64,000 nt of DNA. It comes from Bosea sp. NBC_00550. GTDB taxonomy: Bacteria; Pseudomonadota; Alphaproteobacteria; Rhizobiales; Beijerinckiaceae. Shown piece by piece: positions 1 through 64,000 of the stretch (position 1 is its first letter; each line of letters begins with the position of its first letter). Under the pieces are notes generated by a model. That model saw nothing but the letters and a program-made list of their open reading frames with translations. It was not told where the DNA came from and did no database searches. Position numbers and translations under genes: made by a program. Where the stretch lies: assembly GCF_026020075.1 (NCBI RefSeq), contig NZ_CP102772.1, positions 3,570,501-3,634,500 of the forward strand, written 5' to 3'.

Positions 1-467
1 TGACCCAGGCCAAGGCCTTCTGGCACATCCGCGAAGGTGTCTCCGAGGCGCTGGTGCGGGAGGGCAAGGCGGCCAAGCACGACGTCTCGATCCCGGTCTC
101 GGCCATGGCCGATTTCGTCACGTCGACTGACGCGGCCGTACGGGCCGCAGCGCCCGGCATCAGGCCGATCGTCTTCGGCCATCTCGGCGACGGCAACCTG
201 CATTACAACCTGCTGCCGGCTGAGGGACAGACCCCGGCCGATTTCGCGGCGATCGCGCCGGACCTCACCCGCATCGTCCATGACGAAATCGTCCGCCGGC
301 GCGGCTCGATCAGCGCCGAGCACGGCATCGGCCAGTTGCGCGTCGGCGAGATGAAACTGCGCAAGGCGCCGCTCGAACTCGAACTGATGCACCAGCTCAA
401 GCACCTGCTCGATCCGGCAGGCCTGCTGAACCCGGGCAAGCTCCTGCCCGCTTCCCCCACCAACTGA
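1..467 (+). CDS. FAD-linked oxidase, C-terminal part (5' end outside window)
   Basis: C-terminal domain of a GlcD/D-lactate dehydrogenase-type flavoprotein that oxidises 2-hydroxyacids. The reading frame is open from base 3, so only the last ~154 residues are present. Family hallmarks are visible: a W-x-I-R-E start, then KHDVSIPV, the metal/substrate loop GHLGDGNLHYN and the terminal GSISAEHGIG followed by a leucine- and proline-rich end (LDPAGLLNPGKLLP). The DapA-like gene follows 8 bases later on the same strand, so the two are probably cotranscribed. The substrate cannot be told from this fragment. Confidence 0.88.
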   Translation, partial: TQAKAFWHIREGVSEALVREGKAAKHDVSIPVSAMADFVTSTDAAVRAAAPGIRPIVFGHLGDGNLHYNLLPAEGQTPADFAAIAPDLTRIVHDEIVRRRGSISAEHGIGQLRVGEMKLRKAPLELELMHQLKHLLDPAGLLNPGKLLPASPTN

Positions 468-475
468 GGACGATC

Positions 476-1405
476 ATGGCTCTGCTCGATGAAACCGCTG
501 AGGGTGTCTACGTCATCGCGGTGACACCCTTCACCGAGACCGGCGCGCTCGATCTCGAAAGCACCGACCGGATGGTCGATTTCTATCTGGAGAAGGGCGC
601 GACCGGCCTCACCGTGCTCGGCATGATGGGCGAGGCGCCCAAGCTGACGGCGGATGAATCCCGCATCTTCGTACGCCGCGTGCTCAAGCGCGTACAGGGC
701 CGCGTTCCGGTCGTTGCCGGCGTCTCCGCAGCCGGCTTCGCCGCTATGCGCGAGCTCAGCGAGAGCGTGATGGGCGACGGCGCCGCCGGCGTCATGGTCG
801 CGCCGCCCTCCAACCTGCGCACCGACGACCAGATCACCTCCTACTACGCGATGGTGGCCGAGACGCTGGGCCCGAAGACGCCGTTCGTGCTGCAGGATTT
901 CCCATTGGTCACGCAGGTGCAGATCACCCCGGCCGTGATCCTCAAGATCGTCGCCGCCCATCCGAGCTGCGTCATGCTCAAGCATGAGGACTGGCCGGGA
1001 CTCGCCAAGATCTCGGCGCTGCGCGCGGCAAGTGACCAGGGCGGCCGCCGCATCTCGATCCTCGTCGGCAACGGCGGCATGTTCCTGCCGGAAGAACTCT
1101 CGCGCGGTGCCGATGGCGCCATGACCGGCTTCGCCTATCCCGAGATGATGGTGGACGTCTGGAAGGCCCATGCCGCCGGCAATGTCGAGCGCGCGCATGA
1201 CCTGTTCGACGCCTATCTGCCGCTCGCCCGCTACGAGCAGCAGCCCGGCCTCGGCCTCGCCATCCGCAAGCATATCCTGGCGAAGCGCGGCGCCATCGCC
1301 TCCGGCGCTTTGCGCAAGCCGGGCGGAGCATTGTCCAAGGCGGATATCGCCGATATCGAACGGCTCATCGCGCGGCAGGAACAGCGCCTGAAGGAGATCG
1401 GCTGA
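476..1405 (+). CDS. Dihydrodipicolinate synthase/N-acetylneuraminate lyase family protein
   Basis: 309-residue TIM-barrel aldolase of the DapA/NanA superfamily, full length for the family. The Schiff-base lysine is K169 in MLKHEDWPG. It is not a standard DapA: the usual G-T-T-G-E loop reads MMGEAP, and the stretch that normally carries the catalytic tyrosine reads VLQDFPLV. It therefore probably cleaves or dehydrates another 2-oxoacid. It sits between a flavin-linked 2-hydroxyacid oxidase and an SDR (1-base overlap with the latter), which suggests one catabolic operon for a hydroxy- or sugar acid. Substrate unknown. Confidence 0.85.
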   Translation: MALLDETAEGVYVIAVTPFTETGALDLESTDRMVDFYLEKGATGLTVLGMMGEAPKLTADESRIFVRRVLKRVQGRVPVVAGVSAAGFAAMRELSESVMGDGAAGVMVAPPSNLRTDDQITSYYAMVAETLGPKTPFVLQDFPLVTQVQITPAVILKIVAAHPSCVMLKHEDWPGLAKISALRAASDQGGRRISILVGNGGMFLPEELSRGADGAMTGFAYPEMMVDVWKAHAAGNVERAHDLFDAYLPLARYEQQPGLGLAIRKHILAKRGAIASGALRKPGGALSKADIADIERLIARQEQRLKEIG

Positions 1406-2190
1406 TGGATCTGGGACTTGTTGGAAAGCGCGCCCTCGTATTGGGCGCGAGCCGCGGGCTCGGCGCCGCGATCGCGCAGGCGCTCGCCACTGAGGGCGCG
1501 ACCGTCATCGCCGCCGCCCGCAGCACCGATGTCACGGAAAGCTGGATCGCCGCCCTGCCCGCGGAGCAGCGCACCCGCGTCAGCGCCGCGAAGCTCGACC
1601 TTGCCGATCTCGCCTCGGTCGATGCGCTCGCGGAGCGTCTCGTCGCGGAAGGCGGCGTCGACATCCTGATCGGCAACTCCGGCGGCCCGCCGCCCGGCGA
1701 GGCCCGCGACGCCAAGCGGGCCGACTGGCTCGTTCATTTCGAGGGCATGGCCGCCAATCTCTTCCATCTCGCGCAGCAGCTTCTGCCCTGCATGACGCAG
1801 CGTGGCTTCGGCCGCATCGTCACCATCGCCTCCTCCGGCGTCGAGCAGCCGATTCCGCGTCTCGCCCTCTCCAACGGCATCCGCGCCGCCGTCATCGGCT
1901 GGTCGAAGACGCTGGCCTCGGAGGTCGCTGGCAGCGGCGTGACGGTCAATGGCGTCCTGCCCGGCCGCATTCATACCGACCGCGTCGACCAGCTCGACGA
2001 CGCCGCGGCGGCCCGCAGCGGCGGCACGCGCGACGCGGTGGCGAAAGCCTCGATGGCGGCGATCCCGGCCGGCCGCTACGGCAAGCCGCAGGAATTCGCC
2101 GATGTCGTCGCCTTCCTCGCCAGTGAGCGGGCGAGCTATGTGACGGGCGCCAAGATCCGGATCGACGGCGGTCTGATCAGGGGCATCTGA
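1405..2190 (+). CDS. SDR family oxidoreductase lacking the YxxxK motif
   Basis: 261-residue classical-length short-chain dehydrogenase/reductase. The nucleotide-binding motif GASRGLGAAIA lies near the N terminus and an NSGGPPPG segment replaces the usual NNAG. After the catalytic serine region (IASSGVEQ) the expected Y-x-x-x-K is absent; the sequence is LALSNGIRAA. This is a recognised divergent SDR branch rather than an obvious mutation, but the canonical proton relay is missing. The start codon overlaps the stop of the DapA-like gene by one base, so translation is coupled. The end retains a normal SDR C terminus (YVTGAKIRIDGG). Confidence 0.85.
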   Translation: MDLGLVGKRALVLGASRGLGAAIAQALATEGATVIAAARSTDVTESWIAALPAEQRTRVSAAKLDLADLASVDALAERLVAEGGVDILIGNSGGPPPGEARDAKRADWLVHFEGMAANLFHLAQQLLPCMTQRGFGRIVTIASSGVEQPIPRLALSNGIRAAVIGWSKTLASEVAGSGVTVNGVLPGRIHTDRVDQLDDAAAARSGGTRDAVAKASMAAIPAGRYGKPQEFADVVAFLASERASYVTGAKIRIDGGLIRGI

Positions 2191-2335
2191 GCGCAAATCC
2201 GCCTGCACCAGCTCGCTCGCGGTTGGCGCAGGCATTCCGCCAGCTTGATCGAGACTGGAAGCGGCGAGGAGGAGCCGGCGTAAGGCAGCGCCTCCCAGGA
2301 GCACCGATTGCGCCCCTCGCCGCTTCCTGTCACCC

Positions 2336-2495
2336 TGACTTCCCGGATTGTCCTCGATCGCGTTCTTCGCCGTGTCGTCCTGCGCGCTTACGACGAACGC
2401 TGCGCGATCTAAAGCTGATCAGTGGCGGCGGCGGGGCTGAAGTCGCTGCCGCTCACATCCGTCCCTGGCACCGAGAGAAATGCTTCAAACAGTGA
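2336..2495 (+). pseudogene. HNH endonuclease remnant (decayed copy of the gene at 41541-42440)
   Basis: Nucleotide comparison within the window shows that this stretch matches the 3' part of the HNH gene at 41541-42440. It covers the arginine-rich VLRAYDERC-type segment, then the GGGAEVAAAHIRP zinc/HNH start, then jumps directly to the last residues REKCFKQ. Relative to the intact copy there is a small deletion after GAACGCTGCGCGATC that creates an in-frame TAA, and a deletion of about 230 bases that removes the rest of the HNH fold. It cannot encode an active nuclease. It lies immediately outside the left tRNA-Gly repeat, in the same order as the intact gene beside the right repeat. Confidence 0.8.
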
Positions 2496-2523
2496 GCTGT
2501 GTGAATCGCGCCGGAGAGAACTT

Positions 2524-2540
2524 GCAACCCGCAGGTAACC
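2524..2540 (+). repeat. Paired GTAACC-type repeat, copy A (outside left junction)
   Basis: GCAACC-N5-GTAACC followed by ACGGGCTTTC. The same arrangement occurs at 42491-42507 at the other end of the island and at 2835-2851, and inverted upstream of the integrase gene. The spacing resembles arm-type binding sites of tyrosine recombinases, but that role is inferred. Confidence 0.5.
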
Positions 2541-2584
2541 ACGGGCTTTCCGACACTGTCAGAAATGGCGGCGGATTATCCAAG

Positions 2585-2619
2585 CCAAAAAGCAAAAAGC
2601 GCCGGAAGATCCGACGCTT
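2585..2619 (-). terminator. Rho-independent terminator copy, downstream of the tRNA-Gly fragment
   Basis: On the minus strand a 10-bp stem (2610-2619 with 2597-2606, one mismatch) and a 3-base loop are followed by T5GCT5. It is the duplicate of the terminator at 42553-42587 that follows the intact tRNA gene. Confidence 0.7.
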
Positions 2620-2646
2620 GCATGCTTCTCAAGCCTTGAGATTGTC

Positions 2647-2692
2647 TGGAGCGGGCGAAGGGATTCGAACCCTCGACCCCAACCTTGGCAAG
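2647..2692 (-). pseudogene. tRNA-Gly 3' fragment
   Basis: The last 46 bases of tRNA-Gly(GCC) including the T arm (GGTTCGAATCC) and the encoded CCA end, identical to the intact gene at 42615-42689. The D arm and 5' acceptor strand are missing and replaced by unrelated sequence from 2693. It marks an island junction and is not a functional tRNA. Confidence 0.88.
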
Positions 2693-2834
2693 CGATTTAG
2701 CAACTTATCGCAGTAGTTCGTTCGCGTTCCGGAGTGTCGCTCTGGAACGTCGGAGTACGAATTGTACAGTCCGTAAGAGTTTGAGTGCCATGAACCCACG
2801 CGACTTCCGTGAACTGCAGTGGAGGGGGGAGACT

Positions 2835-2851
2835 GTAACCGCGGGGTAACC
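2835..2851 (+). repeat. Paired GTAACC repeat, copy B (inside left junction)
   Basis: GTAACC-GCGGG-GTAACC with the same 11-base period as the copies at 2524 and 42491. It lies 143 bases inside the island from the tRNA fragment. Possible integrase arm site; role inferred from position and repetition only. Confidence 0.45.
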
Positions 2852-2905
2852 GCGAGCGTGGTGCATTTGCATTTTCCAGCCCGCGTTTCATACAACGCCA
2901 CATGC

Positions 2906-3133
2906 TCACAACTGTGATGTGTCGTCCTGGTTCGCGTCGACAAATTTCTTTGCTTCGCTCACGAACAATAGCCACGTCGGAACATCGCTGCTCGGCAGGC
3001 TATCAATGAATGGCCTAGCGCCAGTGACAGCGGGTATCGCCCCGTCGAGCGGGCGGTCGGGATCCAATCGCTTCGCTCGATACATGGCCCGCGCGATCCG
3101 AATGATCCGGGCATGCTCATGCGCATCGTCCAT
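2906..3133 (-). CDS. Hypothetical small protein
   Basis: 75 residues, acidic, family not recognised. The start at 3133 is preceded by GGAAGG at a normal distance, which supports real translation. No membrane segment or signal peptide. The N terminus is rich in His, Arg and Ala (DDAHEHARIIRIARAMYRAKR), probably helical, and the C terminus ends in DANQDDTSQL. It is the first gene inside the left island junction, and the local base composition is less GC-rich than the flanks. The methyltransferase gene follows downstream in the same orientation. Confidence 0.5.
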   Translation of the reverse strand: MDDAHEHARIIRIARAMYRAKRLDPDRPLDGAIPAVTGARPFIDSLPSSDVPTWLLFVSEAKKFVDANQDDTSQL

Positions 3134-3203
3134 AATGAACCTTCCAGATTCGCCAATCCGCGGCGTCGTCCGAGAAGTCAGGACATCAGAGTGCGATGAA
3201 CTT

Positions 3204-4016
3204 TCACACGACCTGCGCCTTGACCGCCCACGCTCTCGCCTTCAGATGGATCGAACCGTCCTCCTGGCGGGGTAATGTCTCGGCGAGCTTCTGCCGCAAA
3301 CGTTCGCGATGGTCGGGCTTCAGACTCATGCAGTAGCCCGGGGCTGGGCCTGCTCCGAGCGTGAACGGCTGCCAATAGTCGTCGAAGTCCTGGAATATCG
3401 TGGGCGCTTCGATCAGCGCATGATCGAGGACATCCAGGCCCGCATCCTTGACCAGCGCTGTCAGCTCATCTGGGGTGCAAAACGGGAAGCGTCGGCTTTC
3501 CATCAGATCGAGGACCTTTGAATCGAGTTGGATCGCAGCCCGCCAAAATGCTCGGATGAACTCGATGCCACCGCCGGGATAATCCCAAACATAGAACCCG
3601 ATCAGCGCACCCGGACGCCCAACGCGCCGCATCTCGCCAAGCGCCATTTTACGATCCGGCACAAAATTCAGGACCAGAGCGGAGACAATTACGTCAACGC
3701 TTCCGGCCTCAGCCGGAAGGGCCTGGGCATCGCCTAGTCGAAATTGCACGCGCTCATCCGAGAGCGCGCCCTGCGCTGTCTGGAGAAAACCCTCTGAGGG
3801 ATCGATGGCAAGCACACTTTTTGGCGAACACCGAGCGACAATGGCGGCCGAAAGCGCGCCGGTTCCGGACCCTACATCGAGCCAGTCCACACCGACCGGT
3901 GCATCGAGCCAATCAAGAAACTGTGGTGCGATCTGTCGGCTCCACCGGCCCATGTAGCGGTTGTAGCTGTCTCCGGCGCTCCAAGCGTCGTGTCGTGCAC
4001 TCTCGGTCATGGCCAC
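3204..4016 (-). CDS. Class I SAM-dependent methyltransferase
   Basis: 270 residues with the Rossmann methyltransferase fold of the UbiE/Methyltransf_11 group. Motif I is WLDVGSGTGALS near residue 50, an acidic residue ends strand 2 (AIDPS), motif II is RLGDAQALP, and the post-motif region has VLNFVPDRKMALGEM. The start at 4016 or the ATG two codons later is possible. The methyl acceptor is unknown. The gene is monocistronic, and the 490-base gap upstream has no recognisable gene. The protein looks intact. Confidence 0.82.
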   Translation of the reverse strand: MAMTESARHDAWSAGDSYNRYMGRWSRQIAPQFLDWLDAPVGVDWLDVGSGTGALSAAIVARCSPKSVLAIDPSEGFLQTAQGALSDERVQFRLGDAQALPAEAGSVDVIVSALVLNFVPDRKMALGEMRRVGRPGALIGFYVWDYPGGGIEFIRAFWRAAIQLDSKVLDLMESRRFPFCTPDELTALVKDAGLDVLDHALIEAPTIFQDFDDYWQPFTLGAGPAPGYCMSLKPDHRERLRQKLAETLPRQEDGSIHLKARAWAVKAQVV

Positions 4017-4504
4017 GCCCCCAAACGGTGAGTCTACACACCGTCCTGTCGAGGCGAAATGGCGGAGATGAGGCTAGGTTGGAGAACGGCCCACCACGAT
4101 CAGGCGGGATCCCAAGCTACCAGCGGCCCAGGCGATCCCAATCGCCGACGCAGTTGTCGCTCTCCACCGTGCATTTAGGGGTGAGCGGCTTCAATAGCTG
4201 CCACGCCCGCCTGAATTGATGCCGAGCGAACGCTAAGCGGTTCCGTCTGACGTGCCGAATCGGAAGAAGCCGCGTTGGGGTCGAAGTATCCCCCTGCTAC
4301 GTCCCAAATGAACCAGATCACGGACTCTGACGTCGATCACCTGCGCATACCGGTCACGCCGGAAGCGGACATTTTGCGACCAGGAACCATGTCCGCCTTC
4401 CTCACAGTAAGCTGCTCCTTCTTTTCCTCCCGCTCGCTCGAAAACTGGATAAGCTGCGTTTCACCAGCCAACTGAGCAGGGATTTACAGCAGACGGGGAG
4501 CGAC
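4017..4504. other. Intergenic region without a recognised gene
   Basis: About 490 bases between divergent genes. Only short overlapping frames without a Shine-Dalgarno sequence or family features were found. It must hold the promoters of the methyltransferase (minus) and haloperoxidase-like (plus) genes, but no sigma-70 consensus is convincing. Confidence 0.5.
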
Positions 4505-5725
4505 ATGAAACATGCAGCCGTAGCAATCGGCCTTCTGATGTCTTTCGCAACATGCACGGCAAACGCCGACACCGTCACAGACTGGAATCAGACAGCGATC
4601 GGGGTTCTCAAGGACGCGAACGTTGCCGGCAATCCGTGGACCCGCAGCATGGCGATGGTCCATGTTGCGATGTCCGATGCCGTCAACTCGGTGCAGGGTC
4701 GATATGGCCGATATGTTGCCACAGCGGATTTGACGCGCGATGCTTCGGCCGAAGCCGCAGCCGCGTCGGCCGCCCGGCAGATCCTGCTCCGACCCCATCC
4801 CGCTCAGAAGGTCATAATTGAGGAGGCTTTCACCACCTCAACCAAGGCGATCCCTGATGGTGCAGGGAAGACATCGGGCATAGCGCTCGGCGAAAAGGTG
4901 GCTACGCTCGTCCACGCCGATCGCGCGGCGGACGGTACCAGTGCCCCCGACACCTATCGACCCGTTGCCACACCGGGAATGTGGATACCCACGACGCCGC
5001 CATTATTGGCACAATATGCCCAAGCAAAACCTTGGGTGCTCAAGAGCGCTGACCAGTTCCGCCCGGGTCCACCGCCGCAATTGACGAGTGCGATTTATGC
5101 CCGCGATTACAACGAGACGAAAAGTTTAGGTGGCATCCGAAACACCACGCGTACAGCAGAGCAATCCGACATCGTGAAGTTCTGGACGCAAGCGAATATC
5201 AGCCCCGCCTGGCAGGAAGCGGCACGCCAGATCTCGGCGGCCAAGGGACTGGGACTCGCGGAGAATGCACGGCTCTTCGCATTGCTCAACATGGCCATGG
5301 CGAACACCTTCATTAACGACTGGGATGCCAAGTTCACCTATAACTTCTGGCGGCCAGTTACGGCGATACGCAACGGCGATATGGATGGCAACGATGCCAC
5401 CGAACGCGATGCCGGCTGGACGTCGTCGAATGCAACGCCGATGCACCCGGAATACCCGTCACAGGCGGCGATTGTCGCCGGAGTGTCGGTACGCGTGTTG
5501 GAATTGGTTGTTCCGTCCGCGCAAAGCGTACCGGTGACGGCGACAGACTTAATCGATCCGACCAAGAAGCTTCAGTTTGCCAGCATTAAGCAATTGGCGG
5601 ACGAGCAGTGTGATGTGCGAGTTTGGGGCGGAATCCATTTTCGCACCTCGCTTGAGGTCGGCGTGGACATGGGCAAACAGATCGCCGAGTACATGGTGGA
5701 GCACTCGCTCAAGCCCTTGCAATGA
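4505..5725 (+). CDS. Vanadium-dependent haloperoxidase/PAP2-like secreted protein, His-substituted
   Basis: 406 residues with an N-terminal Sec-type signal peptide (about 1-22, ending ANA-D). Two of the three vanadate/phosphate-binding motifs are intact: K276-x6-R283-P284 (KFTYNFWRP) and R372-x5-H378 (RVWGGIH). The middle P-S-G-H motif reads P-S-Q-A (318-321), so the histidine that acts as acid/base in haloperoxidases and acid phosphatases is replaced by alanine. The protein may bind phosphate-like ligands or have a changed activity. GGGGAG six bases upstream supports the start. It is monocistronic; a hairpin follows the stop. Confidence 0.82.
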   Translation: MKHAAVAIGLLMSFATCTANADTVTDWNQTAIGVLKDANVAGNPWTRSMAMVHVAMSDAVNSVQGRYGRYVATADLTRDASAEAAAASAARQILLRPHPAQKVIIEEAFTTSTKAIPDGAGKTSGIALGEKVATLVHADRAADGTSAPDTYRPVATPGMWIPTTPPLLAQYAQAKPWVLKSADQFRPGPPPQLTSAIYARDYNETKSLGGIRNTTRTAEQSDIVKFWTQANISPAWQEAARQISAAKGLGLAENARLFALLNMAMANTFINDWDAKFTYNFWRPVTAIRNGDMDGNDATERDAGWTSSNATPMHPEYPSQAAIVAGVSVRVLELVVPSAQSVPVTATDLIDPTKKLQFASIKQLADEQCDVRVWGGIHFRTSLEVGVDMGKQIAEYMVEHSLKPLQ

Positions 5726-5767
5726 TGCCGCAACACCGAAATTGGACGGCGCGGTTTTAGGAGGTTC

Positions 5768-5801
5768 GGGGCTGGCTTTTTTGGGTATGGAAGTCAGCCC
5801 C
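5768..5801. terminator. Hairpin between convergent genes
   Basis: An 11-bp stem (5768-5778 with 5791-5801, one mismatch) encloses a 12-base loop. It stands between the stop of the haloperoxidase-like gene and the tail of the truncated binding-protein gene, whose stop lies in the stem. T-rich sequence lies in the loop rather than after the stem, so termination is plausible but not certain. Confidence 0.45.
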
Positions 5802-6054
5802 AAAATCGGAAATTTGAGAAATTCCTGACAAGACGCTCGATTTCAACTGATCCCGCTTGGGCCATGTAACAATTCAACGGGGCGTAGATCGCACGTTGTT
5901 TGGCGTCGCCCATCGCGCCGCCGGAATTGCCGACGACAAGCCTGGTGGCGCCAAACGCCCGCCCGGGGATGATGACGGCCGGTGCCGCAAGAGCCGCGAC
6001 AGCCCCCTTCAGAACCGCGCGGCGGCCGAGTGCATTGGACGGGGAGGCTGGCAT
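5794..6054 (-). pseudogene. Truncated ABC transporter solute-binding protein
   Basis: The N-terminal ~60 residues copy the start of the intact binding protein at 8971-10020. They comprise a Tat-type leader (LGRRAVLKG followed by a hydrophobic Ala-rich stretch) and the mature start TRLVVGNSGGAMGDAK, matching RLVIVNSGGAMGDAK of the paralogue. Homology stops after IYAPLN near position 5875, and the remaining ~25 codons are unrelated. A full family member is ~350 residues, so more than 80 percent is gone. It lies directly downstream of the ATPase gene, so it is probably the stump of a second binding protein cut by a rearrangement. Confidence 0.8.
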
Positions 6055-6122
6055 GTTGACAGGCCTTTCCAAGCTTGAGGATATGCTCGGCATCCCGAAG
6101 AACGCCGGTTTGGGCCAGGTCA

Positions 6123-7223
6123 TCAGCGTTCGAGGAAGCGCCCCGTCTCTGCGGGCCACGAGACCTGCACGCGCAGGCCGGGTTCCAGCCGGGTGGTCGA
6201 GGGGTCGGTGAGCTCCTGGATGGAGACCGTCGCGCCGCTATCCAGGGTGACGAAATGCTTCGAGGTCGCGCCGGTCACGAGCGTATTGTCGAGATGGCCG
6301 CTCAGGACGTTGTGCCCTGCCGCAACTTGTCCGTTCTGGACGAGACGCAAGGCTTCCGGTCGCAGCAGCAGCTTGCCCGCAGCTCCGACCGATGCAGGAC
6401 TGTGAAGGCGGACGCGGCAGCTTTCGCTCGCAGACAATCGCAGGAGAGCCGGCTCCCCTGTTTCGGCAACGGTTGCGTCGAGAAGCGTGGAGGCGCCGAT
6501 GAAATCTGCGGCGAACTGCGTGCAAGGCTCGAAATAAAGTTCGTCGGGCGTGCCGATCTGCTCGACCCGGCCGGCATTCATCAACATGATCCGGTCGGAC
6601 ATGTTGAGCGCCTCTTCCTGATCATGCGTCACGTAGAGCATGGTGATGCCGAGCTCCTTGTGGATGCGCCGGATTTCGAGCTGCATCTGCTCGCGCAGCT
6701 TCTTGTCTAGGGCGCCCAGCGGCTCGTCCATCAGGATGAGATCGGGCTTGTAGACGATGCAGCGCGCGATCGAGATGCGCTGCTGTTGCCCCCCCGAGAG
6801 CTCTTTCGGCTTGCGGTCCCCGACATGCGGAAGCCGCACGAGTTCCAGCACCTCGGCGACCCGCCGGCGAATCTCCGCGCGCGGGACCCTCCTGATCTCG
6901 AGCGGAAACGCGATGTTCTCGGAGACCGTCATATGCGGCATGAGCGCGTAGTTCTGGAAGACCATGCCTAGGCCGCGCTTCTCGGACGGCACTTCGGTGA
7001 CGTCGCGGCCGTTGATGACTATGCGGCCTCGCGTCGGCGCCGCCATGCCCGCGATGAGGTTGAGCAATGTGGTCTTTCCCGAGCCCGAAGGCCCGAGGAG
7101 GGTCAGGAACTCGCCTGTCGGAACGGATAGCTCGGTGTCGTGCAGGGCGACGACGGAGCCGTAATCTTTGCGCAGGCCGCTGATCTCGATCATCGCGGCT
7201 TTGGCTCCGCTGCTGTCAACCAC
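6123..7223 (-). CDS. ABC transporter ATP-binding protein, spermidine/putrescine type
   Basis: 366 residues. It has a Walker A GPSGSGKTT near residue 44, Q-loop FQNYALMPHM, signature LSGGQQQR, Walker B LILMDEPLGALD and H-loop YVTHDQEEA. The C-terminal ~120 residues form the TOBE regulatory domain (LLRPEALRL), as in PotA. This start overlaps the upstream permease stop by 8 bases; an internal ATG at codon 11 is an alternative. It energises the permease pair encoded upstream in the same operon. Likely substrates are polyamines or other small cationic or opine-like compounds; specificity cannot be read from the ATPase. Confidence 0.93.
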   Translation of the reverse strand: MVDSSGAKAAMIEISGLRKDYGSVVALHDTELSVPTGEFLTLLGPSGSGKTTLLNLIAGMAAPTRGRIVINGRDVTEVPSEKRGLGMVFQNYALMPHMTVSENIAFPLEIRRVPRAEIRRRVAEVLELVRLPHVGDRKPKELSGGQQQRISIARCIVYKPDLILMDEPLGALDKKLREQMQLEIRRIHKELGITMLYVTHDQEEALNMSDRIMLMNAGRVEQIGTPDELYFEPCTQFAADFIGASTLLDATVAETGEPALLRLSASESCRVRLHSPASVGAAGKLLLRPEALRLVQNGQVAAGHNVLSGHLDNTLVTGATSKHFVTLDSGATVSIQELTDPSTTRLEPGLRVQVSWPAETGRFLER

Positions 7224-8010
7224 TGCGTGCTTCCTTCTGAACGGTGGCGACGATCACGCAGACGACGATCGAAAGCGCCGTCAGCATCGTCGAGATCGCC
7301 GCCAGGACCGGCGAGACCTCGAACTGGATCGAGGAGAACATCTTGATCGGCAGCGTGGTGTCGCCGGCCCTGGCGACGAACCAGGAGATCACCACCTCGT
7401 CGAAGGAGATCAGGAAAGCGAAGAGGCCACTCGCGATGATCGAGGGTGTGAGCAGAGGCAGCGTCACCCGCCGCAGCACGATCAGGCGCGAGGCGCCCAT
7501 GACGGTCGCCGCGCGTTCCAGCGCCGGGTCGATATGGCGCAGGCCGGCGCTCGCCGTGACGACGACGAAAGGCAAAGTCGCGATCGCGTGAGCGAAGATA
7601 AGGCGTAGCTCGCCATTGGTCAGCCTGATCTCGGTGAAATATATGTAGAGCGCCAGCGCGACCGCGACATGCGGCACCATCACCGGACTGAGCAGGAAAA
7701 GCGCGAGGATTTTCCGGCCCGGGAAGCTGCCGCGCGTCAGGGCATAGGCGGCGGGGATGCCGAGGAGCAGCGCCAGCAGCGTCGACCAGATCGCGACACG
7801 GAAGCTCAGCCAGGTCGACGCGACCCAGCCCTCCTCTGCAAAGAAGCGCCTGAACAAGGCCAGTGAAAAACCCTTCGGCGGGAAGACGATCTGATTGGAA
7901 GAGCCGAAGGAAATCACGGCGGTGATGAGGCTCGGCAGGAGCATGAAAACCAGTATGACCGTGACCACGGCGCCCAAGGCGATGCGCCAGCCGCTGATGC
8001 GCGTTTCCAT
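7216..8010 (-). CDS. ABC transporter permease, PotC-like
   Basis: 264 residues with six predicted membrane helices. The EAA coupling loop reads ERAATVMGASRLIVLRRVTLP near residue 170. The start ATG at 8010 overlaps the stop of the preceding permease (TGATG), a typical coupled arrangement. It forms the inner-membrane channel with the product of the adjacent gene for import driven by the ATPase downstream. The frame stays open upstream of this ATG, but the longer product has no permease character there, so the shorter start was chosen. Confidence 0.92.
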   Translation of the reverse strand: METRISGWRIALGAVVTVILVFMLLPSLITAVISFGSSNQIVFPPKGFSLALFRRFFAEEGWVASTWLSFRVAIWSTLLALLLGIPAAYALTRGSFPGRKILALFLLSPVMVPHVAVALALYIYFTEIRLTNGELRLIFAHAIATLPFVVVTASAGLRHIDPALERAATVMGASRLIVLRRVTLPLLTPSIIASGLFAFLISFDEVVISWFVARAGDTTLPIKMFSSIQFEVSPVLAAISTMLTALSIVVCVIVATVQKEARSG

Positions 8011-8864
8011 CAGTGCCCCTCCTCGGAGAGGATCGACGAGCCGCCCCTGACCTTCGACAGCAACATGGCGGCGACCGCCGCGGCGGTGACCAGCAGCACC
8101 GCGACCGCCGAGGCCATCGGCCAGTTGAGCGCCTCGCGAGTGTAGAAATCGACGAGATTGGCGAACATCATGTCCTGCCGCCCGCCGAGCAGAGCCGGGA
8201 TGATGTAGAAACCAAGGCTCAGGATGAAGACGAGCAGCGCACCGGCCATCACGCCCGGCAGACTGAGTGGGAGCGTGACCCGAAGGAAGATCCTGAGCTT
8301 TCCCGCTCCCATGATGGCGGCTGCCTTCGCCAATTCCGGTGGCTGGCTGCGCAGGCTCGTCAGGATCGGAAAGACGAAGAACGGGATGAGGAAATGGCTC
8401 ATGCCGACCATCACGCCGAAGCGATTGAACAGCATCTTCACCGGGGCGATGCCGAAGGCACCGAGCATCTGGTTGATGATCCCGGCCTGTCCGAGCAGCA
8501 CCATGAAGGAGAAGCTCTTGACCAGCGAACTCGTCCAAAACGGCACGAGCACAAGGATCATGTAGAGCGCGCGTCGCCGCGGCGACTGTTTCGCCAGGAA
8601 ATAGGCGATCGGGTAGGCCAGCAGCAGCGAGAAGACGGTCGCGCTGACACTGACCTCGAGCGTCGTATAGGCAACGCGCAGGAACAGCGGCGTCGAGAAG
8701 ATCTTGGCATAGGCCTGGAATGTCAGCCCATCGCCGTTCTCCTGCTGCAGGCTCTGCCGCAGGACGCTGAACAGCGGAAAGGCGAAGAGCAGGGCCATGA
8801 ACAGCGCCGCCGGCATCGCATAAGCCGCGTCTCGGAAATGCGCCTTGGTTGCGCGAAGCTGCAT
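8010..8864 (-). CDS. ABC transporter permease, PotB-like
   Basis: 284 residues from the chosen ATG (MQLRATKAHF); an ATG 12 codons further upstream is possible. A first hydrophobic helix (AALFMALLFAFPLFSV) is followed by a periplasmic loop and five more helices. The EAA loop is AKAAAIMGAGKLRIFLRVTLP near residue 205. It is the first permease of the operon and pairs with the PotC-like subunit to form the transmembrane channel. The binding protein is encoded 106 bases upstream on the same strand. Confidence 0.92.
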   Translation of the reverse strand: MQLRATKAHFRDAAYAMPAALFMALLFAFPLFSVLRQSLQQENGDGLTFQAYAKIFSTPLFLRVAYTTLEVSVSATVFSLLLAYPIAYFLAKQSPRRRALYMILVLVPFWTSSLVKSFSFMVLLGQAGIINQMLGAFGIAPVKMLFNRFGVMVGMSHFLIPFFVFPILTSLRSQPPELAKAAAIMGAGKLRIFLRVTLPLSLPGVMAGALLVFILSLGFYIIPALLGGRQDMMFANLVDFYTREALNWPMASAVAVLLVTAAAVAAMLLSKVRGGSSILSEEGH

Positions 8865-8970
8865 GTAAGAACCCCGACCGATCACCTGCCGCGCCGGCAA
8901 CGTAAGCGTTCCGCAAGGGAGTTCGCTACGCGCCGGGCGGTCGTCTCAAGGACTTCGACCCCCCGATGGG

Positions 8971-10020
8971 TCAGGTCAGCAGCCATTCCTTGAAGCGGGT
9001 ATTGAGCTCCTCGATCCGGCTGTCCCACCAGGTCGCGTTGACGAACAGATTATCGGGGTCTGCAATGTTCGGCAGCCATTTCCGCGTCGCCGGATCGACC
9101 TTCGCCAAAGCGTCGGCATAGGTCGGTGCGTCGCCCGACAGATTGGACAGCTCGACCTGCCGGTCCTTGTCCATCGTGAAGGCGAGGAAGCGCATCGCCG
9201 CGTCGCGATTCTTGGTGCCCTTCAATGCGCCGATCCAGCCGATGCCGAGGATGTTCTGCTTGAAGGAGTAGTCGATCGGCACATTCGCCGCCTGGAGATC
9301 TTTGACGCGCGTCGTGTAGGTGTAGGTGAAATCGGTTTCGTTGCCCTGGATGAGCGAAACCGTCTGCGCGGTCTGGGCGATCCAGTGCGAAACGTGCGGC
9401 TTGATCCGCTCGAGCGCCTTGAAGGCCCGATCGATATCGCAGGGATAGACCTGGGACGCCGGCACACCGTCACCCATCAAGGCGATCTCGAGCGTATCCG
9501 TCACCCGGTTGCGCAAGCCGCGGCGGCCGGGAAATCCCTTCGCATCCCAGAATTCGGGCCAGGTCTTCGGGGCCTTGCCACCCAGCCGATTGGTCGGGAA
9601 GGCGATGCCGGCAGCATAGACGGTGCCGCCCACGGCATACTCGTGCTTCGACTGCGGAATGGCGTCGGCGCGGTTGACGATGCTCTCATCGACTTTTTCA
9701 AGCAGGCCGAGTCTTGCTGCTGCGGGAACCCAGGCGTCATTGAGATCGGTGATGTCCCATTCGACATCCTTGCGTTCGACCTGCGCCTTCATCTTCGCGA
9801 GATCGGGGCCCGAGGCGGTCACGATCTCGATGCCGGTCGCCTTGGTGAAGGGATCGTAGAGCGCCTTGCGCTTGGCATCGCCCATGGCACCGCCGGAGTT
9901 CACGATGACGAGACGTTTGCCCTGCGCCCAGCCGGGGCGGATATAGGCGGGGCTGGCGATGGCGCCGGCGGCGAGGCCACCGATCACGGAGCGGCGGGAA
10001 AGCGGCTGCAGGTCCGGCAT
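8971..10020 (-). CDS. ABC transporter periplasmic solute-binding protein (PotD/polyamine-type)
   Basis: 349 residues. The N terminus has a twin-arginine leader (LSRRSVIGG, hydrophobic stretch, then A-Q-G cleavage region) and the mature protein starts RLVIVNSGGAMGDAK. The rest matches the type-2 periplasmic binding fold of the spermidine/putrescine group, including WDITDLNDAW, TDTLEIALMGDG and FTYTYTTRVKDL. AGGGGAT lies upstream of the start. It should capture the substrate in the periplasm and deliver it to the two permeases. The adjoining amidase and amino-acid enzymes suggest an amide or amino-acid derivative as cargo. A truncated paralogue lies at 5794-6054. Confidence 0.9.
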   Translation of the reverse strand: MPDLQPLSRRSVIGGLAAGAIASPAYIRPGWAQGKRLVIVNSGGAMGDAKRKALYDPFTKATGIEIVTASGPDLAKMKAQVERKDVEWDITDLNDAWVPAAARLGLLEKVDESIVNRADAIPQSKHEYAVGGTVYAAGIAFPTNRLGGKAPKTWPEFWDAKGFPGRRGLRNRVTDTLEIALMGDGVPASQVYPCDIDRAFKALERIKPHVSHWIAQTAQTVSLIQGNETDFTYTYTTRVKDLQAANVPIDYSFKQNILGIGWIGALKGTKNRDAAMRFLAFTMDKDRQVELSNLSGDAPTYADALAKVDPATRKWLPNIADPDNLFVNATWWDSRIEELNTRFKEWLLT

Positions 10021-10135
10021 TTTACGATCCCCTGTTTTTTGTTTGATGCCGCAGGTTCTCGCGGCACGGCATCGAAATCCATGGGCCGAATGATGGCTCT
10101 CGGCGGCATAAGCGACAATTCGCCGACGATAGCCG

Positions 10136-11500
10136 TCAGATTGACGGCCATGTTGCAGCTAGCGTTCCCCTGCCCTCTTGTTCGTCGATCGCCGGTGACA
10201 GCAGCTCGGCCAGCGCCAAAAGCGCCATATCGTCGAGACGCAGCCCGATCAGGCTGACACCGACGGGCATCCCGCCGGGACCTCGGCCAGCAGGGATGCC
10301 GACGCAAGGCGCGTGCAGGATCGACCAGTAGCCGTTGAATACCGAACTGCCGGTGTTCTCCAGCCCGACCGGCGCCTCGCCCGGCGCGCTCGGCGTCAAA
10401 ACGACGTCGAGGTCCGGCCCGAACAGATCGTCGAATAGAAGGCGGCAGCGATCGGCCACCCCATAGGCTTCGCGCAGGCGCGCCTTGGTCAGGCCCCGTC
10501 GATTTTCCGCCTGTTCGCGCAACGGGAGCGCCAGACGCTCCGGAGCGGCGAGCCATTCGGGCTGGAAGGCCCTGCCGCCTTCGCTGTAGTAGATGTCGAG
10601 ATAGGCCTGGAATAAGTCTTCGAACGCAGCCGGCAGGAGAAGGTCCTCGACGATCGCCCCGGCTCCGGCCAGCCGCGCCGCCGTCGTCAGGAGGGTCGCT
10701 TCTCCAGCCGGCTCGATCTTGCTCCATGATGGTGTCCGGCACAGCCCGATCCGCAATCCGCGAATGTCGCGCGCCGATGGCGGATCTTCGGCCAGGAAGC
10801 CGAAGGCGCTCGCGACGAGGCGCAGATCCGCGGCCGAACGGCCATACCAACCGATCGTGTCCATCGAACCGGCATTCATCTTGAGGCCCTCGCGGCTGAC
10901 GGCGCCCCAGCTCGGCTTGAAAGCGTAGATTCCGGTGAAGGATGCCGGCCGCAGGTGCGAGCCGATCGTCTGCGATCCGAAGGCAAGCGGTACGTGGAAA
11001 TCCGCGACGGCCGCGGCCGATCCGGAGGACGAGCCGCCCGGCGTCCGCGACAGGTCATGCGGATTGCGCGTCAGCGCCTTTCGCCCATTGGCCGCGAATT
11101 CGACCGTGTCGGTTTTGCCGAGAATGAGGCCGCCGCAGTGCCGGACCGTTGCCACGCAAGGGGCGTCTCGGCCGGCTTGGGTCCCGTGATAGATGGCTGA
11201 ATTCTGCGTCGTCGGCAGGTCGATGGTGTCGAAGACGTCCTTCACGCCCCAGGGCAAGCCATGGAGAGCGTGGCGGGCAGGCGTCTTGTCGATCTCTCGC
11301 GCGGCGCGCAACGCCCGTTCCGGCTCGATATGGAGCCTGGCGCGAATGTCGCCATCCCGCTTCTCGATGCGCGTGAGGCAGGAGCGCAGCAGTTCTTCGC
11401 AGCCGAGACGGCGGGACCGTATGCTTGCCGCGGCAACGCTCGCCGTCAGAAGGCAGGGCTCCGTGGCCACATCGGGGTGGGATAAGGCGTCTGCCGTCAT
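10136..11500 (-). CDS. Amidase (amidase-signature family)
   Basis: 454 residues. The Ser-cis-Ser-Lys machinery is visible: lysine in PWGVKDVFD near residue 82, the glycine/serine-rich TPGGSSSGSAAAVA, and the nucleophile region GSQTIGSHLRPASFTG, which keeps the serine although the usual GGS is IGS. It hydrolyses a carboxamide or a related C-N bond. The start at 11500 is preceded by GAGAGGA. The gene lies between the ABC importer and the Lrp regulator, so it probably converts an imported amide before the downstream aminotransferase and oxidase act. The natural substrate is unknown. Confidence 0.88.
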   Translation of the reverse strand: MTADALSHPDVATEPCLLTASVAAASIRSRRLGCEELLRSCLTRIEKRDGDIRARLHIEPERALRAAREIDKTPARHALHGLPWGVKDVFDTIDLPTTQNSAIYHGTQAGRDAPCVATVRHCGGLILGKTDTVEFAANGRKALTRNPHDLSRTPGGSSSGSAAAVADFHVPLAFGSQTIGSHLRPASFTGIYAFKPSWGAVSREGLKMNAGSMDTIGWYGRSAADLRLVASAFGFLAEDPPSARDIRGLRIGLCRTPSWSKIEPAGEATLLTTAARLAGAGAIVEDLLLPAAFEDLFQAYLDIYYSEGGRAFQPEWLAAPERLALPLREQAENRRGLTKARLREAYGVADRCRLLFDDLFGPDLDVVLTPSAPGEAPVGLENTGSSVFNGYWSILHAPCVGIPAGRGPGGMPVGVSLIGLRLDDMALLALAELLSPAIDEQEGRGTLAATWPSI

Positions 11501-11609
11501 AGAACAATCCTCTCCAACGTCGTGTTTGGCCCTGCCCGGCGGGCACCAGATTCGGTCCTGCGCATGCAGCGGTTCCGCAGAGCCGCACTCCGCGGCATGA
11601 CAGCGATGT

Positions 11610-12113
11610 TCAGCCGAACTCGCCGCGTCCAAGCGCCGTCGCCTGCTTGGTCGCGAGCGTCGAGGGCTCGGAATGGCTGTGATCGAATGCCGTCGAGAGG
11701 ACCATGATCGAACGCAGCCTTTCGATGCCGGCGATATCGCCTATGCTGTCGAGAACCGGCTGGACATCTTCCATATGAGCCACGCGAATGCGGCAGATCA
11801 GCTCGAAATCCCCGCTCGTCGCCTGGCAGAGAACGATTTCCGGGAATTCCCGCAACTGGTCGATGACCGTCTTGGCCTTGCGATGGGCGGTCGCGATCAG
11901 GACGACGGCTTCGACATATTGATTGAACGGGTCGCGCCGCAGCACGACGGAATAGCCGGCGATCGTGCCGTTACGCTCCATGCGCGAGATTCGCTCCTGC
12001 ACGGTCGTGCGGGCAATGCCGAGCTTGCGCGCGAGCGTGGCGACAGTGGCCCTCGCATTGGTCTGGAGCAGCGCCAGAAGGCGCCGGTCGGTCGCATCGT
12101 TGTCCCGTGCCAT
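11610..12113 (-). CDS. Lrp/AsnC family transcriptional regulator
   Basis: 167 residues from the ATG at 12113. The N-terminal winged HTH contains LARKLGIARTTVQERISRM (about residues 28-46). The C-terminal RAM/AsnC ligand domain holds GDFELICRIRV and a long C-terminal tail. Lrp-family proteins sense amino acids and often regulate neighbouring catabolic genes. It is transcribed divergently from the deacylase-aminotransferase-aldolase operon across 133 bases, so it is the probable local regulator. An inverted repeat at 12203-12232 is a candidate operator. A longer in-frame start exists but lacks support. Confidence 0.9.
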   Translation of the reverse strand: MARDNDATDRRLLALLQTNARATVATLARKLGIARTTVQERISRMERNGTIAGYSVVLRRDPFNQYVEAVVLIATAHRKAKTVIDQLREFPEIVLCQATSGDFELICRIRVAHMEDVQPVLDSIGDIAGIERLRSIMVLSTAFDHSHSEPSTLATKQATALGRGEFG

Positions 12114-12202
12114 GAGCTTCTCACGAACCCGATGGCTCAGCGTAACGTGCAACTGGGCGATGCAAAAGCCGCTCTGTAAAATGTGCCGGACAACTCCGTC
12201 AT

Positions 12203-12232
12203 TTCGACGGATTATCAGCTGGAATTGTCGAA
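12203..12232. promoter_or_regulatory. Candidate Lrp-type operator in the divergent intergenic region
   Basis: TTCGAC and GTCGAA form a perfect 6-base inverted repeat separated by 18 bases of AT-richer sequence. It lies between the Lrp-type regulator gene (start 12113, minus) and the deacylase gene (start 12247, plus). Assignment as an operator is inference from symmetry and position only. Confidence 0.3.
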
Positions 12233-12246
12233 TTGGAGCCTGTCGC

Positions 12247-13443
12247 ATGAAACGGACGCGTGGTGGATTTCAAGCATCGAACCAGGGTGTTTCGACTGCC
12301 GTGACAAACGTTGTCGCCGATCGCATTTTCGGGCTGACCGAAGACCTTCCGACCACCGGCCGGCATGCCGGCTTCGTGAAGATCCCCTACTCGTCGGATC
12401 GCTCGGCCTATGGCTTCGTGCCGGTGCCGCTCGCGATCGTCGGCGGCGGTACAGGGCCGACGCTGCTTCTCCTGTCCGGTATCTTCGGCGACGAGATCGA
12501 CACGCAGATCGCGGTGGCCCGGCTGCTGAGATCGCTAGACCCGGACACCATGAATGGCCGGGTCATCGCGATGACCATGGCGAACCTGCCGGCTGCGGCG
12601 GCCGGGACCCGGCATTCGCCGATCGACGGCCGGAACCTGAACAAATCGTTTCCGGGCGATGTTTTCGGCACGCCGACCAGCATGATCGCCGATTATATCG
12701 AGCGCCACCTGATGTCGCTGTCGGATCTGGTGCTGGACCTGCACAGCGACGGGCAGTCGCTGCGATATTTGCCGAGCGCGACCTTGGTCGATCACCCGGA
12801 TCCGGAAATACAGGGCCGGCGACTAGCCATGGCCCGTGCGTTCGGAGCGGACAACCTGCTTCGCTTCCGCAGCTTCGAGGATCGGAGCACCTCTGGTGCA
12901 GCGCGCCGCGCCGGCGCGACGCGGATCGGCACGGAAATCGGTGGGCCGACCCCTATCGAGACGATCATGGCGGGCATCATGCGCCTGCTCAATTGGGCGG
13001 GCATGATCGCTGGACCGGCTCCGGCAGCAGGCGAGGCGCGCCTGCTCCTGAACCAGCGTGAGGACGATTTCGTCTACGCCCTGGCTAATGGCATATTCGA
13101 GCCGGCGGCGCAGCTCGGCGACGTCGTGGCAGCCGGTGACCTTGCCGGGCATATCCACGACCTGACCCGCCCCTTCGCGACACCGGTAGCCGTCATCTTT
13201 GCCGCCCCCGGAATCGTGGTCTGCACGCGCGGCCGGGGGCATGCGGCACGGGGCGACTGCTTGATGCATCTCGCGATCGAAGCCGACGCCGAAGCCTTGG
13301 CCGAGCGAGACGAAGCTGCCGGGTTGCGCTGGTTGAGCACGCAGATCGCCACGCCTGCGAAGCGCCCCGGCGCTGCCATGCCGCGCAAGCCATCGGCCAA
13401 GGCCGACCGAAAGCCAGACAAGAAGACACGTCACAAGGAATGA
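12247..13443 (+). CDS. Succinylglutamate desuccinylase/aspartoacylase family protein with altered zinc site
   Basis: 398 residues of the M14-like deacylase family that removes acyl groups from amino acids (AstE, aspartoacylase, DoeB). The usual zinc motif G-x-H-G-D-E reads G-I-F80-G-D-E83, so the first histidine ligand is phenylalanine. The second ligand E83, the third H166 (LDLHSDG) and the C-terminal catalytic glutamate (GTEIGG) remain. The NRxFPG motif is NKSFPG. The C terminus is a Lys/Arg-rich tail. It starts an operon with the aminotransferase (4-base overlap). Substrate unknown; activity may be altered. Confidence 0.82.
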   Translation: MKRTRGGFQASNQGVSTAVTNVVADRIFGLTEDLPTTGRHAGFVKIPYSSDRSAYGFVPVPLAIVGGGTGPTLLLLSGIFGDEIDTQIAVARLLRSLDPDTMNGRVIAMTMANLPAAAAGTRHSPIDGRNLNKSFPGDVFGTPTSMIADYIERHLMSLSDLVLDLHSDGQSLRYLPSATLVDHPDPEIQGRRLAMARAFGADNLLRFRSFEDRSTSGAARRAGATRIGTEIGGPTPIETIMAGIMRLLNWAGMIAGPAPAAGEARLLLNQREDDFVYALANGIFEPAAQLGDVVAAGDLAGHIHDLTRPFATPVAVIFAAPGIVVCTRGRGHAARGDCLMHLAIEADAEALAERDEAAGLRWLSTQIATPAKRPGAAMPRKPSAKADRKPDKKTRHKE

Positions 13444-14657
13444 AGGTCATGACGCAGATGCCAGCCTATCGCTGGGCGGAAAGAGCCCAGAACACCGTCG
13501 CCTCGGCGGCGCCCGCAACGGCGCATGGGAACACGATCCAGCTCGGCGGCGGCTATGGCTTCCCGGATGAGCTGCCCGACATCGTCACTGAGGCGATCGA
13601 GGCCGGCAATGCGCGCGAGGAGACGCTCCAATACGGCCCGCTCTACGGACTGGACGATCTGCGCGACGCAATCGTCGACTACCTACGCGATGACGGTATT
13701 ACCGCCGTTCGCGAGAACATCCTCATCGTCAACGGCGCCAAGCACGGGCTCGATCTCGCCTGCCGCGTCTTTCTCGAGCAGGGCGATGCGGTGATCGTCG
13801 CCGCTCCCAGTTATCTCACGGCGATCTCGATCCTGAAGGCAGCGGAAGCGAGCTTCATCTCCATTCCCCAGGATGAGGAGGGCATGCAGACCGAAATCCT
13901 GGAACAGACCCTGCTGGAGCGCCGCGACAGCGGCCTGCCCATGCCGAAATTCCTTTTCGACATTCCCGATTTCCACAATCCCAGCGGTATCACCATGTCC
14001 GCCGCTCGACGTGTGAAGCTGGTGGAACTGGCCGAGACCTTCGATTTCATCATCATCGAAGATGACCCCTATCGCCGCATCCGCTTCGAGGGCGAACCCG
14101 TTCCGCCGATCAAGACCTTCGACAAGACGGGCCGCGTCATCGGGCTGGGGACCGTTTCGAAGATCCTCGCACCGGGGCTGCGCATCGGCTGGGTCAATGC
14201 CGACCCGGCGATCGTCCGGCGCATGGCCGCCCATAAGTCGGACCATGGTACCAGCCCATTGCTACAGCGGATCGTCGCGCAGCTCTTCCAGAACGGAAAG
14301 GTCGCCCACCATATCGAGTCGCTGTCGCATATCCTGCGCGAGCACCGCGACGCTATGGTCGAGGCCCTCGAGCACAACCTGCCGGGCGCCAAGGTGCGCA
14401 AGCCGAGTGGCGGCTACTTCCTCTGGGTTGAGCTGCCCGAGAACGTCGATGCCGACGAACTCGTCCGCCGGGCGGGGAAGGAAGGCGTTGCAATCTTCAC
14501 CGGCAAGCTATGCTTCGCCGATGAGCCTCCAGGCCAGTTCCTGCGGTTGGCCTACAGCTTCAGCACGCCGAGCAAGATCACCGAGGGCGTGAAGCGGATC
14601 GGGCGGGTCTATGCCGCCATGCGCACGGATGCCACGGAGACGCGCGTCGCGGTGTGA
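13440..14657 (+). CDS. PLP-dependent aminotransferase, 2-aminoadipate/MocR catalytic-domain type
   Basis: 405 residues of the fold-type I aminotransferase class I/II family. The PLP lysine is K241 in TVSKILAPGLRIGW. Other hallmarks are LQYGPLYGLDDLRDAI near the N terminus, NGAKHGLDL for phosphate binding, DFHNPSG and EDDPYRRIRF. There is no GntR DNA-binding domain, so it is an enzyme like LysN rather than a MocR regulator. The start overlaps the deacylase stop (ATGA); an ATG three codons later is possible. It probably transaminates the amino acid released by the upstream deacylase or the amidase. Confidence 0.9.
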   Translation: MKVMTQMPAYRWAERAQNTVASAAPATAHGNTIQLGGGYGFPDELPDIVTEAIEAGNAREETLQYGPLYGLDDLRDAIVDYLRDDGITAVRENILIVNGAKHGLDLACRVFLEQGDAVIVAAPSYLTAISILKAAEASFISIPQDEEGMQTEILEQTLLERRDSGLPMPKFLFDIPDFHNPSGITMSAARRVKLVELAETFDFIIIEDDPYRRIRFEGEPVPPIKTFDKTGRVIGLGTVSKILAPGLRIGWVNADPAIVRRMAAHKSDHGTSPLLQRIVAQLFQNGKVAHHIESLSHILREHRDAMVEALEHNLPGAKVRKPSGGYFLWVELPENVDADELVRRAGKEGVAIFTGKLCFADEPPGQFLRLAYSFSTPSKITEGVKRIGRVYAAMRTDATETRVAV

Positions 14658-15712
14658 TCTCGGTGGATATCCGTATCGATCTCGGCAGCGACACGGCGAC
14701 GAAGCCGAGCAAGGCCATGCTCGGCTTCATGCTGGATTGCCCTGTCGGAGACGACCAGAAGCAGGAAGACCCCACGGTCAACCGCCTCCAGTTCCAGGTC
14801 GCCGAGCTGCTCGGCATGGAGGCGGCCCTTTTTCTGCCATCGGCGACGATGGCCAACGCGATCGCGCTCAAGGTCCATACACGGCCGGGGGACGAGGTGA
14901 TCGTCGAGGCGGGCGCTCATTTCGTTACCGCCGAAGCCGGCGGCCCGGCCTTCCTGTCGGGCGTGATGATGAGCCGGCTGGATGGAAGGCGCGGCATATT
15001 CGACGATGGCCAGGTCGAGCGGGCCATCCGTCCGGACGGGCCGCATTATCCACCCACGAGCCTGGTCTGCGTCGAGCAGACCACCAATCTGGGCGGCGGA
15101 GCCGTCTGGCCGCAGGAGCGGCTGCGGAAGATCGTCGCGATCGCCCGCCAATACCGGCTCGCGACCCATATGGACGGCGCCCGGCTGATGAACGCCGTGG
15201 TCGCATCCGGCGTCCCCGCGCATCTCCATGCGCGGGGCTTCGACTCGGTGACTCTCTGCTTGAGCAAGGGCCTGGGTTGCCCGGTCGGCGCGTTGCTGGC
15301 GGGTGGAGAAGCGTTCATCCGGGAGGCGCGCCGCTACAAGCACCTCTTCGGCGGAGCGATGCGCCAGGCCGGCGTGATTGCGGGCGCTGGCTTGTTCGCG
15401 CTCGTCAACAATATCGAGCGGCTGTCTGAGGATCACGAGAACGCGCGGCTGCTCGCGACAATGTTGTCCGAAATTCCCGGCATCGCCATCGACCCATCCG
15501 GTGTCGAGACCAACATCGTCTTCTTCGATGTGGCCGGGACCGGCCTGTCGGGCCAGGAGCTGGTAGATGCGCTACGCCTGCGCGGTACGCGGGTAGGGGC
15601 GCGCTGGCGCGGCACCACGATCCGAGCCGTGACCCATTGCGGTGTCAGCCGCGCCGATATCGAGACTGCCGCCAGCCAGATTCGGGAGATCGTCGCCGAG
15701 CGGGTGCGATAG
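14654..15712 (+). CDS. Threonine aldolase family PLP enzyme (first of two)
   Basis: 352 residues, beta-eliminating lyase/threonine aldolase family, fold type I. The GTG start lies inside the stop of the aminotransferase gene (GTGTGA). Motifs seen are DLGSDTATKPS at the N terminus, HFVTAEAGGPAFLSG, HMDGARLMNA and the PLP lysine K205 in CLSKGLGCPVG. The family cleaves beta-hydroxy amino acids into glycine and an aldehyde. It is the last gene of the plus-strand operon and converges with a second, more distant family member 21 bases downstream. The two are not a recent duplication; their sequences differ widely. Confidence 0.9.
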   Translation: MISVDIRIDLGSDTATKPSKAMLGFMLDCPVGDDQKQEDPTVNRLQFQVAELLGMEAALFLPSATMANAIALKVHTRPGDEVIVEAGAHFVTAEAGGPAFLSGVMMSRLDGRRGIFDDGQVERAIRPDGPHYPPTSLVCVEQTTNLGGGAVWPQERLRKIVAIARQYRLATHMDGARLMNAVVASGVPAHLHARGFDSVTLCLSKGLGCPVGALLAGGEAFIREARRYKHLFGGAMRQAGVIAGAGLFALVNNIERLSEDHENARLLATMLSEIPGIAIDPSGVETNIVFFDVAGTGLSGQELVDALRLRGTRVGARWRGTTIRAVTHCGVSRADIETAASQIREIVAERVR

Positions 15713-15733
15713 CGCGCGCAGCGTCGTCTCCGC

Positions 15734-16789
15734 TTATGCCGGCAAAGGTGCGATGGCTGGGTCCAGCGCCGCCCTGACCCGCTCGATCTTGCGCTCGTCG
15801 TCCTGAAAGGACATCACCAGCCGGTGGCGTGTCGGATGGCGGTGATCCCAGGCGCGAAAACGGAAGCCGGACTTCTCCAGCAGGGCCGTCACTGCGGGGG
15901 CGATATCTGCGAAGATCTGGTTGGTCTCGACCGGATGGTTCAGGCGGATGCCAGGCACCCTCTGAAGAATGTCGGCTACGGCCTTCGTCACCTCATTGGC
16001 CTGCCGCGCATTGCGGAGCCAGAGATCGCCGTCGAGAAAGGCGAGAAGCTGGGCCGAGACGTAGCGCATCTTGGACGTCAGCAGGCCGGCGCGTTTCTGC
16101 CGATGAGCGAGATCGCGCGCCAGCACCCGGTCGAAGACGATCACGGCCTCCGCGTTCATCGTGCCGTTCTTGGTCGTGCCAAGGCTGAGCACATCAATGC
16201 CGGCGCGCCAGCTCATCGCTGCCGGACTCGCCTCCAGGGCGACGAGCGCATTGGTGAAGCGGGCGCCGTCCATATGCACGCGCAGTCCCTTCGCGTGGGC
16301 GATCTCCGCCAGGGCCTTTAACTCGGCGATTGTGTAGAGCGTCCCGAATTCCGTCGCCTGGGTCAGCGAGAGAGAGGAGCAGGCATAGTGGTGACGGCTT
16401 GGGCGCATCCGCTCGTCCAACAGCGCGCGGAGATCATCCGCTGCGATCTGGCCGTCGCGACCAGCCATGCCGACCAGCCGCGAGCCGCCGGCATAGAATT
16501 CCGGCGCCCCGCCTTCCGTCGTGAGGATATGTGCTGCCTCGTGGCAGATCGTCTCGCCATAGGGCGGCGTGATCGCCGCGAGGCCGAGCGCGTTGGCGGC
16601 GCTGCCGGTGGTGGCGGAGAAGACAAAGGCATCGTGCTCGAAGATCTCGGAGAAGGCGGCATCGAGCCGCGCACTGTAGCTGTCGTCGCCATAGGCGATA
16701 GCGATGCCTTCGTCGGCGCGTTGCATTGCCACCATGATCTCCGGGCTGACCCCGGCCTGATTGTCGGAGCCGAAGAGAATCTCGGTCAT
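15734..16789 (-). CDS. Threonine aldolase family PLP enzyme (second)
   Basis: 351 residues. The N terminus (FGSDNQAGVSPEIM) is typical of the low-specificity threonine aldolase branch that also includes L-phenylserine aldolase. GDDSYSARLDAAF, the HEAAHILTTEGGAPEF segment, HMDGARFTNAL and the PLP lysine K207 (SLGTTKNGTMNAEA) are present. The start overlaps the stop of the dapB-like gene by 4 bases, so both belong to one minus-strand operon running from the SDR at 20636. Probable retro-aldol cleavage of a beta-hydroxy amino acid. Confidence 0.9.
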   Translation of the reverse strand: MTEILFGSDNQAGVSPEIMVAMQRADEGIAIAYGDDSYSARLDAAFSEIFEHDAFVFSATTGSAANALGLAAITPPYGETICHEAAHILTTEGGAPEFYAGGSRLVGMAGRDGQIAADDLRALLDERMRPSRHHYACSSLSLTQATEFGTLYTIAELKALAEIAHAKGLRVHMDGARFTNALVALEASPAAMSWRAGIDVLSLGTTKNGTMNAEAVIVFDRVLARDLAHRQKRAGLLTSKMRYVSAQLLAFLDGDLWLRNARQANEVTKAVADILQRVPGIRLNHPVETNQIFADIAPAVTALLEKSGFRFRAWDHRHPTRHRLVMSFQDDERKIERVRAALDPAIAPLPA

Positions 16790-17577
16790 CGTTCGTCCTT
16801 GTCCCGCGCTGGCGGGAGGCCGAGCATCTTGTCGATGCCGTAAAGACCCGGAGGTCTGCCCGCTAGCCATGAAGCCGTCCTAACGGCTCCCGCGGCAAAT
16901 ATCCCGCGGTCGAAGGCGCGATGCGACAGCGTGATCTGCTCGCCGGCGGCGGTGAAGCTGAGGGCGTGCTCACCGACAATCTGGCCGCCGCGCAGGGAAG
17001 CGAAGCCGATCGCGCCGGTCGCTCGCGCGCCGCAATGGCCGTCGCGGCCGCTCTCCATCACGGCGGAGAGCGACGTGTGGCGCCCTTCGGCGACGGCTTC
17101 GCCGAGCAAAAGCGCGCTGCCCGAGGGCGCATCGACCTTCTGGCGATGGTGCATCTCGACGATTTCGGCATCGTAGCTCTCGGCCGGCAGGAGCGCGGCG
17201 AGCTGGCGGGCGAGGTTCGCGAGGAGGTTGATGCCGAGCCCGAAATGGGCGGCCTGCAGGATTGCGACATGGCGAGACGCGACTGCAACGGCTTCCTGCT
17301 GGCCGACTGAGATGCCGGTCGTGCCGAGAACCCAGGCCGCCCGGCCTGCCGATAGTGCTTCCGCGTGGCCCGCGACCGCATCGGCATGAGTGAAGTCGAT
17401 CACGACATCGGCCCGGGCCGCCAGAGCAGGCAACGACATGATCGGGACATCGCCTCGATAGGGACAGGCCGAGGCGGGATTCAACGTCCCGCCGACGACA
17501 TCATGCCCTGCTGCACGCGCCTCAGCGACGAGCTCGCCGCCCATTCGGCCGGCGACGCCAAGAATTCCGATCCGCAT
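16786..17577 (-). CDS. DapB-type dihydrodipicolinate reductase homologue
   Basis: 263 residues, full length for the DapB family. The NAD(P) motif GVAGRMGGELV is at the N terminus. FTHADAV and GTTGIS are present, and the active-site segment MHHRQKVDAPSGSAL keeps the His-His pair, the catalytic lysine and the PSGSA dicarboxylate loop. The C-terminal SFTAAGEQITLSHRA is also family-typical. The fold and catalytic residues are those of a lysine-biosynthesis enzyme, but the gene sits in a catabolic operon next to an amino-acid oxidase and a threonine aldolase. A recruited imine reductase role is therefore possible. Confidence 0.85.
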   Translation of the reverse strand: MRIGILGVAGRMGGELVAEARAAGHDVVGGTLNPASACPYRGDVPIMSLPALAARADVVIDFTHADAVAGHAEALSAGRAAWVLGTTGISVGQQEAVAVASRHVAILQAAHFGLGINLLANLARQLAALLPAESYDAEIVEMHHRQKVDAPSGSALLLGEAVAEGRHTSLSAVMESGRDGHCGARATGAIGFASLRGGQIVGEHALSFTAAGEQITLSHRAFDRGIFAAGAVRTASWLAGRPPGLYGIDKMLGLPPARDKDER

Positions 17578-17584
17578 CACGTCC

Positions 17585-18904
17585 TCACCGCTTTTCCAGA
17601 CTTGCCGCCGTACGCGGCCAGAAGCCGTTGAAGCGCTGCGGCGAATAGGGCGCAAGTGGACAGGCCGAAGGCGCGCAGAGCAGCAAGTCGCAGACGATCC
17701 GCGCCGTCATCGGCGCGCTCGCCATGCCGACATGCCCGTGGCCATAGGCATGGACGATATCGGTGCTGGCGCTGGCGAAGCCGATAACCGGTAGCCCATC
17801 GGGCGTCGAAGGGCGATGGCCCATCCAGCGCCTGACGCGATTCTCAGGAAGCGGATCGGCGAGTTCGGGATAGGATCGCTTCAGATGGGCCTCGACGATG
17901 CTGGCGCGGCGCCAGTCCGGCGGGGCGTCGACGCTGCACAGCTCGACCTGCCCGGCGCCACGCAGGCCGGCCGCGACGGGCGCCGTGCCGATCCGACTGT
18001 CGCTAGTCTGGACCGGCATGGTCGGAACCGCTTCCGGCTCGGAGAGAACGACATGGTACCCTCTCTCGCTTTCCAGCGAGACACTGTCGCCGGCGGCGCG
18101 GGCGAGGAGCTTGGAATGAATGCCGGCGCAGATCACCGCCTTGTCGGCCGATATGGCGCCGCCATCGGTGAGAACGGCGGCGAGCCGCCCTCGCCGGAGA
18201 TCGAACCCGCTTACCCGTGCCTGCCTTCGGGTGACGCCGAGCCGTTCCGCATAATCGGCCAGCATCCGGACATAGGTGCCAGGGTCTAGGCAATGCCCGG
18301 TCGCGCCGACAAGCACGCCGAAGGCGTATCGTGGCGAGAGTGCGGGTACGGCTCGCCGCAGGGCCTCGTCCTCCAACTCGGTCCAGGCCACGCCATTGTC
18401 GCGGCGCAGGCGCCAGGCCAGCGCGTCGGCCTCGAAATCAGAGCGACTCGGATAGGCGTAGAGCGCGCCGTCGCGGCGAACCAGTTCAGGGACGCCGGCA
18501 GCGGCCGCAAGCTCGGCCTGCAGCGTCGGCCCCGGCTCAAGCAGCAGGCGCAAGGCACGCGCAGTCGCCTCGACGCGCCCGATGGTCGCGCCGGCATAGA
18601 GAAACCGCAGCAGCCAGGGCAGCAAGCGCGGCAAGGCGCTCCAGCGGATGGCGAGGGGGCCGAGCGGATCGCTCAGCATGCCCGGCACCTTTAGCCAGAG
18701 CCCCGGCATCGACATCGGCACGACGGATGCGGGGCTGAGCCAGCCCGCATTGCCATAGCTGGCCGCCTGCTCGCCGCCGGGCTCGCCCGGCTCGATCAGG
18801 CAGACCGCGAAGCCCGCCTGACGGAGCGCGATCGCGGTGGTGACGCCGATGATGCCGGCGCCAATGATCGCGACGGTGGTGTCCCGGGGCTCCGGCCCAC
18901 TCAT
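17585..18904 (-). CDS. FAD-dependent D-amino-acid dehydrogenase/amine oxidase (DadA-like)
   Basis: 439 residues of the DAO family. The FAD-binding dinucleotide motif VAIIGAGIIGVTTA is at residues ~11-24. NAGWLSPAS and the C-terminal FAD segment (GHRPSTPDGLPVIGF then HAYGHGHVGM) are typical of DadA. It oxidatively deaminates D-amino or imino acids to 2-oxoacids, passing electrons to the membrane or to oxygen. The start overlaps the stop of the D-2-hydroxyacid dehydrogenase gene, and the dapB-like gene follows after 7 bases. Substrate not determinable. Confidence 0.9.
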   Translation of the reverse strand: MSGPEPRDTTVAIIGAGIIGVTTAIALRQAGFAVCLIEPGEPGGEQAASYGNAGWLSPASVVPMSMPGLWLKVPGMLSDPLGPLAIRWSALPRLLPWLLRFLYAGATIGRVEATARALRLLLEPGPTLQAELAAAAGVPELVRRDGALYAYPSRSDFEADALAWRLRRDNGVAWTELEDEALRRAVPALSPRYAFGVLVGATGHCLDPGTYVRMLADYAERLGVTRRQARVSGFDLRRGRLAAVLTDGGAISADKAVICAGIHSKLLARAAGDSVSLESERGYHVVLSEPEAVPTMPVQTSDSRIGTAPVAAGLRGAGQVELCSVDAPPDWRRASIVEAHLKRSYPELADPLPENRVRRWMGHRPSTPDGLPVIGFASASTDIVHAYGHGHVGMASAPMTARIVCDLLLCAPSACPLAPYSPQRFNGFWPRTAASLEKR

Positions 18905-19824
18905 GCCGAGCGCCGCAGCGGCGACTGGATGCCCTCGACGATCCTCATAACCAGTCGAACCTGGTTGATAGTCGAGGCCTCAGTCCAGAAGCCGCAATGC
19001 GCTGTCAACGTGACATTGGGCGCCGTGCGCAAGGGATGGTGCTCGGGCAGGGGTTCAGTCTCGAAGACGTCGAGCGCAGCATGGCCGATCTGGCCGCTTT
19101 CGAGGGCCTGCACGAGCGCGGCCTCGTCGAGCAGCGCGCCGCGGGCCGTGTTGACCAGCAGCGCTCCGCGCTTCATCGCGGCGATCTTCCGCGCATCGAA
19201 AAAGCCTCGCGTGTCGTCGTTGAGAGCCATGTGCAGGCTAACGACATCGGAGGTCGCCAGTAGCTCGTCGAGCCCGATGCTGGCCGCATGCGGATCGGCA
19301 ACGGACGAGCGGTTCCAGGCGACCACCTCGAGGCCGATCCCGGCGCAGATGCGGGCCATCTCGCGGCCGATGCCGCCGAGCCCGATCAGCCCGATCCGGC
19401 GTCCGCGTAGCTCGATGCCCTGCATCTTCGTCCAGCCGCCGCCGCGGATGAGATGGTGTTGCGGCGCAATCTGGCGCGCGGCCGCCAGCACGAGCCCGGC
19501 CGCAAGTTCAGCAACGGTGGTATCGCCGTAATTTCGGATCGTGTGGACCTCGATACCCATCTTCGCCGCCAGGGCAAGATCGAGAATACTGGCAGCGCCC
19601 GTGCCGAAATAGACGAAGTGGCGCAGCTCGGTACAGCGCGTCAGTACCTCCGGTGGGATGCGCGTATGATCGTCAATGCAGATTTCATAGCCCTCCAGGA
19701 TGGAAGGCAGGTTTTCGACTGAGAAGGGCTCGGTGTTGACGTCGACTTCGATATTGAAACCAGCGAGCGCCGCGCGCCAAAGAGGAAGCTGGTTGGGTCC
19801 GCAATCGATATACTTGGCGCGCAT
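18901..19824 (-). CDS. D-2-hydroxyacid dehydrogenase (NAD-dependent)
   Basis: 307 residues. The Rossmann motif IGLIGLGGIGREMA lies near residue 142. The catalytic arginine (NTARGALLDE), glutamate region and histidine (TLTAHCGFWTEAS) are all visible; the His is followed by C-G rather than the common I-G/A-G. It interconverts 2-hydroxyacids and 2-oxoacids in the cytoplasm. It overlaps the DadA-like gene by 4 bases and lies just downstream of the SDR in the same operon. It could reduce the oxoacid formed by the oxidase or aminotransferase. Confidence 0.9.
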   Translation of the reverse strand: MRAKYIDCGPNQLPLWRAALAGFNIEVDVNTEPFSVENLPSILEGYEICIDDHTRIPPEVLTRCTELRHFVYFGTGAASILDLALAAKMGIEVHTIRNYGDTTVAELAAGLVLAAARQIAPQHHLIRGGGWTKMQGIELRGRRIGLIGLGGIGREMARICAGIGLEVVAWNRSSVADPHAASIGLDELLATSDVVSLHMALNDDTRGFFDARKIAAMKRGALLVNTARGALLDEAALVQALESGQIGHAALDVFETEPLPEHHPLRTAPNVTLTAHCGFWTEASTINQVRLVMRIVEGIQSPLRRSA

Positions 19825-19865
19825 TGATTGTCCTCTGAGTATTCAGATCTAGGCGGATGGGCCGA

Positions 19866-20636
19866 TCAGCCGAGCGTCAGCCCACCGTCGACATGCAATA
19901 GCGCGCCGGTAATTTGCCGAGCTGGCGCCGAAAGCAGGAACTCGATCGCGGCGGCGACCTCGTCGGCTTCGTTGAGGCGCCCCGTGGGCGTCCTGGCCGC
20001 AGCTTCGATCCAGCCTTGGGCAGATAGCGTTCCCGCCTTGCCCGCATCTTTGCGGGTGAAGCCCGGGACGACGGCGTTCACGGTGATGCCTTGACTTGCG
20101 AATGACAGCGCAAGGCAGCGGACCAGCGTCTCCATCGCGGCTTTGGCGATGGCTGATGCAGGCGCAAGTGTTTTGGGCTCGATCTTGTGGGCAATAAAAG
20201 AACTTACCGCGACAATCCGACCGACTCCGCTCGCGGCAAGCGCCGGAAGCGCCGCCGTTGCAATCTCCAGCAACGCACCCGGCATCAGCGAAATACTGCG
20301 ATCGAGACCAGCCCGATTGAGTTCCCCGATGGGGGTCTTGTCGACATGGCCAGCGCAGTGAACGACCTTATCCAGTCGCCCAAATGCATCCAACGCCTCC
20401 GCGACGATGGGCGCGCCGTGCCCAGGCTCAGCGAGGTTGCCTCGCGTTACGAGGCATCGAGCCCCCGCCTGCTTGCAATCGGCAACGACGGTTTCGAGGC
20501 GCGCCCCGCTCTCCGGCGTGCTGCCTCCTCCGTGCAATGCCATCGAAATGCCGGGAGCCGCGAGGCGTCGTGCCAGGGCAGCGCCAATTCCAGAGGCGGC
20601 GCCTGTAATCAGGACAGCTGCGTGAGCATCATTCAT
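19866..20636 (-). CDS. SDR family oxidoreductase with Ser in place of the catalytic Tyr
   Basis: 256 residues. The cofactor motif VLITGAASGIGAALA is at the N terminus, CAGHVDKTP corresponds to NNAG, and the C terminus is typical (QITGALLHVDGGLTLG). In the active-site helix the Y-x-x-x-K motif reads S-A-I-A-K, so lysine remains but tyrosine is replaced by serine; the SSFIAHK serine pair is present. The ATG at 20636 was chosen; one five codons upstream is equally possible and neither has a strong Shine-Dalgarno sequence. It is the first gene of the minus-strand operon reaching to 15734. Confidence 0.82.
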   Translation of the reverse strand: MNDAHAAVLITGAASGIGAALARRLAAPGISMALHGGGSTPESGARLETVVADCKQAGARCLVTRGNLAEPGHGAPIVAEALDAFGRLDKVVHCAGHVDKTPIGELNRAGLDRSISLMPGALLEIATAALPALAASGVGRIVAVSSFIAHKIEPKTLAPASAIAKAAMETLVRCLALSFASQGITVNAVVPGFTRKDAGKAGTLSAQGWIEAAARTPTGRLNEADEVAAAIEFLLSAPARQITGALLHVDGGLTLG

Positions 20637-21266
20637 TTCAGGAGACTGCATTCGTGCGTTGGATTGAAAGACCAATCCCGAAACTGAAGGCAGTACCTCC
20701 CGCCTCAAACCTACTTTCTGATCGCGTTTCGCTGAAATCCCGGCAGATCGCAGGGTAGCAGGCGGCAGTTCGGCGGATTAGCCCCGCCGCAGCCATACTG
20801 CCGTCATGACCCCGTGACGCCGCCAGCTTACATACCGCCGTACTCGAAGCGCGGCGGCAACGCGTCCGCGTGCGCGCGCGACCCTTCCCGGCGGGGCGGC
20901 CGTCGCCTTTCCGCTGCGACTTCGCAGATGGGTGCGCGGCTCAGCTTCGTGGCTGACTCAGAGGTTTCCGCTATCTATAAGACGGCAACCACGACAAGTT
21001 CTTCCCAGCGCTCGTGTGGCCAGAGCCGGGGCGGATCTCGCGAGAACCCCCACCGCACCGGCTCGCACCCTCCCCTGCATCATTCGGGGCTTCGGCGGAC
21101 CGCGAGCTTCGCGTGGGTAACCGCGCCTGCCGAGCATGTGCCGCGGTTGCGCCTTGCGCCGCCATCGTTGAATAGGAGCTGGCATGTCGCGAGAGGAGGC
21201 TGAGCGCCATCCTTGCATCCAGATCAGCATGACCAGACATAGCGTGTGGCCCCACGCTACGAAAAA
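20637..21266. other. Intergenic region without a recognised gene
   Basis: About 630 bases upstream of the SDR-led operon. Several overlapping short frames exist on both strands, but none has a plausible start or family features. The SDR promoter should lie near 20640-20720; no clear consensus was seen. The segment 21060-21140 is GC-rich and may be decayed coding sequence. Confidence 0.45.
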
Positions 21267-21620
21267 CTAACCCGGTGCCGCTGATTGAGATGTTCGAAGC
21301 CAGGCCTCCATTGACTGCTTGCGCGACCAGTCTGTGGCCTCGACGATGCGAATATCTCGGACGACAGCGTCGCCCAAGAGCTTACGCGCGGCCTGATAGT
21401 CCGGGCTCTCATACGCCGCGATGGCGCTTGTGACGCTGTCGAACTCTATAATGACCGTGCGCAGGTTCAGTCCTTCCTCCAGCGTTACGGCAGGAACGCC
21501 TCGTACTAGATTGCGCCCGCCGGCCGCCCAAATCGCGGGACCGGCTAGCTCAACATATGCCGCAAGGGCTTCAGGGTCCTTGATTTCGCGGTAGGCCGCG
21601 ATCCAATAGGCTTTAGCCAT
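21267..21620 (-). CDS. DUF1330 family protein
   Basis: 117 residues. The ferredoxin-like DUF1330 domain is recognisable by MAKAYWIAAYREIKDPEALAAY at the N terminus, then RTVIIEFDSVTSAIAAYESPDYQAA. GGAGG precedes the ATG at 21620 at a good distance, so the shorter start was preferred. The family forms small dimeric alpha/beta-barrel proteins of unknown biochemical role, often beside catabolic genes. Monocistronic. It is the last metabolic gene before the replication module that begins near 22.2 kb. Confidence 0.85.
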   Translation of the reverse strand: MAKAYWIAAYREIKDPEALAAYVELAGPAIWAAGGRNLVRGVPAVTLEEGLNLRTVIIEFDSVTSAIAAYESPDYQAARKLLGDAVVRDIRIVEATDWSRKQSMEAWLRTSQSAAPG

Positions 21621-22196
21621 CGTTGCCTCCGCGAATTGATCTCGTGGTTGCACTGCAAGCGCTGCGAACAAAAATGGTCATGGCTGCGGCTCTAAAATCG
21701 CCTATCCGATCCTTGTCTGGTGATTGGCTGCTAGGGTTTCAGTGCTCGTGCTCGTGAGCATCGTCGGCTACCCGACACTGCGCCATAGAGGCGCGGGCTA
21801 AGGAGATGGGACTGGAGCACCAATCGACGAGCAAACGCCCTTTTAGACATCACGACGTGAACCGTGGCGAGTGCCGCGCAAACGTCTCGACGTCCTTACC
21901 CAAATTGGGCGCCGGCATTGCCGATGCGAGCACGGCAAATAGCCCCCCACTAGAAACTCATTGCAACCTCCCGCTTTGGAGTGTGCAACGCAGCATAACT
22001 GATTTTAGTCGTCCGTGAAGAACTTTGATCGCACTCGACGTCGTGCAGGTTTCGTATCCGAACGGCCAGGGGCGAGACGATCCTCCACATAGCGAACCTG
22101 GTCGCGCTCATCGTGTTTATCGAGTTGTTGACCAAAGGGTGACGGGATATGCCCCGCCAGCCCGCACCGGCTGGGGTGCCGAGGAAGGATGACCGT
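21621..22196. other. Intergenic region without a recognised gene
   Basis: 575 bases between the metabolic part of the island and the replication module. The frames present are antisense shadows of the small gene at 22197 or lack starts. Base composition is more AT-rich than the flanks. A border of the internal mobile module may lie here, but no tRNA fragment or long repeat was found. Confidence 0.4.
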
Positions 22197-22448
22197 ATGA
22201 GCCTGCCCCGCTTCGCCCTTGGCTGCTGGCATGAGCGCCAGCGCCAGAGCGACATCGACATACTCTGGCCGCTCTGCCTCAAGCACGCGCCAGACAACGC
22301 CACCGCGCGCCAGGCATTCAGCCTCCACGCCGCCCGCGCCAGCGCCTGGGCCGTGCTGCCTGACGACGAGCGCCGCCGACAGATCGAGATGCTGGCGCGA
22401 CACGATGCAATCCCCGGGGAGGTCGAGAAGCAGATTCGGGCGCTATGA
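22197..22448 (+). CDS. Small mobile-element protein
   Basis: 83 residues, function unknown. It starts at an ATG preceded by GAGGAAGGA; an earlier in-frame ATG at 22149 lacks such a site. The composition (W and H rich, LWPLCLKHAPDNATARQAF, then RRRQIEMLARHDAIPG) resembles short conserved proteins of rhizobial prophages and integrative elements, and it has no signal peptide or membrane helix. It lies upstream of the iteron-like repeats and the primase operon on the same strand and probably belongs to that module. Confidence 0.5.
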   Translation: MSLPRFALGCWHERQRQSDIDILWPLCLKHAPDNATARQAFSLHAARASAWAVLPDDERRRQIEMLARHDAIPGEVEKQIRAL

Positions 22449-22780
22449 GCCTCATCCTCCGCTGCGCCTTTCCCGCCCATCAATCGCCCCTGCCAGGAAC
22501 CGCAGCGCAAGCACGCGCTGGTCGGTCAACCGCGGCCGCGACCATCGCCGCGGCATCAAGGGAAATCTCGGCCTGCGCCCTGCTCGGCAAACGCAGCGCC
22601 GGATCGTACTGTGCGTCATATCCAGCTGCCACCCACTAGCTCCGTCGCGGCCGTACTCCACCAGTGGGCAGCTACGCGCGCGCGGGCGCGTACGCGCGGG
22701 GGATCCCCATCGTTACGGCGGGGCCGAGCTGAGCCCCTACAGCCCGGCACGGCCGCCACTGCGTAACATTTTTGCGAGGA

Positions 22781-22806
22781 TGTGACGGTGTGACGGGTGT
22801 GACGGG
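22781..22806 (+). repeat. Iteron-like tandem TGTGACGG repeats
   Basis: Three head-to-tail copies of TGTGACGG(G) with an 8- to 9-base period, 80 bases upstream of the first gene of the primase-polymerase operon. Short direct repeats next to a replication gene suggest an origin or a regulator-binding site. TATATGGGGAGGGGATGT follows at 22832 and is repeated with small changes at 26581, just after the primase gene. Confidence 0.5.
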
Positions 22807-22886
22807 CCCTGGCGGCTTCGACGGCGCAGCGTATATGGGGAGGGGATGTTGGTAGATCCTGGTCTCTCTAAGATAGGTTTGCGGCC

Positions 22887-23576
22887 ATGTTTCAAGACGA
22901 GTTCACAATGCCGCCTCGTGACGAGGAACATTTCTGGGAACTAATGGAGCAGAACTTTAGTTTCGCGATGGATACGCTGCGCCTGCGCCTGCAAAGCCGT
23001 GAGGAAGCTCGGCTTGCAAAGAAGACTAACCAGAATTCTCAATTATTAATACGATATAGCGCAGCATCCGTCGAAAATGACCAGCGGGAACATTATTACG
23101 ACCTTGGCCGGGGGCTTTTAGACCGAGTTTGGGAACTGATTAAGAAGCGGGAGCTTTCGCCTGAATTCATCCAACTCTGGGGTGTCCTGATGTTTAGCTT
23201 TGGCCACACGGTCAACTATCAGATGGACGATAACCCTGTTCTGGAGGCGGTGCGCGCGGCAAGCGCGCCAAGGCAGGCGCTGAACCTGCAAAAGAAATGG
23301 CTTGCGCGTGTCATGGTCGAAAAGGCCAGCGTGCGGGCGAATCGCCGCGACGCAGAGGATCACGCCATAAGTCTGATCGAGCGGATCATACGGCAGGGCG
23401 GCGTCGGTAACTTCCCGGCTGTTTGGTTCGAGCTGATGCTGGATGAGGAGAATCCGAAAATGCTGCGATCTATGTTCCAGCAAAACAACTTTCCCCACGC
23501 CGCAATGGTCAGAATTTGCGAGAATAAGACCGATGGGCTCCCGCCCACTGATGAAAGTTCACTATTTAGCGGCTAA
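22887..23576 (+). CDS. Hypothetical protein of the replication module
   Basis: 229 residues, not recognised. It is charged and predicted largely helical, with a glutamate/arginine-rich N-terminal half (LRLRLQSREEARLAKKTNQ) and no membrane segments. A short conserved-looking central stretch is FIQLWGVLMFSFGHTVNYQMDD. Codon use is visibly less GC-biased than in the surrounding catabolic genes, in line with the rest of the module. It is the first gene after the iteron-like repeats and is followed 72 bases later by the excisionase-like gene on the same strand. Confidence 0.65.
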   Translation: MFQDEFTMPPRDEEHFWELMEQNFSFAMDTLRLRLQSREEARLAKKTNQNSQLLIRYSAASVENDQREHYYDLGRGLLDRVWELIKKRELSPEFIQLWGVLMFSFGHTVNYQMDDNPVLEAVRAASAPRQALNLQKKWLARVMVEKASVRANRRDAEDHAISLIERIIRQGGVGNFPAVWFELMLDEENPKMLRSMFQQNNFPHAAMVRICENKTDGLPPTDESSLFSG

Positions 23577-23648
23577 GGGCCAAGCTCTGGCTTCAGCTAC
23601 ATGTTTCAATCCGTCCTGTTCGAGCCCTTCCGGCTCGCGGAGACAGAT

Positions 23649-23840
23649 ATGGCACAAGTTTTCGACCACCCACCGGACAAACTAATTACGTACAAACAGG
23701 CCGCCGAAGCGCTCGGCTTGCCGTACTTCAAGATACAGCGCGCTGCGGCGCGTGGTGATCTACCGACATACTCTATTCTTAATGGCCGGAAGTACGTGAA
23801 GTTGCGCGACATCGAAGCGCGCATCCGCGTTCACAACTAG
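23649..23840 (+). CDS. Excisionase-like helix-turn-helix DNA-binding protein
   Basis: 63 residues from the ATG at 23649, preceded by GCGGAGA; an upstream ATG at 23601 would add 16 residues without family similarity. The sequence LITYKQAAEALGLPYFKIQRAAARGDLPTYSILNGRKYVKL is a winged-helix MerR/Xis-type fold (about residues 12-52) in which a helix-turn-helix precedes a beta wing. Proteins of this type direct excision with a tyrosine recombinase or regulate element genes. The integrase is encoded about 3 kb downstream on the same strand. Confidence 0.72.
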   Translation: MAQVFDHPPDKLITYKQAAEALGLPYFKIQRAAARGDLPTYSILNGRKYVKLRDIEARIRVHN

Positions 23841-24021
23841 CCGACCCCTGAAATCATTGCCGTCTTTCACGAGGAAGCAGGTGCTTCCGCGCACGGGAGC
23901 GGCTTGCCTGAAAGAGACTGAAAATGGACTCCAACGCTTTTGCAACCACCCCCCCGAAGCTCTGGAATTTGAGCTGTCGCGCGGTCGCGGTCATCGACGC
24001 GTCCCGGAAGGGAGGCGAATA

Positions 24022-24210
24022 ATGACTGACAAGCAGCTCTCTCTGTTCAACAATCTCGATAAGGAGGACGCGTTCCTCATTCCACTGGGCCAGCCCGGAT
24101 CGCTGGTCGACGAACTAGCCTCGGGTCCCCTTCATATACCTCAGGCCGTTAGCGATGTCCGGATTCGTCTCACCGTCATTGTTCGTATCGCGATCGAGGA
24201 GGGCGAGTGA
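24022..24210 (+). CDS. Hypothetical small protein before the primase gene
   Basis: 62 residues, unrecognised. GGGAGGCG precedes the ATG at 24022 at the right distance, and its stop overlaps the start of the primase-polymerase gene, which indicates translational coupling. It begins MTDKQLSLFNNLDKEDAF. The C-terminal half (DVRIRLTVIVRIAIEEGE) is probably a helix. It may be an accessory or regulatory protein of replication, but no domain is recognisable. Confidence 0.6.
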   Translation: MTDKQLSLFNNLDKEDAFLIPLGQPGSLVDELASGPLHIPQAVSDVRIRLTVIVRIAIEEGE

Positions 24211-26546
24211 TGATCAATCGCGAACCCTCGACCTATGGTGAGGCCGAGCCCCTTTATCGTGTCAAGAATGGCGTCGTCGTTGCCGTATTGGGCAAGAAGC
24301 CGCAAGGGAAGGGTTGGGCAAATCGGTCGCCCAGCGAGGCAGAAATCGCCGAACGCCACCGCCGACACGGAAGGTCCGCATTCGGGCTGCTGTCGGGTAC
24401 CGACGCCGGGAATAATAGCCAGCTAGGCTTCATCGATGTCGACCACAATGCGGCGGTAGCGTTTGTTCGCGCCTTTCTCGGGGGAGGCGCAGTCGAGAAG
24501 GTCGGCTCAAAAGGTGGAACGTTCTTCGTACGCTTCGATCGCACCTCCAAGAGCAGCAGAATCAAGCGCAAGGAGACGACGCAGCCGATCGTCGAGATCA
24601 TGGCCAACACTGGTATGACGGTGTTGCCGAATTCGCCCCATCCATCCGGTGGGAACTATCGGTGGGTCGGCCGCTCACTGCTCGAAGTCGATTTCGCAGA
24701 ACTTCCTTTCGTGTCACGCGAGACAATCGACACCATCAAAGCCGTCCTGGAAAACGAGCACGCTTGGGCCGTTATAGACGGTGGGGCAAATGTAGCTGGC
24801 CATAGCCCTATGTTGGCGCTGACAGCATCCGGCATCGCGAAGATGACTGATGACCTGCCACACCTCGCGGGCGCTTTGGGCGATCTCTTTCACCCCAACT
24901 ACGCAGGCAATACCAAGGGCGAAATCCTTGGCATGCTCGAAAGCGCTCGCGCGAAGAATCTCGGGAGACGCAAAGTTCGCCCTTATGATCCCGGCGAGAT
25001 TGGACCACGGCCATTGGGGTTCACCCCCGAGGGACTTTATGCCCTTCTCGATCCGGTCCGCCAGATTATCGTCCTCTATTCAGCTCAACAATTGTTGTCG
25101 ACTCAATGCCTGATGGGGCTGGCGCCGTCCGGCTTCTGGCATGAGCGCTTCCCGGCAGAGAAAAGCATATTCAACGCGACGGGTGCCGGCGAAGCACTCA
25201 TCGCCGCTGCGCGCACAAAGGGGCCGTTCCGACCCCAAAAAGTCAGAGGTCGGGGCATCTGGCGGGAGGGCGAGCGTATCGTCATCAACTTCGGCGATCA
25301 GATCGACAGCAAGCATTTCCTCTATCTTTGCTTCGAGCCGATCCCGTTGGCTCTCGGGAGCGCGTTCGACACTGCTCGCCTCATGACGCTCTTGGAAGCG
25401 TTCAGCTGGCGGGGTGCCCAGGACGCTATTTTGTTGCTGGGCTGGCTTGCCTTCGCGCCAATCTGCGGCGCATTGAACTGGCGCCCGCATGCATTCGTCT
25501 ACGGGCCGCCGCGTTCTGGCAAGACGACCTTACACTACCTTGCTGGAGCGTTGCTTGGACCGCTCGCGATCAAGGCTGATGGCCAGAGCAGCGAGGCCGG
25601 CATCAGGCAGTCGCTCGGTCCCGACAGCTTGCCGGTTATGCTGGACGAGTTCGAGAGCGACCAGCGGGGCAATCAATTAAAGGCCGTCTTGCGGCTTGCC
25701 CGTAGCGCCTCGTCGGCCGACACGCCGGTTCTGCGGGGCACTCCGGAGGGCCGTGCGATGCAGTTCAGTCTGCGGACAACGTTCTTCTTTGCCGCCATCA
25801 ACCCGCGAGGAATGTCCCCGGCCGACCAAAGCCGAATAATCATGCTTGAACTCCTGATGCATGACAACGACTCGGCAAAAGCGAAGTTTATCCTGTCTGA
25901 GGAGTTGTACTTCCGCTCGCAAGGAGAAGACTGGTGCAGCTATATGATTGGGCTCGCTGGCGATGTTGTGAAGGCGATCGACTTGCTGGAGCCGCTTATG
26001 CCCTCCGGCGATCGGCGGCATCGCCAGAATATTGCGACGCTTCTTGGGGCAGCCTTCGTCGCGTTGCACGGTCGAATACCTGAGGCGGAAGAGGCCGAAT
26101 CTTTCGCTCACGAGTATGGGCCGGCTGTTGAGCGCCACGCTCTAGAAATCGAGCGTGACGATGCCCAGGAGTGTCTCGATCATCTGTTCGCGCATGCCTT
26201 CGATCGAAATACTCTCGGGATGTGGATCCCGAGGGCGTTGGCGGACTCTCTCGTTCCGCTTGCGCGCAGCGACGCAATTCATGTCCTGGGCATGTTTGAT
26301 ATGCAGCTGCACGATAAAGACGGGCGCTCGGGTCTCTTAATCCGAAATAACTCCCCCGCGATCGAAAAAATCTTCAAAGATACGCGTTGGGCAGATGGCG
26401 CCTGGCAGCGCGCTTTACGCAAGCTTCCCGGAGCCTTTAGCCTCAAAGATCCAGTTCAGTTCCGTTCATCGGGAGTGAAATCGAGGGTGATCGGCATTCC
26501 GATGTCATATGTTGCCGATCGAGTGACGCTCCGCGAAAATCCATAA
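24207..26546 (+). CDS. Bifunctional primase-polymerase/ATPase replication protein
   Basis: 779 residues. The N-terminal ~170 residues match the archaeo-eukaryotic primase (Prim-Pol) fold used by phages and plasmids: the catalytic D-x-D is D77-V-D79 in GFIDVDHN, with GSKGGTFFVRF and LPNSPHPSGGNYRWVG after it. The C-terminal half has a helicase-like ATPase with Walker A YGPPRSGKTT near residue 435 and Walker B LPVMLDEFE near 465. This pairing replicates small plasmids, satellites and integrative elements from a local origin. It is coupled to the small gene upstream, and the integrase follows after 326 bases. Confidence 0.85.
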   Translation: MMINREPSTYGEAEPLYRVKNGVVVAVLGKKPQGKGWANRSPSEAEIAERHRRHGRSAFGLLSGTDAGNNSQLGFIDVDHNAAVAFVRAFLGGGAVEKVGSKGGTFFVRFDRTSKSSRIKRKETTQPIVEIMANTGMTVLPNSPHPSGGNYRWVGRSLLEVDFAELPFVSRETIDTIKAVLENEHAWAVIDGGANVAGHSPMLALTASGIAKMTDDLPHLAGALGDLFHPNYAGNTKGEILGMLESARAKNLGRRKVRPYDPGEIGPRPLGFTPEGLYALLDPVRQIIVLYSAQQLLSTQCLMGLAPSGFWHERFPAEKSIFNATGAGEALIAAARTKGPFRPQKVRGRGIWREGERIVINFGDQIDSKHFLYLCFEPIPLALGSAFDTARLMTLLEAFSWRGAQDAILLLGWLAFAPICGALNWRPHAFVYGPPRSGKTTLHYLAGALLGPLAIKADGQSSEAGIRQSLGPDSLPVMLDEFESDQRGNQLKAVLRLARSASSADTPVLRGTPEGRAMQFSLRTTFFFAAINPRGMSPADQSRIIMLELLMHDNDSAKAKFILSEELYFRSQGEDWCSYMIGLAGDVVKAIDLLEPLMPSGDRRHRQNIATLLGAAFVALHGRIPEAEEAESFAHEYGPAVERHALEIERDDAQECLDHLFAHAFDRNTLGMWIPRALADSLVPLARSDAIHVLGMFDMQLHDKDGRSGLLIRNNSPAIEKIFKDTRWADGAWQRALRKLPGAFSLKDPVQFRSSGVKSRVIGIPMSYVADRVTLRENP

Positions 26547-26555
26547 AACCACGCT

Positions 26556-26657
26556 CGGACGGACGGACGTAGGCCAGGGATATATGGGGGAGGGGTATGT
26601 AGCAACTCGAGGCAGCCATATCCCCCTACCTGCCCCCGCACCGCGTCCGTCCGTCCG
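26556..26657. repeat. Inverted repeat downstream of the primase gene
   Basis: A perfect 14-base inverted repeat of CGGAC units (26556-26569 with 26644-26657) encloses 74 bases. These contain TATATGGGGGAGGGG (26581) and an opposite-facing CATATCCCCCTACC. It may be an origin structure, a regulatory site or a large hairpin terminator. The internal motif recurs upstream of the operon at 22832. Confidence 0.55.
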
Positions 26658-26756
26658 GCTACACTCGCCGATCGCGATTTCAACCTCGGCGAGGCAATAA
26701 TGCGATGTATCGCAAGCTCCGCCGGGACGGCATTCGAGGTGTTCCCGAGAAGTCGT

Positions 26757-26827
26757 GGTTACACCGCTGGTTACAGCGCAATCGCTTCCAGATATTCCGC
26801 GCGCCGATGATTAATTGTGTCGGTTAC
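26757..26827 (-). repeat. Triplicate GGTTAC motifs upstream of the integrase gene
   Basis: GGTTAC-N6-GGTTAC at 26757-26774 and a third copy at 26822. On the other strand these read GTAACC-N6-GTAACC, close to the paired motifs at 2524, 2835 and 42491 beside the tRNA-Gly junctions. Integrase or excisionase binding is the simplest reading, but it is inferred. Confidence 0.45.
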
Positions 26828-26872
26828 ATCGCCGTGATTTTCTGAGCGCTTTTTTCATTCTTCGAGGGCGTC

Positions 26873-28114
26873 ATGACTTTCAAGGCCAACATCACAAAGC
26901 GGGTGCGCAAGCGCAAGCTGATCTCGGGCGAGGTCGTCAAGCAGCAGCGCTATGTGCTGAACTATGCCGAGCCACATTCCGGCCAGCGCCGGCAGGAGTT
27001 CTTCGAGACGCTGCGCGCCGCCGAGGCCCGCCGCGCCGATCTCACCGCCAAGGTGGCGGCGGACGCCTATGTCGACGAGCGCGCTGTCCCGACTGTCGGC
27101 GGCGCCATCGATCATTGGATCGCCGACCGCACTGGCAAGGTGAAGGCGAACACGCTGGTCGGCTACAAGGTGGTGGTCGAGCACATCCGCGGGCCCTATT
27201 TCGATGGGCCGGCAAAGGCGAAGCTCAGCTGGAAGGTTTCGGGCAAGCTGCCCAAGGGCTGCCGGCTCGTGCCGATGCTGGGTGATATCAAGACCAGCGA
27301 GCTAACGACGGCGCGGATCCGCATCTGGCACCGCGAGCTGACCGCCCTGTCGGGCCAGTACACCGCCAATCGCGCCAAGTCGCATCTGATCTCGATCCTC
27401 GCGCTCAACGAGGAGGATTTCCGGGTGCGGGCGCCGTCAATGCCCCGTGGTCTTGGGCGCAATCGCGTCAAGGTCAAGAAGGCCATCCTGGAATCGTCGG
27501 AGATCGCCACGCTCGTCGCGGCGGCGCGCAACGATCTCGAGCATGGCATCTACTACGCCTTCCCGTTCCTGGCTGGGACGCGCCCGTCGGAGCAGCTCGG
27601 GCTGCTCTGGGAGGACGTCGATTTCGAGGCTGGCGTCATCCGCATCCGTCGTATCCAGGAGCGGACGGGCGAGTTGACGGGCATGACCAAGACCGAAGCC
27701 GGCATGCGCGACATCCCAATGGGCGCGATGCTGCGAGCCATGCTGCTGGAGTGGCGGGTTCGCTGCCCGCGCCTCGGTAAGGAGCTGCACCGCGTCTTCC
27801 CTGGTCCCGGCCGGCTCCAGCCCTGGCCCAAGCAGGGGCGCACCGGTGGCGGCGGCCCGCTCCTCTATCAGAACTTTCGGCGTCGCTACTGGGAGCCCCC
27901 GTTCAAGGCGCTCGGGTTGCCCTATGTGACGCCGCACTCGGCGCGGCACTCATACATCTCGACGCTGCAGGCTGAGGGCATCGAGGTCGGGCTGGTCGCC
28001 AAGCTCGCCGGCCATGCCAACGCCACGGTCACGCTCGGCCATTACACCCAGGCGGTTCGCGGTGGCGCTGCCGCCGCTGAGGCGCTGGACCGGGCCTACG
28101 CCACGGCCAGGTAG
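26873..28114 (+). CDS. Tyrosine recombinase/phage-type integrase
   Basis: 413 residues with an N-terminal arm/core-binding region (1-200) and a C-terminal catalytic domain. All active-site residues are visible: R237 (AGTRPSEQLGL), K273 region, H355-x-x-R358 (TPHSARHS), H381 (AGHANATV) and the nucleophile Y391 (LGHYTQ). It should integrate and excise the island or the internal module by site-specific recombination. The gene is far from both tRNA-Gly junctions (24 kb and 14 kb), which is unusual for an active island. GC content is high, unlike the primase gene before it. Confidence 0.93.
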   Translation: MTFKANITKRVRKRKLISGEVVKQQRYVLNYAEPHSGQRRQEFFETLRAAEARRADLTAKVAADAYVDERAVPTVGGAIDHWIADRTGKVKANTLVGYKVVVEHIRGPYFDGPAKAKLSWKVSGKLPKGCRLVPMLGDIKTSELTTARIRIWHRELTALSGQYTANRAKSHLISILALNEEDFRVRAPSMPRGLGRNRVKVKKAILESSEIATLVAAARNDLEHGIYYAFPFLAGTRPSEQLGLLWEDVDFEAGVIRIRRIQERTGELTGMTKTEAGMRDIPMGAMLRAMLLEWRVRCPRLGKELHRVFPGPGRLQPWPKQGRTGGGGPLLYQNFRRRYWEPPFKALGLPYVTPHSARHSYISTLQAEGIEVGLVAKLAGHANATVTLGHYTQAVRGGAAAAEALDRAYATAR

Positions 28115-28300
28115 AACGCGCCTGCATGTGCGGGCGTGGACAGCCGGAGACGGCGGTTCGGATAGCCCTCGCTAGTCGTCATCCGGGGTCCGCGTCGCCC
28201 GCTGTCAGTCTGCGTCCGGCGCAGCATCACCCTGTCTCGCGCAAAATTATGCGCCGCTTCTCCGCGTGGTCCAATCGGTCGAGACGCGGGGAGAGCCCTT

Positions 28301-28519
28301 ATGGCGTACGACATCTGGCAGGACGGCCGCAGGCTCGAATGCGGCATCACGATCGGCGAGGCGGCGCGCATCTGCGAGCTCAACCATGCCGACATCGAGT
28401 GGGCCATCGAGGACCACGGCCGGTGCGATGATGACCAGGGCCGCACGGTCGTCGAGGCCGCCAGCCCCGACCCCGGCCCGATCACGGACGACATGCTGGA
28501 GTGCTGGTCGGCCGGATGA
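28301..28519 (+). CDS. Hypothetical small protein
   Basis: 72 residues, unrecognised. The sequence is acidic (WQDGRRLECGITIGEAARICELNH in two parts, then EWAIEDHGRCDDDQ), suggesting a small globular domain; the central TIGEAARICELNHADIEWAI could be a short helix-turn-helix. Its stop overlaps the start of the XRE regulator gene (ATGA), so the two are coupled and may act together, for example as element regulators. No signal peptide. Confidence 0.55.
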   Translation: MAYDIWQDGRRLECGITIGEAARICELNHADIEWAIEDHGRCDDDQGRTVVEAASPDPGPITDDMLECWSAG

Positions 28520-28746
28520 GCCCTCTTCCCCTCCACCATCGCATCGTCGCCCGCCTGATCGCGGCGCGGCGATCGCAGCGTATCACCCAGGCCGAGCTTG
28601 GTCGCCGGCTGGGCCGCTCGACGAACTTCGTCTTCCGCTACGAAGTCGGCGCCCGCCATCTCGACGTTGCCGAGTTTATCCTGATCGCCCGCGCGCTCGA
28701 GATCGATCCCTACGAGCTTCTCCGGCTGGCCGAAGCGGAGGGCTGA
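28516..28746 (+). CDS. XRE family helix-turn-helix regulator (first)
   Basis: 76 residues. The five-helix XRE/Cro fold fills the protein, with the HTH at ITQAELGRRLGRSTNFVFRYE. The C-terminal half, RHLDVAEFILIARALEIDPYEL, is closely similar to the second XRE protein at 31253-31495. The start ATG overlaps the stop of the preceding small gene. It is a likely repressor of the integrative module. The paralogue 2.5 kb away suggests duplicated or related element ends. Confidence 0.82.
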   Translation: MSPLPLHHRIVARLIAARRSQRITQAELGRRLGRSTNFVFRYEVGARHLDVAEFILIARALEIDPYELLRLAEAEG

Positions 28747-29107
28747 CCGGCGCCCGCAGGCACGCGCGCCGCGCGGACATGCCCGCCCAGGTGCCCGCTG
28801 CCGCCGGGTATGTACCCGGAGCCCGCCGCGGGGCCATGCCGGCACACGTTGAGCCACGACCCGCCGCCTCAGGGCGCGTTGCTTCGCACCCCCCATCCCC
28901 GTGGGGTTGGCGTTCCTGCGGGAGGACCCGGGAGACAACCGCAAAGCACTCCCGGGCCGTACCATGGCACCGCCGCCGATGGCCGGCCGTGGCTCGGGTG
29001 AGGTCCGCTGTCCGGCCCATCTCAAACATTAGCGGCCGTCCAGCCCAATTGCCGGAAACGACCCGTTGCGGCCTCGCCTCGATTGTCGCTGGGATTTGCT
29101 TCCGTAG
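28747..29107. other. GC-rich region without a recognised gene
   Basis: About 360 bases after the XRE gene. Frames are open on several strands because of extreme GC content, but no product has family features or a ribosome-binding site. Nothing else was recognised. Confidence 0.45.
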
Positions 29108-29284
29108 CTATTTCCGTCGCTGAGACGGATCGATCCGCAAATTGCCAACCAGGGTGGCAACCTGATCCAGAGCTTCGAAGGCACATCGCTTCCAAAGCCG
29201 TTCGCCCGCCGAAAAGCCAGTCAGGTAACCGGCTGTAAATGCAATAACGAGCAGGGCAGCCACCATGACGCGAGCCCTCACCAT
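29108..29284 (-). CDS. Possible small single-pass membrane protein
   Basis: 58 residues from the ATG at 29284. One hydrophobic helix follows a basic start (MVRARVMVAALLVIAFTAGYL), then a short soluble tail rich in charged residues. No family recognised and no strong Shine-Dalgarno sequence, so this is a tentative call. Alone on its strand, between the XRE gene and the Tat-secreted peptide gene. Confidence 0.35.
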   Translation of the reverse strand: MVRARVMVAALLVIAFTAGYLTGFSAGERLWKRCAFEALDQVATLVGNLRIDPSQRRK

Positions 29285-29709
29285 ATTGCCACGACACAGA
29301 TGCCGGCCCAGGTTGTGGGCAAGGATTCGCTTCGTCGGGCGCAGCATCATGAAGCCCGAACGCGTAAAGCCAGCCTTTCGCACATCTCAGAAAGTCCGGC
29401 CTATCGGTACAAATTCCGACATCGAATCCGCAAGCACGCAACGTCAGACGCGATGGGTTGTCTGTCGGGTCTGGCCTGCCAAAGGGCCTAGCTGGCCCTG
29501 GGCCGGAGAATGGGCATCCTTGGTCGGACTTTAGCTTCCGACCCAATCTGCTTGTGTGACACAACTTCGAGGCCCATAAACTACGCTCCATGAGTGACGC
29601 GGATGGGTTCTCACCGTGGTTTGCGAACGCAGGTGAGGCTTCAAATACGTCGGTCTGGATGGGCGGCGGGGGCAGGAAAAGCGGTTCATTGAACGCGAGG
29701 AGCCTGTAC
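29285..29709. other. Intergenic region without a recognised gene
   Basis: About 425 bases between a tentative membrane-protein gene and the Tat-peptide gene. The composition is less GC-rich than the flanks. The promoter of the Tat-peptide gene is expected near 29600-29690, but no consensus pair is clear. Confidence 0.4.
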
Positions 29710-29940
29710 ATGAGCGAATTCGCCATTTCGGACGGGATCACACGTCGACGCAGCCTGTCATTCTTGTGGTCGGCGGCCACACTGGCCCTTGCAGGGACTG
29801 CAGCGGTACTGAAGTCATCACCGTCTCAGGCCGAAACCACGGGCATGGACCGACGTCAGGATCGGCGCGGCGGACGTGACGATCGACGCACTGATCGCCG
29901 TACCGGCCGCACCACAAGACGTGAAGACCGTCGAAACTGA
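29710..29940 (+). CDS. Small Tat-exported protein with DRR repeats
   Basis: 76 residues. A good Shine-Dalgarno sequence (GAGGAG, 7 bases) precedes the ATG. The N terminus carries a twin-arginine signal (ITRRRSLSFLW, then a hydrophobic stretch and a cleavage region SQAE). The mature part, only about 34 residues, is built of Asp-Arg-Arg and Thr-Arg-Arg repeats. Such short DRR-rich secreted peptides recur in Hyphomicrobiales, but no function is known to me. It could bind nucleic acid, polyanions or the cell surface. Upstream in-frame ATG codons have no support. Confidence 0.68.
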   Translation: MSEFAISDGITRRRSLSFLWSAATLALAGTAAVLKSSPSQAETTGMDRRQDRRGGRDDRRTDRRTGRTTRREDRRN

Positions 29941-30109
29941 CCGGCGAAGCTGCCGAATTTCGGGGCTCGACCCAGTTCCCGCTCAAGGCCGCGCCCCGGT
30001 CTCTCAGGCCGTTGGACGACAAACTTCGGCTTCCCACATTAGCCGACGTATTCCAGTTCGCCGGCGTGCTGCGAGAGTACGCGCTCGTGTTGAGTCATTT
30101 GAGCGCTTG

Positions 30110-30361
30110 TCAGCGGCGCTGCGTTCCCGCGGCGATCAGGGCAAGACCGTCGCCAATTTCGTTCAGGCGCCGCTGCGTATCGATCTGTTGGGCGACAGGC
30201 AGCAGGGTGCGCATGCACTCGGCGTGACGCGGCGAGGTTTCGCCATAGCCGGCCTGGAAGCAGGCCAGTTTGGTGCGAGCCTCAGTCGCCTGCTGCGCCG
30301 TCTGGCAGCCGCCAAGCATGAGCCCAGCCACCGTCATCATTCCCAACATCCTGATCGCCAT
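30110..30361 (-). CDS. Small lipoprotein
   Basis: 83 residues. The start at 30361 gives an N terminus MAIRMLGMMTVAGLMLGGCQ with a clear lipobox (LGGC), so it should be a lipid-anchored envelope protein after signal peptidase II processing. The mature part (TEARTKLACFQAGYGETS, then RTLLPVAQQIDTQRR) has two further cysteines and is predicted helical. Family not recognised. It lies 57 bases downstream of the gene at 30419-31138 on the same strand, so it may share its transcript. Confidence 0.65.
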   Translation of the reverse strand: MAIRMLGMMTVAGLMLGGCQTAQQATEARTKLACFQAGYGETSPRHAECMRTLLPVAQQIDTQRRLNEIGDGLALIAAGTQRR

Positions 30362-30418
30362 AATCCGTTGCTCCAGCAAAAAAGCCGGAACGGAAACACG
30401 ACGAAAATCAGTGCACAA

Positions 30419-31138
30419 TCATGGGCTCGCAGCGTGCTCGATCAGCCGCGCATGCAGGAAGTCTGGATCGGCGGTTTCGCGGGCGTGATGAGCGGCAGCG
30501 GACAGTGCCGCGCGGTGTCGTGGCTGAATCACCAGCATAAACACAACGTGTGCGGTCCGGATCGCCCAAATCTCTGCATCGGCAGCGATGCGCCGGAGAT
30601 CGCCCGCGACATCGCGCATGAAGCTCTCGCGCTCCTTTCGCTGGAAGTGCTGATAGATCAACAACGAGTGACCATCGCGATAGGTCGCGGCCAGCTCATC
30701 GCGATAGACGTATTTCGAGGAATTGCGCCGTCCCTTCGCGACTGAGCCGACCTCGACGCCGTTGTCGGGATCGAAGAAGATCAGATCGGTATCGGCCAGC
30801 ACCGCGCTCGCCTGCTTGAACCAAAGCTGCCGCTCGAACAGTGTCTCGGGAACGATGGCGTTGACGAAAACCGCGCCCGGCAGGGTCTCGCTGGCTTCGA
30901 TCAGGATCAGCCGGCGGGCGTCAGGCTCGTTTCTCACCCGCCGCAGCAGCGTGAACAGTTCGGGATCATGACGCTCCTGCTTCGCCTGATCGAGATAGCC
31001 GAGCTTGTTGCCGTCGCTGCGCCCGTCGTTCGGCGTCAGCATCCAGCACACGCCAAGCTTCAAGCCTGACCGGCTCAGCAGCCGCAGGAGCGCATATTTC
31101 CGATAGTCGTTGACGTCCCCGACATACTGCTCCTTCAC
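30419..31138 (-). CDS. Conserved hypothetical protein (MKEQYVGDVNDYRKY family)
   Basis: 239 residues, intact from MKEQYVGDVNDYRKYALLRLL to the end. I recall related proteins from genomic islands with a similar KYALLR start and a central FFDPDNG segment, but no function that I can name. The DPDNG motif, followed by a lysine/arginine-rich stretch and IYQHFQRKERESF, hints at an enzyme or nuclease-like role; this is a guess. It is transcribed divergently from the XRE regulator at 31253, a pairing typical of accessory or defence-type loci. Confidence 0.75.
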   Translation of the reverse strand: MKEQYVGDVNDYRKYALLRLLSRSGLKLGVCWMLTPNDGRSDGNKLGYLDQAKQERHDPELFTLLRRVRNEPDARRLILIEASETLPGAVFVNAIVPETLFERQLWFKQASAVLADTDLIFFDPDNGVEVGSVAKGRRNSSKYVYRDELAATYRDGHSLLIYQHFQRKERESFMRDVAGDLRRIAADAEIWAIRTAHVVFMLVIQPRHRAALSAAAHHARETADPDFLHARLIEHAASP

Positions 31139-31252
31139 GCCGCGCCTCCCCGATCGTCGATCCCGGAGGCAGCATGACCGAATACCCTATTTTGGGGTAT
31201 CCGAATTTCGGGTCTCTTTGGAGCGCCGGTCCATCCGCATTGGGCGCCGGCT

Positions 31253-31495
31253 TTGGCTTCAACCCGCTCCGAACTCTACAAGGTCTTGCTCGCGGCGCTG
31301 ATCCAGGCGCGCAAGGATGCCGGCATCACACAAGTGAAATTGGCCGCCCGCATCGGCCAGCGACAGACCTTCGTGTCGAAGTATGAACTGGGAGAGCGGC
31401 GCCTCGATGTGGCGGAATATATCGCCATTGCGCGGGCGATCGGCGCCGAGCCGTTCGAGCTGATGCAGAAGGCCGAAGAGCGGGGGCTGCGTTAA
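31253..31495 (+). CDS. XRE family helix-turn-helix regulator (second)
   Basis: 80 residues with a TTG start. The HTH is GITQVKLAARIGQRQTFVSKYE; the C-terminal half (RRLDVAEYIAIARAIGAEPFEL) closely matches the XRE protein at 28516-28746. One base separates its stop from the start of the downstream gene at 31497, so the pair is coupled. It is divergent from the hypothetical gene at 30419-31138 and probably regulates both directions. Confidence 0.82.
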   Translation: MASTRSELYKVLLAALIQARKDAGITQVKLAARIGQRQTFVSKYELGERRLDVAEYIAIARAIGAEPFELMQKAEERGLR

Positions 31496-31496
31496 C

Positions 31497-31907
31497 ATGG
31501 AGCAGAACCGCGAAACCGGGGCGGCGGGAGACGCCTATGGCCGCCGCATGGGCACGGCAATCGCGCGGGCCATGCATCTCGAAAGACTTTCCGACAGCTC
31601 TAATGAGGTGAAGTGGCGGGATGGCTTCGCGGTCATCAAATGTTGCGGGCCGCGAACGAACTCGTTCGGCATCACGGCCCAGATGCTAGAACGGATCGAC
31701 GCAGTTATCGTCGGTTGCGAGGATGAGAGCGGCAACGTCGAGATCTTCGAGCTGACCACCGATCGATTTCGTCAGAGTATGGTCGATAGTCGTAGTTCGA
31801 GCGCCGCTGGTGGACGAGTCAAACAGGTTCGCCGTTCTGTGGCCCGTCGAGACGGCGTGCGATTGTGCGTGCTTAGAGCAGCTGAACTGCTCGTTTTCGG
31901 CCGCTAA
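31497..31907 (+). CDS. Hypothetical protein, 3' end disrupted by the IS30 insertion
   Basis: 136 residues. The conserved-looking part is residues 1-95 (GRRMGTAIARAMHLERLS, VKWRDGFAVIKCCGPRTNSFGI, AQMLERIDAVIVGC). Its alternation of charged and hydrophobic residues suggests a nuclease-like alpha/beta fold, but I cannot name the family. The stop TAA lies within the left terminal repeat of the IS30-family element, so the natural C terminus has probably been lost or replaced. It is coupled to the XRE gene with a 1-base gap. Confidence 0.55.
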   Translation: MEQNRETGAAGDAYGRRMGTAIARAMHLERLSDSSNEVKWRDGFAVIKCCGPRTNSFGITAQMLERIDAVIVGCEDESGNVEIFELTTDRFRQSMVDSRSSSAAGGRVKQVRRSVARRDGVRLCVLRAAELLVFGR

Positions 31908-33145
31908 TGGCGGTGGTCTCAATCGGTAATCGCAACACGCTACTTTTCCTTTGGAGATGGAGCGTGGGTGATGAAGCAGCGGCGGCGGATCTACTATTCG
32001 GCGGCCCAGCGGGCTGAGATCTGGGATCGCTGGAAGGCCGGCGAGTCGATGAGTTCGATTGGGCGGCGGTTCGATCGGGAGTCCTCTTCGGTGTTCTCGG
32101 TGCTTTCGCCGACGGGCGGCATTCGGCCTCCAGACCGGCGGCGGGCGCCGCGGGCGCTCACTCTCAGCGAGCGGGAGGAAATCTCCCGAGGGCTCAGCAC
32201 CCGCCGGTCGCTGCGCGTGATCGCTCGGCAATTGGGCCGATCACCGTCCACGGTCAGTCGCGAGGTTCAGCGCAACGGCGGGCCGGATCGCTACCGCGCG
32301 GCGCGCTCCGATCAGGCGGCCTGGGACCGGGCCTTGCGTCCCAAGCCGTGCAAGCTGGCTTGCCGACCCGGTCTGGCCCGGACAGTATCCGGCAAGCTGC
32401 AGCGGAACTGGTCGCCCGAGCAGATCGCCGGCTGGCTCAAGCGCACCTGCCCCCGGGAGCCACACAATCAAGTGTCGCACGAGACGATCTACCGCAGCCT
32501 GTTCATCCAGACCCGTGGGGTGCTGAAGAAGGAACTGCTGGACCACCTGAGGGCCCGGCGAACGATCCGCCGCTCCCGGCACGCCAGCCTGAAGCGGAAC
32601 GGCCTGGGCCAGATCAGGGACGCCGTCTCCATCAGCGAAAGGCCGGCCTCCGTCGAGGATCGTGCGGTCCCTGGTCACTGGGAAGGCGACCTGATCGGCG
32701 GCTCCCGGAACAGCTACGTCGCCACGCTGGTCGAGCGGCATTCGCGCTACGTGATGCTGGTCAAGGTCGCCAACAAAGACACCGGGAGCGTCATCACCGC
32801 CCTGATCAAACAGTCGAAGAAACTGCCCGGCGAACTCTATCAGTCCCTGACCTGGGACCGAGGCAAGGAGTTGGCCGACCACAAGCGGCTGGCCCTCGCT
32901 TCGAACGTCGAGGTCTACTTCTGCGATCCCAGGTCACCCTGGCAACGTGGCTCGAACGAGAACACCAACCGGCTCCTGCGCCAGTATCTTCCCCACGGAA
33001 CCGACCTGTCCCTGCAAAGCCAGGCCCAGCTCAGCGCCATCGCCCGTCAGCTCAACGAACGGCCCAGAAAGACCTTGCTCTATCAAACCCCAGCCGAGAG
33101 GTTCGCCGAGTGTGTTGCGGCGATCAGTTGAGCCCGCCGCCCATT
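31906..33145 (+). mobile_element. IS30-family insertion sequence
   Basis: A single transposase gene flanked by imperfect inverted ends: AATGG-CGGTGGTCTCAA at 31906-31922 against the reverse complement of 33128-33145 (AATGGGCGGCGGGCTCAA). Exact outer ends and any target duplication could not be fixed by eye. The element interrupts the XRE operon on its left and abuts the aromatic cluster on its right. Confidence 0.8.
31968..33131 (+). CDS. IS30 family transposase
   Basis: 387 residues, intact and full length. The N terminus has the IS30 HTH modules (LSEREEISRGLSTRRSLRVI, then ARQLGRSPSTVSREVQRNGG). The C-terminal DDE integrase core shows the first aspartate in GHWEGDLIGG, the second in TWDRGKEL and the glutamate in SPWQRGSNENTNRLLRQY. 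It catalyses transposition of the surrounding element. No frameshift is visible, so it may be active. Confidence 0.95.
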   Translation: MMKQRRRIYYSAAQRAEIWDRWKAGESMSSIGRRFDRESSSVFSVLSPTGGIRPPDRRRAPRALTLSEREEISRGLSTRRSLRVIARQLGRSPSTVSREVQRNGGPDRYRAARSDQAAWDRALRPKPCKLACRPGLARTVSGKLQRNWSPEQIAGWLKRTCPREPHNQVSHETIYRSLFIQTRGVLKKELLDHLRARRTIRRSRHASLKRNGLGQIRDAVSISERPASVEDRAVPGHWEGDLIGGSRNSYVATLVERHSRYVMLVKVANKDTGSVITALIKQSKKLPGELYQSLTWDRGKELADHKRLALASNVEVYFCDPRSPWQRGSNENTNRLLRQYLPHGTDLSLQSQAQLSAIARQLNERPRKTLLYQTPAERFAECVAAIS

Positions 33146-33301
33146 CCGGACACTGACAACGTCTGCTCCCGGGCGCTTCAGGAGCGCACTGGCTAAGGGC
33201 GAGCTTGGCCCGTTCCCTACTCTCGCTACGTCGGCGTTCGGCGGTCTGAACGGCACGTTAATGCAGACGCCGAAAGCGGTCTGGAAGAGACTCTGCTCCT
33301 G

Positions 33302-34048
33302 TCAAAGCGCCGGATCATCGAGAATCACATCCGCAGTTTGTTGATAGTGGCGCTCGAGCAATGCGACGGCGCGATCGACCTCCCTGTCCAGCACGGACGT
33401 CACGATTGCCTGGTGTTCGTCCGCGACCTGGCGGGTGGGGAAAGCACGACGGATCGAGATGCGTCGATAGCGATAGAGTTGGTCGGCCAAATGATCGCAA
33501 AAGCCGATCAACGGGGTCGATCCGCATTGGCTGATCAGCGTGCGATGGAAGATCCGGTGCAGACGCTCCCAGTCGGGATTGTCCTCAAACTGATCAGGAT
33601 CCAGCGAGCGTGATGTCCGGCTGAGCCGATGATGGGCGACGACCAGCGCCTCTTCCCAGGCAGGTGTTGCCGCCTCCATCGATTTGCGCAGGGCAAGCCC
33701 TTCGAGCCAGCAGCGCGTCATCGTGAGTTCCCGCAGTTCCGACCGGCTGACTGGCGAGACCAGAAAGCCGCGCTGCTCCCGCGCCTCGACCAGGCCCTCC
33801 GACGTCAGCCGGTTCAGCGCTTCGCGCAACGGCGTCTGCCCGGCCTGATACGCGTCCATCAGAAAGCGCATCTGCAGCTTCTGCCCCGGCTTCAGACGGC
33901 CGGAGAGAAGATCCTCGCGCAGCTTGTCATAGAGGTCGAGAGTTCGGGTCGAGGGAGCAAGCGAGGTCATGCGAACGGTTTCGGCCTCCGTTGGACCGGA
34001 CCCTGAGACCATTCTCAGGGCCGCGATTGCGGAGGGTGATCTGTACAC
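33302..34048 (-). CDS. GntR family regulator with FCD domain
   Basis: 248 residues from a GTG at 34048, chosen because AAGGAGG lies six bases upstream; an ATG at 34066 overlaps that site and is unlikely. The winged HTH (YQAGQTPLREALNRLTSEGL) is followed by a helical FCD ligand domain with TRCWLEGLALRKSMEAA and the His-rich metal/ligand region (FHRTLI, DEHQAIV). FCD regulators respond to carboxylic acids. It is divergent from the aromatic catabolic operon beginning at 34153, which it probably represses until a substrate-derived acid appears. Confidence 0.92.
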   Translation of the reverse strand: MYRSPSAIAALRMVSGSGPTEAETVRMTSLAPSTRTLDLYDKLREDLLSGRLKPGQKLQMRFLMDAYQAGQTPLREALNRLTSEGLVEAREQRGFLVSPVSRSELRELTMTRCWLEGLALRKSMEAATPAWEEALVVAHHRLSRTSRSLDPDQFEDNPDWERLHRIFHRTLISQCGSTPLIGFCDHLADQLYRYRRISIRRAFPTRQVADEHQAIVTSVLDREVDRAVALLERHYQQTADVILDDPAL

Positions 34049-34066
34049 GCGACGCCTCCTTGACAT

Positions 34067-34078
34067 AATTTATAAATT
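34067..34078. promoter_or_regulatory. AT-rich palindrome in the GntR/operon divergent promoter
   Basis: AATTTATAAATT, a perfect 12-base palindrome in an unusually AT-rich stretch (34060-34110), lies between the GntR gene and the amidohydrolase gene. It may be an operator or overlap the promoters; TTATAAG at 34104 could be a plus-strand -10 element. Inferred. Confidence 0.35.
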
Positions 34079-34152
34079 TAAATTCCAATCGAGAGATTAC
34101 CCATTATAAGAGACGCAAAGCAAGAACGTGCATTTTGGAGGGATGGAGAGCG

Positions 34153-35208
34153 ATGGTGCCTGCGGCAGCCGATAAGCGGTACGGGACAAGGCGCTGCACA
34201 TGCGGCGTCGATATCCATGCCCACATCGTCCCGGCTACCTTCCCGTCCTATCTGAAAGGTCCGCGGCCCACCGGCTGGCCCTCGACCGAAGCGGCCCAGC
34301 CCTGCCACCGGCATGTCGTGATCGACGGCCGCAACTACCGCACGGTGTCCGATCGCTGCTGGGACGTGCCCAAGCGGTTGAGCGATATGGAGCATATGGG
34401 GCTGTCGCTACAGGCGATCTCCGCCATGCCCGAACTGATGTCCTACTGGATGGACGCAGCCCCGGCCGACGAGTTGCTGCGCTATATCAACGATCAGATC
34501 GCCATCATGGTCGACGATTCCGCCGGGCGGCTGGTCGGGCTCGGCGCCGTCCCCCTGCAGGACATGGATCTGGCGCTGGCCGAACTGCGGCGCCTGATGG
34601 GAAACCCCGGCTTCGCCGGTGTCCAGCTCGGCAGCAACGTCAACGGCAAGCCGATCGGCGCGCCGGAGTTCGATCCCTTCTTCGAGGCGGCGGAAGAGCT
34701 GGGCGCAGCCGTTTTCGTCCATGCGGTGCGCCCCGCAGGGCAGGACCGGCTGGTCGGCCCGACGCAACTCCAGCAGGTGCTGGCCTATCCCGGCGAGGTG
34801 GGCCTGGCGGCGGCTTCCGTGATCTGTTCGAACCTGATGCTGCGCTGGCCCAGGCTGCGCATCGCCTTCAGCCATGGCGGCGGTACGCTCGGCCTTCTGC
34901 TCCCTCGCTTGGAAGAGGGGCGCCGCGTCTTCCCAGCCTTGCAGGACAGCATCGCGATGTCGCCGACGGAACAGGCGCGCCGGCTGTTCTACGATGCGTT
35001 GGTCTATGACGAGCCTACGCTTAGGCACCTGACCAGCCTGTTCGGCGAGACGCAGATCATGGTCGGTACCGACTACCCCTTCAATTTCCACGAGCGGAAC
35101 CCGGTGGAGCGCATCGAGGCGGCCTTCGCCGACGAGGCGACGCGCCGGTGGCTGCTGCACGACAACGCCGCGACCTTCCTCGGCCGGAATGCGAGGCCCG
35201 CGACATGA
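34153..35208 (+). CDS. Amidohydrolase family 2 protein (ACMSD/resorcylate decarboxylase-like)
   Basis: 351 residues from the ATG at 34153, preceded by GGAG at a usable distance; the ATG at 34135 directly abuts GGAGGG. Metal ligands appear as H22-x-H24 (DIHAHIVP), a histidine near 189 (FVHAVRPAG), FSHGGG near 240 and an aspartate in GTDYPFNF near 305. This branch decarboxylates or hydrolyses aromatic and muconic semialdehyde acids with zinc or manganese. It is the first gene of the aromatic operon and overlaps the dioxygenase gene by 4 bases. Confidence 0.88.
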   Translation: MVPAAADKRYGTRRCTCGVDIHAHIVPATFPSYLKGPRPTGWPSTEAAQPCHRHVVIDGRNYRTVSDRCWDVPKRLSDMEHMGLSLQAISAMPELMSYWMDAAPADELLRYINDQIAIMVDDSAGRLVGLGAVPLQDMDLALAELRRLMGNPGFAGVQLGSNVNGKPIGAPEFDPFFEAAEELGAAVFVHAVRPAGQDRLVGPTQLQQVLAYPGEVGLAAASVICSNLMLRWPRLRIAFSHGGGTLGLLLPRLEEGRRVFPALQDSIAMSPTEQARRLFYDALVYDEPTLRHLTSLFGETQIMVGTDYPFNFHERNPVERIEAAFADEATRRWLLHDNAATFLGRNARPAT

Positions 35209-36122
35209 CCCGTTTCCCGATCAGCAGCCTGCGCAGCGTCGAGATCGACACGCCGGATATCGCCGTGTCGGAGCGCTTCTATACGCAGATCTGGGGTCTT
35301 TCCGTCGCCGCGCGGCAGGATGGCGTCGTCTATCTGCGGGCGACCGGCGCGGACCATCATGTCCTCGCGCTTCATGCCAGCCAGAGCCCGGAAATCCTGT
35401 CGGTAACCTTCAGGGTCGATGAAGACAGCGATCTCGCCGCCGTCGCCGAGCGCGCCGTCGCGCAGGGCGCGACCATGCTCGTGCCCCCTGGCCCCAATGC
35501 GGAGCCGGATGGCGGCATGATCGCCACGCTCGCCGAGCCGCAGGGCGGGGTCTACCGCCTCGTTCAGGGCGACCGGCACCATGCCGATGCCTGCGAAATC
35601 CGCGACCGGCCGTCGCGACTGGCCCATGTCAATCTCAACAGCGTCGATGTCGATGCGCAGGCGGCGTTCCATGAGAAGGCGCTGGGCTTTGTCTTGACCG
35701 ACCGCTCGAAGCTGATGGCCTTCCTGCGTTGCAACAGCGACCATCACGCGGTGGTTCTCGCCGAGGCGAAGGCCAACGGCCTGAACCACATCGCCTTCCT
35801 CGTGCCCGACTGGGAATCGGTGATGAGAGCTTCGGGCCGTCTCGTCGATGCCGGTTATCCCATTGGCTGGGGCGTCGGGCGGCACGGCCCCGGCGACAAT
35901 GTCTTCGCCTATTTCGTCGACCCCGTCGGCTTCGTCGTCGAGTTCACCGCCGAGGTGCTGCAGGTCGACGATGACTACCGCGTCCGTGGTCCCGACGAGT
36001 GGGTCTGGCCGCCGGGCCGAACCGACCACTGGGGCATCGCGCCGCCGAAACCCGACCATGTCAAGGCCGCCCAGGCGGCGATCACCTATCGCCCGGCTGC
36101 AAAGCCGCCGGGCTCCCGATGA
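35205..36122 (+). CDS. Extradiol ring-cleavage dioxygenase, VOC (type I) family
   Basis: 305 residues made of two vicinal-oxygen-chelate modules. The C-terminal module carries the iron ligands: His in RLAHVNLN (near residue 142), His in LNHIAFLV (near 193) and Glu in VVEFTAEV (near 249). The accessory active-site segment GRHGPGDNVFAYFVDPVG is typical of catechol 2,3-dioxygenase relatives. It cleaves a catechol-type diol next to the hydroxyl groups. It overlaps the amidohydrolase gene and is followed by the flavin hydroxylase, so the three act in one pathway. Confidence 0.9.
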   Translation: MTRFPISSLRSVEIDTPDIAVSERFYTQIWGLSVAARQDGVVYLRATGADHHVLALHASQSPEILSVTFRVDEDSDLAAVAERAVAQGATMLVPPGPNAEPDGGMIATLAEPQGGVYRLVQGDRHHADACEIRDRPSRLAHVNLNSVDVDAQAAFHEKALGFVLTDRSKLMAFLRCNSDHHAVVLAEAKANGLNHIAFLVPDWESVMRASGRLVDAGYPIGWGVGRHGPGDNVFAYFVDPVGFVVEFTAEVLQVDDDYRVRGPDEWVWPPGRTDHWGIAPPKPDHVKAAQAAITYRPAAKPPGSR

Positions 36123-36126
36123 ACCT

Positions 36127-37785
36127 GTGTCAAAGGCAGTTGCGCAAGTGAGCCAGGCGGACCTTCCAAACCCCGACCATTATCAGGTCGTCGTCGTCGG
36201 TTTCGGCCCAAGTGGCGCCGTTGCAGCGAGCCTGCTCGGCCATCACGGCATCCGCAGCCTGGTGATCGACAAGCAGCGCGAGGTCTATGACAAGCCGCGC
36301 GCCATCGCGATCGACCACGAGATCATGCGGCTTTTCGACAATCTCGGTGTCGCCGGTCAGGTCCTGCCGCATGTCGCGCCGTTCCATGCCTCGGAGCATT
36401 TCGGCGCTGAGGGCCAGTTGATCCGGCGCATCGACACGGTGCCGGAGCCTTATCCGCTGAGCTATGTCCCGACCATGGTCTTCACCCAGCCGCCGGTCGA
36501 GGCGGCGCTGCGCGCCCATGCGCGGGCCTATGACGGCATCGAGGTTTCGCTGGGGACCGAACTCGTCGATCTCACGCAGTCCGACCATCACGTGACCCTG
36601 ACCCTGCGGGCGGATGACGGCACCATGCGGACGGTCACGGCCGACTATGTCATCGGCTGCGACGGCGCCTCGAGCGGCATTCGCGAGCGCCTGGGCATCC
36701 CGCTCGACGACCTCGTTTTCGACGAGCCCTGGCTTGTGGTCGATGTGCTGGTGGACGATGTGGCGCTGACCAAGCTGCCGCAGACGGCGGCGCAGTTCTG
36801 CGACCCGAAGCGTCCGACGAGCTTCATCATCGGACCGGGCAACCATCGGCGCTGGGAGATCATGCTTCTGCCCGGCGAGGATCCGCGCGCCGCGCAAACG
36901 CCTGAGCGGGTCTGGGATCTGCTGGCGCGCTGGCTGACGCCGGAGGACGGGACGCTTTGGCGCGCGGCCAGCTACCGGTTCCACGCGCTCGTGGCGCAAC
37001 GCTGGCGTGTGGGGCGTGTCTTCATCGCGGGCGATGCGGCGCACCAGCAGCCGCCCTTTATCGGGCAGGGCATGTGCCAGGGCGTTCGCGACGTCGCCAA
37101 CCTGATCTGGAAGCTCGCCCGCGTGATCGAGGGCAGCTCTGGCGGGGCTTTGCTCGACAGCTATGAGCCCGAGCGCAGCCGCCATGTCCGCGAGTTGACG
37201 ACCCGGATCAAGGCGATCGGCCAGGTGATCTGCGAACGCGATCCGGTCGCTGCGCGCGAACGTGACGCCCGCATCCTCGCCGAGGGCGGCGGCCAGCCGC
37301 GCACCATCACACGACAGGAGATCGTCCCGCCACTGGCGACCGGCCTGCTCACGCAGCAGGACGATCCGGGCCGAGGCAAGCTGTTCCCGCAGCCCTGGGT
37401 AACGACGCAGCAGGGACGCGCCCGGCTCGACACCGTTGCGGGCGGGGGCTTTCGGCTGGTGATCGAGGCTGCGCTGGCGGCGCGGTTGTCACCGGGCATG
37501 CTCGCAAGCATCCACTCATGCGGCCTGCGGTTGGTCGTGCTGTCGCGCCTCGGTGAGCAACCTCTGCCAGGCGCCGACGTCACGGTCGAGGAATGCGATG
37601 GCGTGCTGCGAGCCTGGTTCGCCGCCTCCGGGCGCGCCGCCGCGGTCGTCCGGCCGGATCATTATGTCTTCGGCACCGCCGCCGCCGAAACCGAAATGGC
37701 TGCGCTTCTCGACGAACTCGAATCCGGCCTTGCTCCCCTGCATCCAGCCCCGATGGGGGCACAAACCGCACCCGCCCTTCTCTGA
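36127..37785 (+). CDS. FAD-dependent aromatic hydroxylase (MhpA-like)
   Basis: 552 residues from a GTG at 36127, 4 bases after the dioxygenase stop; a second GTG at 36148 is possible and neither has a strong ribosome-binding site. The frame is open far upstream but there it overlaps the dioxygenase gene. Motifs of group A flavoprotein monooxygenases are complete: GFGPSGAVAA for FAD, the DG motif GCDGASSGIRERLGIP and the GD motif GDAAHQQPPFIGQGM. The C terminus has a thioredoxin-like fold. It probably hydroxylates a phenolic acid to the diol that the neighbouring dioxygenase cleaves. Confidence 0.9.
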   Translation: MSKAVAQVSQADLPNPDHYQVVVVGFGPSGAVAASLLGHHGIRSLVIDKQREVYDKPRAIAIDHEIMRLFDNLGVAGQVLPHVAPFHASEHFGAEGQLIRRIDTVPEPYPLSYVPTMVFTQPPVEAALRAHARAYDGIEVSLGTELVDLTQSDHHVTLTLRADDGTMRTVTADYVIGCDGASSGIRERLGIPLDDLVFDEPWLVVDVLVDDVALTKLPQTAAQFCDPKRPTSFIIGPGNHRRWEIMLLPGEDPRAAQTPERVWDLLARWLTPEDGTLWRAASYRFHALVAQRWRVGRVFIAGDAAHQQPPFIGQGMCQGVRDVANLIWKLARVIEGSSGGALLDSYEPERSRHVRELTTRIKAIGQVICERDPVAARERDARILAEGGGQPRTITRQEIVPPLATGLLTQQDDPGRGKLFPQPWVTTQQGRARLDTVAGGGFRLVIEAALAARLSPGMLASIHSCGLRLVVLSRLGEQPLPGADVTVEECDGVLRAWFAASGRAAAVVRPDHYVFGTAAAETEMAALLDELESGLAPLHPAPMGAQTAPALL

Positions 37786-37799
37786 GAGGACATGTCTTC

Positions 37800-38648
37800 A
37801 TGCGTTTCGCGACTTTCCAACTTCAAGGCGCCCCGAGCTGGGGCATGATCGACGGCGAGGAGGCGGTCGATCTCGGCGCCGTGCTCGGCGAGCGTTACCC
37901 CGACCTCAAGAGCGTCATCGCCGCCGATGCGCTGGCCGAAGCGGCTGAGGCCGCGGCCCGGGCGCCCCGGCATCCGCTTTCGGCCATCGGCTGGCTGCCG
38001 GTTCTGCCCAACCCGGACAAGATTCTCTGCGTCGGGCTGAACTACGAGATGCACCGCAAGGAGACCGGCCGCGCCGTGGTCGAGAATCCGACCATCTTCG
38101 CGCGTTTCGCGAATTCGCAGATCGGCCATGCTGTGGATCTCGTCCGCCCGCGCGTTTCGCAAGAGCTGGATTTCGAGGGCGAACTCGCGATCATCATCGG
38201 CAAACCCGGCCGCTACATCACAAGAGCAGACGCCTTTGATCATGTCGCCGGCTACGCCTGCTACAATGACGGCAGCATCCGCGACTTCCAGCGTCACACC
38301 CACCAGTTCACGCCGGGCAAGAACTTTCCCGGCACTGGCGCCTTCGGTCCCTGGATGATGACGCCCGACGAATTGGGCGAGCTGCCCTCGCTGCGGCTTC
38401 AAACGCGGGTGAACGGCCAGGTCGTGCAGGACGCGACCTTCGCGCAGATGATCTTCGATATCTCGCACATCATCGAATATTGCTCCTCCTTCACGCGGCT
38501 GGAGCCCGGCGACGTCATCGCCACCGGCACACCCGGCGGTGTCGGCGCCAAGCGCACGCCGCCCCTTTGGCTGAAGCCGGGCGATATCGTCGAGGTCGAG
38601 ATCGACCGCCTCGGAACGCTGCGCAACGGCGTCGCCGAGGAAGCCTGA
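37800..38648 (+). CDS. Fumarylacetoacetate hydrolase family protein
   Basis: 282 residues; start supported by GAGAGGA 9 bases upstream. The FAH catalytic domain is complete: ILCVGLNYEMHRKE, the acidic metal ligands in ELDFEGELAIIIGK, YNDGSIRDFQ, KNFPGTGAFGPWM and TGTPGGVGAKRTPPLWLKPGD. Family members hydrolyse or isomerise C-C bonds of ring-cleavage products or hydrate oxopentenoates. Placed fourth in the operon, it most likely processes the product of the extradiol dioxygenase. Confidence 0.92.
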   Translation: MRFATFQLQGAPSWGMIDGEEAVDLGAVLGERYPDLKSVIAADALAEAAEAAARAPRHPLSAIGWLPVLPNPDKILCVGLNYEMHRKETGRAVVENPTIFARFANSQIGHAVDLVRPRVSQELDFEGELAIIIGKPGRYITRADAFDHVAGYACYNDGSIRDFQRHTHQFTPGKNFPGTGAFGPWMMTPDELGELPSLRLQTRVNGQVVQDATFAQMIFDISHIIEYCSSFTRLEPGDVIATGTPGGVGAKRTPPLWLKPGDIVEVEIDRLGTLRNGVAEEA

Positions 38649-38741
38649 GAATTCCGCTTTCGCCTGCAGCGTGGCTTCGAGGCTCACGAAGCGCGGGGTG
38701 AAAGCGCCACGCCATCCATCAAAAAGAGCCCGGAGGAAACG

Positions 38742-39719
38742 ATGTTCAAGCTCTCTTGTCTGGCCATGACGGCCGCGGCCGCGCTCATGGCGTCGACCGG
38801 TGTTCAGGCACAGTCATGGCCGCAGCGCCCGATCGCGCTCGTGGTGCCGCAGGCCCCGGGCAACAGCCCGGATATTCTCGCGCGCGTTCTGGCCGACAAG
38901 CTCTCGCGCAGCCTCGGCCAGCAGGTCTATGTCGAGAACCGCACCGGCGCCGCCAACATCGTCGGAACGCAGGCCGTGGCCCGCGCCACCCCGGACGGCT
39001 ACACCTTCCTGTTCGCCACCTCGGCCTCTCTCTCGACCAACCCGCACACCTTCAAGAAGCTGCCCTACGACCCTCTCAAGGACTTCGTCCCCGTGGCCAT
39101 GGCCGCGCGCAGCCATCATGTCCTGCTCGTCAATCCCAACCTCCCGATCACATCGCTGGCCGAGCTGATCGCGCAGGAGAAGGCCAAGCCCGGCGAGATC
39201 AGCCTCGCGGTCGACAGCGAGCGCAACATCTCCGGCCTGATCGGACAGACGATCAACCGGCGGGCCGGCATCAAGATGGTGCTCGTGCCCTATGCGTCGG
39301 CAGCGAATTCGATCCAGGATACGATCGCCGGCCGCGTCCAGGCGACGATCCAGTCGGCCTCCGTCGCGGAACCCTTCATCAAGGAAGGCACGCTTCGGGC
39401 CATCGCGGTTGCCGGCACGAAGCGCCTGGCCTCGCTGCCCGACGTTCCCGCGATCGGGGAGACATTGGCGAGCGCCGATATCGGGGGCTGGTTCATGGTG
39501 ATGGCGCCGGCGGGCACGCCGCCCGAGATCATCCAGACCATGGGGCAGAAGATCGGCGAAATCCTCCAGCAGGCAGACCTGCGCGAGCGGGCGCCGACAT
39601 TGGGCTTCGATGTCGACATCGGCCCGCTGGCTACACCGGCAGGTGCGAACGCTTTCCTGGTGAAAGAGGTCGCCGCGATGGGTGCACTGATCAAGGAGTT
39701 CGGCATCGAGCCGCAGTGA
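38742..39719 (+). CDS. Tripartite tricarboxylate transporter-type (Bug/TctC) substrate-binding protein
   Basis: 325 residues with a Sec signal peptide (1-23, ending VQA-Q). The mature part starts SWPQRPIALVVPQAPG, typical of Bug/TctC proteins, and contains PDGYTFLF and DVPAIGET. GGAGGAAAC precedes the ATG. It should bind an aromatic or dicarboxylic acid in the periplasm. No TctA or TctB membrane partner is encoded nearby, so it must use distant transport genes or act as a sensor component. Ninety-three bases separate it from the FAH gene; cotranscription is plausible. Confidence 0.92.
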   Translation: MFKLSCLAMTAAAALMASTGVQAQSWPQRPIALVVPQAPGNSPDILARVLADKLSRSLGQQVYVENRTGAANIVGTQAVARATPDGYTFLFATSASLSTNPHTFKKLPYDPLKDFVPVAMAARSHHVLLVNPNLPITSLAELIAQEKAKPGEISLAVDSERNISGLIGQTINRRAGIKMVLVPYASAANSIQDTIAGRVQATIQSASVAEPFIKEGTLRAIAVAGTKRLASLPDVPAIGETLASADIGGWFMVMAPAGTPPEIIQTMGQKIGEILQQADLRERAPTLGFDVDIGPLATPAGANAFLVKEVAAMGALIKEFGIEPQ

Positions 39720-40143
39720 TCGAGGGCGCCGGCGGGGGTCGGCGAGCCCTTACTATGCCGGATCGCGATGTCTGGTTGCGGGCGGAATGCCAAGATCAGG
39801 AAGTCGCGATTGCCCGCCGCCCGAGGTATTGGCAAGCCTGCGAACGTTTGCCGATGAAGATCCGCGATAGGGATAGGTCTGAAGGGCAGCTTGTGGCGCC
39901 GAGGGGACGAGCCCGATCGATGGCCGATGCGCCTCGCTCACGCAGAGATGGATGCGCCCTAAGCGTGCGTGGCCATGCCATGCCGAGTGTCGGAGCGAAG
40001 GGTGTCCCTCGGCAACGGTCGTCACGAAGCCGTGTGCCCCGCTGGCTGACGAGATTTTGCCGAATAGCTTCAGTAGGACTGCAGTGAATGGGAGGCTCGT
40101 GGCCTTGACCGACGGGCTGCCACCTCGATCCACGGAGCAAGCG
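39720..40143. other. Intergenic region without a recognised gene
   Basis: 424 bases between the TctC-type gene and the intradiol-like gene. Long frames on both strands lack starts, Shine-Dalgarno sites and family features. It may carry the promoter of the next two genes; nothing definite was identified. Confidence 0.45.
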
Positions 40144-40644
40144 ATGCTGCCAATGTTCACGACACGCCGCGGCCTGCTGGCTGCCGGGGCCGCCTTTGGC
40201 GCGACGGTGCTGACAGAGGGAGCGCCGGCCATCATTCAGCCGGCTCAGGCACAGGGATTGGCGCCGACGGGCTCGATGCGCGGGGGCGCCAACAATTACC
40301 GTCCGGGCGCGCCGATCGTGCAGCGGATCGGCAATGGCGGCTTCTGGATGTCCGGGACGGTGCGCCGGGCCGGCGATGGCGCGCCACTGCCCGGGATCCG
40401 CATCCAGATCTGGGCCCATACCACGGAGGGCTACGAGACCGATGCACAAAGCCACGGCGCGACGCTGACCGACGCCAATGGCATGTTCCGTCTGGAGATG
40501 CCGCAGATCATCCCGGCCTTCGGGCAGGCGCACGGCCATCTCGCCTATGACGATGCAGCCTTCAAGACGGTGTTCCTGCGCCCGGTGATGCAGAGTTCCC
40601 GAGACAAGAGCCTGAAGGCCGAATTCGTGCTCCAGTCGGCGTGA
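40144..40644 (+). CDS. Tat-exported intradiol-dioxygenase-like beta-sandwich protein
   Basis: 166 residues. The start at 40144 is preceded by GGAG; the twin-arginine leader is FTTRRGLLAAGAAFGATV, ending near AQA-Q. The mature part resembles the core of intradiol ring-cleavage dioxygenases and related transthyretin-like domains (GTVRRAGDGAPLPGIRIQIW, then SHGATLTDANGMFRLEMP). The Tyr-Tyr-His-His iron site of true catechol dioxygenases is not evident; only HGHLAYDD near the C terminus could provide ligands. A non-enzymatic or cofactor-binding role is possible. The membrane protein gene follows with overlap. Confidence 0.75.
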   Translation: MLPMFTTRRGLLAAGAAFGATVLTEGAPAIIQPAQAQGLAPTGSMRGGANNYRPGAPIVQRIGNGGFWMSGTVRRAGDGAPLPGIRIQIWAHTTEGYETDAQSHGATLTDANGMFRLEMPQIIPAFGQAHGHLAYDDAAFKTVFLRPVMQSSRDKSLKAEFVLQSA

Positions 40645-41276
40645 ACCGCATCCCATCGATAAGGGCGGCCCTGATCTGGGCCGTGGTCGCGGGCGCGATC
40701 GTCGTGTCGCTCGCCCTCGCTGCAACAAGCCCGCTGCTTGCATGGCGTGGGCCGATCTATGTCGTGGCCGGTTTTGCTGGCGTCGTGGCACTGGCGCTCG
40801 TTCTGCTGCAGCCTCTGCTCGCGGCCGGATACCTGCCTGGGCTCCCGGTCCCGCGCGGGCGTCGGGTGCATCGCTGGGTCGGCCCCGCGCTTGTCGGGGC
40901 GATCATCATTCACGTCGCCGGGCTGTGGCTGACCAGCCCGCCCGACGTCGTCGACGCGCTTCTCTTCAACTCGCCGACGCCTTTTTCGGCTTGGGGGGTC
41001 GTCGCCATGTGGGCCGCATTCGCCGCGGCGCTGCTCGCCGCGCTGCGCCGGCCCCTGCGCATCAGGCCGCGAGCCTGGCGTCTCGGCCATACCGGGCTCG
41101 TGGTGCTGGTCGTGCTCGGCGGGGTCGTCCACGCTCTGCTGATCGAGGGGACGATGGGGAGCGTCTCCAAGCTCGTGCTCTGCGCTCTCGTCGTCTCCGC
41201 CACCGCGGTCGCGCTGTTCGATCTTCGCGCCTGGATGTTGCTGACACGGCGAAAGCCGCAGGACCGGCGCCTATGA
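40641..41276 (+). CDS. Ferric-reductase-like/YedZ-type integral membrane protein
   Basis: 211 residues with a GTG start inside the stop of the previous gene. About six hydrophobic helices are visible. Histidines are placed in them as in b-type haem membrane proteins (VHRWVGPALVG, IIIHVAGLWL, GHTGLVVLVV, VVHALLIEG), resembling the ferric reductase/MsrQ (YedZ) transmembrane domain. Coupling to a Tat-exported partner suggests an electron-transfer pair that serves a periplasmic redox reaction. Haem binding is inferred from the histidine pattern only. Confidence 0.75.
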   Translation: MNRIPSIRAALIWAVVAGAIVVSLALAATSPLLAWRGPIYVVAGFAGVVALALVLLQPLLAAGYLPGLPVPRGRRVHRWVGPALVGAIIIHVAGLWLTSPPDVVDALLFNSPTPFSAWGVVAMWAAFAAALLAALRRPLRIRPRAWRLGHTGLVVLVVLGGVVHALLIEGTMGSVSKLVLCALVVSATAVALFDLRAWMLLTRRKPQDRRL

Positions 41277-41540
41277 TCCTCGCGGCTCCCAGCGAGCCCG
41301 CAGCGGGCTAACGGCCCTCCAGCCACCCCGTCGGACGCGTGCGCGGCAGCGCGAGGGGCCAAGGCGATGAGCGAAGAGCGTGACTGCCGCCGTGGGTTGG
41401 ACGCTCACAGCCGCGAATCGTTGATCGGATACGTCCGCTTTCCGGCATCGGCCGAATGTCGGCATTTGGCGCGCTACTGAAGTATTGACCTCGGCATCCG
41501 ACCTTGCTCAGTTGCCTGCTTCGACGAGATCAGAGCGGGT

Positions 41541-42440
41541 ATGGCCTTCGGCGTCTTCATCCATCGGCAGGATTCGATCTACGACGACAGCCCGGCTGAG
41601 CGGTATCAATTCCCGCGTCAATATCTCGGCCGCGCGCAGGTCTGCATCGGCGACTGGATCATCTACTATGAGCCGCGGAAGATCGCCGGGACGCGCGGCT
41701 ACTTCGCGGTGGCCAAGGTCCAGCAGGTGATTCCCGATCCGGTCGCACCGGGCATGTACATCGCCATCATCGAGCCGGGCAGTTATCTCGACTTCGCCAA
41801 TCCCGTCCCCTTCGCCGATGCTCAAGGCGTGATCGAGCGTGGCGTTCTAAATGAGGAAGGGCGCATTTCTGGTCGTGCTCAGTCGGCAGTGCGCCCGCTC
41901 TCGCCAGCGGACTTCGATCGAATCACCAGTCTCGGCTTGGAAGATCGGGCCTCGCTTTTGCCCCGGCTCGATGAGAATGTGGCGTCGGATGGCTTCGCAG
42001 AGGAACAGGTTCCGTTCGTGTTTGAACAGGATCGCGAACGGGCCAAGTTCCTTCCCTCGCGGATCGTCCGCGATCGCGTTTTCCGTCGCGTCGTTCTGCG
42101 TGCCTATGACGAACGCTGTTCGATCACTGGTCTCAAGCTAATCAATGGCGGCGGCCGAGCCGAGGTCGCTGCGGCTCACATCCGCCCCGTCGAGGCGAAG
42201 GGGCCGGATATCGTCAACAACGGCATTGCCTTGTCAGGCACCGCTCACTGGATGTTCGACCGCGGATTGATCAGCCTGTCCGACGAGCTCGATATCCTCA
42301 TCTCCCGACAGGCCAACGACGCTGACGGGATACGTAGCTTCATCAACAAGACGGGTCGAGCACTACCGCCACTGCGAGCTCATGACCGCCCGCACCCGCA
42401 TTTTCTGCATTGGCATCGGGAAAACTGCTTCAAACAGTAA
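41541..42440 (+). CDS. HNH endonuclease (restriction-like, two domains)
   Basis: 299 residues. The N-terminal ~110 residues form a YTH/EVE-like or PUA-like module (FGVFIHRQDSIYDD, GDWIIYYEPRKIAGTRGYFAVAKV). The C terminus is an HNH nuclease: AYDERCSITGL, then AAAHIRPVEAKG, NNGIALSGTAHWMFDRGLISL, matching the HNH_2 type in which a reader domain is fused to a nuclease. Such fusions occur in modification-dependent restriction, but no partner gene is present. It lies just inside the right end of the island; a decayed copy lies outside the left end. Confidence 0.82.
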   Translation: MAFGVFIHRQDSIYDDSPAERYQFPRQYLGRAQVCIGDWIIYYEPRKIAGTRGYFAVAKVQQVIPDPVAPGMYIAIIEPGSYLDFANPVPFADAQGVIERGVLNEEGRISGRAQSAVRPLSPADFDRITSLGLEDRASLLPRLDENVASDGFAEEQVPFVFEQDRERAKFLPSRIVRDRVFRRVVLRAYDERCSITGLKLINGGGRAEVAAAHIRPVEAKGPDIVNNGIALSGTAHWMFDRGLISLSDELDILISRQANDADGIRSFINKTGRALPPLRAHDRPHPHFLHWHRENCFKQ

Positions 42441-42490
42441 GGATTATCGGGCGCGCGCCGAGAGGTCCTGTGCGGCTCCGGATCGTACTT

Positions 42491-42507
42491 GTAACCGCCA
42501 TGTAACC
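42491..42507 (+). repeat. Paired GTAACC repeat, copy C (right end)
   Basis: GTAACC-GCCAT-GTAACC followed by ACGGGCTTTC, nearly identical in layout to copy A at 2524-2540. It lies between the HNH gene and the tRNA-Gly repeat. Probable recombinase arm site, inferred. Confidence 0.5.
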
Positions 42508-42552
42508 ACGGGCTTTCGGAGCCCTCTGGAAATGGCTCACGATGCGCAAGGC

Positions 42553-42587
42553 CCAAAAAGCAAAAAGCGCCGGAAGATCCGACGCTT
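42553..42587 (-). terminator. Rho-independent terminator of tRNA-Gly
   Basis: Read on the minus strand, a 10-bp stem (42578-42587 with 42565-42574, one mismatch) with loop TCT is followed by T5GCT5. It lies 28 bases after the tRNA 3' end. The same hairpin is present at the left junction. Confidence 0.75.
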
Positions 42588-42660
42588 GCATGCTTCTCAA
42601 GTCCTGAGATTGTCTGGAGCGGGCGAAGGGATTCGAACCCTCGACCCCAACCTTGGCAAG
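42553..42660. repeat. Right copy of 108-bp direct repeat (attachment-site duplication)
   Basis: Same sequence as 2585-2692 with two substitutions. Here it forms part of an intact tRNA-Gly gene, so this is the side at which the tRNA was restored. The matching block begins 9 bases before the terminator T-run complement and ends in the anticodon loop. Confidence 0.85.
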
Positions 42661-42689
42661 GTTGTGCTCTACCCCTGAGCTACACCCGC
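42615..42689 (-). tRNA. tRNA-Gly, anticodon GCC
   Basis: The cloverleaf can be drawn: acceptor GCGGGTG with CGCCCGC, D arm GCTC/GAGC, anticodon stem CAACC/GGTTG with loop TTGCCAA (anticodon GCC), T arm with GGTTCGAATCC, discriminator T and an encoded CCA. The terminator at 42553-42587 follows. It is the target of the island insertion and also the first conserved element of the right flank. Confidence 0.96.
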
Positions 42690-42946
42690 ATCCGAGACAG
42701 TCGCGCCGTGCGGCGCGGTCGGGTTATTGCCCCAAAGCGCGCCGGAGTGCAAGCGCCTGTCGAAAGTTTTTTGCCGGCCGTTGATGAAACCGCGCCCTCG
42801 GCGGCACCTTGCCGCCGGCTTTGCGGGAAGCTAGGCATCGGGGGTGGCATGCACGTGGGTCCGATCAGCCGATCGGGGCCGGGCATCGCGCCATGCCGAC
42901 CGGCCCCGCCGTTTGCCGCCCCTCCGCGATCATCGACCGTCTCGCC

Positions 42947-43471
42947 ATGAACACCCCCGTGACCCCCGAAGCGCTCTGCGATCATCTCACCGCGCAGGGT
43001 ATCGCCTTCCATCGCATCGATCATCCGGCGGTCTTCACCGTCGCCGAATCGACAGCCCATCGCGAGCCGCTGCAGGGGCTGCACACCAAGAACCTCTTTC
43101 TGAAGGACAAGAAGGGCCGGCTGTTCCTCGTCTCCGCCGAAGCCGACGCGCGGATCGACCTCAAGCGCCTGCACGAGCGCATCGGGGCCAGCGGCAGGCT
43201 GTCCTTCGGCTCGGCCGAGCTGCTGATGGAAAGGCTCGGCGTGACGCCGGGCTCCGTCACCGCCTTCGCCGTCATCAATGATCGGGAGAAGGCCGTGACC
43301 ATGGTCCTCGACGCCAATCTGGCGACGGGCGAGGACGTCAATTTCCACCCGCTGATCAACACCGCGACGCTGCGGGTCAGCCGCGACGATCTCCTCGCCT
43401 TCTTCCGGGGGACCGGCCATGAGCCGCTGATCGTCGATTTGCCGGTCCCGCCCGATGGACAGAACGGCTGA
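42947..43471 (+). CDS. YbaK/ProXp family aminoacyl-tRNA deacylase
   Basis: 174 residues. The YbaK/PrdX fold is visible: FHRIDHPAVFTVAES at the N terminus, KNLFLKDKKGRLFLV, then the conserved FGSAELLMERLGVTPGSVTAFAVIND and FHPLINTATLRVS. These proteins hydrolyse mischarged tRNA (Ala-tRNA-Pro or similar) in trans; ProXp-ala is the best guess. The start was placed at the ATG at 42947 because the longer frame begins in unrelated sequence. It is the first protein gene right of the island and looks like core genome. Confidence 0.88.
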   Translation: MNTPVTPEALCDHLTAQGIAFHRIDHPAVFTVAESTAHREPLQGLHTKNLFLKDKKGRLFLVSAEADARIDLKRLHERIGASGRLSFGSAELLMERLGVTPGSVTAFAVINDREKAVTMVLDANLATGEDVNFHPLINTATLRVSRDDLLAFFRGTGHEPLIVDLPVPPDGQNG

Positions 43472-43550
43472 AGCATCCCATCTATGACGCGACTGCGCCG
43501 GCGGCCACATGGCACGCGGGCGCCACAGCGAGCATCACGAAGGACGACCC

Positions 43551-44450
43551 ATGCTGGTCAATGGCGAGGCAGCCGGGCAACCCGGCCTGATCAAGGACAC
43601 CACGACGCAGGGGTTCCGCGACGACGTGGTGGCTGAATCGATGAAGCAGCCGGTGCTGGTCGATTTCTGGGCGCCCTGGTGCGGCCCGTGCAAGCAGCTC
43701 ACGCCGGTCATCGAGAAGGTGGTCAAGGCGGCCGGCGGCAAGGTCAAGCTCGTCAAGATGAACATCGACGATCACCCGCAGATTCCCGGCCAGCTCGACA
43801 TCCAGTCGATTCCGGCCGTCATCGCCTTCAAGCAGGGCCAGCCGATCGACGGCTTCATGGGCGCCCAGCCGGAAAGCCAGGTGAAGGCCTTCATCGAGCG
43901 CCTGGTCGGGCCGATGGGGCCGGGCGCCACCGAGGAGCTGATCGCAGAGGCGCAGGCCGCCGCCGAGGCGGGCGACGCAGCTGGCGCCAGCGAGCTCTAT
44001 GCTGGCGTGCTCCAGCTGGAGCCCGAAAATCTCGCCGCCATCGCTGGGCTGGCGCGGCTGCATCTCGACACCGGCGATATCGAGGGCGCCAAGGGCATTC
44101 TCGCCATGGTGCCGGAGGACAAGGCCGGCGATCCGACGATCGCGGCCGTGCGCGCCGCGATCGACCTGGCCGAGCAGGCCGCCTCGCTCGGCGACACCGC
44201 CGAACTGGAAGCGAAGGTCGCCGCCGACCCGAAGGATCATCAGGCCCGCTTTGATCTCGCGCTGGCGCTCAATGCCCGCGACCGGCGCGACGAGGCGGTC
44301 GACCATCTGATCGCCATCATCAGGGCCGACAGGAATTGGAACGACGACGGCGCGCGCAAGCAGCTCCTGCAGTTCTTCGAGGCCTGGGGCCCGATGGACG
44401 AGGCGAGCGTGGCCGGCCGCCGCAAGCTGTCGACCCTGTTGTTCTCCTGA
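43551..44450 (+). CDS. cnoX: Thioredoxin-TPR protein (CnoX/YbbN type)
   Basis: 299 residues. The N-terminal thioredoxin domain has the active site WC44GPC47, unlike enterobacterial CnoX which lost it, and SIPAVIAFKQGQPIDGFMGA. The remaining ~170 residues are TPR-like helices (AGLARLHLDTGDIEGAKGIL). In alphaproteobacteria this chaperedoxin protects proteins from over-oxidation and passes them to GroEL. GAAGGA precedes the ATG at 43551. It is followed after 23 bases by the LON-domain gene, a pairing commonly conserved in this class. Confidence 0.9.
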   Translation: MLVNGEAAGQPGLIKDTTTQGFRDDVVAESMKQPVLVDFWAPWCGPCKQLTPVIEKVVKAAGGKVKLVKMNIDDHPQIPGQLDIQSIPAVIAFKQGQPIDGFMGAQPESQVKAFIERLVGPMGPGATEELIAEAQAAAEAGDAAGASELYAGVLQLEPENLAAIAGLARLHLDTGDIEGAKGILAMVPEDKAGDPTIAAVRAAIDLAEQAASLGDTAELEAKVAADPKDHQARFDLALALNARDRRDEAVDHLIAIIRADRNWNDDGARKQLLQFFEAWGPMDEASVAGRRKLSTLLFS

Positions 44451-44473
44451 CCACCGAGAGGACGGAAGCGCTG

Positions 44474-45145
44474 ATGGGCATGAACGCCGTCTATGGAAGC
44501 GCCAAGGATTGCCCTGAGGTGATCCCGCTCTTCCCCTTGAGCGGCGCCCTGCTCCTGCCGCGCGGCCAGATGCCGCTCAACATCTTCGAGCCGCGCTATC
44601 TCGCCATGATCGACGACGCGCTGAAGGCCGAGCGCGTCATCGGCATGATCCAGCCCGAGCCGGAAACCGGCCGCCAGCCGGAGATCCCGCCGCTGCTGAA
44701 GGTCGGCTGCCTCGGGCGCATCACCCAGTTCTCGGAGACCGGCGATGGCCGCTACATCGTCACCCTGACCGGGATCAGCCGGTTTCGGCTGCTCGATGAG
44801 CTTTCGGCGATGACGGCCTATCGGCAGGCCCGGGTCGATTACGAGGTCTTCGCGACGGATTTCGTCGCCCGCACCGGCGAGGATGAGGTCGACCGCAAGG
44901 GCCTGCTCAAGGCGCTCCGCGACTTCGCCAAGGCCAACGATCTCAAGATCGACTGGAAGGGCGTCAACGAGGCGCCCAACGAGGCTCTGGTCAACGCGCT
45001 CTCGATGATGTGCCCGTTCGGGCCGCGCGAGAAGCAGGCCCTGCTGGAGGCGCAGACGCTGAAGGATCGCGCCGAGGTTCTGGTCGCGATCACCGAGATC
45101 GAGCTCGCCCGCGGTGGCGGCGATCCGGATACGACGCTCCAGTGA
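44474..45145 (+). CDS. LON N-terminal (substrate-binding) domain protein
   Basis: 223 residues consisting only of the Lon substrate-binding domain, without the ATPase or protease parts. IPLFPLSGALLLPRGQMPLNIFEPRYLAM at the start (in two blocks), then VGCLGRITQFSETGDGRYIV and GISRFRLL are typical. In this family it is a stand-alone protein of unknown role, presumably binding peptides or proteins. The start at 44474 was preferred over the longer frame, which overlaps the thioredoxin gene. The MFS gene starts within its stop codon. Confidence 0.9.
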   Translation: MGMNAVYGSAKDCPEVIPLFPLSGALLLPRGQMPLNIFEPRYLAMIDDALKAERVIGMIQPEPETGRQPEIPPLLKVGCLGRITQFSETGDGRYIVTLTGISRFRLLDELSAMTAYRQARVDYEVFATDFVARTGEDEVDRKGLLKALRDFAKANDLKIDWKGVNEAPNEALVNALSMMCPFGPREKQALLEAQTLKDRAEVLVAITEIELARGGGDPDTTLQ

Positions 45146-46545
45146 ATTCCGCCGCTCCCGCCATTGCGCCGGCGGCCCCATCCGCCGGCTATCCGCCGCG
45201 CCGTGCGGTCACGGCCTGGCTGTTCTTCGATTGGGCGGCGCAGCCCTTCTTCACGCTGATCACCACCTTCGTCTTCGCCCCCTTCTTCGCCTCGGCGCTG
45301 GCGCGGGACGCGACCGAGGGCCAGGCGCTCTGGGGCTACGCCACAGGCTTCGCGGGCTTGTGCATCGCGCTGCTCTCGCCGCTGCTCGGGGGCATCGCCG
45401 ACCGGACGGGGCCGCGCAAGCCATGGATCGCCGCGTTCGGAGCATTGCTCGTCATCGGCTCGGGGCTGCTCTGGTTTTCCGTGCCGGGTTCCAAGCTGGC
45501 CGTGCCTATCGCACTGGCCGGCTTCATCATCGCGACGATCGGCGCCGAATTCGCCACCACCTTCAACAACGCCATGATGACGCGGCTCGTGCCGCCCGAG
45601 CGGCTCGGCTGGCTCTCTGGCACCGGCTGGGCGATCGGCTATCTCGGCGGACTGCTCTCGCTGGCGATCACGCTGGGCCTGCTGGCGGCCGACCCGCAGA
45701 CCGGCAGGACGCTGGCGGGCATCGCGCCGATCTTCGGGCTCGATGCCGCCGCACGCGAGGGCGACCGCTTCTCCGGCCCGCTCACGGCGCTCTGGTTCAT
45801 CGTCTTCGTGACGCCGATGTTCCTGTTCACGCCGGATTCGGCCCCGACCGGCATGCGCCTCGCCGAGGCTGCCAAGGGCGGCGTCGGGCGGCTGAAGGAC
45901 ACGCTGGCCGAATTGCCGAAGCTGCCGTCGCTCGGCCGCTTCCTGCTCGCCAACATGATCTATCAGGATGCGCTGGTCGCGCTCTTCGCCTTCGGCGGCA
46001 TCTATGCGGCCGGCGTCTTCGGCTGGCAGACCATCGAGCTCGGCGTCTTCGGCATCCTGCTCACCGTCACCGGCACGCTCGGCGCCTGGCTCGGCGGCAA
46101 GCTCGACGATGCCATCGGCGGCAAGCCGGTGGTGCTCGGCTCGATCGCCGCCCTGCTCTTCGCCTGCCTCGGCATCCTCTCGCTCGGTGCCGACCATGTG
46201 TTCTTCTTAATCCCCGCGACGCCGGCCACACCCGGCGACGGGCTGTTCGCCTCGCTGCCGGAGCGGGTCTATCTCGGGCTCGGCCTTCTGATCGGCCTCG
46301 TCGCCGGCCCGTTGCAGGCGGCCTCGCGCAGCCTGATGGCGCGGCTGGCGCCGGAGGGACGCATCGGCGAGTTCTTCGGGCTGTTCGCCCTGTCGGGGAA
46401 GGTGACGTCCTTCATGGGCCCGACGCTGGTCGCGCTGGCGACGACCGCTTTCGCCAGCCAACGCGCGGGGCTCGCGGTGCTGATCGTCTTCTTCCTGGCC
46501 GGGGCGTGGCTGCTGGCGGGCGTGAAGGTCGTCCGCCGGATGTAG
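45142..46545 (+). CDS. MFS transporter, UMF1/Atg22 type
   Basis: 467 residues with a GTG start that overlaps the previous stop (GTGA). About 12 membrane helices. The loop-2 motif is GGIADRTGPRKPW, and the N-terminal VTAWLFFDWAAQPFFTLI plus FVTPMFLFTPDS is typical of the UMF1 branch of bacterial exporters (a family related to vacuolar amino-acid effluxer Atg22). It probably exports amino acids or small metabolites. Other start sites fall in unrelated sequence. A hairpin separates it from the convergent hss gene. Confidence 0.88.
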   Translation: MNSAAPAIAPAAPSAGYPPRRAVTAWLFFDWAAQPFFTLITTFVFAPFFASALARDATEGQALWGYATGFAGLCIALLSPLLGGIADRTGPRKPWIAAFGALLVIGSGLLWFSVPGSKLAVPIALAGFIIATIGAEFATTFNNAMMTRLVPPERLGWLSGTGWAIGYLGGLLSLAITLGLLAADPQTGRTLAGIAPIFGLDAAAREGDRFSGPLTALWFIVFVTPMFLFTPDSAPTGMRLAEAAKGGVGRLKDTLAELPKLPSLGRFLLANMIYQDALVALFAFGGIYAAGVFGWQTIELGVFGILLTVTGTLGAWLGGKLDDAIGGKPVVLGSIAALLFACLGILSLGADHVFFLIPATPATPGDGLFASLPERVYLGLGLLIGLVAGPLQAASRSLMARLAPEGRIGEFFGLFALSGKVTSFMGPTLVALATTAFASQRAGLAVLIVFFLAGAWLLAGVKVVRRM

Positions 46546-46548
46546 CGT

Positions 46549-46599
46549 GTCACCCCGCACGCGCCGCGGCATTGCATGCCGCAGCGCGCACGGGATGAC
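46549..46599. terminator. Hairpin between convergent MFS and hss genes
   Basis: A 12-bp stem (46561-46572 with 46576-46587, one mismatch) with a 3-base loop, extended by partly complementary 12-base outer arms. It starts 3 bases after the MFS stop and ends before the hss stop. Probably serves both genes; the outer arms resemble the GTCAT-CCCG repeats of this order. Confidence 0.55.
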
Positions 46600-46607
46600 G
46601 CCCTCGT

Positions 46608-48044
46608 TCACCGCACCAGAATGTTCCGGAACTGCCAGGGATCGCTGGTGTCGATGTCTTCCGGGAACAGCCCCGGGCGACCGTCGAGCGGCGTCCAGTC
46701 GGTGTAGTAGCCCTTCACCGGCCCGAGATAGGGCTGCTGGATTTCGAGGCAGCGGTTGAAGTCGATCTCCTCGACCTCGACGATGCCGGCGCGCGGGTTC
46801 TCCAGCGCCCAGACCATGCCGGCGAGCACGGAAGACGTCACCTGCAGGCCGGTCGCGCTCTGATAGGGCGCGAGCTGGCGCGCTTCCTCGATCGAGAGCT
46901 GCGAGCCGTACCAGTAGGCGCCCTTCTCGTGGCCGTAGAGCAGCACGCCGAGCTCGTCGATGCCGTCGACGATCTCGCCCTCCTCGAGGATGTGATGCTC
47001 GCTTTGCGGGCGGCCGACATTGCCGAACATCTCGTGCAGCGAAAGCACCGCATCGTTCGTCGGATGATAGGCGTAGTGGCACGTCGGGCGGTAGACCGCC
47101 TTGCCGCTCTCGTCGCGCACGGTGAAATAGTCGGCCAGCGAGATCGACTCGTTATGCGTCACCAGGAAGCCGTATTGGGGCCCCGGCGTCGGGCACCAGC
47201 TGCGCACCTTGGTCTCGGCGCCGGCCTGCATCAGATAGATCGCGGCCTGCGAGCCCACCTCATGCGTATGGGCATTCGCCGGCATCCAGCGCTCATGCGT
47301 GCCCCAGCCGAGCTCGGCAGGCTGCACGGCTTCGGCGATGAAGCCCTCGACCGACCAGGTGTTGACGAAGACGCCCGGCGGCTTGGGGTTGCGCGAGCGC
47401 TGCGTGTCCCGCTCGGCGATATGGATGCCCTTGACGCCGACGCGCTGCATCAGCCCCGCCCATTCGGCGCGGGTGGTCGGCTCCGGCGCGTTGAGGCGCA
47501 TCTCGCCGGCGATGTTCATCAGCGCCTGCTTCACCAGCCAGGAGGCCATGCCGGGATTGGCGCCGCAGCAGGAGATGGCCGTGGGCGATCCCGGCGCGAG
47601 GGCGCGCTTGGCCGCCAGCGTCATCTCGCGCAGCGCGTAGTTCGAACGCTCGGCCGCGCCCTTGCTGTCGTCGAAATAGAAGCCGAGCCAGGGCTCGTTG
47701 ACCGTGTCGATATAGAGGGCACCGAGGCTGGAGACGAATTCCATCAGGTCGCGCGAGCCGGTGTCGCAGGACAGGTTCACGCAGAAGCCCTGCCCGCCGC
47801 CGGCGGTCAGCAACGGCTCGAGGATGTCCTTGTAGTTTGCCGGCGTCAGCGCTTCCTGGACGAAGCGGATGCCGCGTTCGTCGAGCAGGTGGCGATTGGA
47901 ATCATCTGGAGCAATGACGACGAAGCGGCTCTTGTCGAACTTGAAGTGCCGTTCGAGCAGCGGCAGCGTACCGCGGCCGATCGAGCCGAAACCGATCATC
48001 ACGATCGGGCCGGTGATCTCGCCGTAGACGGGCCAATTCGTCAT
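46608..48044 (-). CDS. hss: Homospermidine synthase
   Basis: 478 residues, full length. The NAD(P) motif VMIGFGSIGRGTLPLLERHF is at the N terminus. CCGANPGMASWLVKQALMN, MQRVGVKGIHIAERDTQ and GYYTDWTPLDGRPGLFPEDI are conserved blocks. It makes homospermidine from two putrescines (or putrescine and spermidine) using NAD as prosthetic group. Ornithine decarboxylase is encoded about 1 kb upstream on the same strand, so the pathway ornithine to putrescine to homospermidine is complete here. A single acetyltransferase gene lies between. Confidence 0.95.
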   Translation of the reverse strand: MTNWPVYGEITGPIVMIGFGSIGRGTLPLLERHFKFDKSRFVVIAPDDSNRHLLDERGIRFVQEALTPANYKDILEPLLTAGGGQGFCVNLSCDTGSRDLMEFVSSLGALYIDTVNEPWLGFYFDDSKGAAERSNYALREMTLAAKRALAPGSPTAISCCGANPGMASWLVKQALMNIAGEMRLNAPEPTTRAEWAGLMQRVGVKGIHIAERDTQRSRNPKPPGVFVNTWSVEGFIAEAVQPAELGWGTHERWMPANAHTHEVGSQAAIYLMQAGAETKVRSWCPTPGPQYGFLVTHNESISLADYFTVRDESGKAVYRPTCHYAYHPTNDAVLSLHEMFGNVGRPQSEHHILEEGEIVDGIDELGVLLYGHEKGAYWYGSQLSIEEARQLAPYQSATGLQVTSSVLAGMVWALENPRAGIVEVEEIDFNRCLEIQQPYLGPVKGYYTDWTPLDGRPGLFPEDIDTSDPWQFRNILVR

Positions 48045-48189
48045 TCTCTGTAACTCCTGGGTTCGTGGGGAAAGCGGTAAAAAGGGTCGTATGGGCGCAA
48101 AATCGCGCCGTCAATCGCCGCGGCGCTCTCCACGCGGCCATCGCATGGAAAGCGCCGGGCGATGACGGCGCGATGACGGGTCGTGAATG

Positions 48190-48726
48190 TCAGGCGGCCT
48201 GCGCCACCTCCGCCGCCTCGGCGGCGGCCGGGATCGGCGCGCCGGCGGCGGCCAGCACGCCCTCAGCGCCGTCGAGCGCGCCATCGCGCAGCTCGATGGC
48301 GAGGAAGCGCTCGCGCTCGACCGGGCCGGGCATGGCGAGATCGCGCGTCAACGCCGGATCGAAACCGAAGCGGGCATAGTAAGGCGCATCGCCGACGAGG
48401 ATGACGGCGCCATGGCCGCGGCAGGCGGCGCGCCAGAGCGCCTCGCGGATCATCGCCTTGCCGAGTCCCTCGCCCTGCAACTCGGGCTTGACCGCCAGCG
48501 GGCCGAGCAGCAGCGCGGGCACCCCGTTTGCCTCGACATGCCAGAGACGAACCGTCGCCAGCACGTCGCCGTCACGCTCGGCCGTGAGCGCCAGGCCTTC
48601 GGCCGGGATCCGGCCCTCGCGCAGGCGCTCGCTCGACTTCGCGGTGCGGCGCTCGCCGAGGCAACGGTCGAGCAGCGCCTCGCGGGCGGGGATATCGGTG
48701 GCGATCTCGTCGCGGATCGTGATCAT
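48190..48726 (-). CDS. GNAT family N-acetyltransferase
   Basis: 178 residues from the ATG at 48726. The acetyl-CoA binding stretch is LLGPLAVKPELQGEGLGKAMIREAL (about residues 71-95), and GHGAVILVGDAPYYARFGFDP is typical of the YhbS-type branch. The C terminus is Ala/Glu-rich low complexity. It transfers acetyl to a small amine; polyamine acetylation is suggested by its place between hss and odc, but this is context only. The 278-base gap to odc contains a hairpin. Confidence 0.88.
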   Translation of the reverse strand: MITIRDEIATDIPAREALLDRCLGERRTAKSSERLREGRIPAEGLALTAERDGDVLATVRLWHVEANGVPALLLGPLAVKPELQGEGLGKAMIREALWRAACRGHGAVILVGDAPYYARFGFDPALTRDLAMPGPVERERFLAIELRDGALDGAEGVLAAAGAPIPAAAEAAEVAQAA

Positions 48727-48978
48727 GACGTACCTCCTGCCGGAGCGTTCGCCTCGCGCTTTCCGCCGGCCGGAACGGCCGGCGATCAGAATTCGCGCAA
48801 GAAACCGACGAACCTTCCCGGCGCCGCGCAAGCGCGGCCACAAGCGGATGGTGTGGAAGGGGGTCCGGCGGGAGCCACGCCCGCATGCTCCATTCTTGGA
48901 GATGCGCACGCTCCGCCCGGATTTCGCCGGGCAGCCTGCCGAATTCTGGCAGGGCGCTTCGCCGGACCCGATGGGTTG

Positions 48979-49000
48979 GGAAGGGGCTCTCGCCCCTTCC
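48979..49000 (-). terminator. Hairpin after the odc gene
   Basis: A perfect 9-bp GC-rich stem with a 4-base loop (GGAAGGGGC, GAGA, GCCCCTTCC on the minus strand) just after the odc stop. There is no T-run, so it may stabilise mRNA or act with Rho rather than terminate on its own. Confidence 0.45.
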
Positions 49001-49004
49001 GACG

Positions 49005-50150
49005 TCAGATGACGTACTGCTTCAGCGGCGGGAAGCCATTGAAGGCGACGGCCGAATAGGTCGTCGTATAGGCGCCCGTGCCCTCGATCAGCACCTTGTC
49101 GCCGATCTCCAGCGAGAAGGGCAGCATGTACGGGGTCTTCTCGTACATGACGTCGACCGAGTCGCAGGTCGGGCCGGCGAGCACGCACGGGACGGTCGCA
49201 TCGCCATCATGCGCGGTGCGGATGGGGTAGCGGATCGCCTCGTCCATGGTCTCGGCCAGACCGTTGAACTTGCCGATATCGAGATAGACCCAGCGGACCT
49301 CGTCCGACTCGGCCTTCTTCGAGATCAGCACGACCTCGGCCTCGATCAGGCCGGCCTCGCCGACCATGCCGCGGCCCGGCTCGATGATCGTCTCGGGCAG
49401 CTGGTTGCCGAAATGCTTCGACAGTGCCCGGAAGATCGCGTCGCCATAGGACGGCACGCCCGGAATCGGCTTCAGGTAGCGCGCCGGGAAGCCGCCGCCG
49501 AGATTGACCATCGACAGCGAGATGCCGCGGGTGGCGCACTCCTTGAAGATCGCCGAGGCCGAAGCGAGCGCCGAATCCCAGGCGTTCACGTTCGCCTGCT
49601 GCGAACCGACATGGAACGAGATGCCATAGGCGGTCAGCCCCAGGCGATGGCCGTGCTCGAGCACGTCCGCGGCCATCTCGGGCACGCAGCCGAACTTGCG
49701 CGAAAGCGGCCAGTCGGCGCCGGCACCGTCGCAGAGGATGCGGCAGAAGATGCGCGCGTCCTTCGTGCCGGTCTTGTCCGCCGAGCGGGCGACCTTCTCG
49801 ACTTCGGCCGTGCAGTCGACGGCGAAGAGGCGCACGCCGAGCTCCATGGCGCGCACGACGTCGCGCTCCTTCTTGATGGTGTTGCCGAAGGAGATGCGGT
49901 CGGCAGTGGCGCCGGCAGCGAGCGCGAGCTCGATCTCGACGACCGAGGCGCAATCGAAGCAAGAGCCAAGCTTGGCCAGCAGCGCGAGCACCTCCGGCGC
50001 CGGGTTCGCCTTCACCGCGTAGAACACGCGGGTGTCGGGCAGAGCGCGGGCGAAGGCATGATAGTTCTCGCGCACGACATCGGTGTCGATGACGACGCAG
50101 GGCCCGTCCTCGCGGCGGGTACGAAGAAACTCACGGATGCGGTCGGTCAT
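49005..50150 (-). CDS. odc: Ornithine/lysine decarboxylase, eukaryotic-type (fold III PLP)
   Basis: 381 residues. The alanine-racemase fold has the PLP lysine in VFYAVKANP, the pyridine phosphate loop (VNLGGGFP, then IEPGRGMVG), SFHVGSQQ and the catalytic cysteine GPTCDSVDVMYEK near the C terminus. It decarboxylates ornithine, possibly also lysine, to putrescine or cadaverine. The start ATG at 50150 begins at TDRIREFL as in alphaproteobacterial homologues; the frame stays open for ~480 bases upstream, but that part is the leader region. Hss is encoded downstream. Confidence 0.94.
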   Translation of the reverse strand: MTDRIREFLRTRREDGPCVVIDTDVVRENYHAFARALPDTRVFYAVKANPAPEVLALLAKLGSCFDCASVVEIELALAAGATADRISFGNTIKKERDVVRAMELGVRLFAVDCTAEVEKVARSADKTGTKDARIFCRILCDGAGADWPLSRKFGCVPEMAADVLEHGHRLGLTAYGISFHVGSQQANVNAWDSALASASAIFKECATRGISLSMVNLGGGFPARYLKPIPGVPSYGDAIFRALSKHFGNQLPETIIEPGRGMVGEAGLIEAEVVLISKKAESDEVRWVYLDIGKFNGLAETMDEAIRYPIRTAHDGDATVPCVLAGPTCDSVDVMYEKTPYMLPFSLEIGDKVLIEGTGAYTTTYSAVAFNGFPPLKQYVI

Positions 50151-50169
50151 GAGACGCGACTCCCCTTCG

Positions 50170-50660
50170 ACGCAAGCGGCGTCGATGCGATGTATCGCCG
50201 GAATGAATCGTCGCAGTCGCGAGGCGCTTTGGAGACGCCTGCTACAGCGGACGAACCGTCCGGACCCGAAACACCGTTCGATTGGGGAAGACCCCGCACG
50301 GCCGGCAATGAAGGACAAGCCTCTTCGGTGCCGGCCTGTGGAAAGCCGGCGAGACCAAAAAAGCCCGCTCCGTCGTTGCTTTAAGCTGCGTCCCCCGTGG
50401 AGATTCGGGGTTCGCCGGTTTTGCCTCCGGCTGCTGGTCTGTGTCGGGGAACAATCTCCTTGCGGAGACTGGGAGGCGTGATTTGAGGGATGTCCATCCC
50501 CTCCATCCGTCCTCCAACCCCTGGCGGCTGTCCGGCCTCTTGTCCGGATGCCCACCGACCAGCACGCGGCCACAGGCACGTGCGAATTGGGTGAACGCGA
50601 TATACGGATGCAGACCCCGGACCACAAGTGTTTTGTGAGTCCGGAGCCGCATTTTTTTGC
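50170..50660 (-). ncRNA. Long odc leader, candidate speF-type structured RNA
   Basis: About 500 bases upstream of odc carry no independent gene. On the minus strand the segment 50590-50340 has several short stems (CCGGACAAGAGGCCGG, GGGATGGACATCCC, GTCTCCGCAAGGAGAT, CCCCG-8-CGGGG) and ends in a T6 tract at 50358-50363. Alphaproteobacterial ornithine decarboxylase genes often follow the speF RNA motif. I could not check the consensus, so the match is a proposal; a transcription attenuator sensing polyamines or ornithine would fit. Confidence 0.45.
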
Positions 50661-50722
50661 AGGGCCGATCTGCGCTTATCCGGAAGCGGGTTGAGCGCGG
50701 AAAGCGCTTCGCCGGCTATGGG

Positions 50723-51283
50723 TTAGCCGCGCTTCTCGCAGAAGCGAATCCGGTTGCCGAACGGGTCGGGAACCTCAAGTGTTCGCCCGCCCGGCCCCTC
50801 CTCCTGGATGCCGGGTTTCGAATAGGTATAGCGCTTGCCGATGAGCTCGGCGCGGAAGGCGTCGACCCCCTGCATCCAGACGAAGACGGTCGAGCCCGGG
50901 CTGGCGTCGCCATGATGCTCCGAGAGATGAAGCTGCAGGCCCGACCGCGAAACCTGCATGTAGAGCGGCATGTTCGGCCCGAAGCGGTGGTCCCAGTCCA
51001 TCGTGAAGCCGAGGAAATCGAGATAGAACTCCTTCGCCTTGGTCTCGTCGAAGATCCTGAGGATCGGAATGCCCATCTGAAGCCGGACGGCTTCATTGGG
51101 CTGATCCTCCGGTGCTCCTAGCCCGGACTCGCCGATCTTCGCCGCCCGCACGTTCCAGTCGTCATAGCCGAACTGGCGGGCGACGATCTCGAGGGTTTCG
51201 GAGTGGGACAGCGGAACCTGCCTTGCGGCCATGGTCTCGCGCAGGCTTTTCGCCATCTGCTTCGCATCGCGGAAGCTACGCAT
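50723..51283 (-). CDS. Glyoxalase/bleomycin-resistance-like VOC protein
   Basis: 186 residues. An N-terminal ~55-residue extension (MRSFRDAKQMAKSLRETMA, then LSHSETLEIVARQFGYDDWNVRAA) precedes one VOC module with PILRIFDETKAKEFYLDFLGF, QLHLSEHHGD and EVPDPFGNRIRF. It may sequester or modify small hydrophobic drugs, or be a metal-dependent lyase; no clear metal set is assigned. Monocistronic, upstream of the odc leader. Likely core genome. Confidence 0.85.
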   Translation of the reverse strand: MRSFRDAKQMAKSLRETMAARQVPLSHSETLEIVARQFGYDDWNVRAAKIGESGLGAPEDQPNEAVRLQMGIPILRIFDETKAKEFYLDFLGFTMDWDHRFGPNMPLYMQVSRSGLQLHLSEHHGDASPGSTVFVWMQGVDAFRAELIGKRYTYSKPGIQEEGPGGRTLEVPDPFGNRIRFCEKRG

Positions 51284-51557
51284 CGTCGTGATCCTTCTCG
51301 CTCGGACGGGATCGATCGGGGCTCGCCTTGCCGATATCCGTCCACGAGTCGATCGGGATCAGGACAGGGACTTATCGGGATGCGTTCACCTTGCCCTTGC
51401 GGGCGCGAGCGGCTGGCCGCATCCGGCCGGTCGCGAAGGTTGCGGCATCTTCATCTCCTGTCAATGGCAGATGCCCTAGACCGGCCCCATTTGATGGCCT
51501 TAAGTCACGGCTGCCGCGCATGTTTCGCCGCCGGCCCGACGGGAACACGGACCACGC

Positions 51558-53162
51558 ATGACAACGACAGACCGCCGCCGGGTATTGGGTGGACTCTCAG
51601 CCGCGCTCTGCCTCTCGGCAGCGCCTTCCGTCCTGCTCGCGCAGCAGCCTCAGCCCCAGGGCGCGCCCCAGCCGACGCCGCCCGCCGCGCCGCCGCAGCC
51701 GCGCTTCGCCTTCGAGGATGTCCAGCGCCGGGCCCGCGAGATAGCCGCCGTTCCCTATGAGCCGAGCCCGGCCCTGCCCGAGGCGCTGGCCAGGCTCGAC
51801 TACGATTCCTGGCGCGACATCCGCTTCCGGCCCGAGCGGGCGCTGCTGGCGCAGAACGGCTCGCCCTTCCGCATGCAGATGTTCCATCCGGGCTTCCTCT
51901 TCACCCGGCCCGTCACGGTCAACGTCGTGCGCGACGGCGTGCCGACGCCCGTGCCCTACGCGGCCAACCTGTTCGATTACGGCAAGGTCAAGTTCGACAA
52001 GCCGCTGCCGGTCAATCTCGGCTTCGCCGGCTTCCGCCTGCACTTCGCGCTGAACGACCCACGCATCCTCGACGAACTCATCTCCTTCATCGGCGCGAGC
52101 TATTTCCGCGTGCTCGGGCGCGGCCAGCGCTACGGCCTCTCGGCGCGCGGGCTGTCGATCGGCGCCGGCACGGCGAGCGAGGAATTCCCGGTCTTCCGCG
52201 AGTTCTGGATCGAGTCGCCCACCGCCGATGCGGAGCGCGTCATCGTCCACGCCCTGCTCGATTCACCCTCGGTGACCGGCGCCTACCGCTTCACCATCTA
52301 CCCCGATCTCGACACGGTGATCGACGTCGCGGCGACGTTGTTCCCGCGCAAGCCCGTCGAGAAGCTCGGGCTAGCACCGCTGACCTCCATGTTCTTCACT
52401 GGCGAGAACGACCGCCGCTTCTTCGACGATTTCCGCACCGAGCTGCATGATTCCGACGGGCTGATGATCCATTCCGGCAGCGGCGAATGGATCTGGCGTC
52501 CGCTCCGCAATCCGAAGCAGCAGGCGGTCTCCTCCTTCGTCGAGCGCAATGTCCGCGGCTTCGGCCTGATGCAGCGCGACCGCACCTTCGAGCATTACCA
52601 GGACCTCGATCTCGCCTATGAGCTCAGGCCCTCCTACTGGATCGAGCCGCAGGGCGATTGGGGCGAAGGCGTCGTCGAGCTGATCGAGCTGCCGACCACC
52701 GACGAGACCAACGACAACATCGTCGCGCTCTGGGCGCCGAAGACGCCGCTGGAGCCGGGCCGCGAATTCTCCTTCGGCTACAAGCTCATCGCCATGATGG
52801 ATTCCAGCGAGCTGCATCCGGGCGGGCGCGTGATCAACACCTATCAGGCGCGGCCCAAGGCGCTCGGCTCCGGCGAGCCGGTGACGGACGGAGCGCGGCG
52901 CTTCATCATCGACTTCGCCGGCGGCGATCTCGACTACTTCCTGAAACAGCCGGAGAAGGTCGAGATCGTGCCCTCGATCGCCTATGGCCGCATCGACCGC
53001 GCCTTCATTGTGCCGAACCCGAAGACCGACGGCTTCCGCGCCTTCATCGATGTCGTGGTCGAGCCCGGCCAGCTCGCCGAGATGCGCGCCTTCCTCAGGA
53101 GCGGCAACAAGACATTGACGGAAACCTGGAGCTATCCGTGGCGTTCGGAAGCGCAAGGCTGA
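51558..53162 (+). CDS. Osmoregulated periplasmic glucan biosynthesis protein, OpgD/MdoG family
   Basis: 534 residues with a Tat signal (DRRRVLGGLSAALCLSAAPSV, ending LLA-Q) and a Pro/Gln-rich linker. The MdoG domain starts FAFEDVQRRAREIA. Conserved parts include RFRPERALLAQNGSPFRMQMFHPG (in two blocks), YGLSARGLSIGAGTASEEFP and MMIHSGSGEWIWRPLRN. It acts in the periplasm in shaping beta-1,2/1,6 glucans. The Tat leader suggests the OpgD rather than OpgG subtype. The downstream acetyltransferase gene follows after 16 bases; the glucosyltransferase OpgH is not in the window. Confidence 0.92.
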   Translation: MTTTDRRRVLGGLSAALCLSAAPSVLLAQQPQPQGAPQPTPPAAPPQPRFAFEDVQRRAREIAAVPYEPSPALPEALARLDYDSWRDIRFRPERALLAQNGSPFRMQMFHPGFLFTRPVTVNVVRDGVPTPVPYAANLFDYGKVKFDKPLPVNLGFAGFRLHFALNDPRILDELISFIGASYFRVLGRGQRYGLSARGLSIGAGTASEEFPVFREFWIESPTADAERVIVHALLDSPSVTGAYRFTIYPDLDTVIDVAATLFPRKPVEKLGLAPLTSMFFTGENDRRFFDDFRTELHDSDGLMIHSGSGEWIWRPLRNPKQQAVSSFVERNVRGFGLMQRDRTFEHYQDLDLAYELRPSYWIEPQGDWGEGVVELIELPTTDETNDNIVALWAPKTPLEPGREFSFGYKLIAMMDSSELHPGGRVINTYQARPKALGSGEPVTDGARRFIIDFAGGDLDYFLKQPEKVEIVPSIAYGRIDRAFIVPNPKTDGFRAFIDVVVEPGQLAEMRAFLRSGNKTLTETWSYPWRSEAQG

Positions 53163-53178
53163 GCCGAAGGAGCTGAAC

Positions 53179-53451
53179 ATGGATGTCGTCGAGAAGCCCG
53201 AGCAGAACCGCTTCGAACTGACGCTCGACGGCGGCACGGCCCTCGTCGCCTATCGGCGCGACGGCAACCGGCTGGTACTGCTCCATACCGAAGTCCCCGA
53301 GCAGTTCGCCGGGCAGGGCATCGGCTCGCGGCTGGCGAAGGGCGTCTTCGAGCTGATCCGGGCGAGCGGGCGCAAGGCCGTGATCCGCTGCGAGTTCCTC
53401 AAGGGCTGGATCACGAAGCATCCGGAATACGACGACATCGTCGACGGCTGA
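53179..53451 (+). CDS. Small GNAT family acetyltransferase (YidJ/YjdJ-like)
   Basis: 90 residues, the compact GNAT form. The acetyl-CoA motif is LLHTEVPEQFAGQGIGSRLAKG (in two parts), followed by RKAVIRCEFLKGWITKHPEYDDIV with the conserved cysteine and aromatic end. Members are widespread in proteobacteria and their substrates are unknown. It is encoded 16 bases after opgD-like and is probably cotranscribed; a palindromic repeat follows. Confidence 0.88.
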   Translation: MDVVEKPEQNRFELTLDGGTALVAYRRDGNRLVLLHTEVPEQFAGQGIGSRLAKGVFELIRASGRKAVIRCEFLKGWITKHPEYDDIVDG

Positions 53452-53496
53452 AGCGGCGGCGAAGACGGGGAAGTCTCGAGCACGCCGGTTTAACAC

Positions 53497-53663
53497 GGAA
53501 CCACGCCGTCATTCCGGGGCGGCCCGCAGGCCCAAGCCCGGAACCCATGAACACGACAGCCCGTCAAAAGGGCTCCCGATCCACCGCGCCTCTCGTCTGA
53601 TCCCGCGTTCATGGATTCCGGGCTCTTCGCTGACGCGAAGCCCCGGAATGACGGCGTGGTTCC
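53497..53663. repeat. Palindromic intergenic repeat element (167 bp)
   Basis: The outer arms 53497-53520 and 53640-53663 are perfect 24-base inverted repeats. Inner arms 53535-53552 and 53607-53624 pair over 18 bases with one mismatch. The whole would fold into a long hairpin. The GTCATTCCGGGG core is typical of dispersed repeats in Hyphomicrobiales. It lies between convergent GNAT and fur genes and may also act as a terminator. Confidence 0.9.
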
Positions 53664-53681
53664 GTCAAAACCCAGCAGGCT

Positions 53682-54140
53682 CTAGCTGCGCTTGCGCGGC
53701 GACGATTTTCTCACCGGCTGCTTCTTGCGGCCGTAGAGCTCGAGCCTGTGACGAACCAGCTCGTAGCCGAGCTCGGCCGCGATGCGCCGCTGCAGCTCCT
53801 CGATCGCATCCGAGGAGAACTCGATCACCTGGCCCGACTCGATATCGATCAGGTGGTCGTGATGCTCCTGGTCGGCATGCTCATAGCGCGAGACGCCATC
53901 TTCGAAGGCATGGCGCTCGATCGCGCCCTGCGATTCCAGAACCTTCATCGTGCGATAGACGGTCGAGAGCGACAGCGTCGGATCGAGCGCGAAGGCGCGG
54001 GTGAAGATGCCCTTGGCGTCCGGGTGGTCGTCGGCCTCCGCCAGCACGCGCAGGATCAGCCGCCGCTGCTGCGTCATGCGCAGCCCGGCCCCTTTGAGCT
54101 GGCTCTCGAACACGGCAATGCGCCGATCCACTTCGGTCAT
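53682..54140 (-). CDS. fur: Fur family transcriptional regulator (Fur/Mur)
   Basis: 152 residues. The N-terminal winged HTH has LRMTQQRRLILRVLAEADDHPDA and LSTVYRTMKVLESQG. The C-terminal dimerisation domain contains the metal-binding HADQEHHDHLIDIESGQVIEFSS region, typical of alphaproteobacterial Fur/Mur. It represses metal uptake genes when iron or manganese is bound. The Lys/Arg-rich tail (RKKQPVRKSSPRKRS) is long. A Fur-box-like sequence lies 47 bases upstream of its start. Confidence 0.92.
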   Translation of the reverse strand: MTEVDRRIAVFESQLKGAGLRMTQQRRLILRVLAEADDHPDAKGIFTRAFALDPTLSLSTVYRTMKVLESQGAIERHAFEDGVSRYEHADQEHHDHLIDIESGQVIEFSSDAIEELQRRIAAELGYELVRHRLELYGRKKQPVRKSSPRKRS

Positions 54141-54186
54141 GTCACGGAGATACCGCGAACGCGCGGTTTTGCAAATTCCCCTATCT

Positions 54187-54205
54187 GATAATCACTCTCA
54201 TTTGC
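54187..54205. promoter_or_regulatory. Fur-box-like sequence upstream of fur
   Basis: GATAATCACTCTCATTTGC agrees with the classical 19-base Fur box at 13 of 19 positions. A further TGCATTT/AAATGCA inverted repeat (54203-54223) follows in this AT-rich gap. Position upstream of fur suggests autoregulation; this is inference. Confidence 0.4.
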
Positions 54206-54295
54206 ATTTTTATTGCAAATGCATCTTCATCGCAGAAGCAAACATGTTGCGCGTGTTGCGCAACATAATGCGGTCCGACGACTGGCTGCGCAGCC

Positions 54296-55303
54296 TCAGG
54301 CTGCCCCGCGCACCCTGCCGAACTCCGACGCGATTCCCGCCACGAGTTCGAAGGAGCGCTTGCGCTTCTCATGGTCGAAGATCGGCGCCGTGATCATGAT
54401 CTCGTCGGCGCCTGTCTCGCGCACGAAGGCCCCGAGCGAGCGCTTCAACGTTTCGGGTGAGCCGATGAAAGCGTAGCGCAGCATCTGCGAGACATGCGCA
54501 TTCTCTGCCGGCGACCAGTATTGCTCGATATCGTCGATCGGCGGCTGGAGCTTGCCGCGCGCACCGCGGACCATGCCGACGAAGCGCTGCTGCAGCGAAG
54601 TGGCCAGATGGCGCGCCTCCTCGTCGGTCTCGGCGGCGACGACATTGATGCCGGGCATCGCATAGGAGCTTTGCAGCTGCTCCGACGGCTTGAAGCGCTC
54701 GCGATAGACCGCGAGCGCCTGCATCAGCGCATCCGGCGCGAAATGCGAAGCGAAGCTGTAGGGCAGGCCGAGCTCCGCCGCGAGCTGCGCACCGAACAGG
54801 CTCGACCCGAGAATCCAGAGCGGCACGTCGAGCCCCTCCCCCGGCACCGCGCGAATCGCCTGGTTCGGTCCCGCCGGCGCGAACAGCGCCTGCAGCTCCA
54901 GCACGTCCTGCGGGAAGCTGTCGGACGACATCGGGCTGCGGCGCAGCGCCCTCAGCGTCAGCTGGTCGGTGCCGGGCGCCCGGCCGAGGCCGAGATCGAT
55001 GCGTCCCGGGAAAAGCGCCTCTAGCGTGCCGAACTGCTCGGCGATGACGAGCGGGGCGTGGTTCGGCAGCATGATGCCGCCGGCGCCGATCCGCATCGTG
55101 CTGGTGGCGGCTGCGAGCTGGCCGATCACCACCGACGTGGCGGCGCTGGCGATGCCGACCATGTTGTGGTGCTCGGCCACCCAGTAACGGTTGTAGCCGA
55201 GCTTCTCGGCATGGCGGGCGAGATCGATCGACTTCAGCAGGGCCTCGCGCGGTCCCTCCCCTTCGACGACGGGAACGAGATCGAGGACGGAGATCGCGAC
55301 CAT
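54296..55303 (-). CDS. LLM class flavin-dependent oxidoreductase (MsnO8-like)
   Basis: 335 residues of the luciferase-like TIM-barrel family. The N terminus [18 protein letters not shown], then [20 protein letters not shown] and [42 protein letters not shown] (in blocks) are typical of the subgroup annotated MsnO8. It uses reduced flavin, usually supplied by a partner reductase not seen here, to oxygenate an unknown small molecule. It lies upstream of fur on the same strand but 155 bases away. Confidence 0.9.
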
Positions 55304-55494
55304 GGCGGGTCCTGCTGGCTGGCGCCGGGAGGAAAGCCGGCGGGAAGACGTGGCTTCACCAGATGGGAAGGCTGCATGCCCGGGTCCAGAGGCATGCCCG
55401 CTTCCTCATGGCGCGCCTGCGCTGGTGTTCTGGCGGAACGGCCTCGGCTCTGCCGCGTTGCTCCTACAAGCCATCCACGCCGAAGGAGACCGAC

Positions 55495-55680
55495 ATGACG
55501 ACAACGGCCAATCCCGCCAATGAAAGCCTGCGTCAGGAGCAGAAAGAGCAGCGCAAATACGCGCGCGAGCACGGCAAGGATGCCGAACTCGACCGGGCCT
55601 TGAAGGACACCTTCCCCGCCAGCGACCCCGTCGCGATACAGACGCCGATCAAGCCCGGCGCCAAGGCAAAGAAGACCTGA
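55495..55680 (+). CDS. Small conserved hypothetical protein (TFPASDPVA motif)
   Basis: 61 residues. AAGGAG lies just upstream of the ATG at 55495. The protein is charged and probably disordered at its ends (lysine-rich C terminus KPGAKAKKT). The motif ELDRALKDTFPASDPVAI occurs in many short proteins of this order; their function is unknown to me, with a stress role sometimes assumed. It converges tail to tail with serA, 3 bases apart. Confidence 0.75.
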   Translation: MTTTANPANESLRQEQKEQRKYAREHGKDAELDRALKDTFPASDPVAIQTPIKPGAKAKKT

Positions 55681-55683
55681 CGC

Positions 55684-56943
55684 TCAATCGCGCTGGTAAA
55701 GCAGGCGGGCGCGGATCGTGCCGTCGAGGGCACGAAGCTCGCGGAGGATGTCGCGCGCCTCGTCGATCGACACCCCGTCCGCTTCCATCACGACATAGCC
55801 GACCTCACCGTCGGTCTGGTAGTTTTGCGCGGCGATATTGACCTGCCGGCTGGCGAAGACGTCGTTGAGGCGCCGCAGCATGCCCGGCACATTGCGCTGG
55901 ACATGGATGAAGCGCGTGCCGATGGCGCGCGCGGGCAACTGCACCTGCGGGAAATTGACCGCGCCGACGGTCGATCCAACGTCGGAATAATCGACGAGCT
56001 TGCGCGCGACCTCCGCGCCGATGCGCTCCTGCGCCTCCTCGGTCGAGCCGCCGATATGCGGCGTCAGGATCACGTTCGATAAGCCCTGCAGCGGCGAGAC
56101 GAAGCGCTCCGCATTGGAGGCGGGCTCGACCGGGAAGACATCGACCGCCGCGCCGGCGAGGTGCCCGCTCTTCAGCGCCGCCGCGACCGCGTCGAGATCG
56201 ACGACGGTGCCGCGCGAATTGTTGATGAGATAGGCGCCCTTCTTCATCGCCGCGACCTGGGCCGCACCGATCATGCCCGCCGTCTGCGGCGTCTCCGGCA
56301 CGTGCAGCGAGACGATGTCGGCGACCTCGAGCAAGGCGTTCAGGCTGGTCGTGGGCTCGGTGTTGCCGTGGCGCAGCCGGTCGGTGTGATCGTGATAGAC
56401 CACGCGCATGCCCATCGCCTCGGCCAGCGTCGAGAGCTGGCTGCCGATATTGCCGTAGCCGACGATGCCGAGCGTCTTGCCGCGCACCTCGAAGGAGCCG
56501 TTGGCCGATTTGTCCCACCCGCCCTCATGCGCCGAACGCGAGCGATCGGGAATCCGCCGGAGCAGCATGACGATCTCGCCGATCGTCAGCTCGGCGACGC
56601 TGCGGGTGTTGGAGAAGGGCGCGTTGAAGATCGGCACGCCGCGCTGGCGCGCCGCCTCCAGATCGACCTGATTGGTGCCGACCGAGAAGCAGCCGACGGC
56701 GAAGAGCCGGTCGGCGGCGGCGAAGATTTCCGGGGTGAGCTGCGTGCGCGAACGGATGCCGAGGACATGCACGCCCTGGATCGCCTTGAGCAGCGCATCG
56801 CGATCGAGCGCCTTCGGCAGCCGCTCCAGATTGGCATATCCGGCCTGCTGCAGCAGCTCGACGGCGGAATCATTGATGCCTTCCAGCATCAGGACCTTGA
56901 TGCGGTCCTTCGGAAGGGAAAGGCGTTCGCTGGGGCTGGTCAT
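55684..56943 (-). CDS. serA: D-3-phosphoglycerate dehydrogenase
   Basis: 419 residues. The catalytic and NAD domains carry LGIVGYGNIGSQLSTLAEAM, the arginine in NNSRGTVVDL, glutamate region and histidine TPHIGGSTEEAQ. The C-terminal ~80 residues are an ACT domain (VQRNVPGMLRRLNDVFASR, then DGEVGYVVMEADG) for feedback inhibition by serine, as in E. coli SerA (410 residues). It catalyses the first step of serine biosynthesis. Monocistronic. Other 2-hydroxyacid dehydrogenases of similar size cannot be fully excluded. Confidence 0.92.
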   Translation of the reverse strand: MTSPSERLSLPKDRIKVLMLEGINDSAVELLQQAGYANLERLPKALDRDALLKAIQGVHVLGIRSRTQLTPEIFAAADRLFAVGCFSVGTNQVDLEAARQRGVPIFNAPFSNTRSVAELTIGEIVMLLRRIPDRSRSAHEGGWDKSANGSFEVRGKTLGIVGYGNIGSQLSTLAEAMGMRVVYHDHTDRLRHGNTEPTTSLNALLEVADIVSLHVPETPQTAGMIGAAQVAAMKKGAYLINNSRGTVVDLDAVAAALKSGHLAGAAVDVFPVEPASNAERFVSPLQGLSNVILTPHIGGSTEEAQERIGAEVARKLVDYSDVGSTVGAVNFPQVQLPARAIGTRFIHVQRNVPGMLRRLNDVFASRQVNIAAQNYQTDGEVGYVVMEADGVSIDEARDILRELRALDGTIRARLLYQRD

Positions 56944-57039
56944 GGCTGCTGCGCTCGTGAAGGAGCGGTTGCTATAGTCCTGATGGCGCGGGAGGCAAAC
57001 GCTTTCGGTTCGAATGCGCCGCGAAAGCGCGGCGCGGCG

Positions 57040-57486
57040 TCACGCCTTCTCGACCACGAGCGTCGCGCCGTCGACGCGCACCACCTTGACCTCGCTGCCC
57101 GCGAGCAGCTCCGGCCCGATGACCCGCCAGGAGGAATCGCCGACGCGGATGCGCCCCTCGCCGCCGGTCATCGTCGCCTCCAGCCGGAAGACCTTGCCGA
57201 TGAGCTGCCGGCCACGATCGTTGAGACCGGTCGCGGCGTCGGGCTCCTCGCTCCGGCGGCGCGTCAGCATGCGCCCCGCGGCGACGCAGGCGACCGCAAG
57301 GATCGCGAAGACGATTCCGGCCGCCTGCCAGCCGAGGCCGGCAATGCCGACGATCGCGCCGGTGATGAGCGCGGCGAGGCCGAGCCAGATCAGGAAGACG
57401 CCGGGCGCCAGCATCTCCCCGCCGATGAGGAGGAGGCCGAGGATTGCCCAGAGCCAGCCGCTATGGGTCGTGAGCCAATCGGGCAT
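57040..57486 (-). CDS. NfeD family membrane protein
   Basis: 148 residues. Two or three hydrophobic helices (WLTTHSGWLWAILGLLLIGG, ALITGAIVGIAGLGW and AAGIVFAILAVACVAAGRML) are followed by a C-terminal OB-fold domain (GEGRIRVGDSSWRVIG). This short NfeD form lacks the serine protease. It is encoded 7 bases after the SPFH gene, and the pair is widely conserved; NfeD is thought to anchor or assist the stomatin-like partner in membrane microdomains. Confidence 0.9.
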   Translation of the reverse strand: MPDWLTTHSGWLWAILGLLLIGGEMLAPGVFLIWLGLAALITGAIVGIAGLGWQAAGIVFAILAVACVAAGRMLTRRRSEEPDAATGLNDRGRQLIGKVFRLEATMTGGEGRIRVGDSSWRVIGPELLAGSEVKVVRVDGATLVVEKA

Positions 57487-57493
57487 GACGGGC

Positions 57494-58474
57494 TCAGCCG
57501 CTGGTCCGGCCCGAGGCCGGAACCGTCCCCGGACCGCGACGGGCCGCGACGGCGTCCTCGCCGAAGACGGCCTTGGTGAGCTGCGCGATGCCGCCGACCG
57601 TGCCGGCGAGCGCCGCGGCCTCGATCGGCACGATCACCACCTTGCTGTTGTTGCTGCTGGCGATCGCCTTCAGCGCATCGGTATAACGCTCCGCGATCAG
57701 GAAGTTGGCGGCCTGGATGTCGCCCTTGCTGATCGCCTCCGAGACCATGGCGGTGGCCGCGGCTTCCGCCTGCGCCAGCCGTTCCCGGGCCTCGGCATCG
57801 CGCAGCGCCGCCTCCTTGCGGCCCTCGGCGGCAAGGATCTGCGATTGCTTCTGGCCCTCGGCCTTGAGGATTTCGGCCTGCCGGAGGCCTTCGGCCTCGA
57901 GCACGGCAGCGCGCTTCTCGCGCTCGGCCTTCATTTGCCGGTTCATCGCGCCGGCGATATCGGCGGGCGGGAGGATATCCCGAATCTCGATGCGCGTGAC
58001 CTTGACGCCCCAGGGCGAAGCGGCGGCGTCCATGACGCGCAGCAGCCGCTCGTTGATCTCGTCGCGATGCGAGAGAAGCTGGTCGAGATCCATCGAACCG
58101 ACCACCGTGCGGATATTGGTCATCGTCAGGACCATCAGCGCGTCGTTCAGCGAGGAGACCTCGTAGCAGGCCTTGGCAGCGTCGAGCACCTGATAGAAGG
58201 CGGCGGCATCGATGCGCACGCCGGCATTGTCCTTGGTGATCGCCTCCTGCGAGGGAATGTCGAGCACCTGCTCCATCACATTCACCTTGTGCCCGATCCG
58301 GTCGATATAGGGCACGATCAGGCCCAAACCCGCGCTGAGCGTGCGGGAATAGCGGCCGAAGCGCTCGACGGTATAGTTGTAGCCCTGCGGAACGGTGCGG
58401 ACGCCGCGCGCGATCGTCAGGACGACCAGGGCCACGACGACGATGACGGCGATATTGTAGCCCGACAGATCCAT
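57494..58474 (-). CDS. SPFH/stomatin-like protein (QmcA type)
   Basis: 326 residues. One N-terminal membrane helix (IAVIVVVALVVLTIARGV) is followed by the SPFH domain (VPQGYNYTVERFGRYSRTL, PYIDRIGHKVNVMEQ) and a long heptad-rich coiled coil (about residues 170-240, rich in Glu/Ala/Lys). The C terminus is Gly/Pro-rich. It forms oligomeric cages in membrane microdomains and may modulate proteases such as FtsH. The NfeD partner follows. Confidence 0.92.
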   Translation of the reverse strand: MDLSGYNIAVIVVVALVVLTIARGVRTVPQGYNYTVERFGRYSRTLSAGLGLIVPYIDRIGHKVNVMEQVLDIPSQEAITKDNAGVRIDAAAFYQVLDAAKACYEVSSLNDALMVLTMTNIRTVVGSMDLDQLLSHRDEINERLLRVMDAAASPWGVKVTRIEIRDILPPADIAGAMNRQMKAEREKRAAVLEAEGLRQAEILKAEGQKQSQILAAEGRKEAALRDAEARERLAQAEAAATAMVSEAISKGDIQAANFLIAERYTDALKAIASSNNSKVVIVPIEAAALAGTVGGIAQLTKAVFGEDAVAARRGPGTVPASGRTSG

Positions 58475-59443
58475 TCCGCTTCCCCCGCGGCGCCATTGCG
58501 CAGCCTCGTATCCAGACGGCGCCCAAACTGGCCGTTGCAGCCGGCGGATGCAAGCCGGAGACGGAACCGCCTCGTATCAGCCATCATCCTCGGGCGACCG
58601 CGGGGCAACCGGGGAATCGGGGGCCGAATGGGTTCCCGAGTTCGCGAGGAGCCGCGGGAACCCTCTCCCGGATGGGAGAGGGGTTCTATGTCGCGGTTCA
58701 CGCATGCGTCTTCACCCGCCCGCACTTGCGCGCGAGCGTTTCGAAATATCGAGGGGCAGCGGAGCGCCGCGAGGCGCGGGTCTATTCAGCCGCTTCCATT
58801 GAGCCAGGATGCGGCGCGGAAGGATTGAGCCACCTTCCGCACGCCCCGTGGCGCTCCGCCTATCGGCGTTCTCATCTAGACTTCGGGCCGCGCTTCTACG
58901 GCTCTCCGGTTCCGGTCCCGCTCGCCTCGACGCCAGTTCGGCACGGAACGCGCTGCGCTCCGCTTTGTCTCGTGCATCGGATGGTCCCGAAAAGTGGTTC
59001 GCACTTCCCGGTCCGATGCCGGCCTCGTCGCGTCTCGGGTTGCAGGACCTTTCCCTTCGAGCCTCCCAGCGAGCTCCTCGCGCAGGGGCCGTAGTACCCC
59101 CAGAGCGGTGCCCCGAAGCCTCCCGGGACTGGTTCGTAACACCAGCCGCAGGCGCCGCCCTCACCCCGCCACTGGCATACCTCCGGATGGCTGCCCCTCG
59201 GGGATGAGGTGGGTCGAGAATAGGCTTGGGTTGAAAGGGCGGGGATAAGTTTTGTGAGGGCGACGCAGCATCGCTGGCGTAGCAGGGCACGATCCAGCCC
59301 AGACGCGCTGGTCGGTGCGCGAGTATTACGACACTCGACGAGGTGGCCTGGGGCGCGGCCAGCGAAACGAAGCCCGAGTTTGTGGCACGTTCCGATCCGG
59401 CGGCGCGATGGACGGGAGCCCTGAAGGACACGGCCTCCTTCGC
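58475..59443. other. GC-rich intergenic region with hairpin repeats
   Basis: About 970 bases without a supported gene; frames on both strands are long only because of high GC content. An 11-base inverted repeat of ACCCTCTCCC type lies at 58659-58685, and a palindromic repeat at 58974-59019. The stretch 59070-59220 has further short inverted repeats. It looks like a repeat-rich spacer or decayed sequence. Confidence 0.55.
58974..59019. repeat. Short palindromic repeat (Hyphomicrobiales type)
   Basis: GCATCGGA then CCCGAAAAGTG pairs with CGCACTTCCCGG then TCCGATGC around a GTT loop, with small mismatches. It matches the familiar CGAAAAGTGG-TTC-CACTTTTCG style of dispersed palindromes in rhizobial relatives. 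One copy is recognisable in this window. Confidence 0.65.
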
Positions 59444-60334
59444 CTATGTAGCCAGGGAGCCGTTTGGCAATTGTGCCCGCAGGGCGTCGACCAGTTCCGT
59501 CGTCCCGTGGCGGAGTTCTCCGGCATTCGGCTCGATCTCTATCAGATTGCCTCTGCTGTGGGCGTCGTAAAGCTTGAACAGGAGCTCGGAAGCGCTCGCG
59601 CTCACGAGGCGCTCCAAGCTCTCCTTCCGTTGAGAGCGAGAGATGGCCCGAGCCTCGATCGGCCGGCCTAACAGCAGGCTCAGCGCGGCCGCCACATCAT
59701 TGGGACTGTAGCGGCGCGCTCCTTCGGCATGGATGACCTCCAGCTCTTTCGGGGTCGCACGCCGCGACAACAAATCGGCCGCGATTCGGCCGAGATCCCG
59801 GGCAGAGATCATCGGAAGCGGCTTGTCGACCGGCTCGTGAAAGCTGGGCAGGATGCCGGACGCCATGGTCATTGGGACCACGCGCGCCCAGCCTTCCATA
59901 TGTTCGGCAGAACGCAGGAACAGCTTCTGGCCGGCGAATTGGCCGAGGCGCTCCTCGAAGGTCCGGAACATCGAGGGCATTCCGATGTCCTCGGCGACGT
60001 GAGCGCCATAATCCGAGATTGCCAGCACCCGTTGTGGGCGCGCCTGTTTCAGGGCGGCGACGAGATGTTCGATCGATCGTCGCATGTTTCCGGCCGTGTC
60101 CATCGCTTGCGGCGACACCGGAAGGATGATCTGTACGGCTTCCGCCTCGGCAATCGCACCGGCAAGGGCTGTGGAATCCTGCAGATCGGCCAATGCAACG
60201 TCGCAGCCGATCTCTGCGAGCCGCGCCGCCTTTGCCGGATCACGCAGGATCGCTCTGACCGGAAGGCCCGCCTCGCGTAACGCCAATGAGGTTGAGTAGC
60301 CGACCTTTCCGGCCGCGCCGACAATTGCGAACAT
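59444..60334 (-). CDS. NmrA-like NAD(P)-binding protein
   Basis: 296 residues. The extended SDR motif FAIVGAAGKVGYSTSLALREAG is at the N terminus, followed by RAILRDPAKAARLAEIGCDV and DLQDSTALAGAIAEAEAV, typical of the NmrA/NAD(P)H-binding family. There is no catalytic Y-x-x-x-K. Members sense redox state or reduce quinones. The divergence from or link to the AraC gene (62 bases upstream, same strand) suggests that the regulator may control it. Confidence 0.87.
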   Translation of the reverse strand: MFAIVGAAGKVGYSTSLALREAGLPVRAILRDPAKAARLAEIGCDVALADLQDSTALAGAIAEAEAVQIILPVSPQAMDTAGNMRRSIEHLVAALKQARPQRVLAISDYGAHVAEDIGMPSMFRTFEERLGQFAGQKLFLRSAEHMEGWARVVPMTMASGILPSFHEPVDKPLPMISARDLGRIAADLLSRRATPKELEVIHAEGARRYSPNDVAAALSLLLGRPIEARAISRSQRKESLERLVSASASELLFKLYDAHSRGNLIEIEPNAGELRHGTTELVDALRAQLPNGSLAT

Positions 60335-60395
60335 GCTCGATTCCCTGATTGCGATGCGCAACGCTAGGCGATCGAGCAGGCGGCATCGCGCAGAT

Positions 60396-61292
60396 TCAGG
60401 CCGATCCTTGCAATTTCGGCCGGAATTTGCGCAAGGGGCCAGCGATCTCGCCTGGAGTCTGGCCCAAAACGCGCCGCATCGTCGAGGCCATATGGCTCTG
60501 ATGCGCAAAACCGGTGGCCAGGGCGATCTCGCTGATCGGCATGGCCGTCGTGGCGATCAGCCCACGTGCATATTCAATGCGACGACGGATCACGTACTGA
60601 TGCACAGACGATCCGGTGCTGTTTCGAAACAGGGATTTGAGACGCGTCGAGCTGATCCCCGCCGTTGCCGCCAGATCGGCGAGAAAAAGCTTCTGATCGA
60701 GATTAGCCTCAATGAACTCGGTCAGCATGCTCAGTTGGCGCGCGGACAACCTCGGCCCATCCGAGCCTTCCGCCTGGTGGCGACGGGCAGTGGCGATTTC
60801 GATCAGCCGGACCGCCAGCGCATTGGCGAGAAGATCGACGTAGAGCGGATCGGATGGCGTATCAGCGTCGAGATCCGCCTTGATGGCCCAGCCTATCGCT
60901 TCGATCCGCGCATCACGAATCTGAAGCCGCGGAAGGAACTCGATCTTTGCGGAATCCTTTCCGAGTTCCCCCGCGACCTGCTCCAGCAGCGATGCATGAA
61001 AGCCCAAGCGCAGAATCCGGCAATCCGCATCGTCCTCCCAGACGCCGTCGACTCCCGCCGGAACGAAATCGATATCGCCATGCTTCTGCAGGCGCCGCAT
61101 TCGCAGGCCGCCGACAGAGCATTCCGCGTTTACCGGTGGACCAAAATGGATACCTATTCGGTGACGTTCGCTGGCGGGCGCTCGCGACACCCCGCGTGGG
61201 ACATGGACGAGCGCGGCTTCGAGCGTGTGCCGCGCTCCTCCAGCACTCGAACCGAGAATCAGAGGCGACGGCTTTGGGCCGGAAAGGTTCAT
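60396..61292 (-). CDS. AraC family transcriptional regulator
   Basis: 298 residues from the ATG at 61292; a TTG 15 codons earlier is possible. The C-terminal ~100 residues hold the two HTH motifs of AraC/XylS (LADLAATAGISSTRLKSLFR and ISEIALATGFAHQSHMASTM, with PGEIAGPLR after). The N-terminal half is an unclassified sensing domain. It lies directly upstream of the NmrA-like gene on the same strand. Its effector is unknown. Confidence 0.9.
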   Translation of the reverse strand: MNLSGPKPSPLILGSSAGGARHTLEAALVHVPRGVSRAPASERHRIGIHFGPPVNAECSVGGLRMRRLQKHGDIDFVPAGVDGVWEDDADCRILRLGFHASLLEQVAGELGKDSAKIEFLPRLQIRDARIEAIGWAIKADLDADTPSDPLYVDLLANALAVRLIEIATARRHQAEGSDGPRLSARQLSMLTEFIEANLDQKLFLADLAATAGISSTRLKSLFRNSTGSSVHQYVIRRRIEYARGLIATTAMPISEIALATGFAHQSHMASTMRRVLGQTPGEIAGPLRKFRPKLQGSA

Positions 61293-61446
61293 GGGGATAA
61301 GTTCGGATCTAGAGGTCGAGAATGCTACCCCCCTCAAGCTCCGTCGCGCTTGAAGACGGTGCGCCCTTGGACGACACGAAGTTCCAAGCCAGCGGCCGGA
61401 GATTCGTTATCGCGCCGGCAGGCGGCATGATCTACGCTGGCGGAAT

Positions 61447-62387
61447 ATGACCCCGCGCCTGCTCCAGACTTTCCTTGCCGTCGCGCGTTGCCGGACGGCG
61501 ACTCGGGCGGCCGGCGAGCTCAACCTTGCCCAATCCAGCGTAAGCGACCAGATCCAGATCCTCGAGGATGAACTGGGGGTGCGCCTGTTCCAGCGCTCCA
61601 GGCAGGGCTTTCGGCTCACGACCGCCGGCGAGGCGCTGGTGCCTTATGCCCAGGACATTCTGACCACGACGGATGACGCATTGGCTGCGGTGAAGAGCGC
61701 GAGCCTCTCGGGCGACCGATCGCTGGTCATAGGCGCGCTGGAAACCGTTGCCCGGGAGGTTCTGCCGGCGCTGCTCGCGGACCTTCGGCAACACCAGCCC
61801 GAACTCCGGATACGTGTCGAGGTGGCGGGCAGCGATCATCTGTTGCAACGCCTTCTCGACGGCTCGAACGACATCGCCTTTTGCTTTCGCAAGGGCGCTC
61901 TGGATGCACGTCTCGCCCGGCGGGAATTTGCCCGGGAGCCGCTGGTCATGATTGGACCGCCGGCCGCAGGAAGCGTGTTCGATCCTGCGTCGGGGCCGGA
62001 CGCGCTCGCAGCCCAGCCGTTCATCGCGACCGAGCCGGCTGCGTCTACCGGCATCTGTTCGATCAGGCCTGGCGCCGGGCCGGTCTGACGCCACCAAGGC
62101 CTGTCGCCGAAGTCGGCAGCATCGAGGCCATCGTGCGTCTGGTTGCGGCCGGCAGCGGCTATGCCCTCGCGCCCCGGATCGCGGCGCGGGAAGCGCTGGA
62201 GCGCGGTGCCGTCGTCGCGCTCCCATCGCCTGGATTCGAGCTTGCGGCGACGCTCGACATGGTATGGCGCCGCCGGCGCGTTCAGCCGCCCGGCCTCGCG
62301 CTTCTACTGGCCCGGGCGGGGCGGGCGCGACGTTTTCTCAAACGAGACGATGACCGCCTTCGACGTGAAGAACCGTGCCTGTCGTGA
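61447..62387 (+). pseudogene. LysR family regulator split by a one-base frameshift
   Basis: The N-terminal HTH (LLQTFLAVARCRTATRAAGELNLAQSSVSDQIQILEDE, in blocks) and the first ~195 residues read in one frame. At 62035-62040 the family motif E-P-G-C-x-Y-R is lost because one G appears to be missing; from there the other frame continues CVYRHLFDQAWRRAG to a normal LysR C terminus ending at 62387. Restoring one base gives about 313 residues, the family length. Either a recent pseudogene or a sequencing error. Its 3' end overlaps the convergent SDR gene by 50 bases. Confidence 0.85.
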
Positions 62388-63087
62388 AGCCATTGCCGAT
62401 GAGAAAGGCCACGGCATCGGCGATATCGTCCGGCTGACCGACGCGACCGACCGGCAGGCGTTCCGCCATCCCGGCGAGAACCTCGGCCTTCCGTTCGCCC
62501 GCCACCGCTTGCCAAATCGGCGTGTCGACCCAGCCCGGCGATACGGCATTCACACGCACCGGCGCCAGTTCGACAGCCAGGGCCCGGACGAGACCTTCCA
62601 GTGCCGCATTGATGGTCGCGACCACCGTTCCCCGGGCCATCGGCCGGTAGGCCGCGATGCCGGAGGTGAAGGTCAGCGATCCCTTGGGAGCGAGCTTCGG
62701 GCTGCCGTATTTGGCAAGCAGGATGGGGCCGATGATCTTGCTGTCGATGGCGCGCCGGGCTGCATCCAGGTCCAGCGCGGGCAGCCTTTCGTAGGCGCCC
62801 GTAAAATCCGCGGCCGTACAGACGATATGATCGAGCGGCTCGCCGTTCGCGAACAATGCCCGCACCTCCCCTTCGGAGGTGATGTCGGCCATCCGTGCCG
62901 CGAGCAGCGGCGAGGCCCCGAGGTCATCCTGCGCGCGCCTGAGCCGGGAAGCGTCCCTGCCGACGATCGTCACATGGTCGCCGGCCGCTATCAGCCGCCG
63001 CGCCAGGGCGAAGCCCATGCCGGAGCTTCCTCCCGCGATAAGGACGCGGCGCAGGTTCGTGTCCTGATTGGTCATCTTGGTCTCCAT
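62338..63087 (-). CDS. SDR family oxidoreductase lacking YxxxK
   Basis: 249 residues. The cofactor motif VLIAGGSSGMGFALARRL and C terminus (GFTTGTVLHVEGGHRLV) are normal. The active-site segment reads FTSGIAAYRPMARGTVVATINAALEG, with no Y-x-x-x-K; N occupies the lysine site, as in one known divergent SDR branch. The ATG at 63087 is the apparent start, with an alternative at codon 5. It converges with the frameshifted LysR gene. Confidence 0.85.
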   Translation of the reverse strand: METKMTNQDTNLRRVLIAGGSSGMGFALARRLIAAGDHVTIVGRDASRLRRAQDDLGASPLLAARMADITSEGEVRALFANGEPLDHIVCTAADFTGAYERLPALDLDAARRAIDSKIIGPILLAKYGSPKLAPKGSLTFTSGIAAYRPMARGTVVATINAALEGLVRALAVELAPVRVNAVSPGWVDTPIWQAVAGERKAEVLAGMAERLPVGRVGQPDDIADAVAFLIGNGFTTGTVLHVEGGHRLV

Positions 63088-63344
63088 TTCCGATCTAGCG
63101 GCTGTGTTCCAGCTTTCCGCGCTCGTTGGGAAACGGAAGGATCCGATGGTGTTATCGGCGATGCCGATCGAAGACGAAGGGGCTGGCGCCCGTGAATGCC
63201 ACCGGCCGCTCTTTTGTGGGACTGACGGTCAAGGCGGGCAATACGGCATGCTCCGGCTTCAACACCACCGGGCTACCCAATCTGCCGGCGGTTTTTGATC
63301 GCATCGAGCGACCTCCACCGACACCGTCCAGGCGCCCCGTATCA

Positions 63345-64000
63345 TCAGCGTTCCCGGACGATCTCTACGAAGCGAGCGGCCAATCGAGAGAGCGGCCTGC
63401 TGCGCACGGTCATGAGGCAGATCGTTATGGGAATATGAGGCTCGACCGAAAGCTGAACGAGCCCGTCGAAACGCTGCGCCTGCGTCAGCAGGCTGTCGAT
63501 CAACGTCACGTCGCCAGGTCCGGCCAGGAGATGCGCCGCCGAGATGCTGTACGGAACCGTCATGAACGGTGCATATTCGAGCCCCTCCCTCTCATAGGCC
63601 TGGGCGATCAGCCAGCCCAGCGGCGACTTCTCGCGATCGAAGCAGATCAGGCGACGTGCCCTCAGGTCATGCAGGCTGACCGTGCCCTGCTTCGCAAGGG
63701 CATCGCCCGTCCGGACCAAAGCGATGATCTCCCCTCCGGCAAGAGGCGTCAGCGCGATGTCGTCGGTCACGCGCGGGGAGAACATCAAGCCGAGATCGGC
63801 CGTGCCGAGCGCTAGTTCCGTGGGCGCGTCGCCCATGATCAGCTCGACACGCGCCTGCGGGTATTCGTTCGTCAGCCGGCCCAGAGCGCGCGCAATGACG
63901 CCATGGCCGATACTGGGTGTCGAGGCGATGCGCAGCGGCGTCTCCTGGCCGGCACGCAGCCGCACTGCGACGTTCCGCAAACCCAGCCATTCCTGCTCGA
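63345..64000 (-). CDS. LysR family regulator, C-terminal part (5' end outside window)
   Basis: The frame runs open to the window end, and about 218 residues are visible, all within the LysR effector-binding domain (TPSIGHGVIARALGRLTNEYP, LMFSPRVTDDIALTPLAGGE, ICFDREKSPLGWLI). The HTH domain lies beyond base 64000. The periplasmic-binding-like fold senses a small molecule. Divergent from or unrelated to the SDR at 62338; the gap 63088-63344 shows no gene. An internal TTG is not the true start. Confidence 0.85.
   Translation of the reverse strand, partial: EQEWLGLRNVAVRLRAGQETPLRIASTPSIGHGVIARALGRLTNEYPQARVELIMGDAPTELALGTADLGLMFSPRVTDDIALTPLAGGEIIALVRTGDALAKQGTVSLHDLRARRLICFDREKSPLGWLIAQAYEREGLEYAPFMTVPYSISAAHLLAGPGDVTLIDSLLTQAQRFDGLVQLSVEPHIPITICLMTVRSRPLSRLAARFVEIVRER

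Follow-up and report, generated by a model that had tools for sequence, protein, structure and literature searches.

How has the 3′ half of a tRNA-Gly(GCC) gene in Bosea sp. NBC_00550 come to be repeated some 40 kb away, and how much DNA arrived at this gene? The window analysed here is a 64-kb stretch of a 5.69-Mb contig in a genome of 6.27 Mb. It contains a single direct-repeat family (repeat search, seed 16, minimum 40 nt), consisting of two copies of 108 nt that are 98% identical, with two mismatches (Table 1). A chance origin can be excluded because of the length of the repeat, its identity and the same arrangement in other genomes. The left copy begins at the last base pair of the 5′ anticodon stem, outside which the sequence turns to CGATTTA; it holds the 3′ half of the tRNA only and stops at the anticodon loop. 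The right copy lies in an intact gene, called by both ARAGORN and Rfam, and is read as having been supplied by the inner element. On these points, including the terminator behind the intact tRNA, the initial annotation was accurate. One exact match to a 31-base tRNA-Gly(GCC) pattern was found in the genome; three more matches carry three mismatches and another anticodon-loop sequence. The gene looks single-copy in this genome, and integration must therefore restore the tRNA.

The repeat extends 62 bp beyond the CCA end of the tRNA, through a hairpin and then T-rich sequence. It had been suggested that the element delivers the tRNA 3′ half and a terminator together, as a duplication longer than most attachment sites carry. 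The inner end does supply both; the overlong duplication, however, is not upheld, since a nearly identical 62-bp block is also present at the empty sites of two related genomes, G022 and G012. For this reason the 62 bp are taken to be the remainder of the tRNA transcription unit, which an element has to carry along, and not an attachment core of exceptional length. A search of open-licence papers for attachment sites with a terminator downstream of the tRNA found none.

Table 1. Features of the window and of the predicted stack of acquired DNA
Feature	Position	Strand	Source
Right end of outer acquired segment, reaching to ~22.25 kb left of the window	1–2584	.	Locus comparison
Decayed, internally deleted relative of HNH gene 41541–42440	2341–2496	+	Sequence comparison
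Putative old right-arm pair of outer element, GCAACC..GTAACC, 1 mismatch	2524–2540	+	Motif search
Left repeat copy; predicted junction of inner element and earlier outer element	2585–2692	.	Repeat search, locus comparison
Inner island outside the repeats, about 40 kb	2693–42552	.	Repeat search, locus comparison
Putative left-arm pair GTAACC-N5-GTAACC, starts 143 and 154 bp from junction	2835–2851	+	Motif search
Cargo 1: ABC transporter, amidase, AsnC regulator, DoeB-like deacylase (below cut-off), aminotransferase, lyases, dehydrogenases	6123–20708	.	
HTH protein, excisionase-like by weak PHROG matches	23601–23840	+	PHROGs
Prim-Pol/phage-like DNA primase	24210–26546	+	Pfam, PHROGs
GTAACC pair upstream of integrase, 12 bp apart	26757–26774	-	Motif search
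Third, single site upstream of integrase	26822–26827		Motif search
Tyrosine integrase, 413 aa, interior of island	26873–28114	+	Pfam
HTH_3 regulator	28501–28746	+	Pfam
HTH_3 regulator	31253–31495	+	Pfam
Transposase (HTH_38 + rve), presumably IS30-like	31968–33131	+	Pfam
Cargo 2: GntR regulator, amidohydrolase, glyoxalase-fold protein, FAD hydroxylase, FAA hydrolase, TctC receptor, others	33302–41276	.	
HNH endonuclease, weak partial match to PT-DNA restriction enzymes	41541–42440	+	Pfam, NCBIfam
Putative right-arm pair GTAACC-N5-GTAACC, starts 170 and 159 bp from junction	42491–42507	+	Motif search
Right repeat copy: tRNA 3′ half (42615–42660) and trailer/terminator (42553–42614)	42553–42660	.	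Repeat search
Intact tRNA-Gly(GCC) (42615–42689 or 42618–42689)	42615–42689	-	ARAGORN, Rfam

At the empty sites of G022 and G012, homology with the left side, interrupted by short gaps, ends at window coordinate -22252, and the tRNA block follows about 100 bp later. Because the chromosome of these genomes joins the tRNA at a point matching 22.25 kb left of the window, the acquired DNA amounts to about 64.8 kb, made up of an outer segment of about 24.8 kb and an inner island of 40 kb. Both sites are empty for the whole stack, not for the inner island alone. The initial annotation had proposed a ~40-kb island at an anticodon-loop junction and had expected empty sites in relatives; the bounding repeat and the empty sites both exist, but the insertion does not end at 2585: the conserved chromosome begins again only ~24.8 kb further left, outside the window. 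Positions 1–2584 are acquired DNA too and not the flank that was expected to be fused to the 42.9-kb side. If the 108-bp match were an old tRNA remnant and the 40 kb ordinary chromosome, the G+C content of much of the island, which resembles that of the flanks, would be accounted for; the empty sites contradict this, as does a 4.5-kb piece of cargo 2 that is found (E up to 1e-100) in 3/40 other genus genomes, on contigs other than that of tRNA-Gly, and the idea is almost certainly wrong.

Similarity between the surroundings of the two repeat copies continues leftwards to 2508 (86% over 187 columns, repeat included) and beyond it (78% over 132 columns, then 84% over 31), the cause being a decayed gene, related to the HNH gene, next to the left copy. 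With this decayed gene and a decayed arm beside it, the left repeat is concluded to be the right end of an earlier element. It is not read as the displaced native end of the tRNA gene, of which this genome showed no trace. The outer segment resembles transport and catabolic genes (read by eye, with a family search on two genes at 476–2190). The 16 kb at its right-hand end (about -13.95 kb to 2.19 kb) recur as a nearly colinear block, 83–92% identical by segment, in G029, at 2.1 Mb from the tRNA, and in G022 and G018, where other contigs carry it.

The outer 24.8 kb yielded no integrase-family match, and their far left edge, near -22.25 kb, no tRNA fragment. Both observations would suit a single 64.8-kb element that entered once and whose internal repeat (2585–2692) was later duplicated from its right end. 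This history is improbable: in the HNH region the difference between the two right ends is about 24%, and a left-arm pair starts at its customary distance on the right-hand side of the internal repeat. Moreover, the decayed HNH copy lies at a distance of 0.237 from its neighbour, against 0.217 from the copy in genome WAO and 0.224 from that in G018, which counts against late duplication because a late duplicate should be nearest its source; this evidence is of moderate weight, the alignment being short (156 nt) and the copy decaying. The outer segment is not by definition a CIME, which has no integrase and keeps both att sites, because the far att site is lacking. The preferred reading, which is considered very probable, is an anticodon-loop island seated on the end of an older island in a ~64.8-kb stack, with putative GTAACC arms and copies of them at the integrase promoter. 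A tyrosine-integrase island would have entered the tRNA-Gly(GCC) gene by recombination at the anticodon loop, at a site already holding the right end of the older island, and would have made the tRNA whole again by supplying a 3′ half, trailer and terminator of its own; positions 2585–42660 would then be the younger, integrase-bearing unit. A repeat-bounded island can thus be the top layer of a bigger stack, which a repeat-only search would cut short.

By its sequence, the inner element is an anticodon-site tRNA island with an interior tyrosine integrase: there is an intact tRNA with a same-orientation 3′ fragment ending at the anticodon loop, a tyrosine integrase within the interval, and an empty site in relatives G012 and G022. 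Pfam scans of 40 proteins, 37 encoded on the inner island, showed none of the relaxase or conjugation genes of an ICE or IME; the proteins came from a simple gene caller, six had no match, three short inner-island genes were left out and the outer segment was represented by two genes. PHROG searches on 10 proteins gave integrase, primase, excisionase-like and repressor-like matches, with no structural gene among those 10.

The integrase gene is separated from the left end by 24 kb and from the right end by 14.5 kb. Homologues (E up to 1e-20) occur in 2/40 other genomes of the genus, G019 (93% identical) and G014 (85%). The gene is placed between tRNA-Gly copies in G014, and the G019 contig ends in the tRNA terminator block; G019 and the genome of the window (G000) also have the first 160 bp inside the left end in common. 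Among the 8000 candidates scored, 1249 relatives were found at E up to 1e-10; the named ones among 120 listed are Hyphomicrobiales, one Magnetospirillum excepted. Profile comparison places the Int protein entries 6en0, 6emy and 6emz, presumably the Tn1549 integrase, closest among solved proteins. A sub-threshold SAM-like match starts at about residue 79; the part ahead of it is without a family match and may constitute an arm-binding domain.

Other Bosea genomes carry loads of different size at the same tRNA: 2.2 kb in G021, 6.3 kb in G024, 11.7 kb in G010 and 31.8 kb in G018. The last three figures are also the distances from the fragment copy to the intact gene, which is 17.7 kb in G036. G014 has one intact and three partial tRNA-Gly copies, the partial ones at about 65, 91 and 106 kb. 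Altogether nine fragment copies were available (G018, G024, G010, G036, three in G014, the window and G019). The seven bases past the crossover read CGATTTA in five of the nine, and the single-base variants CGATTTC and CAATTTA in two more. When seven of the nine partial copies were compared with 32 intact ones, the intact copy of the same genome was the closest for four, one of these being a tie, which is only suggestive of concerted evolution of the repeat copies. Pair 6:67 of tRNA-Gly(GCC) is U-G or A-U, matched in all 34 intact genes (33 Bosea, one Rhizobium). Compatibility groups, with HNH genes travelling within one 6:67 type only, are not claimed. A partial Mantel test of this idea gave p = 0.02 (10 genomes), but neither host-like groupings (p-AU 0.179, 0.163) nor a type-1 clade (0.313) can be rejected on the HNH tree. 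Apart from G021, the division into types also agrees with the host tree, though at weak support.

The HNH protein at the right end of the island matches NCBIfam NF045808 (PT-DNA restriction enzyme) over residues 131–298 only, at 99 bits against a cut-off of 180; its PHROG matches are families of unknown function. Any HNH match is found in 17/41 genus genomes. A full gene stands just past the tRNA-Gly terminator in G014, G018, G007, G010, G019, G020, G033 and WAO, and fragments in G014, G001, G016 and G017. Away from the tRNA are a full gene in G001 (~16 kb from the nearest intact tRNA), a distant one in G009 and two fragments in G029 (35 kb); more distant relatives (41–46% identity) in G009, G015 and G032 sit elsewhere. 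The gene is not a general tRNA companion: among 80 loci kept out of 544 in named genomes, a complete tRNA is present within 400 bp at four, three in Bosea and one in Rhizobium sophorae, and the contig of Bosea AAP35 ends there. A GTAACC pair accompanies the HNH gene at 3/80 of these loci, all in Bosea, and at none from outside the genus.

Paired GTAACC motifs, 11 bp apart, flank the crossover on both sides of the repeat-bounded island. The left-arm pair was found in seven of nine left ends (≤2 of 12 mismatches), always at +143 or +144, where background density predicts 0.007; the two exceptions are G024 (4 mismatches) and the outermost G014 copy (5). Between crossover and arm, only G000 and G019, and G018 and G036, resemble each other, so five different left-end sequences carry the pair. 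The right-arm pair is present by 14 of 32 usable intact tRNA-Gly copies (≤2 of 12 mismatches; G030 and G019, at contig ends, left out), in every case at -168 to -171. An earlier, partly overlapping set of intact and partial copies gave 17/34 (≤2 mismatches; 34 of 35 right-end rows, a partial G019 row having run off its contig). The pair is absent from the empty sites of G022 and G012 and from the native sides of G018 and G024. Exact pairs with 10–12 bp spacing number 15 in 768 kb (the window plus tRNA-Gly-centred Bosea DNA), 13 at fixed places beside tRNA-Gly blocks and two upstream of the integrase (G000, G019); among 180 permuted 6-mers, GTAACC included, the median was 0 pairs and the runner-up, overlapping GTAACC by five bases, had 4. 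The count is neither genome-wide nor independent, because the loci had been selected for lying around the tRNA, and homology exists among some of the right ends.

The pairs are read as putative arm sites for the integrase, of which a copy also stands at its promoter, and target recognition probably extends outside the 108-bp repeat. The attachment site of the circle (attP) would probably span ~330 bp, with paired GTAACC arms on each side of a tRNA-derived core, where the integrase would hold the circle. The arms may not be tied to the integrase of the window alone, because in G033 a right-arm pair (1 mismatch) occurs with a different PF00589 gene, located 0.8 kb past the HNH gene. In WAO the HNH gene adjoins the tRNA, yet no arm pair is present (4 mismatches). 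Between tRNA and fragment, no PF00589 match was found in G010, G018 or G036, nor among the matches listed for G024; the link between integrase and arms is therefore drawn from three genomes. Across several genomes, this case makes the attachment arms readable together with the crossover point, the displaced ends and the empty sites.

The promoter sites are spaced by 12 bp, not 11; G014 has one exact promoter site only, and the third site of G000 reads GGTTCC in G019 and G014. These GTAACC sites would probably let the integrase, or a partner protein, control the integrase gene despite the distant ends; the integrase as the protein that binds GTAACC, its autoregulation and present mobility are all inferred. 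The pairs could instead be bound by the excisionase or an HTH regulator of the island, repressing the integrase, as HTH and excisionase-like genes adjoin it. Binding to repeats of this kind is likewise a property of RDF-type proteins; integrase arm sites, however, are the better fit for pairs lying almost equally far out on the two arms, and the alternative is considered rather unlikely. RDF control of an integrase gene is known in KplE1, according to the available part of PMC2951348. It is proposed tentatively, as a possibility somewhat short of even, that a family of Bosea islands keeps integrase feedback, now that the integrase gene has shifted to the island interior, through arm copies at a remote promoter, and that the siblings in G010, G018 and G036, which have these arms but lack a PF00589 match inside, are moved in trans by the same integrase. 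The case also yields a direct prediction on the regulation of an integrase whose gene is remote from the attachment site.

Established precedents exist for tandem arrays and for tRNA islands at the anticodon site; in the part of the Islander report at hand, anticodon site A accounts for 2083 of 3919 islands (PMC4383910). The Bosea island resembles these in its intact tRNA, same-orientation displaced 3′ fragment and tyrosine integrase inside, and differs in the interior position of the integrase and the common sequence 62 bp past the tRNA. The tandem ssrA islands of Dehalococcoides are likewise serial islands at one essential RNA gene, each with a 3′-end repeat, but, as described in the accessible text, they have a serine-recombinase-family protein and a 20-bp repeat (PMC3146451). 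In IME/CIME accretion, as far as the excerpt of PMC5704250 goes, a newcomer enters the att site with the target-gene end of a resident decayed element, which is similar; the Bosea outer segment, in contrast, lacks the far att site. A narrow search of open-licence papers, in the portions available, met no description of arm-like copies at a remote integrase promoter and nothing on Bosea with tRNA-Gly islands, a query on Bosea integrases and genomic islands returning bradyrhizobia work. The closest likeness in regulation is the autoregulated intS of KplE1, with recognition sites at the integrase promoter, as is suggested for Bosea; there, in the consulted portion of PMC2951348, attL overlaps the promoter, whereas in Bosea the promoter, 24 kb away from the left end, seems to have its own copies. 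The kind of element is well known, and the remote copy at the integrase promoter is its unusual part.

The tRNA-Gly precursors (alignment A1) carry either U-G or A-U at acceptor pair 6:67, and their trailer GACA/GGACA is complementary to the leader TGTC(C); both sides are switched in G021, a Bosea genome that lies inside the U-G clade. The tRNA-Gly(GCC) pattern has three exact matches in another genome of the genus, G001 (loci L084 and L086); a distance of about 200 bp separates two of the three.

An HNH relative is also found near a tRNA-Gly(GCC) in Rhizobium sophorae (locus L138); GTAACC pairs, the putative integrase arm sites, were looked for next to this HNH relative and none was found there. 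The catabolic block to the left of the island is located elsewhere on the chromosome in G022, G018 and G029. To the right of the island, the minus-strand gene 49005–50150 adjoins two Rfam matches.

Features in the window, to its left and in locus L138
Feature	Position	Strand	Remarks
16-kb catabolic block	~13.95 kb left of window to window 2191		
speF leader	window 50204–50351	−	Rfam match
ar45 sRNA	window 50359–50592	−	Rfam match
Inverted repeat, 46 nt	window 53475–53520 / 53640–53685		83% complementary, 119 nt apart
HNH relative, Rhizobium sophorae	L138 about 6897–7113		142 bp from tRNA-Gly(GCC), outside Bosea
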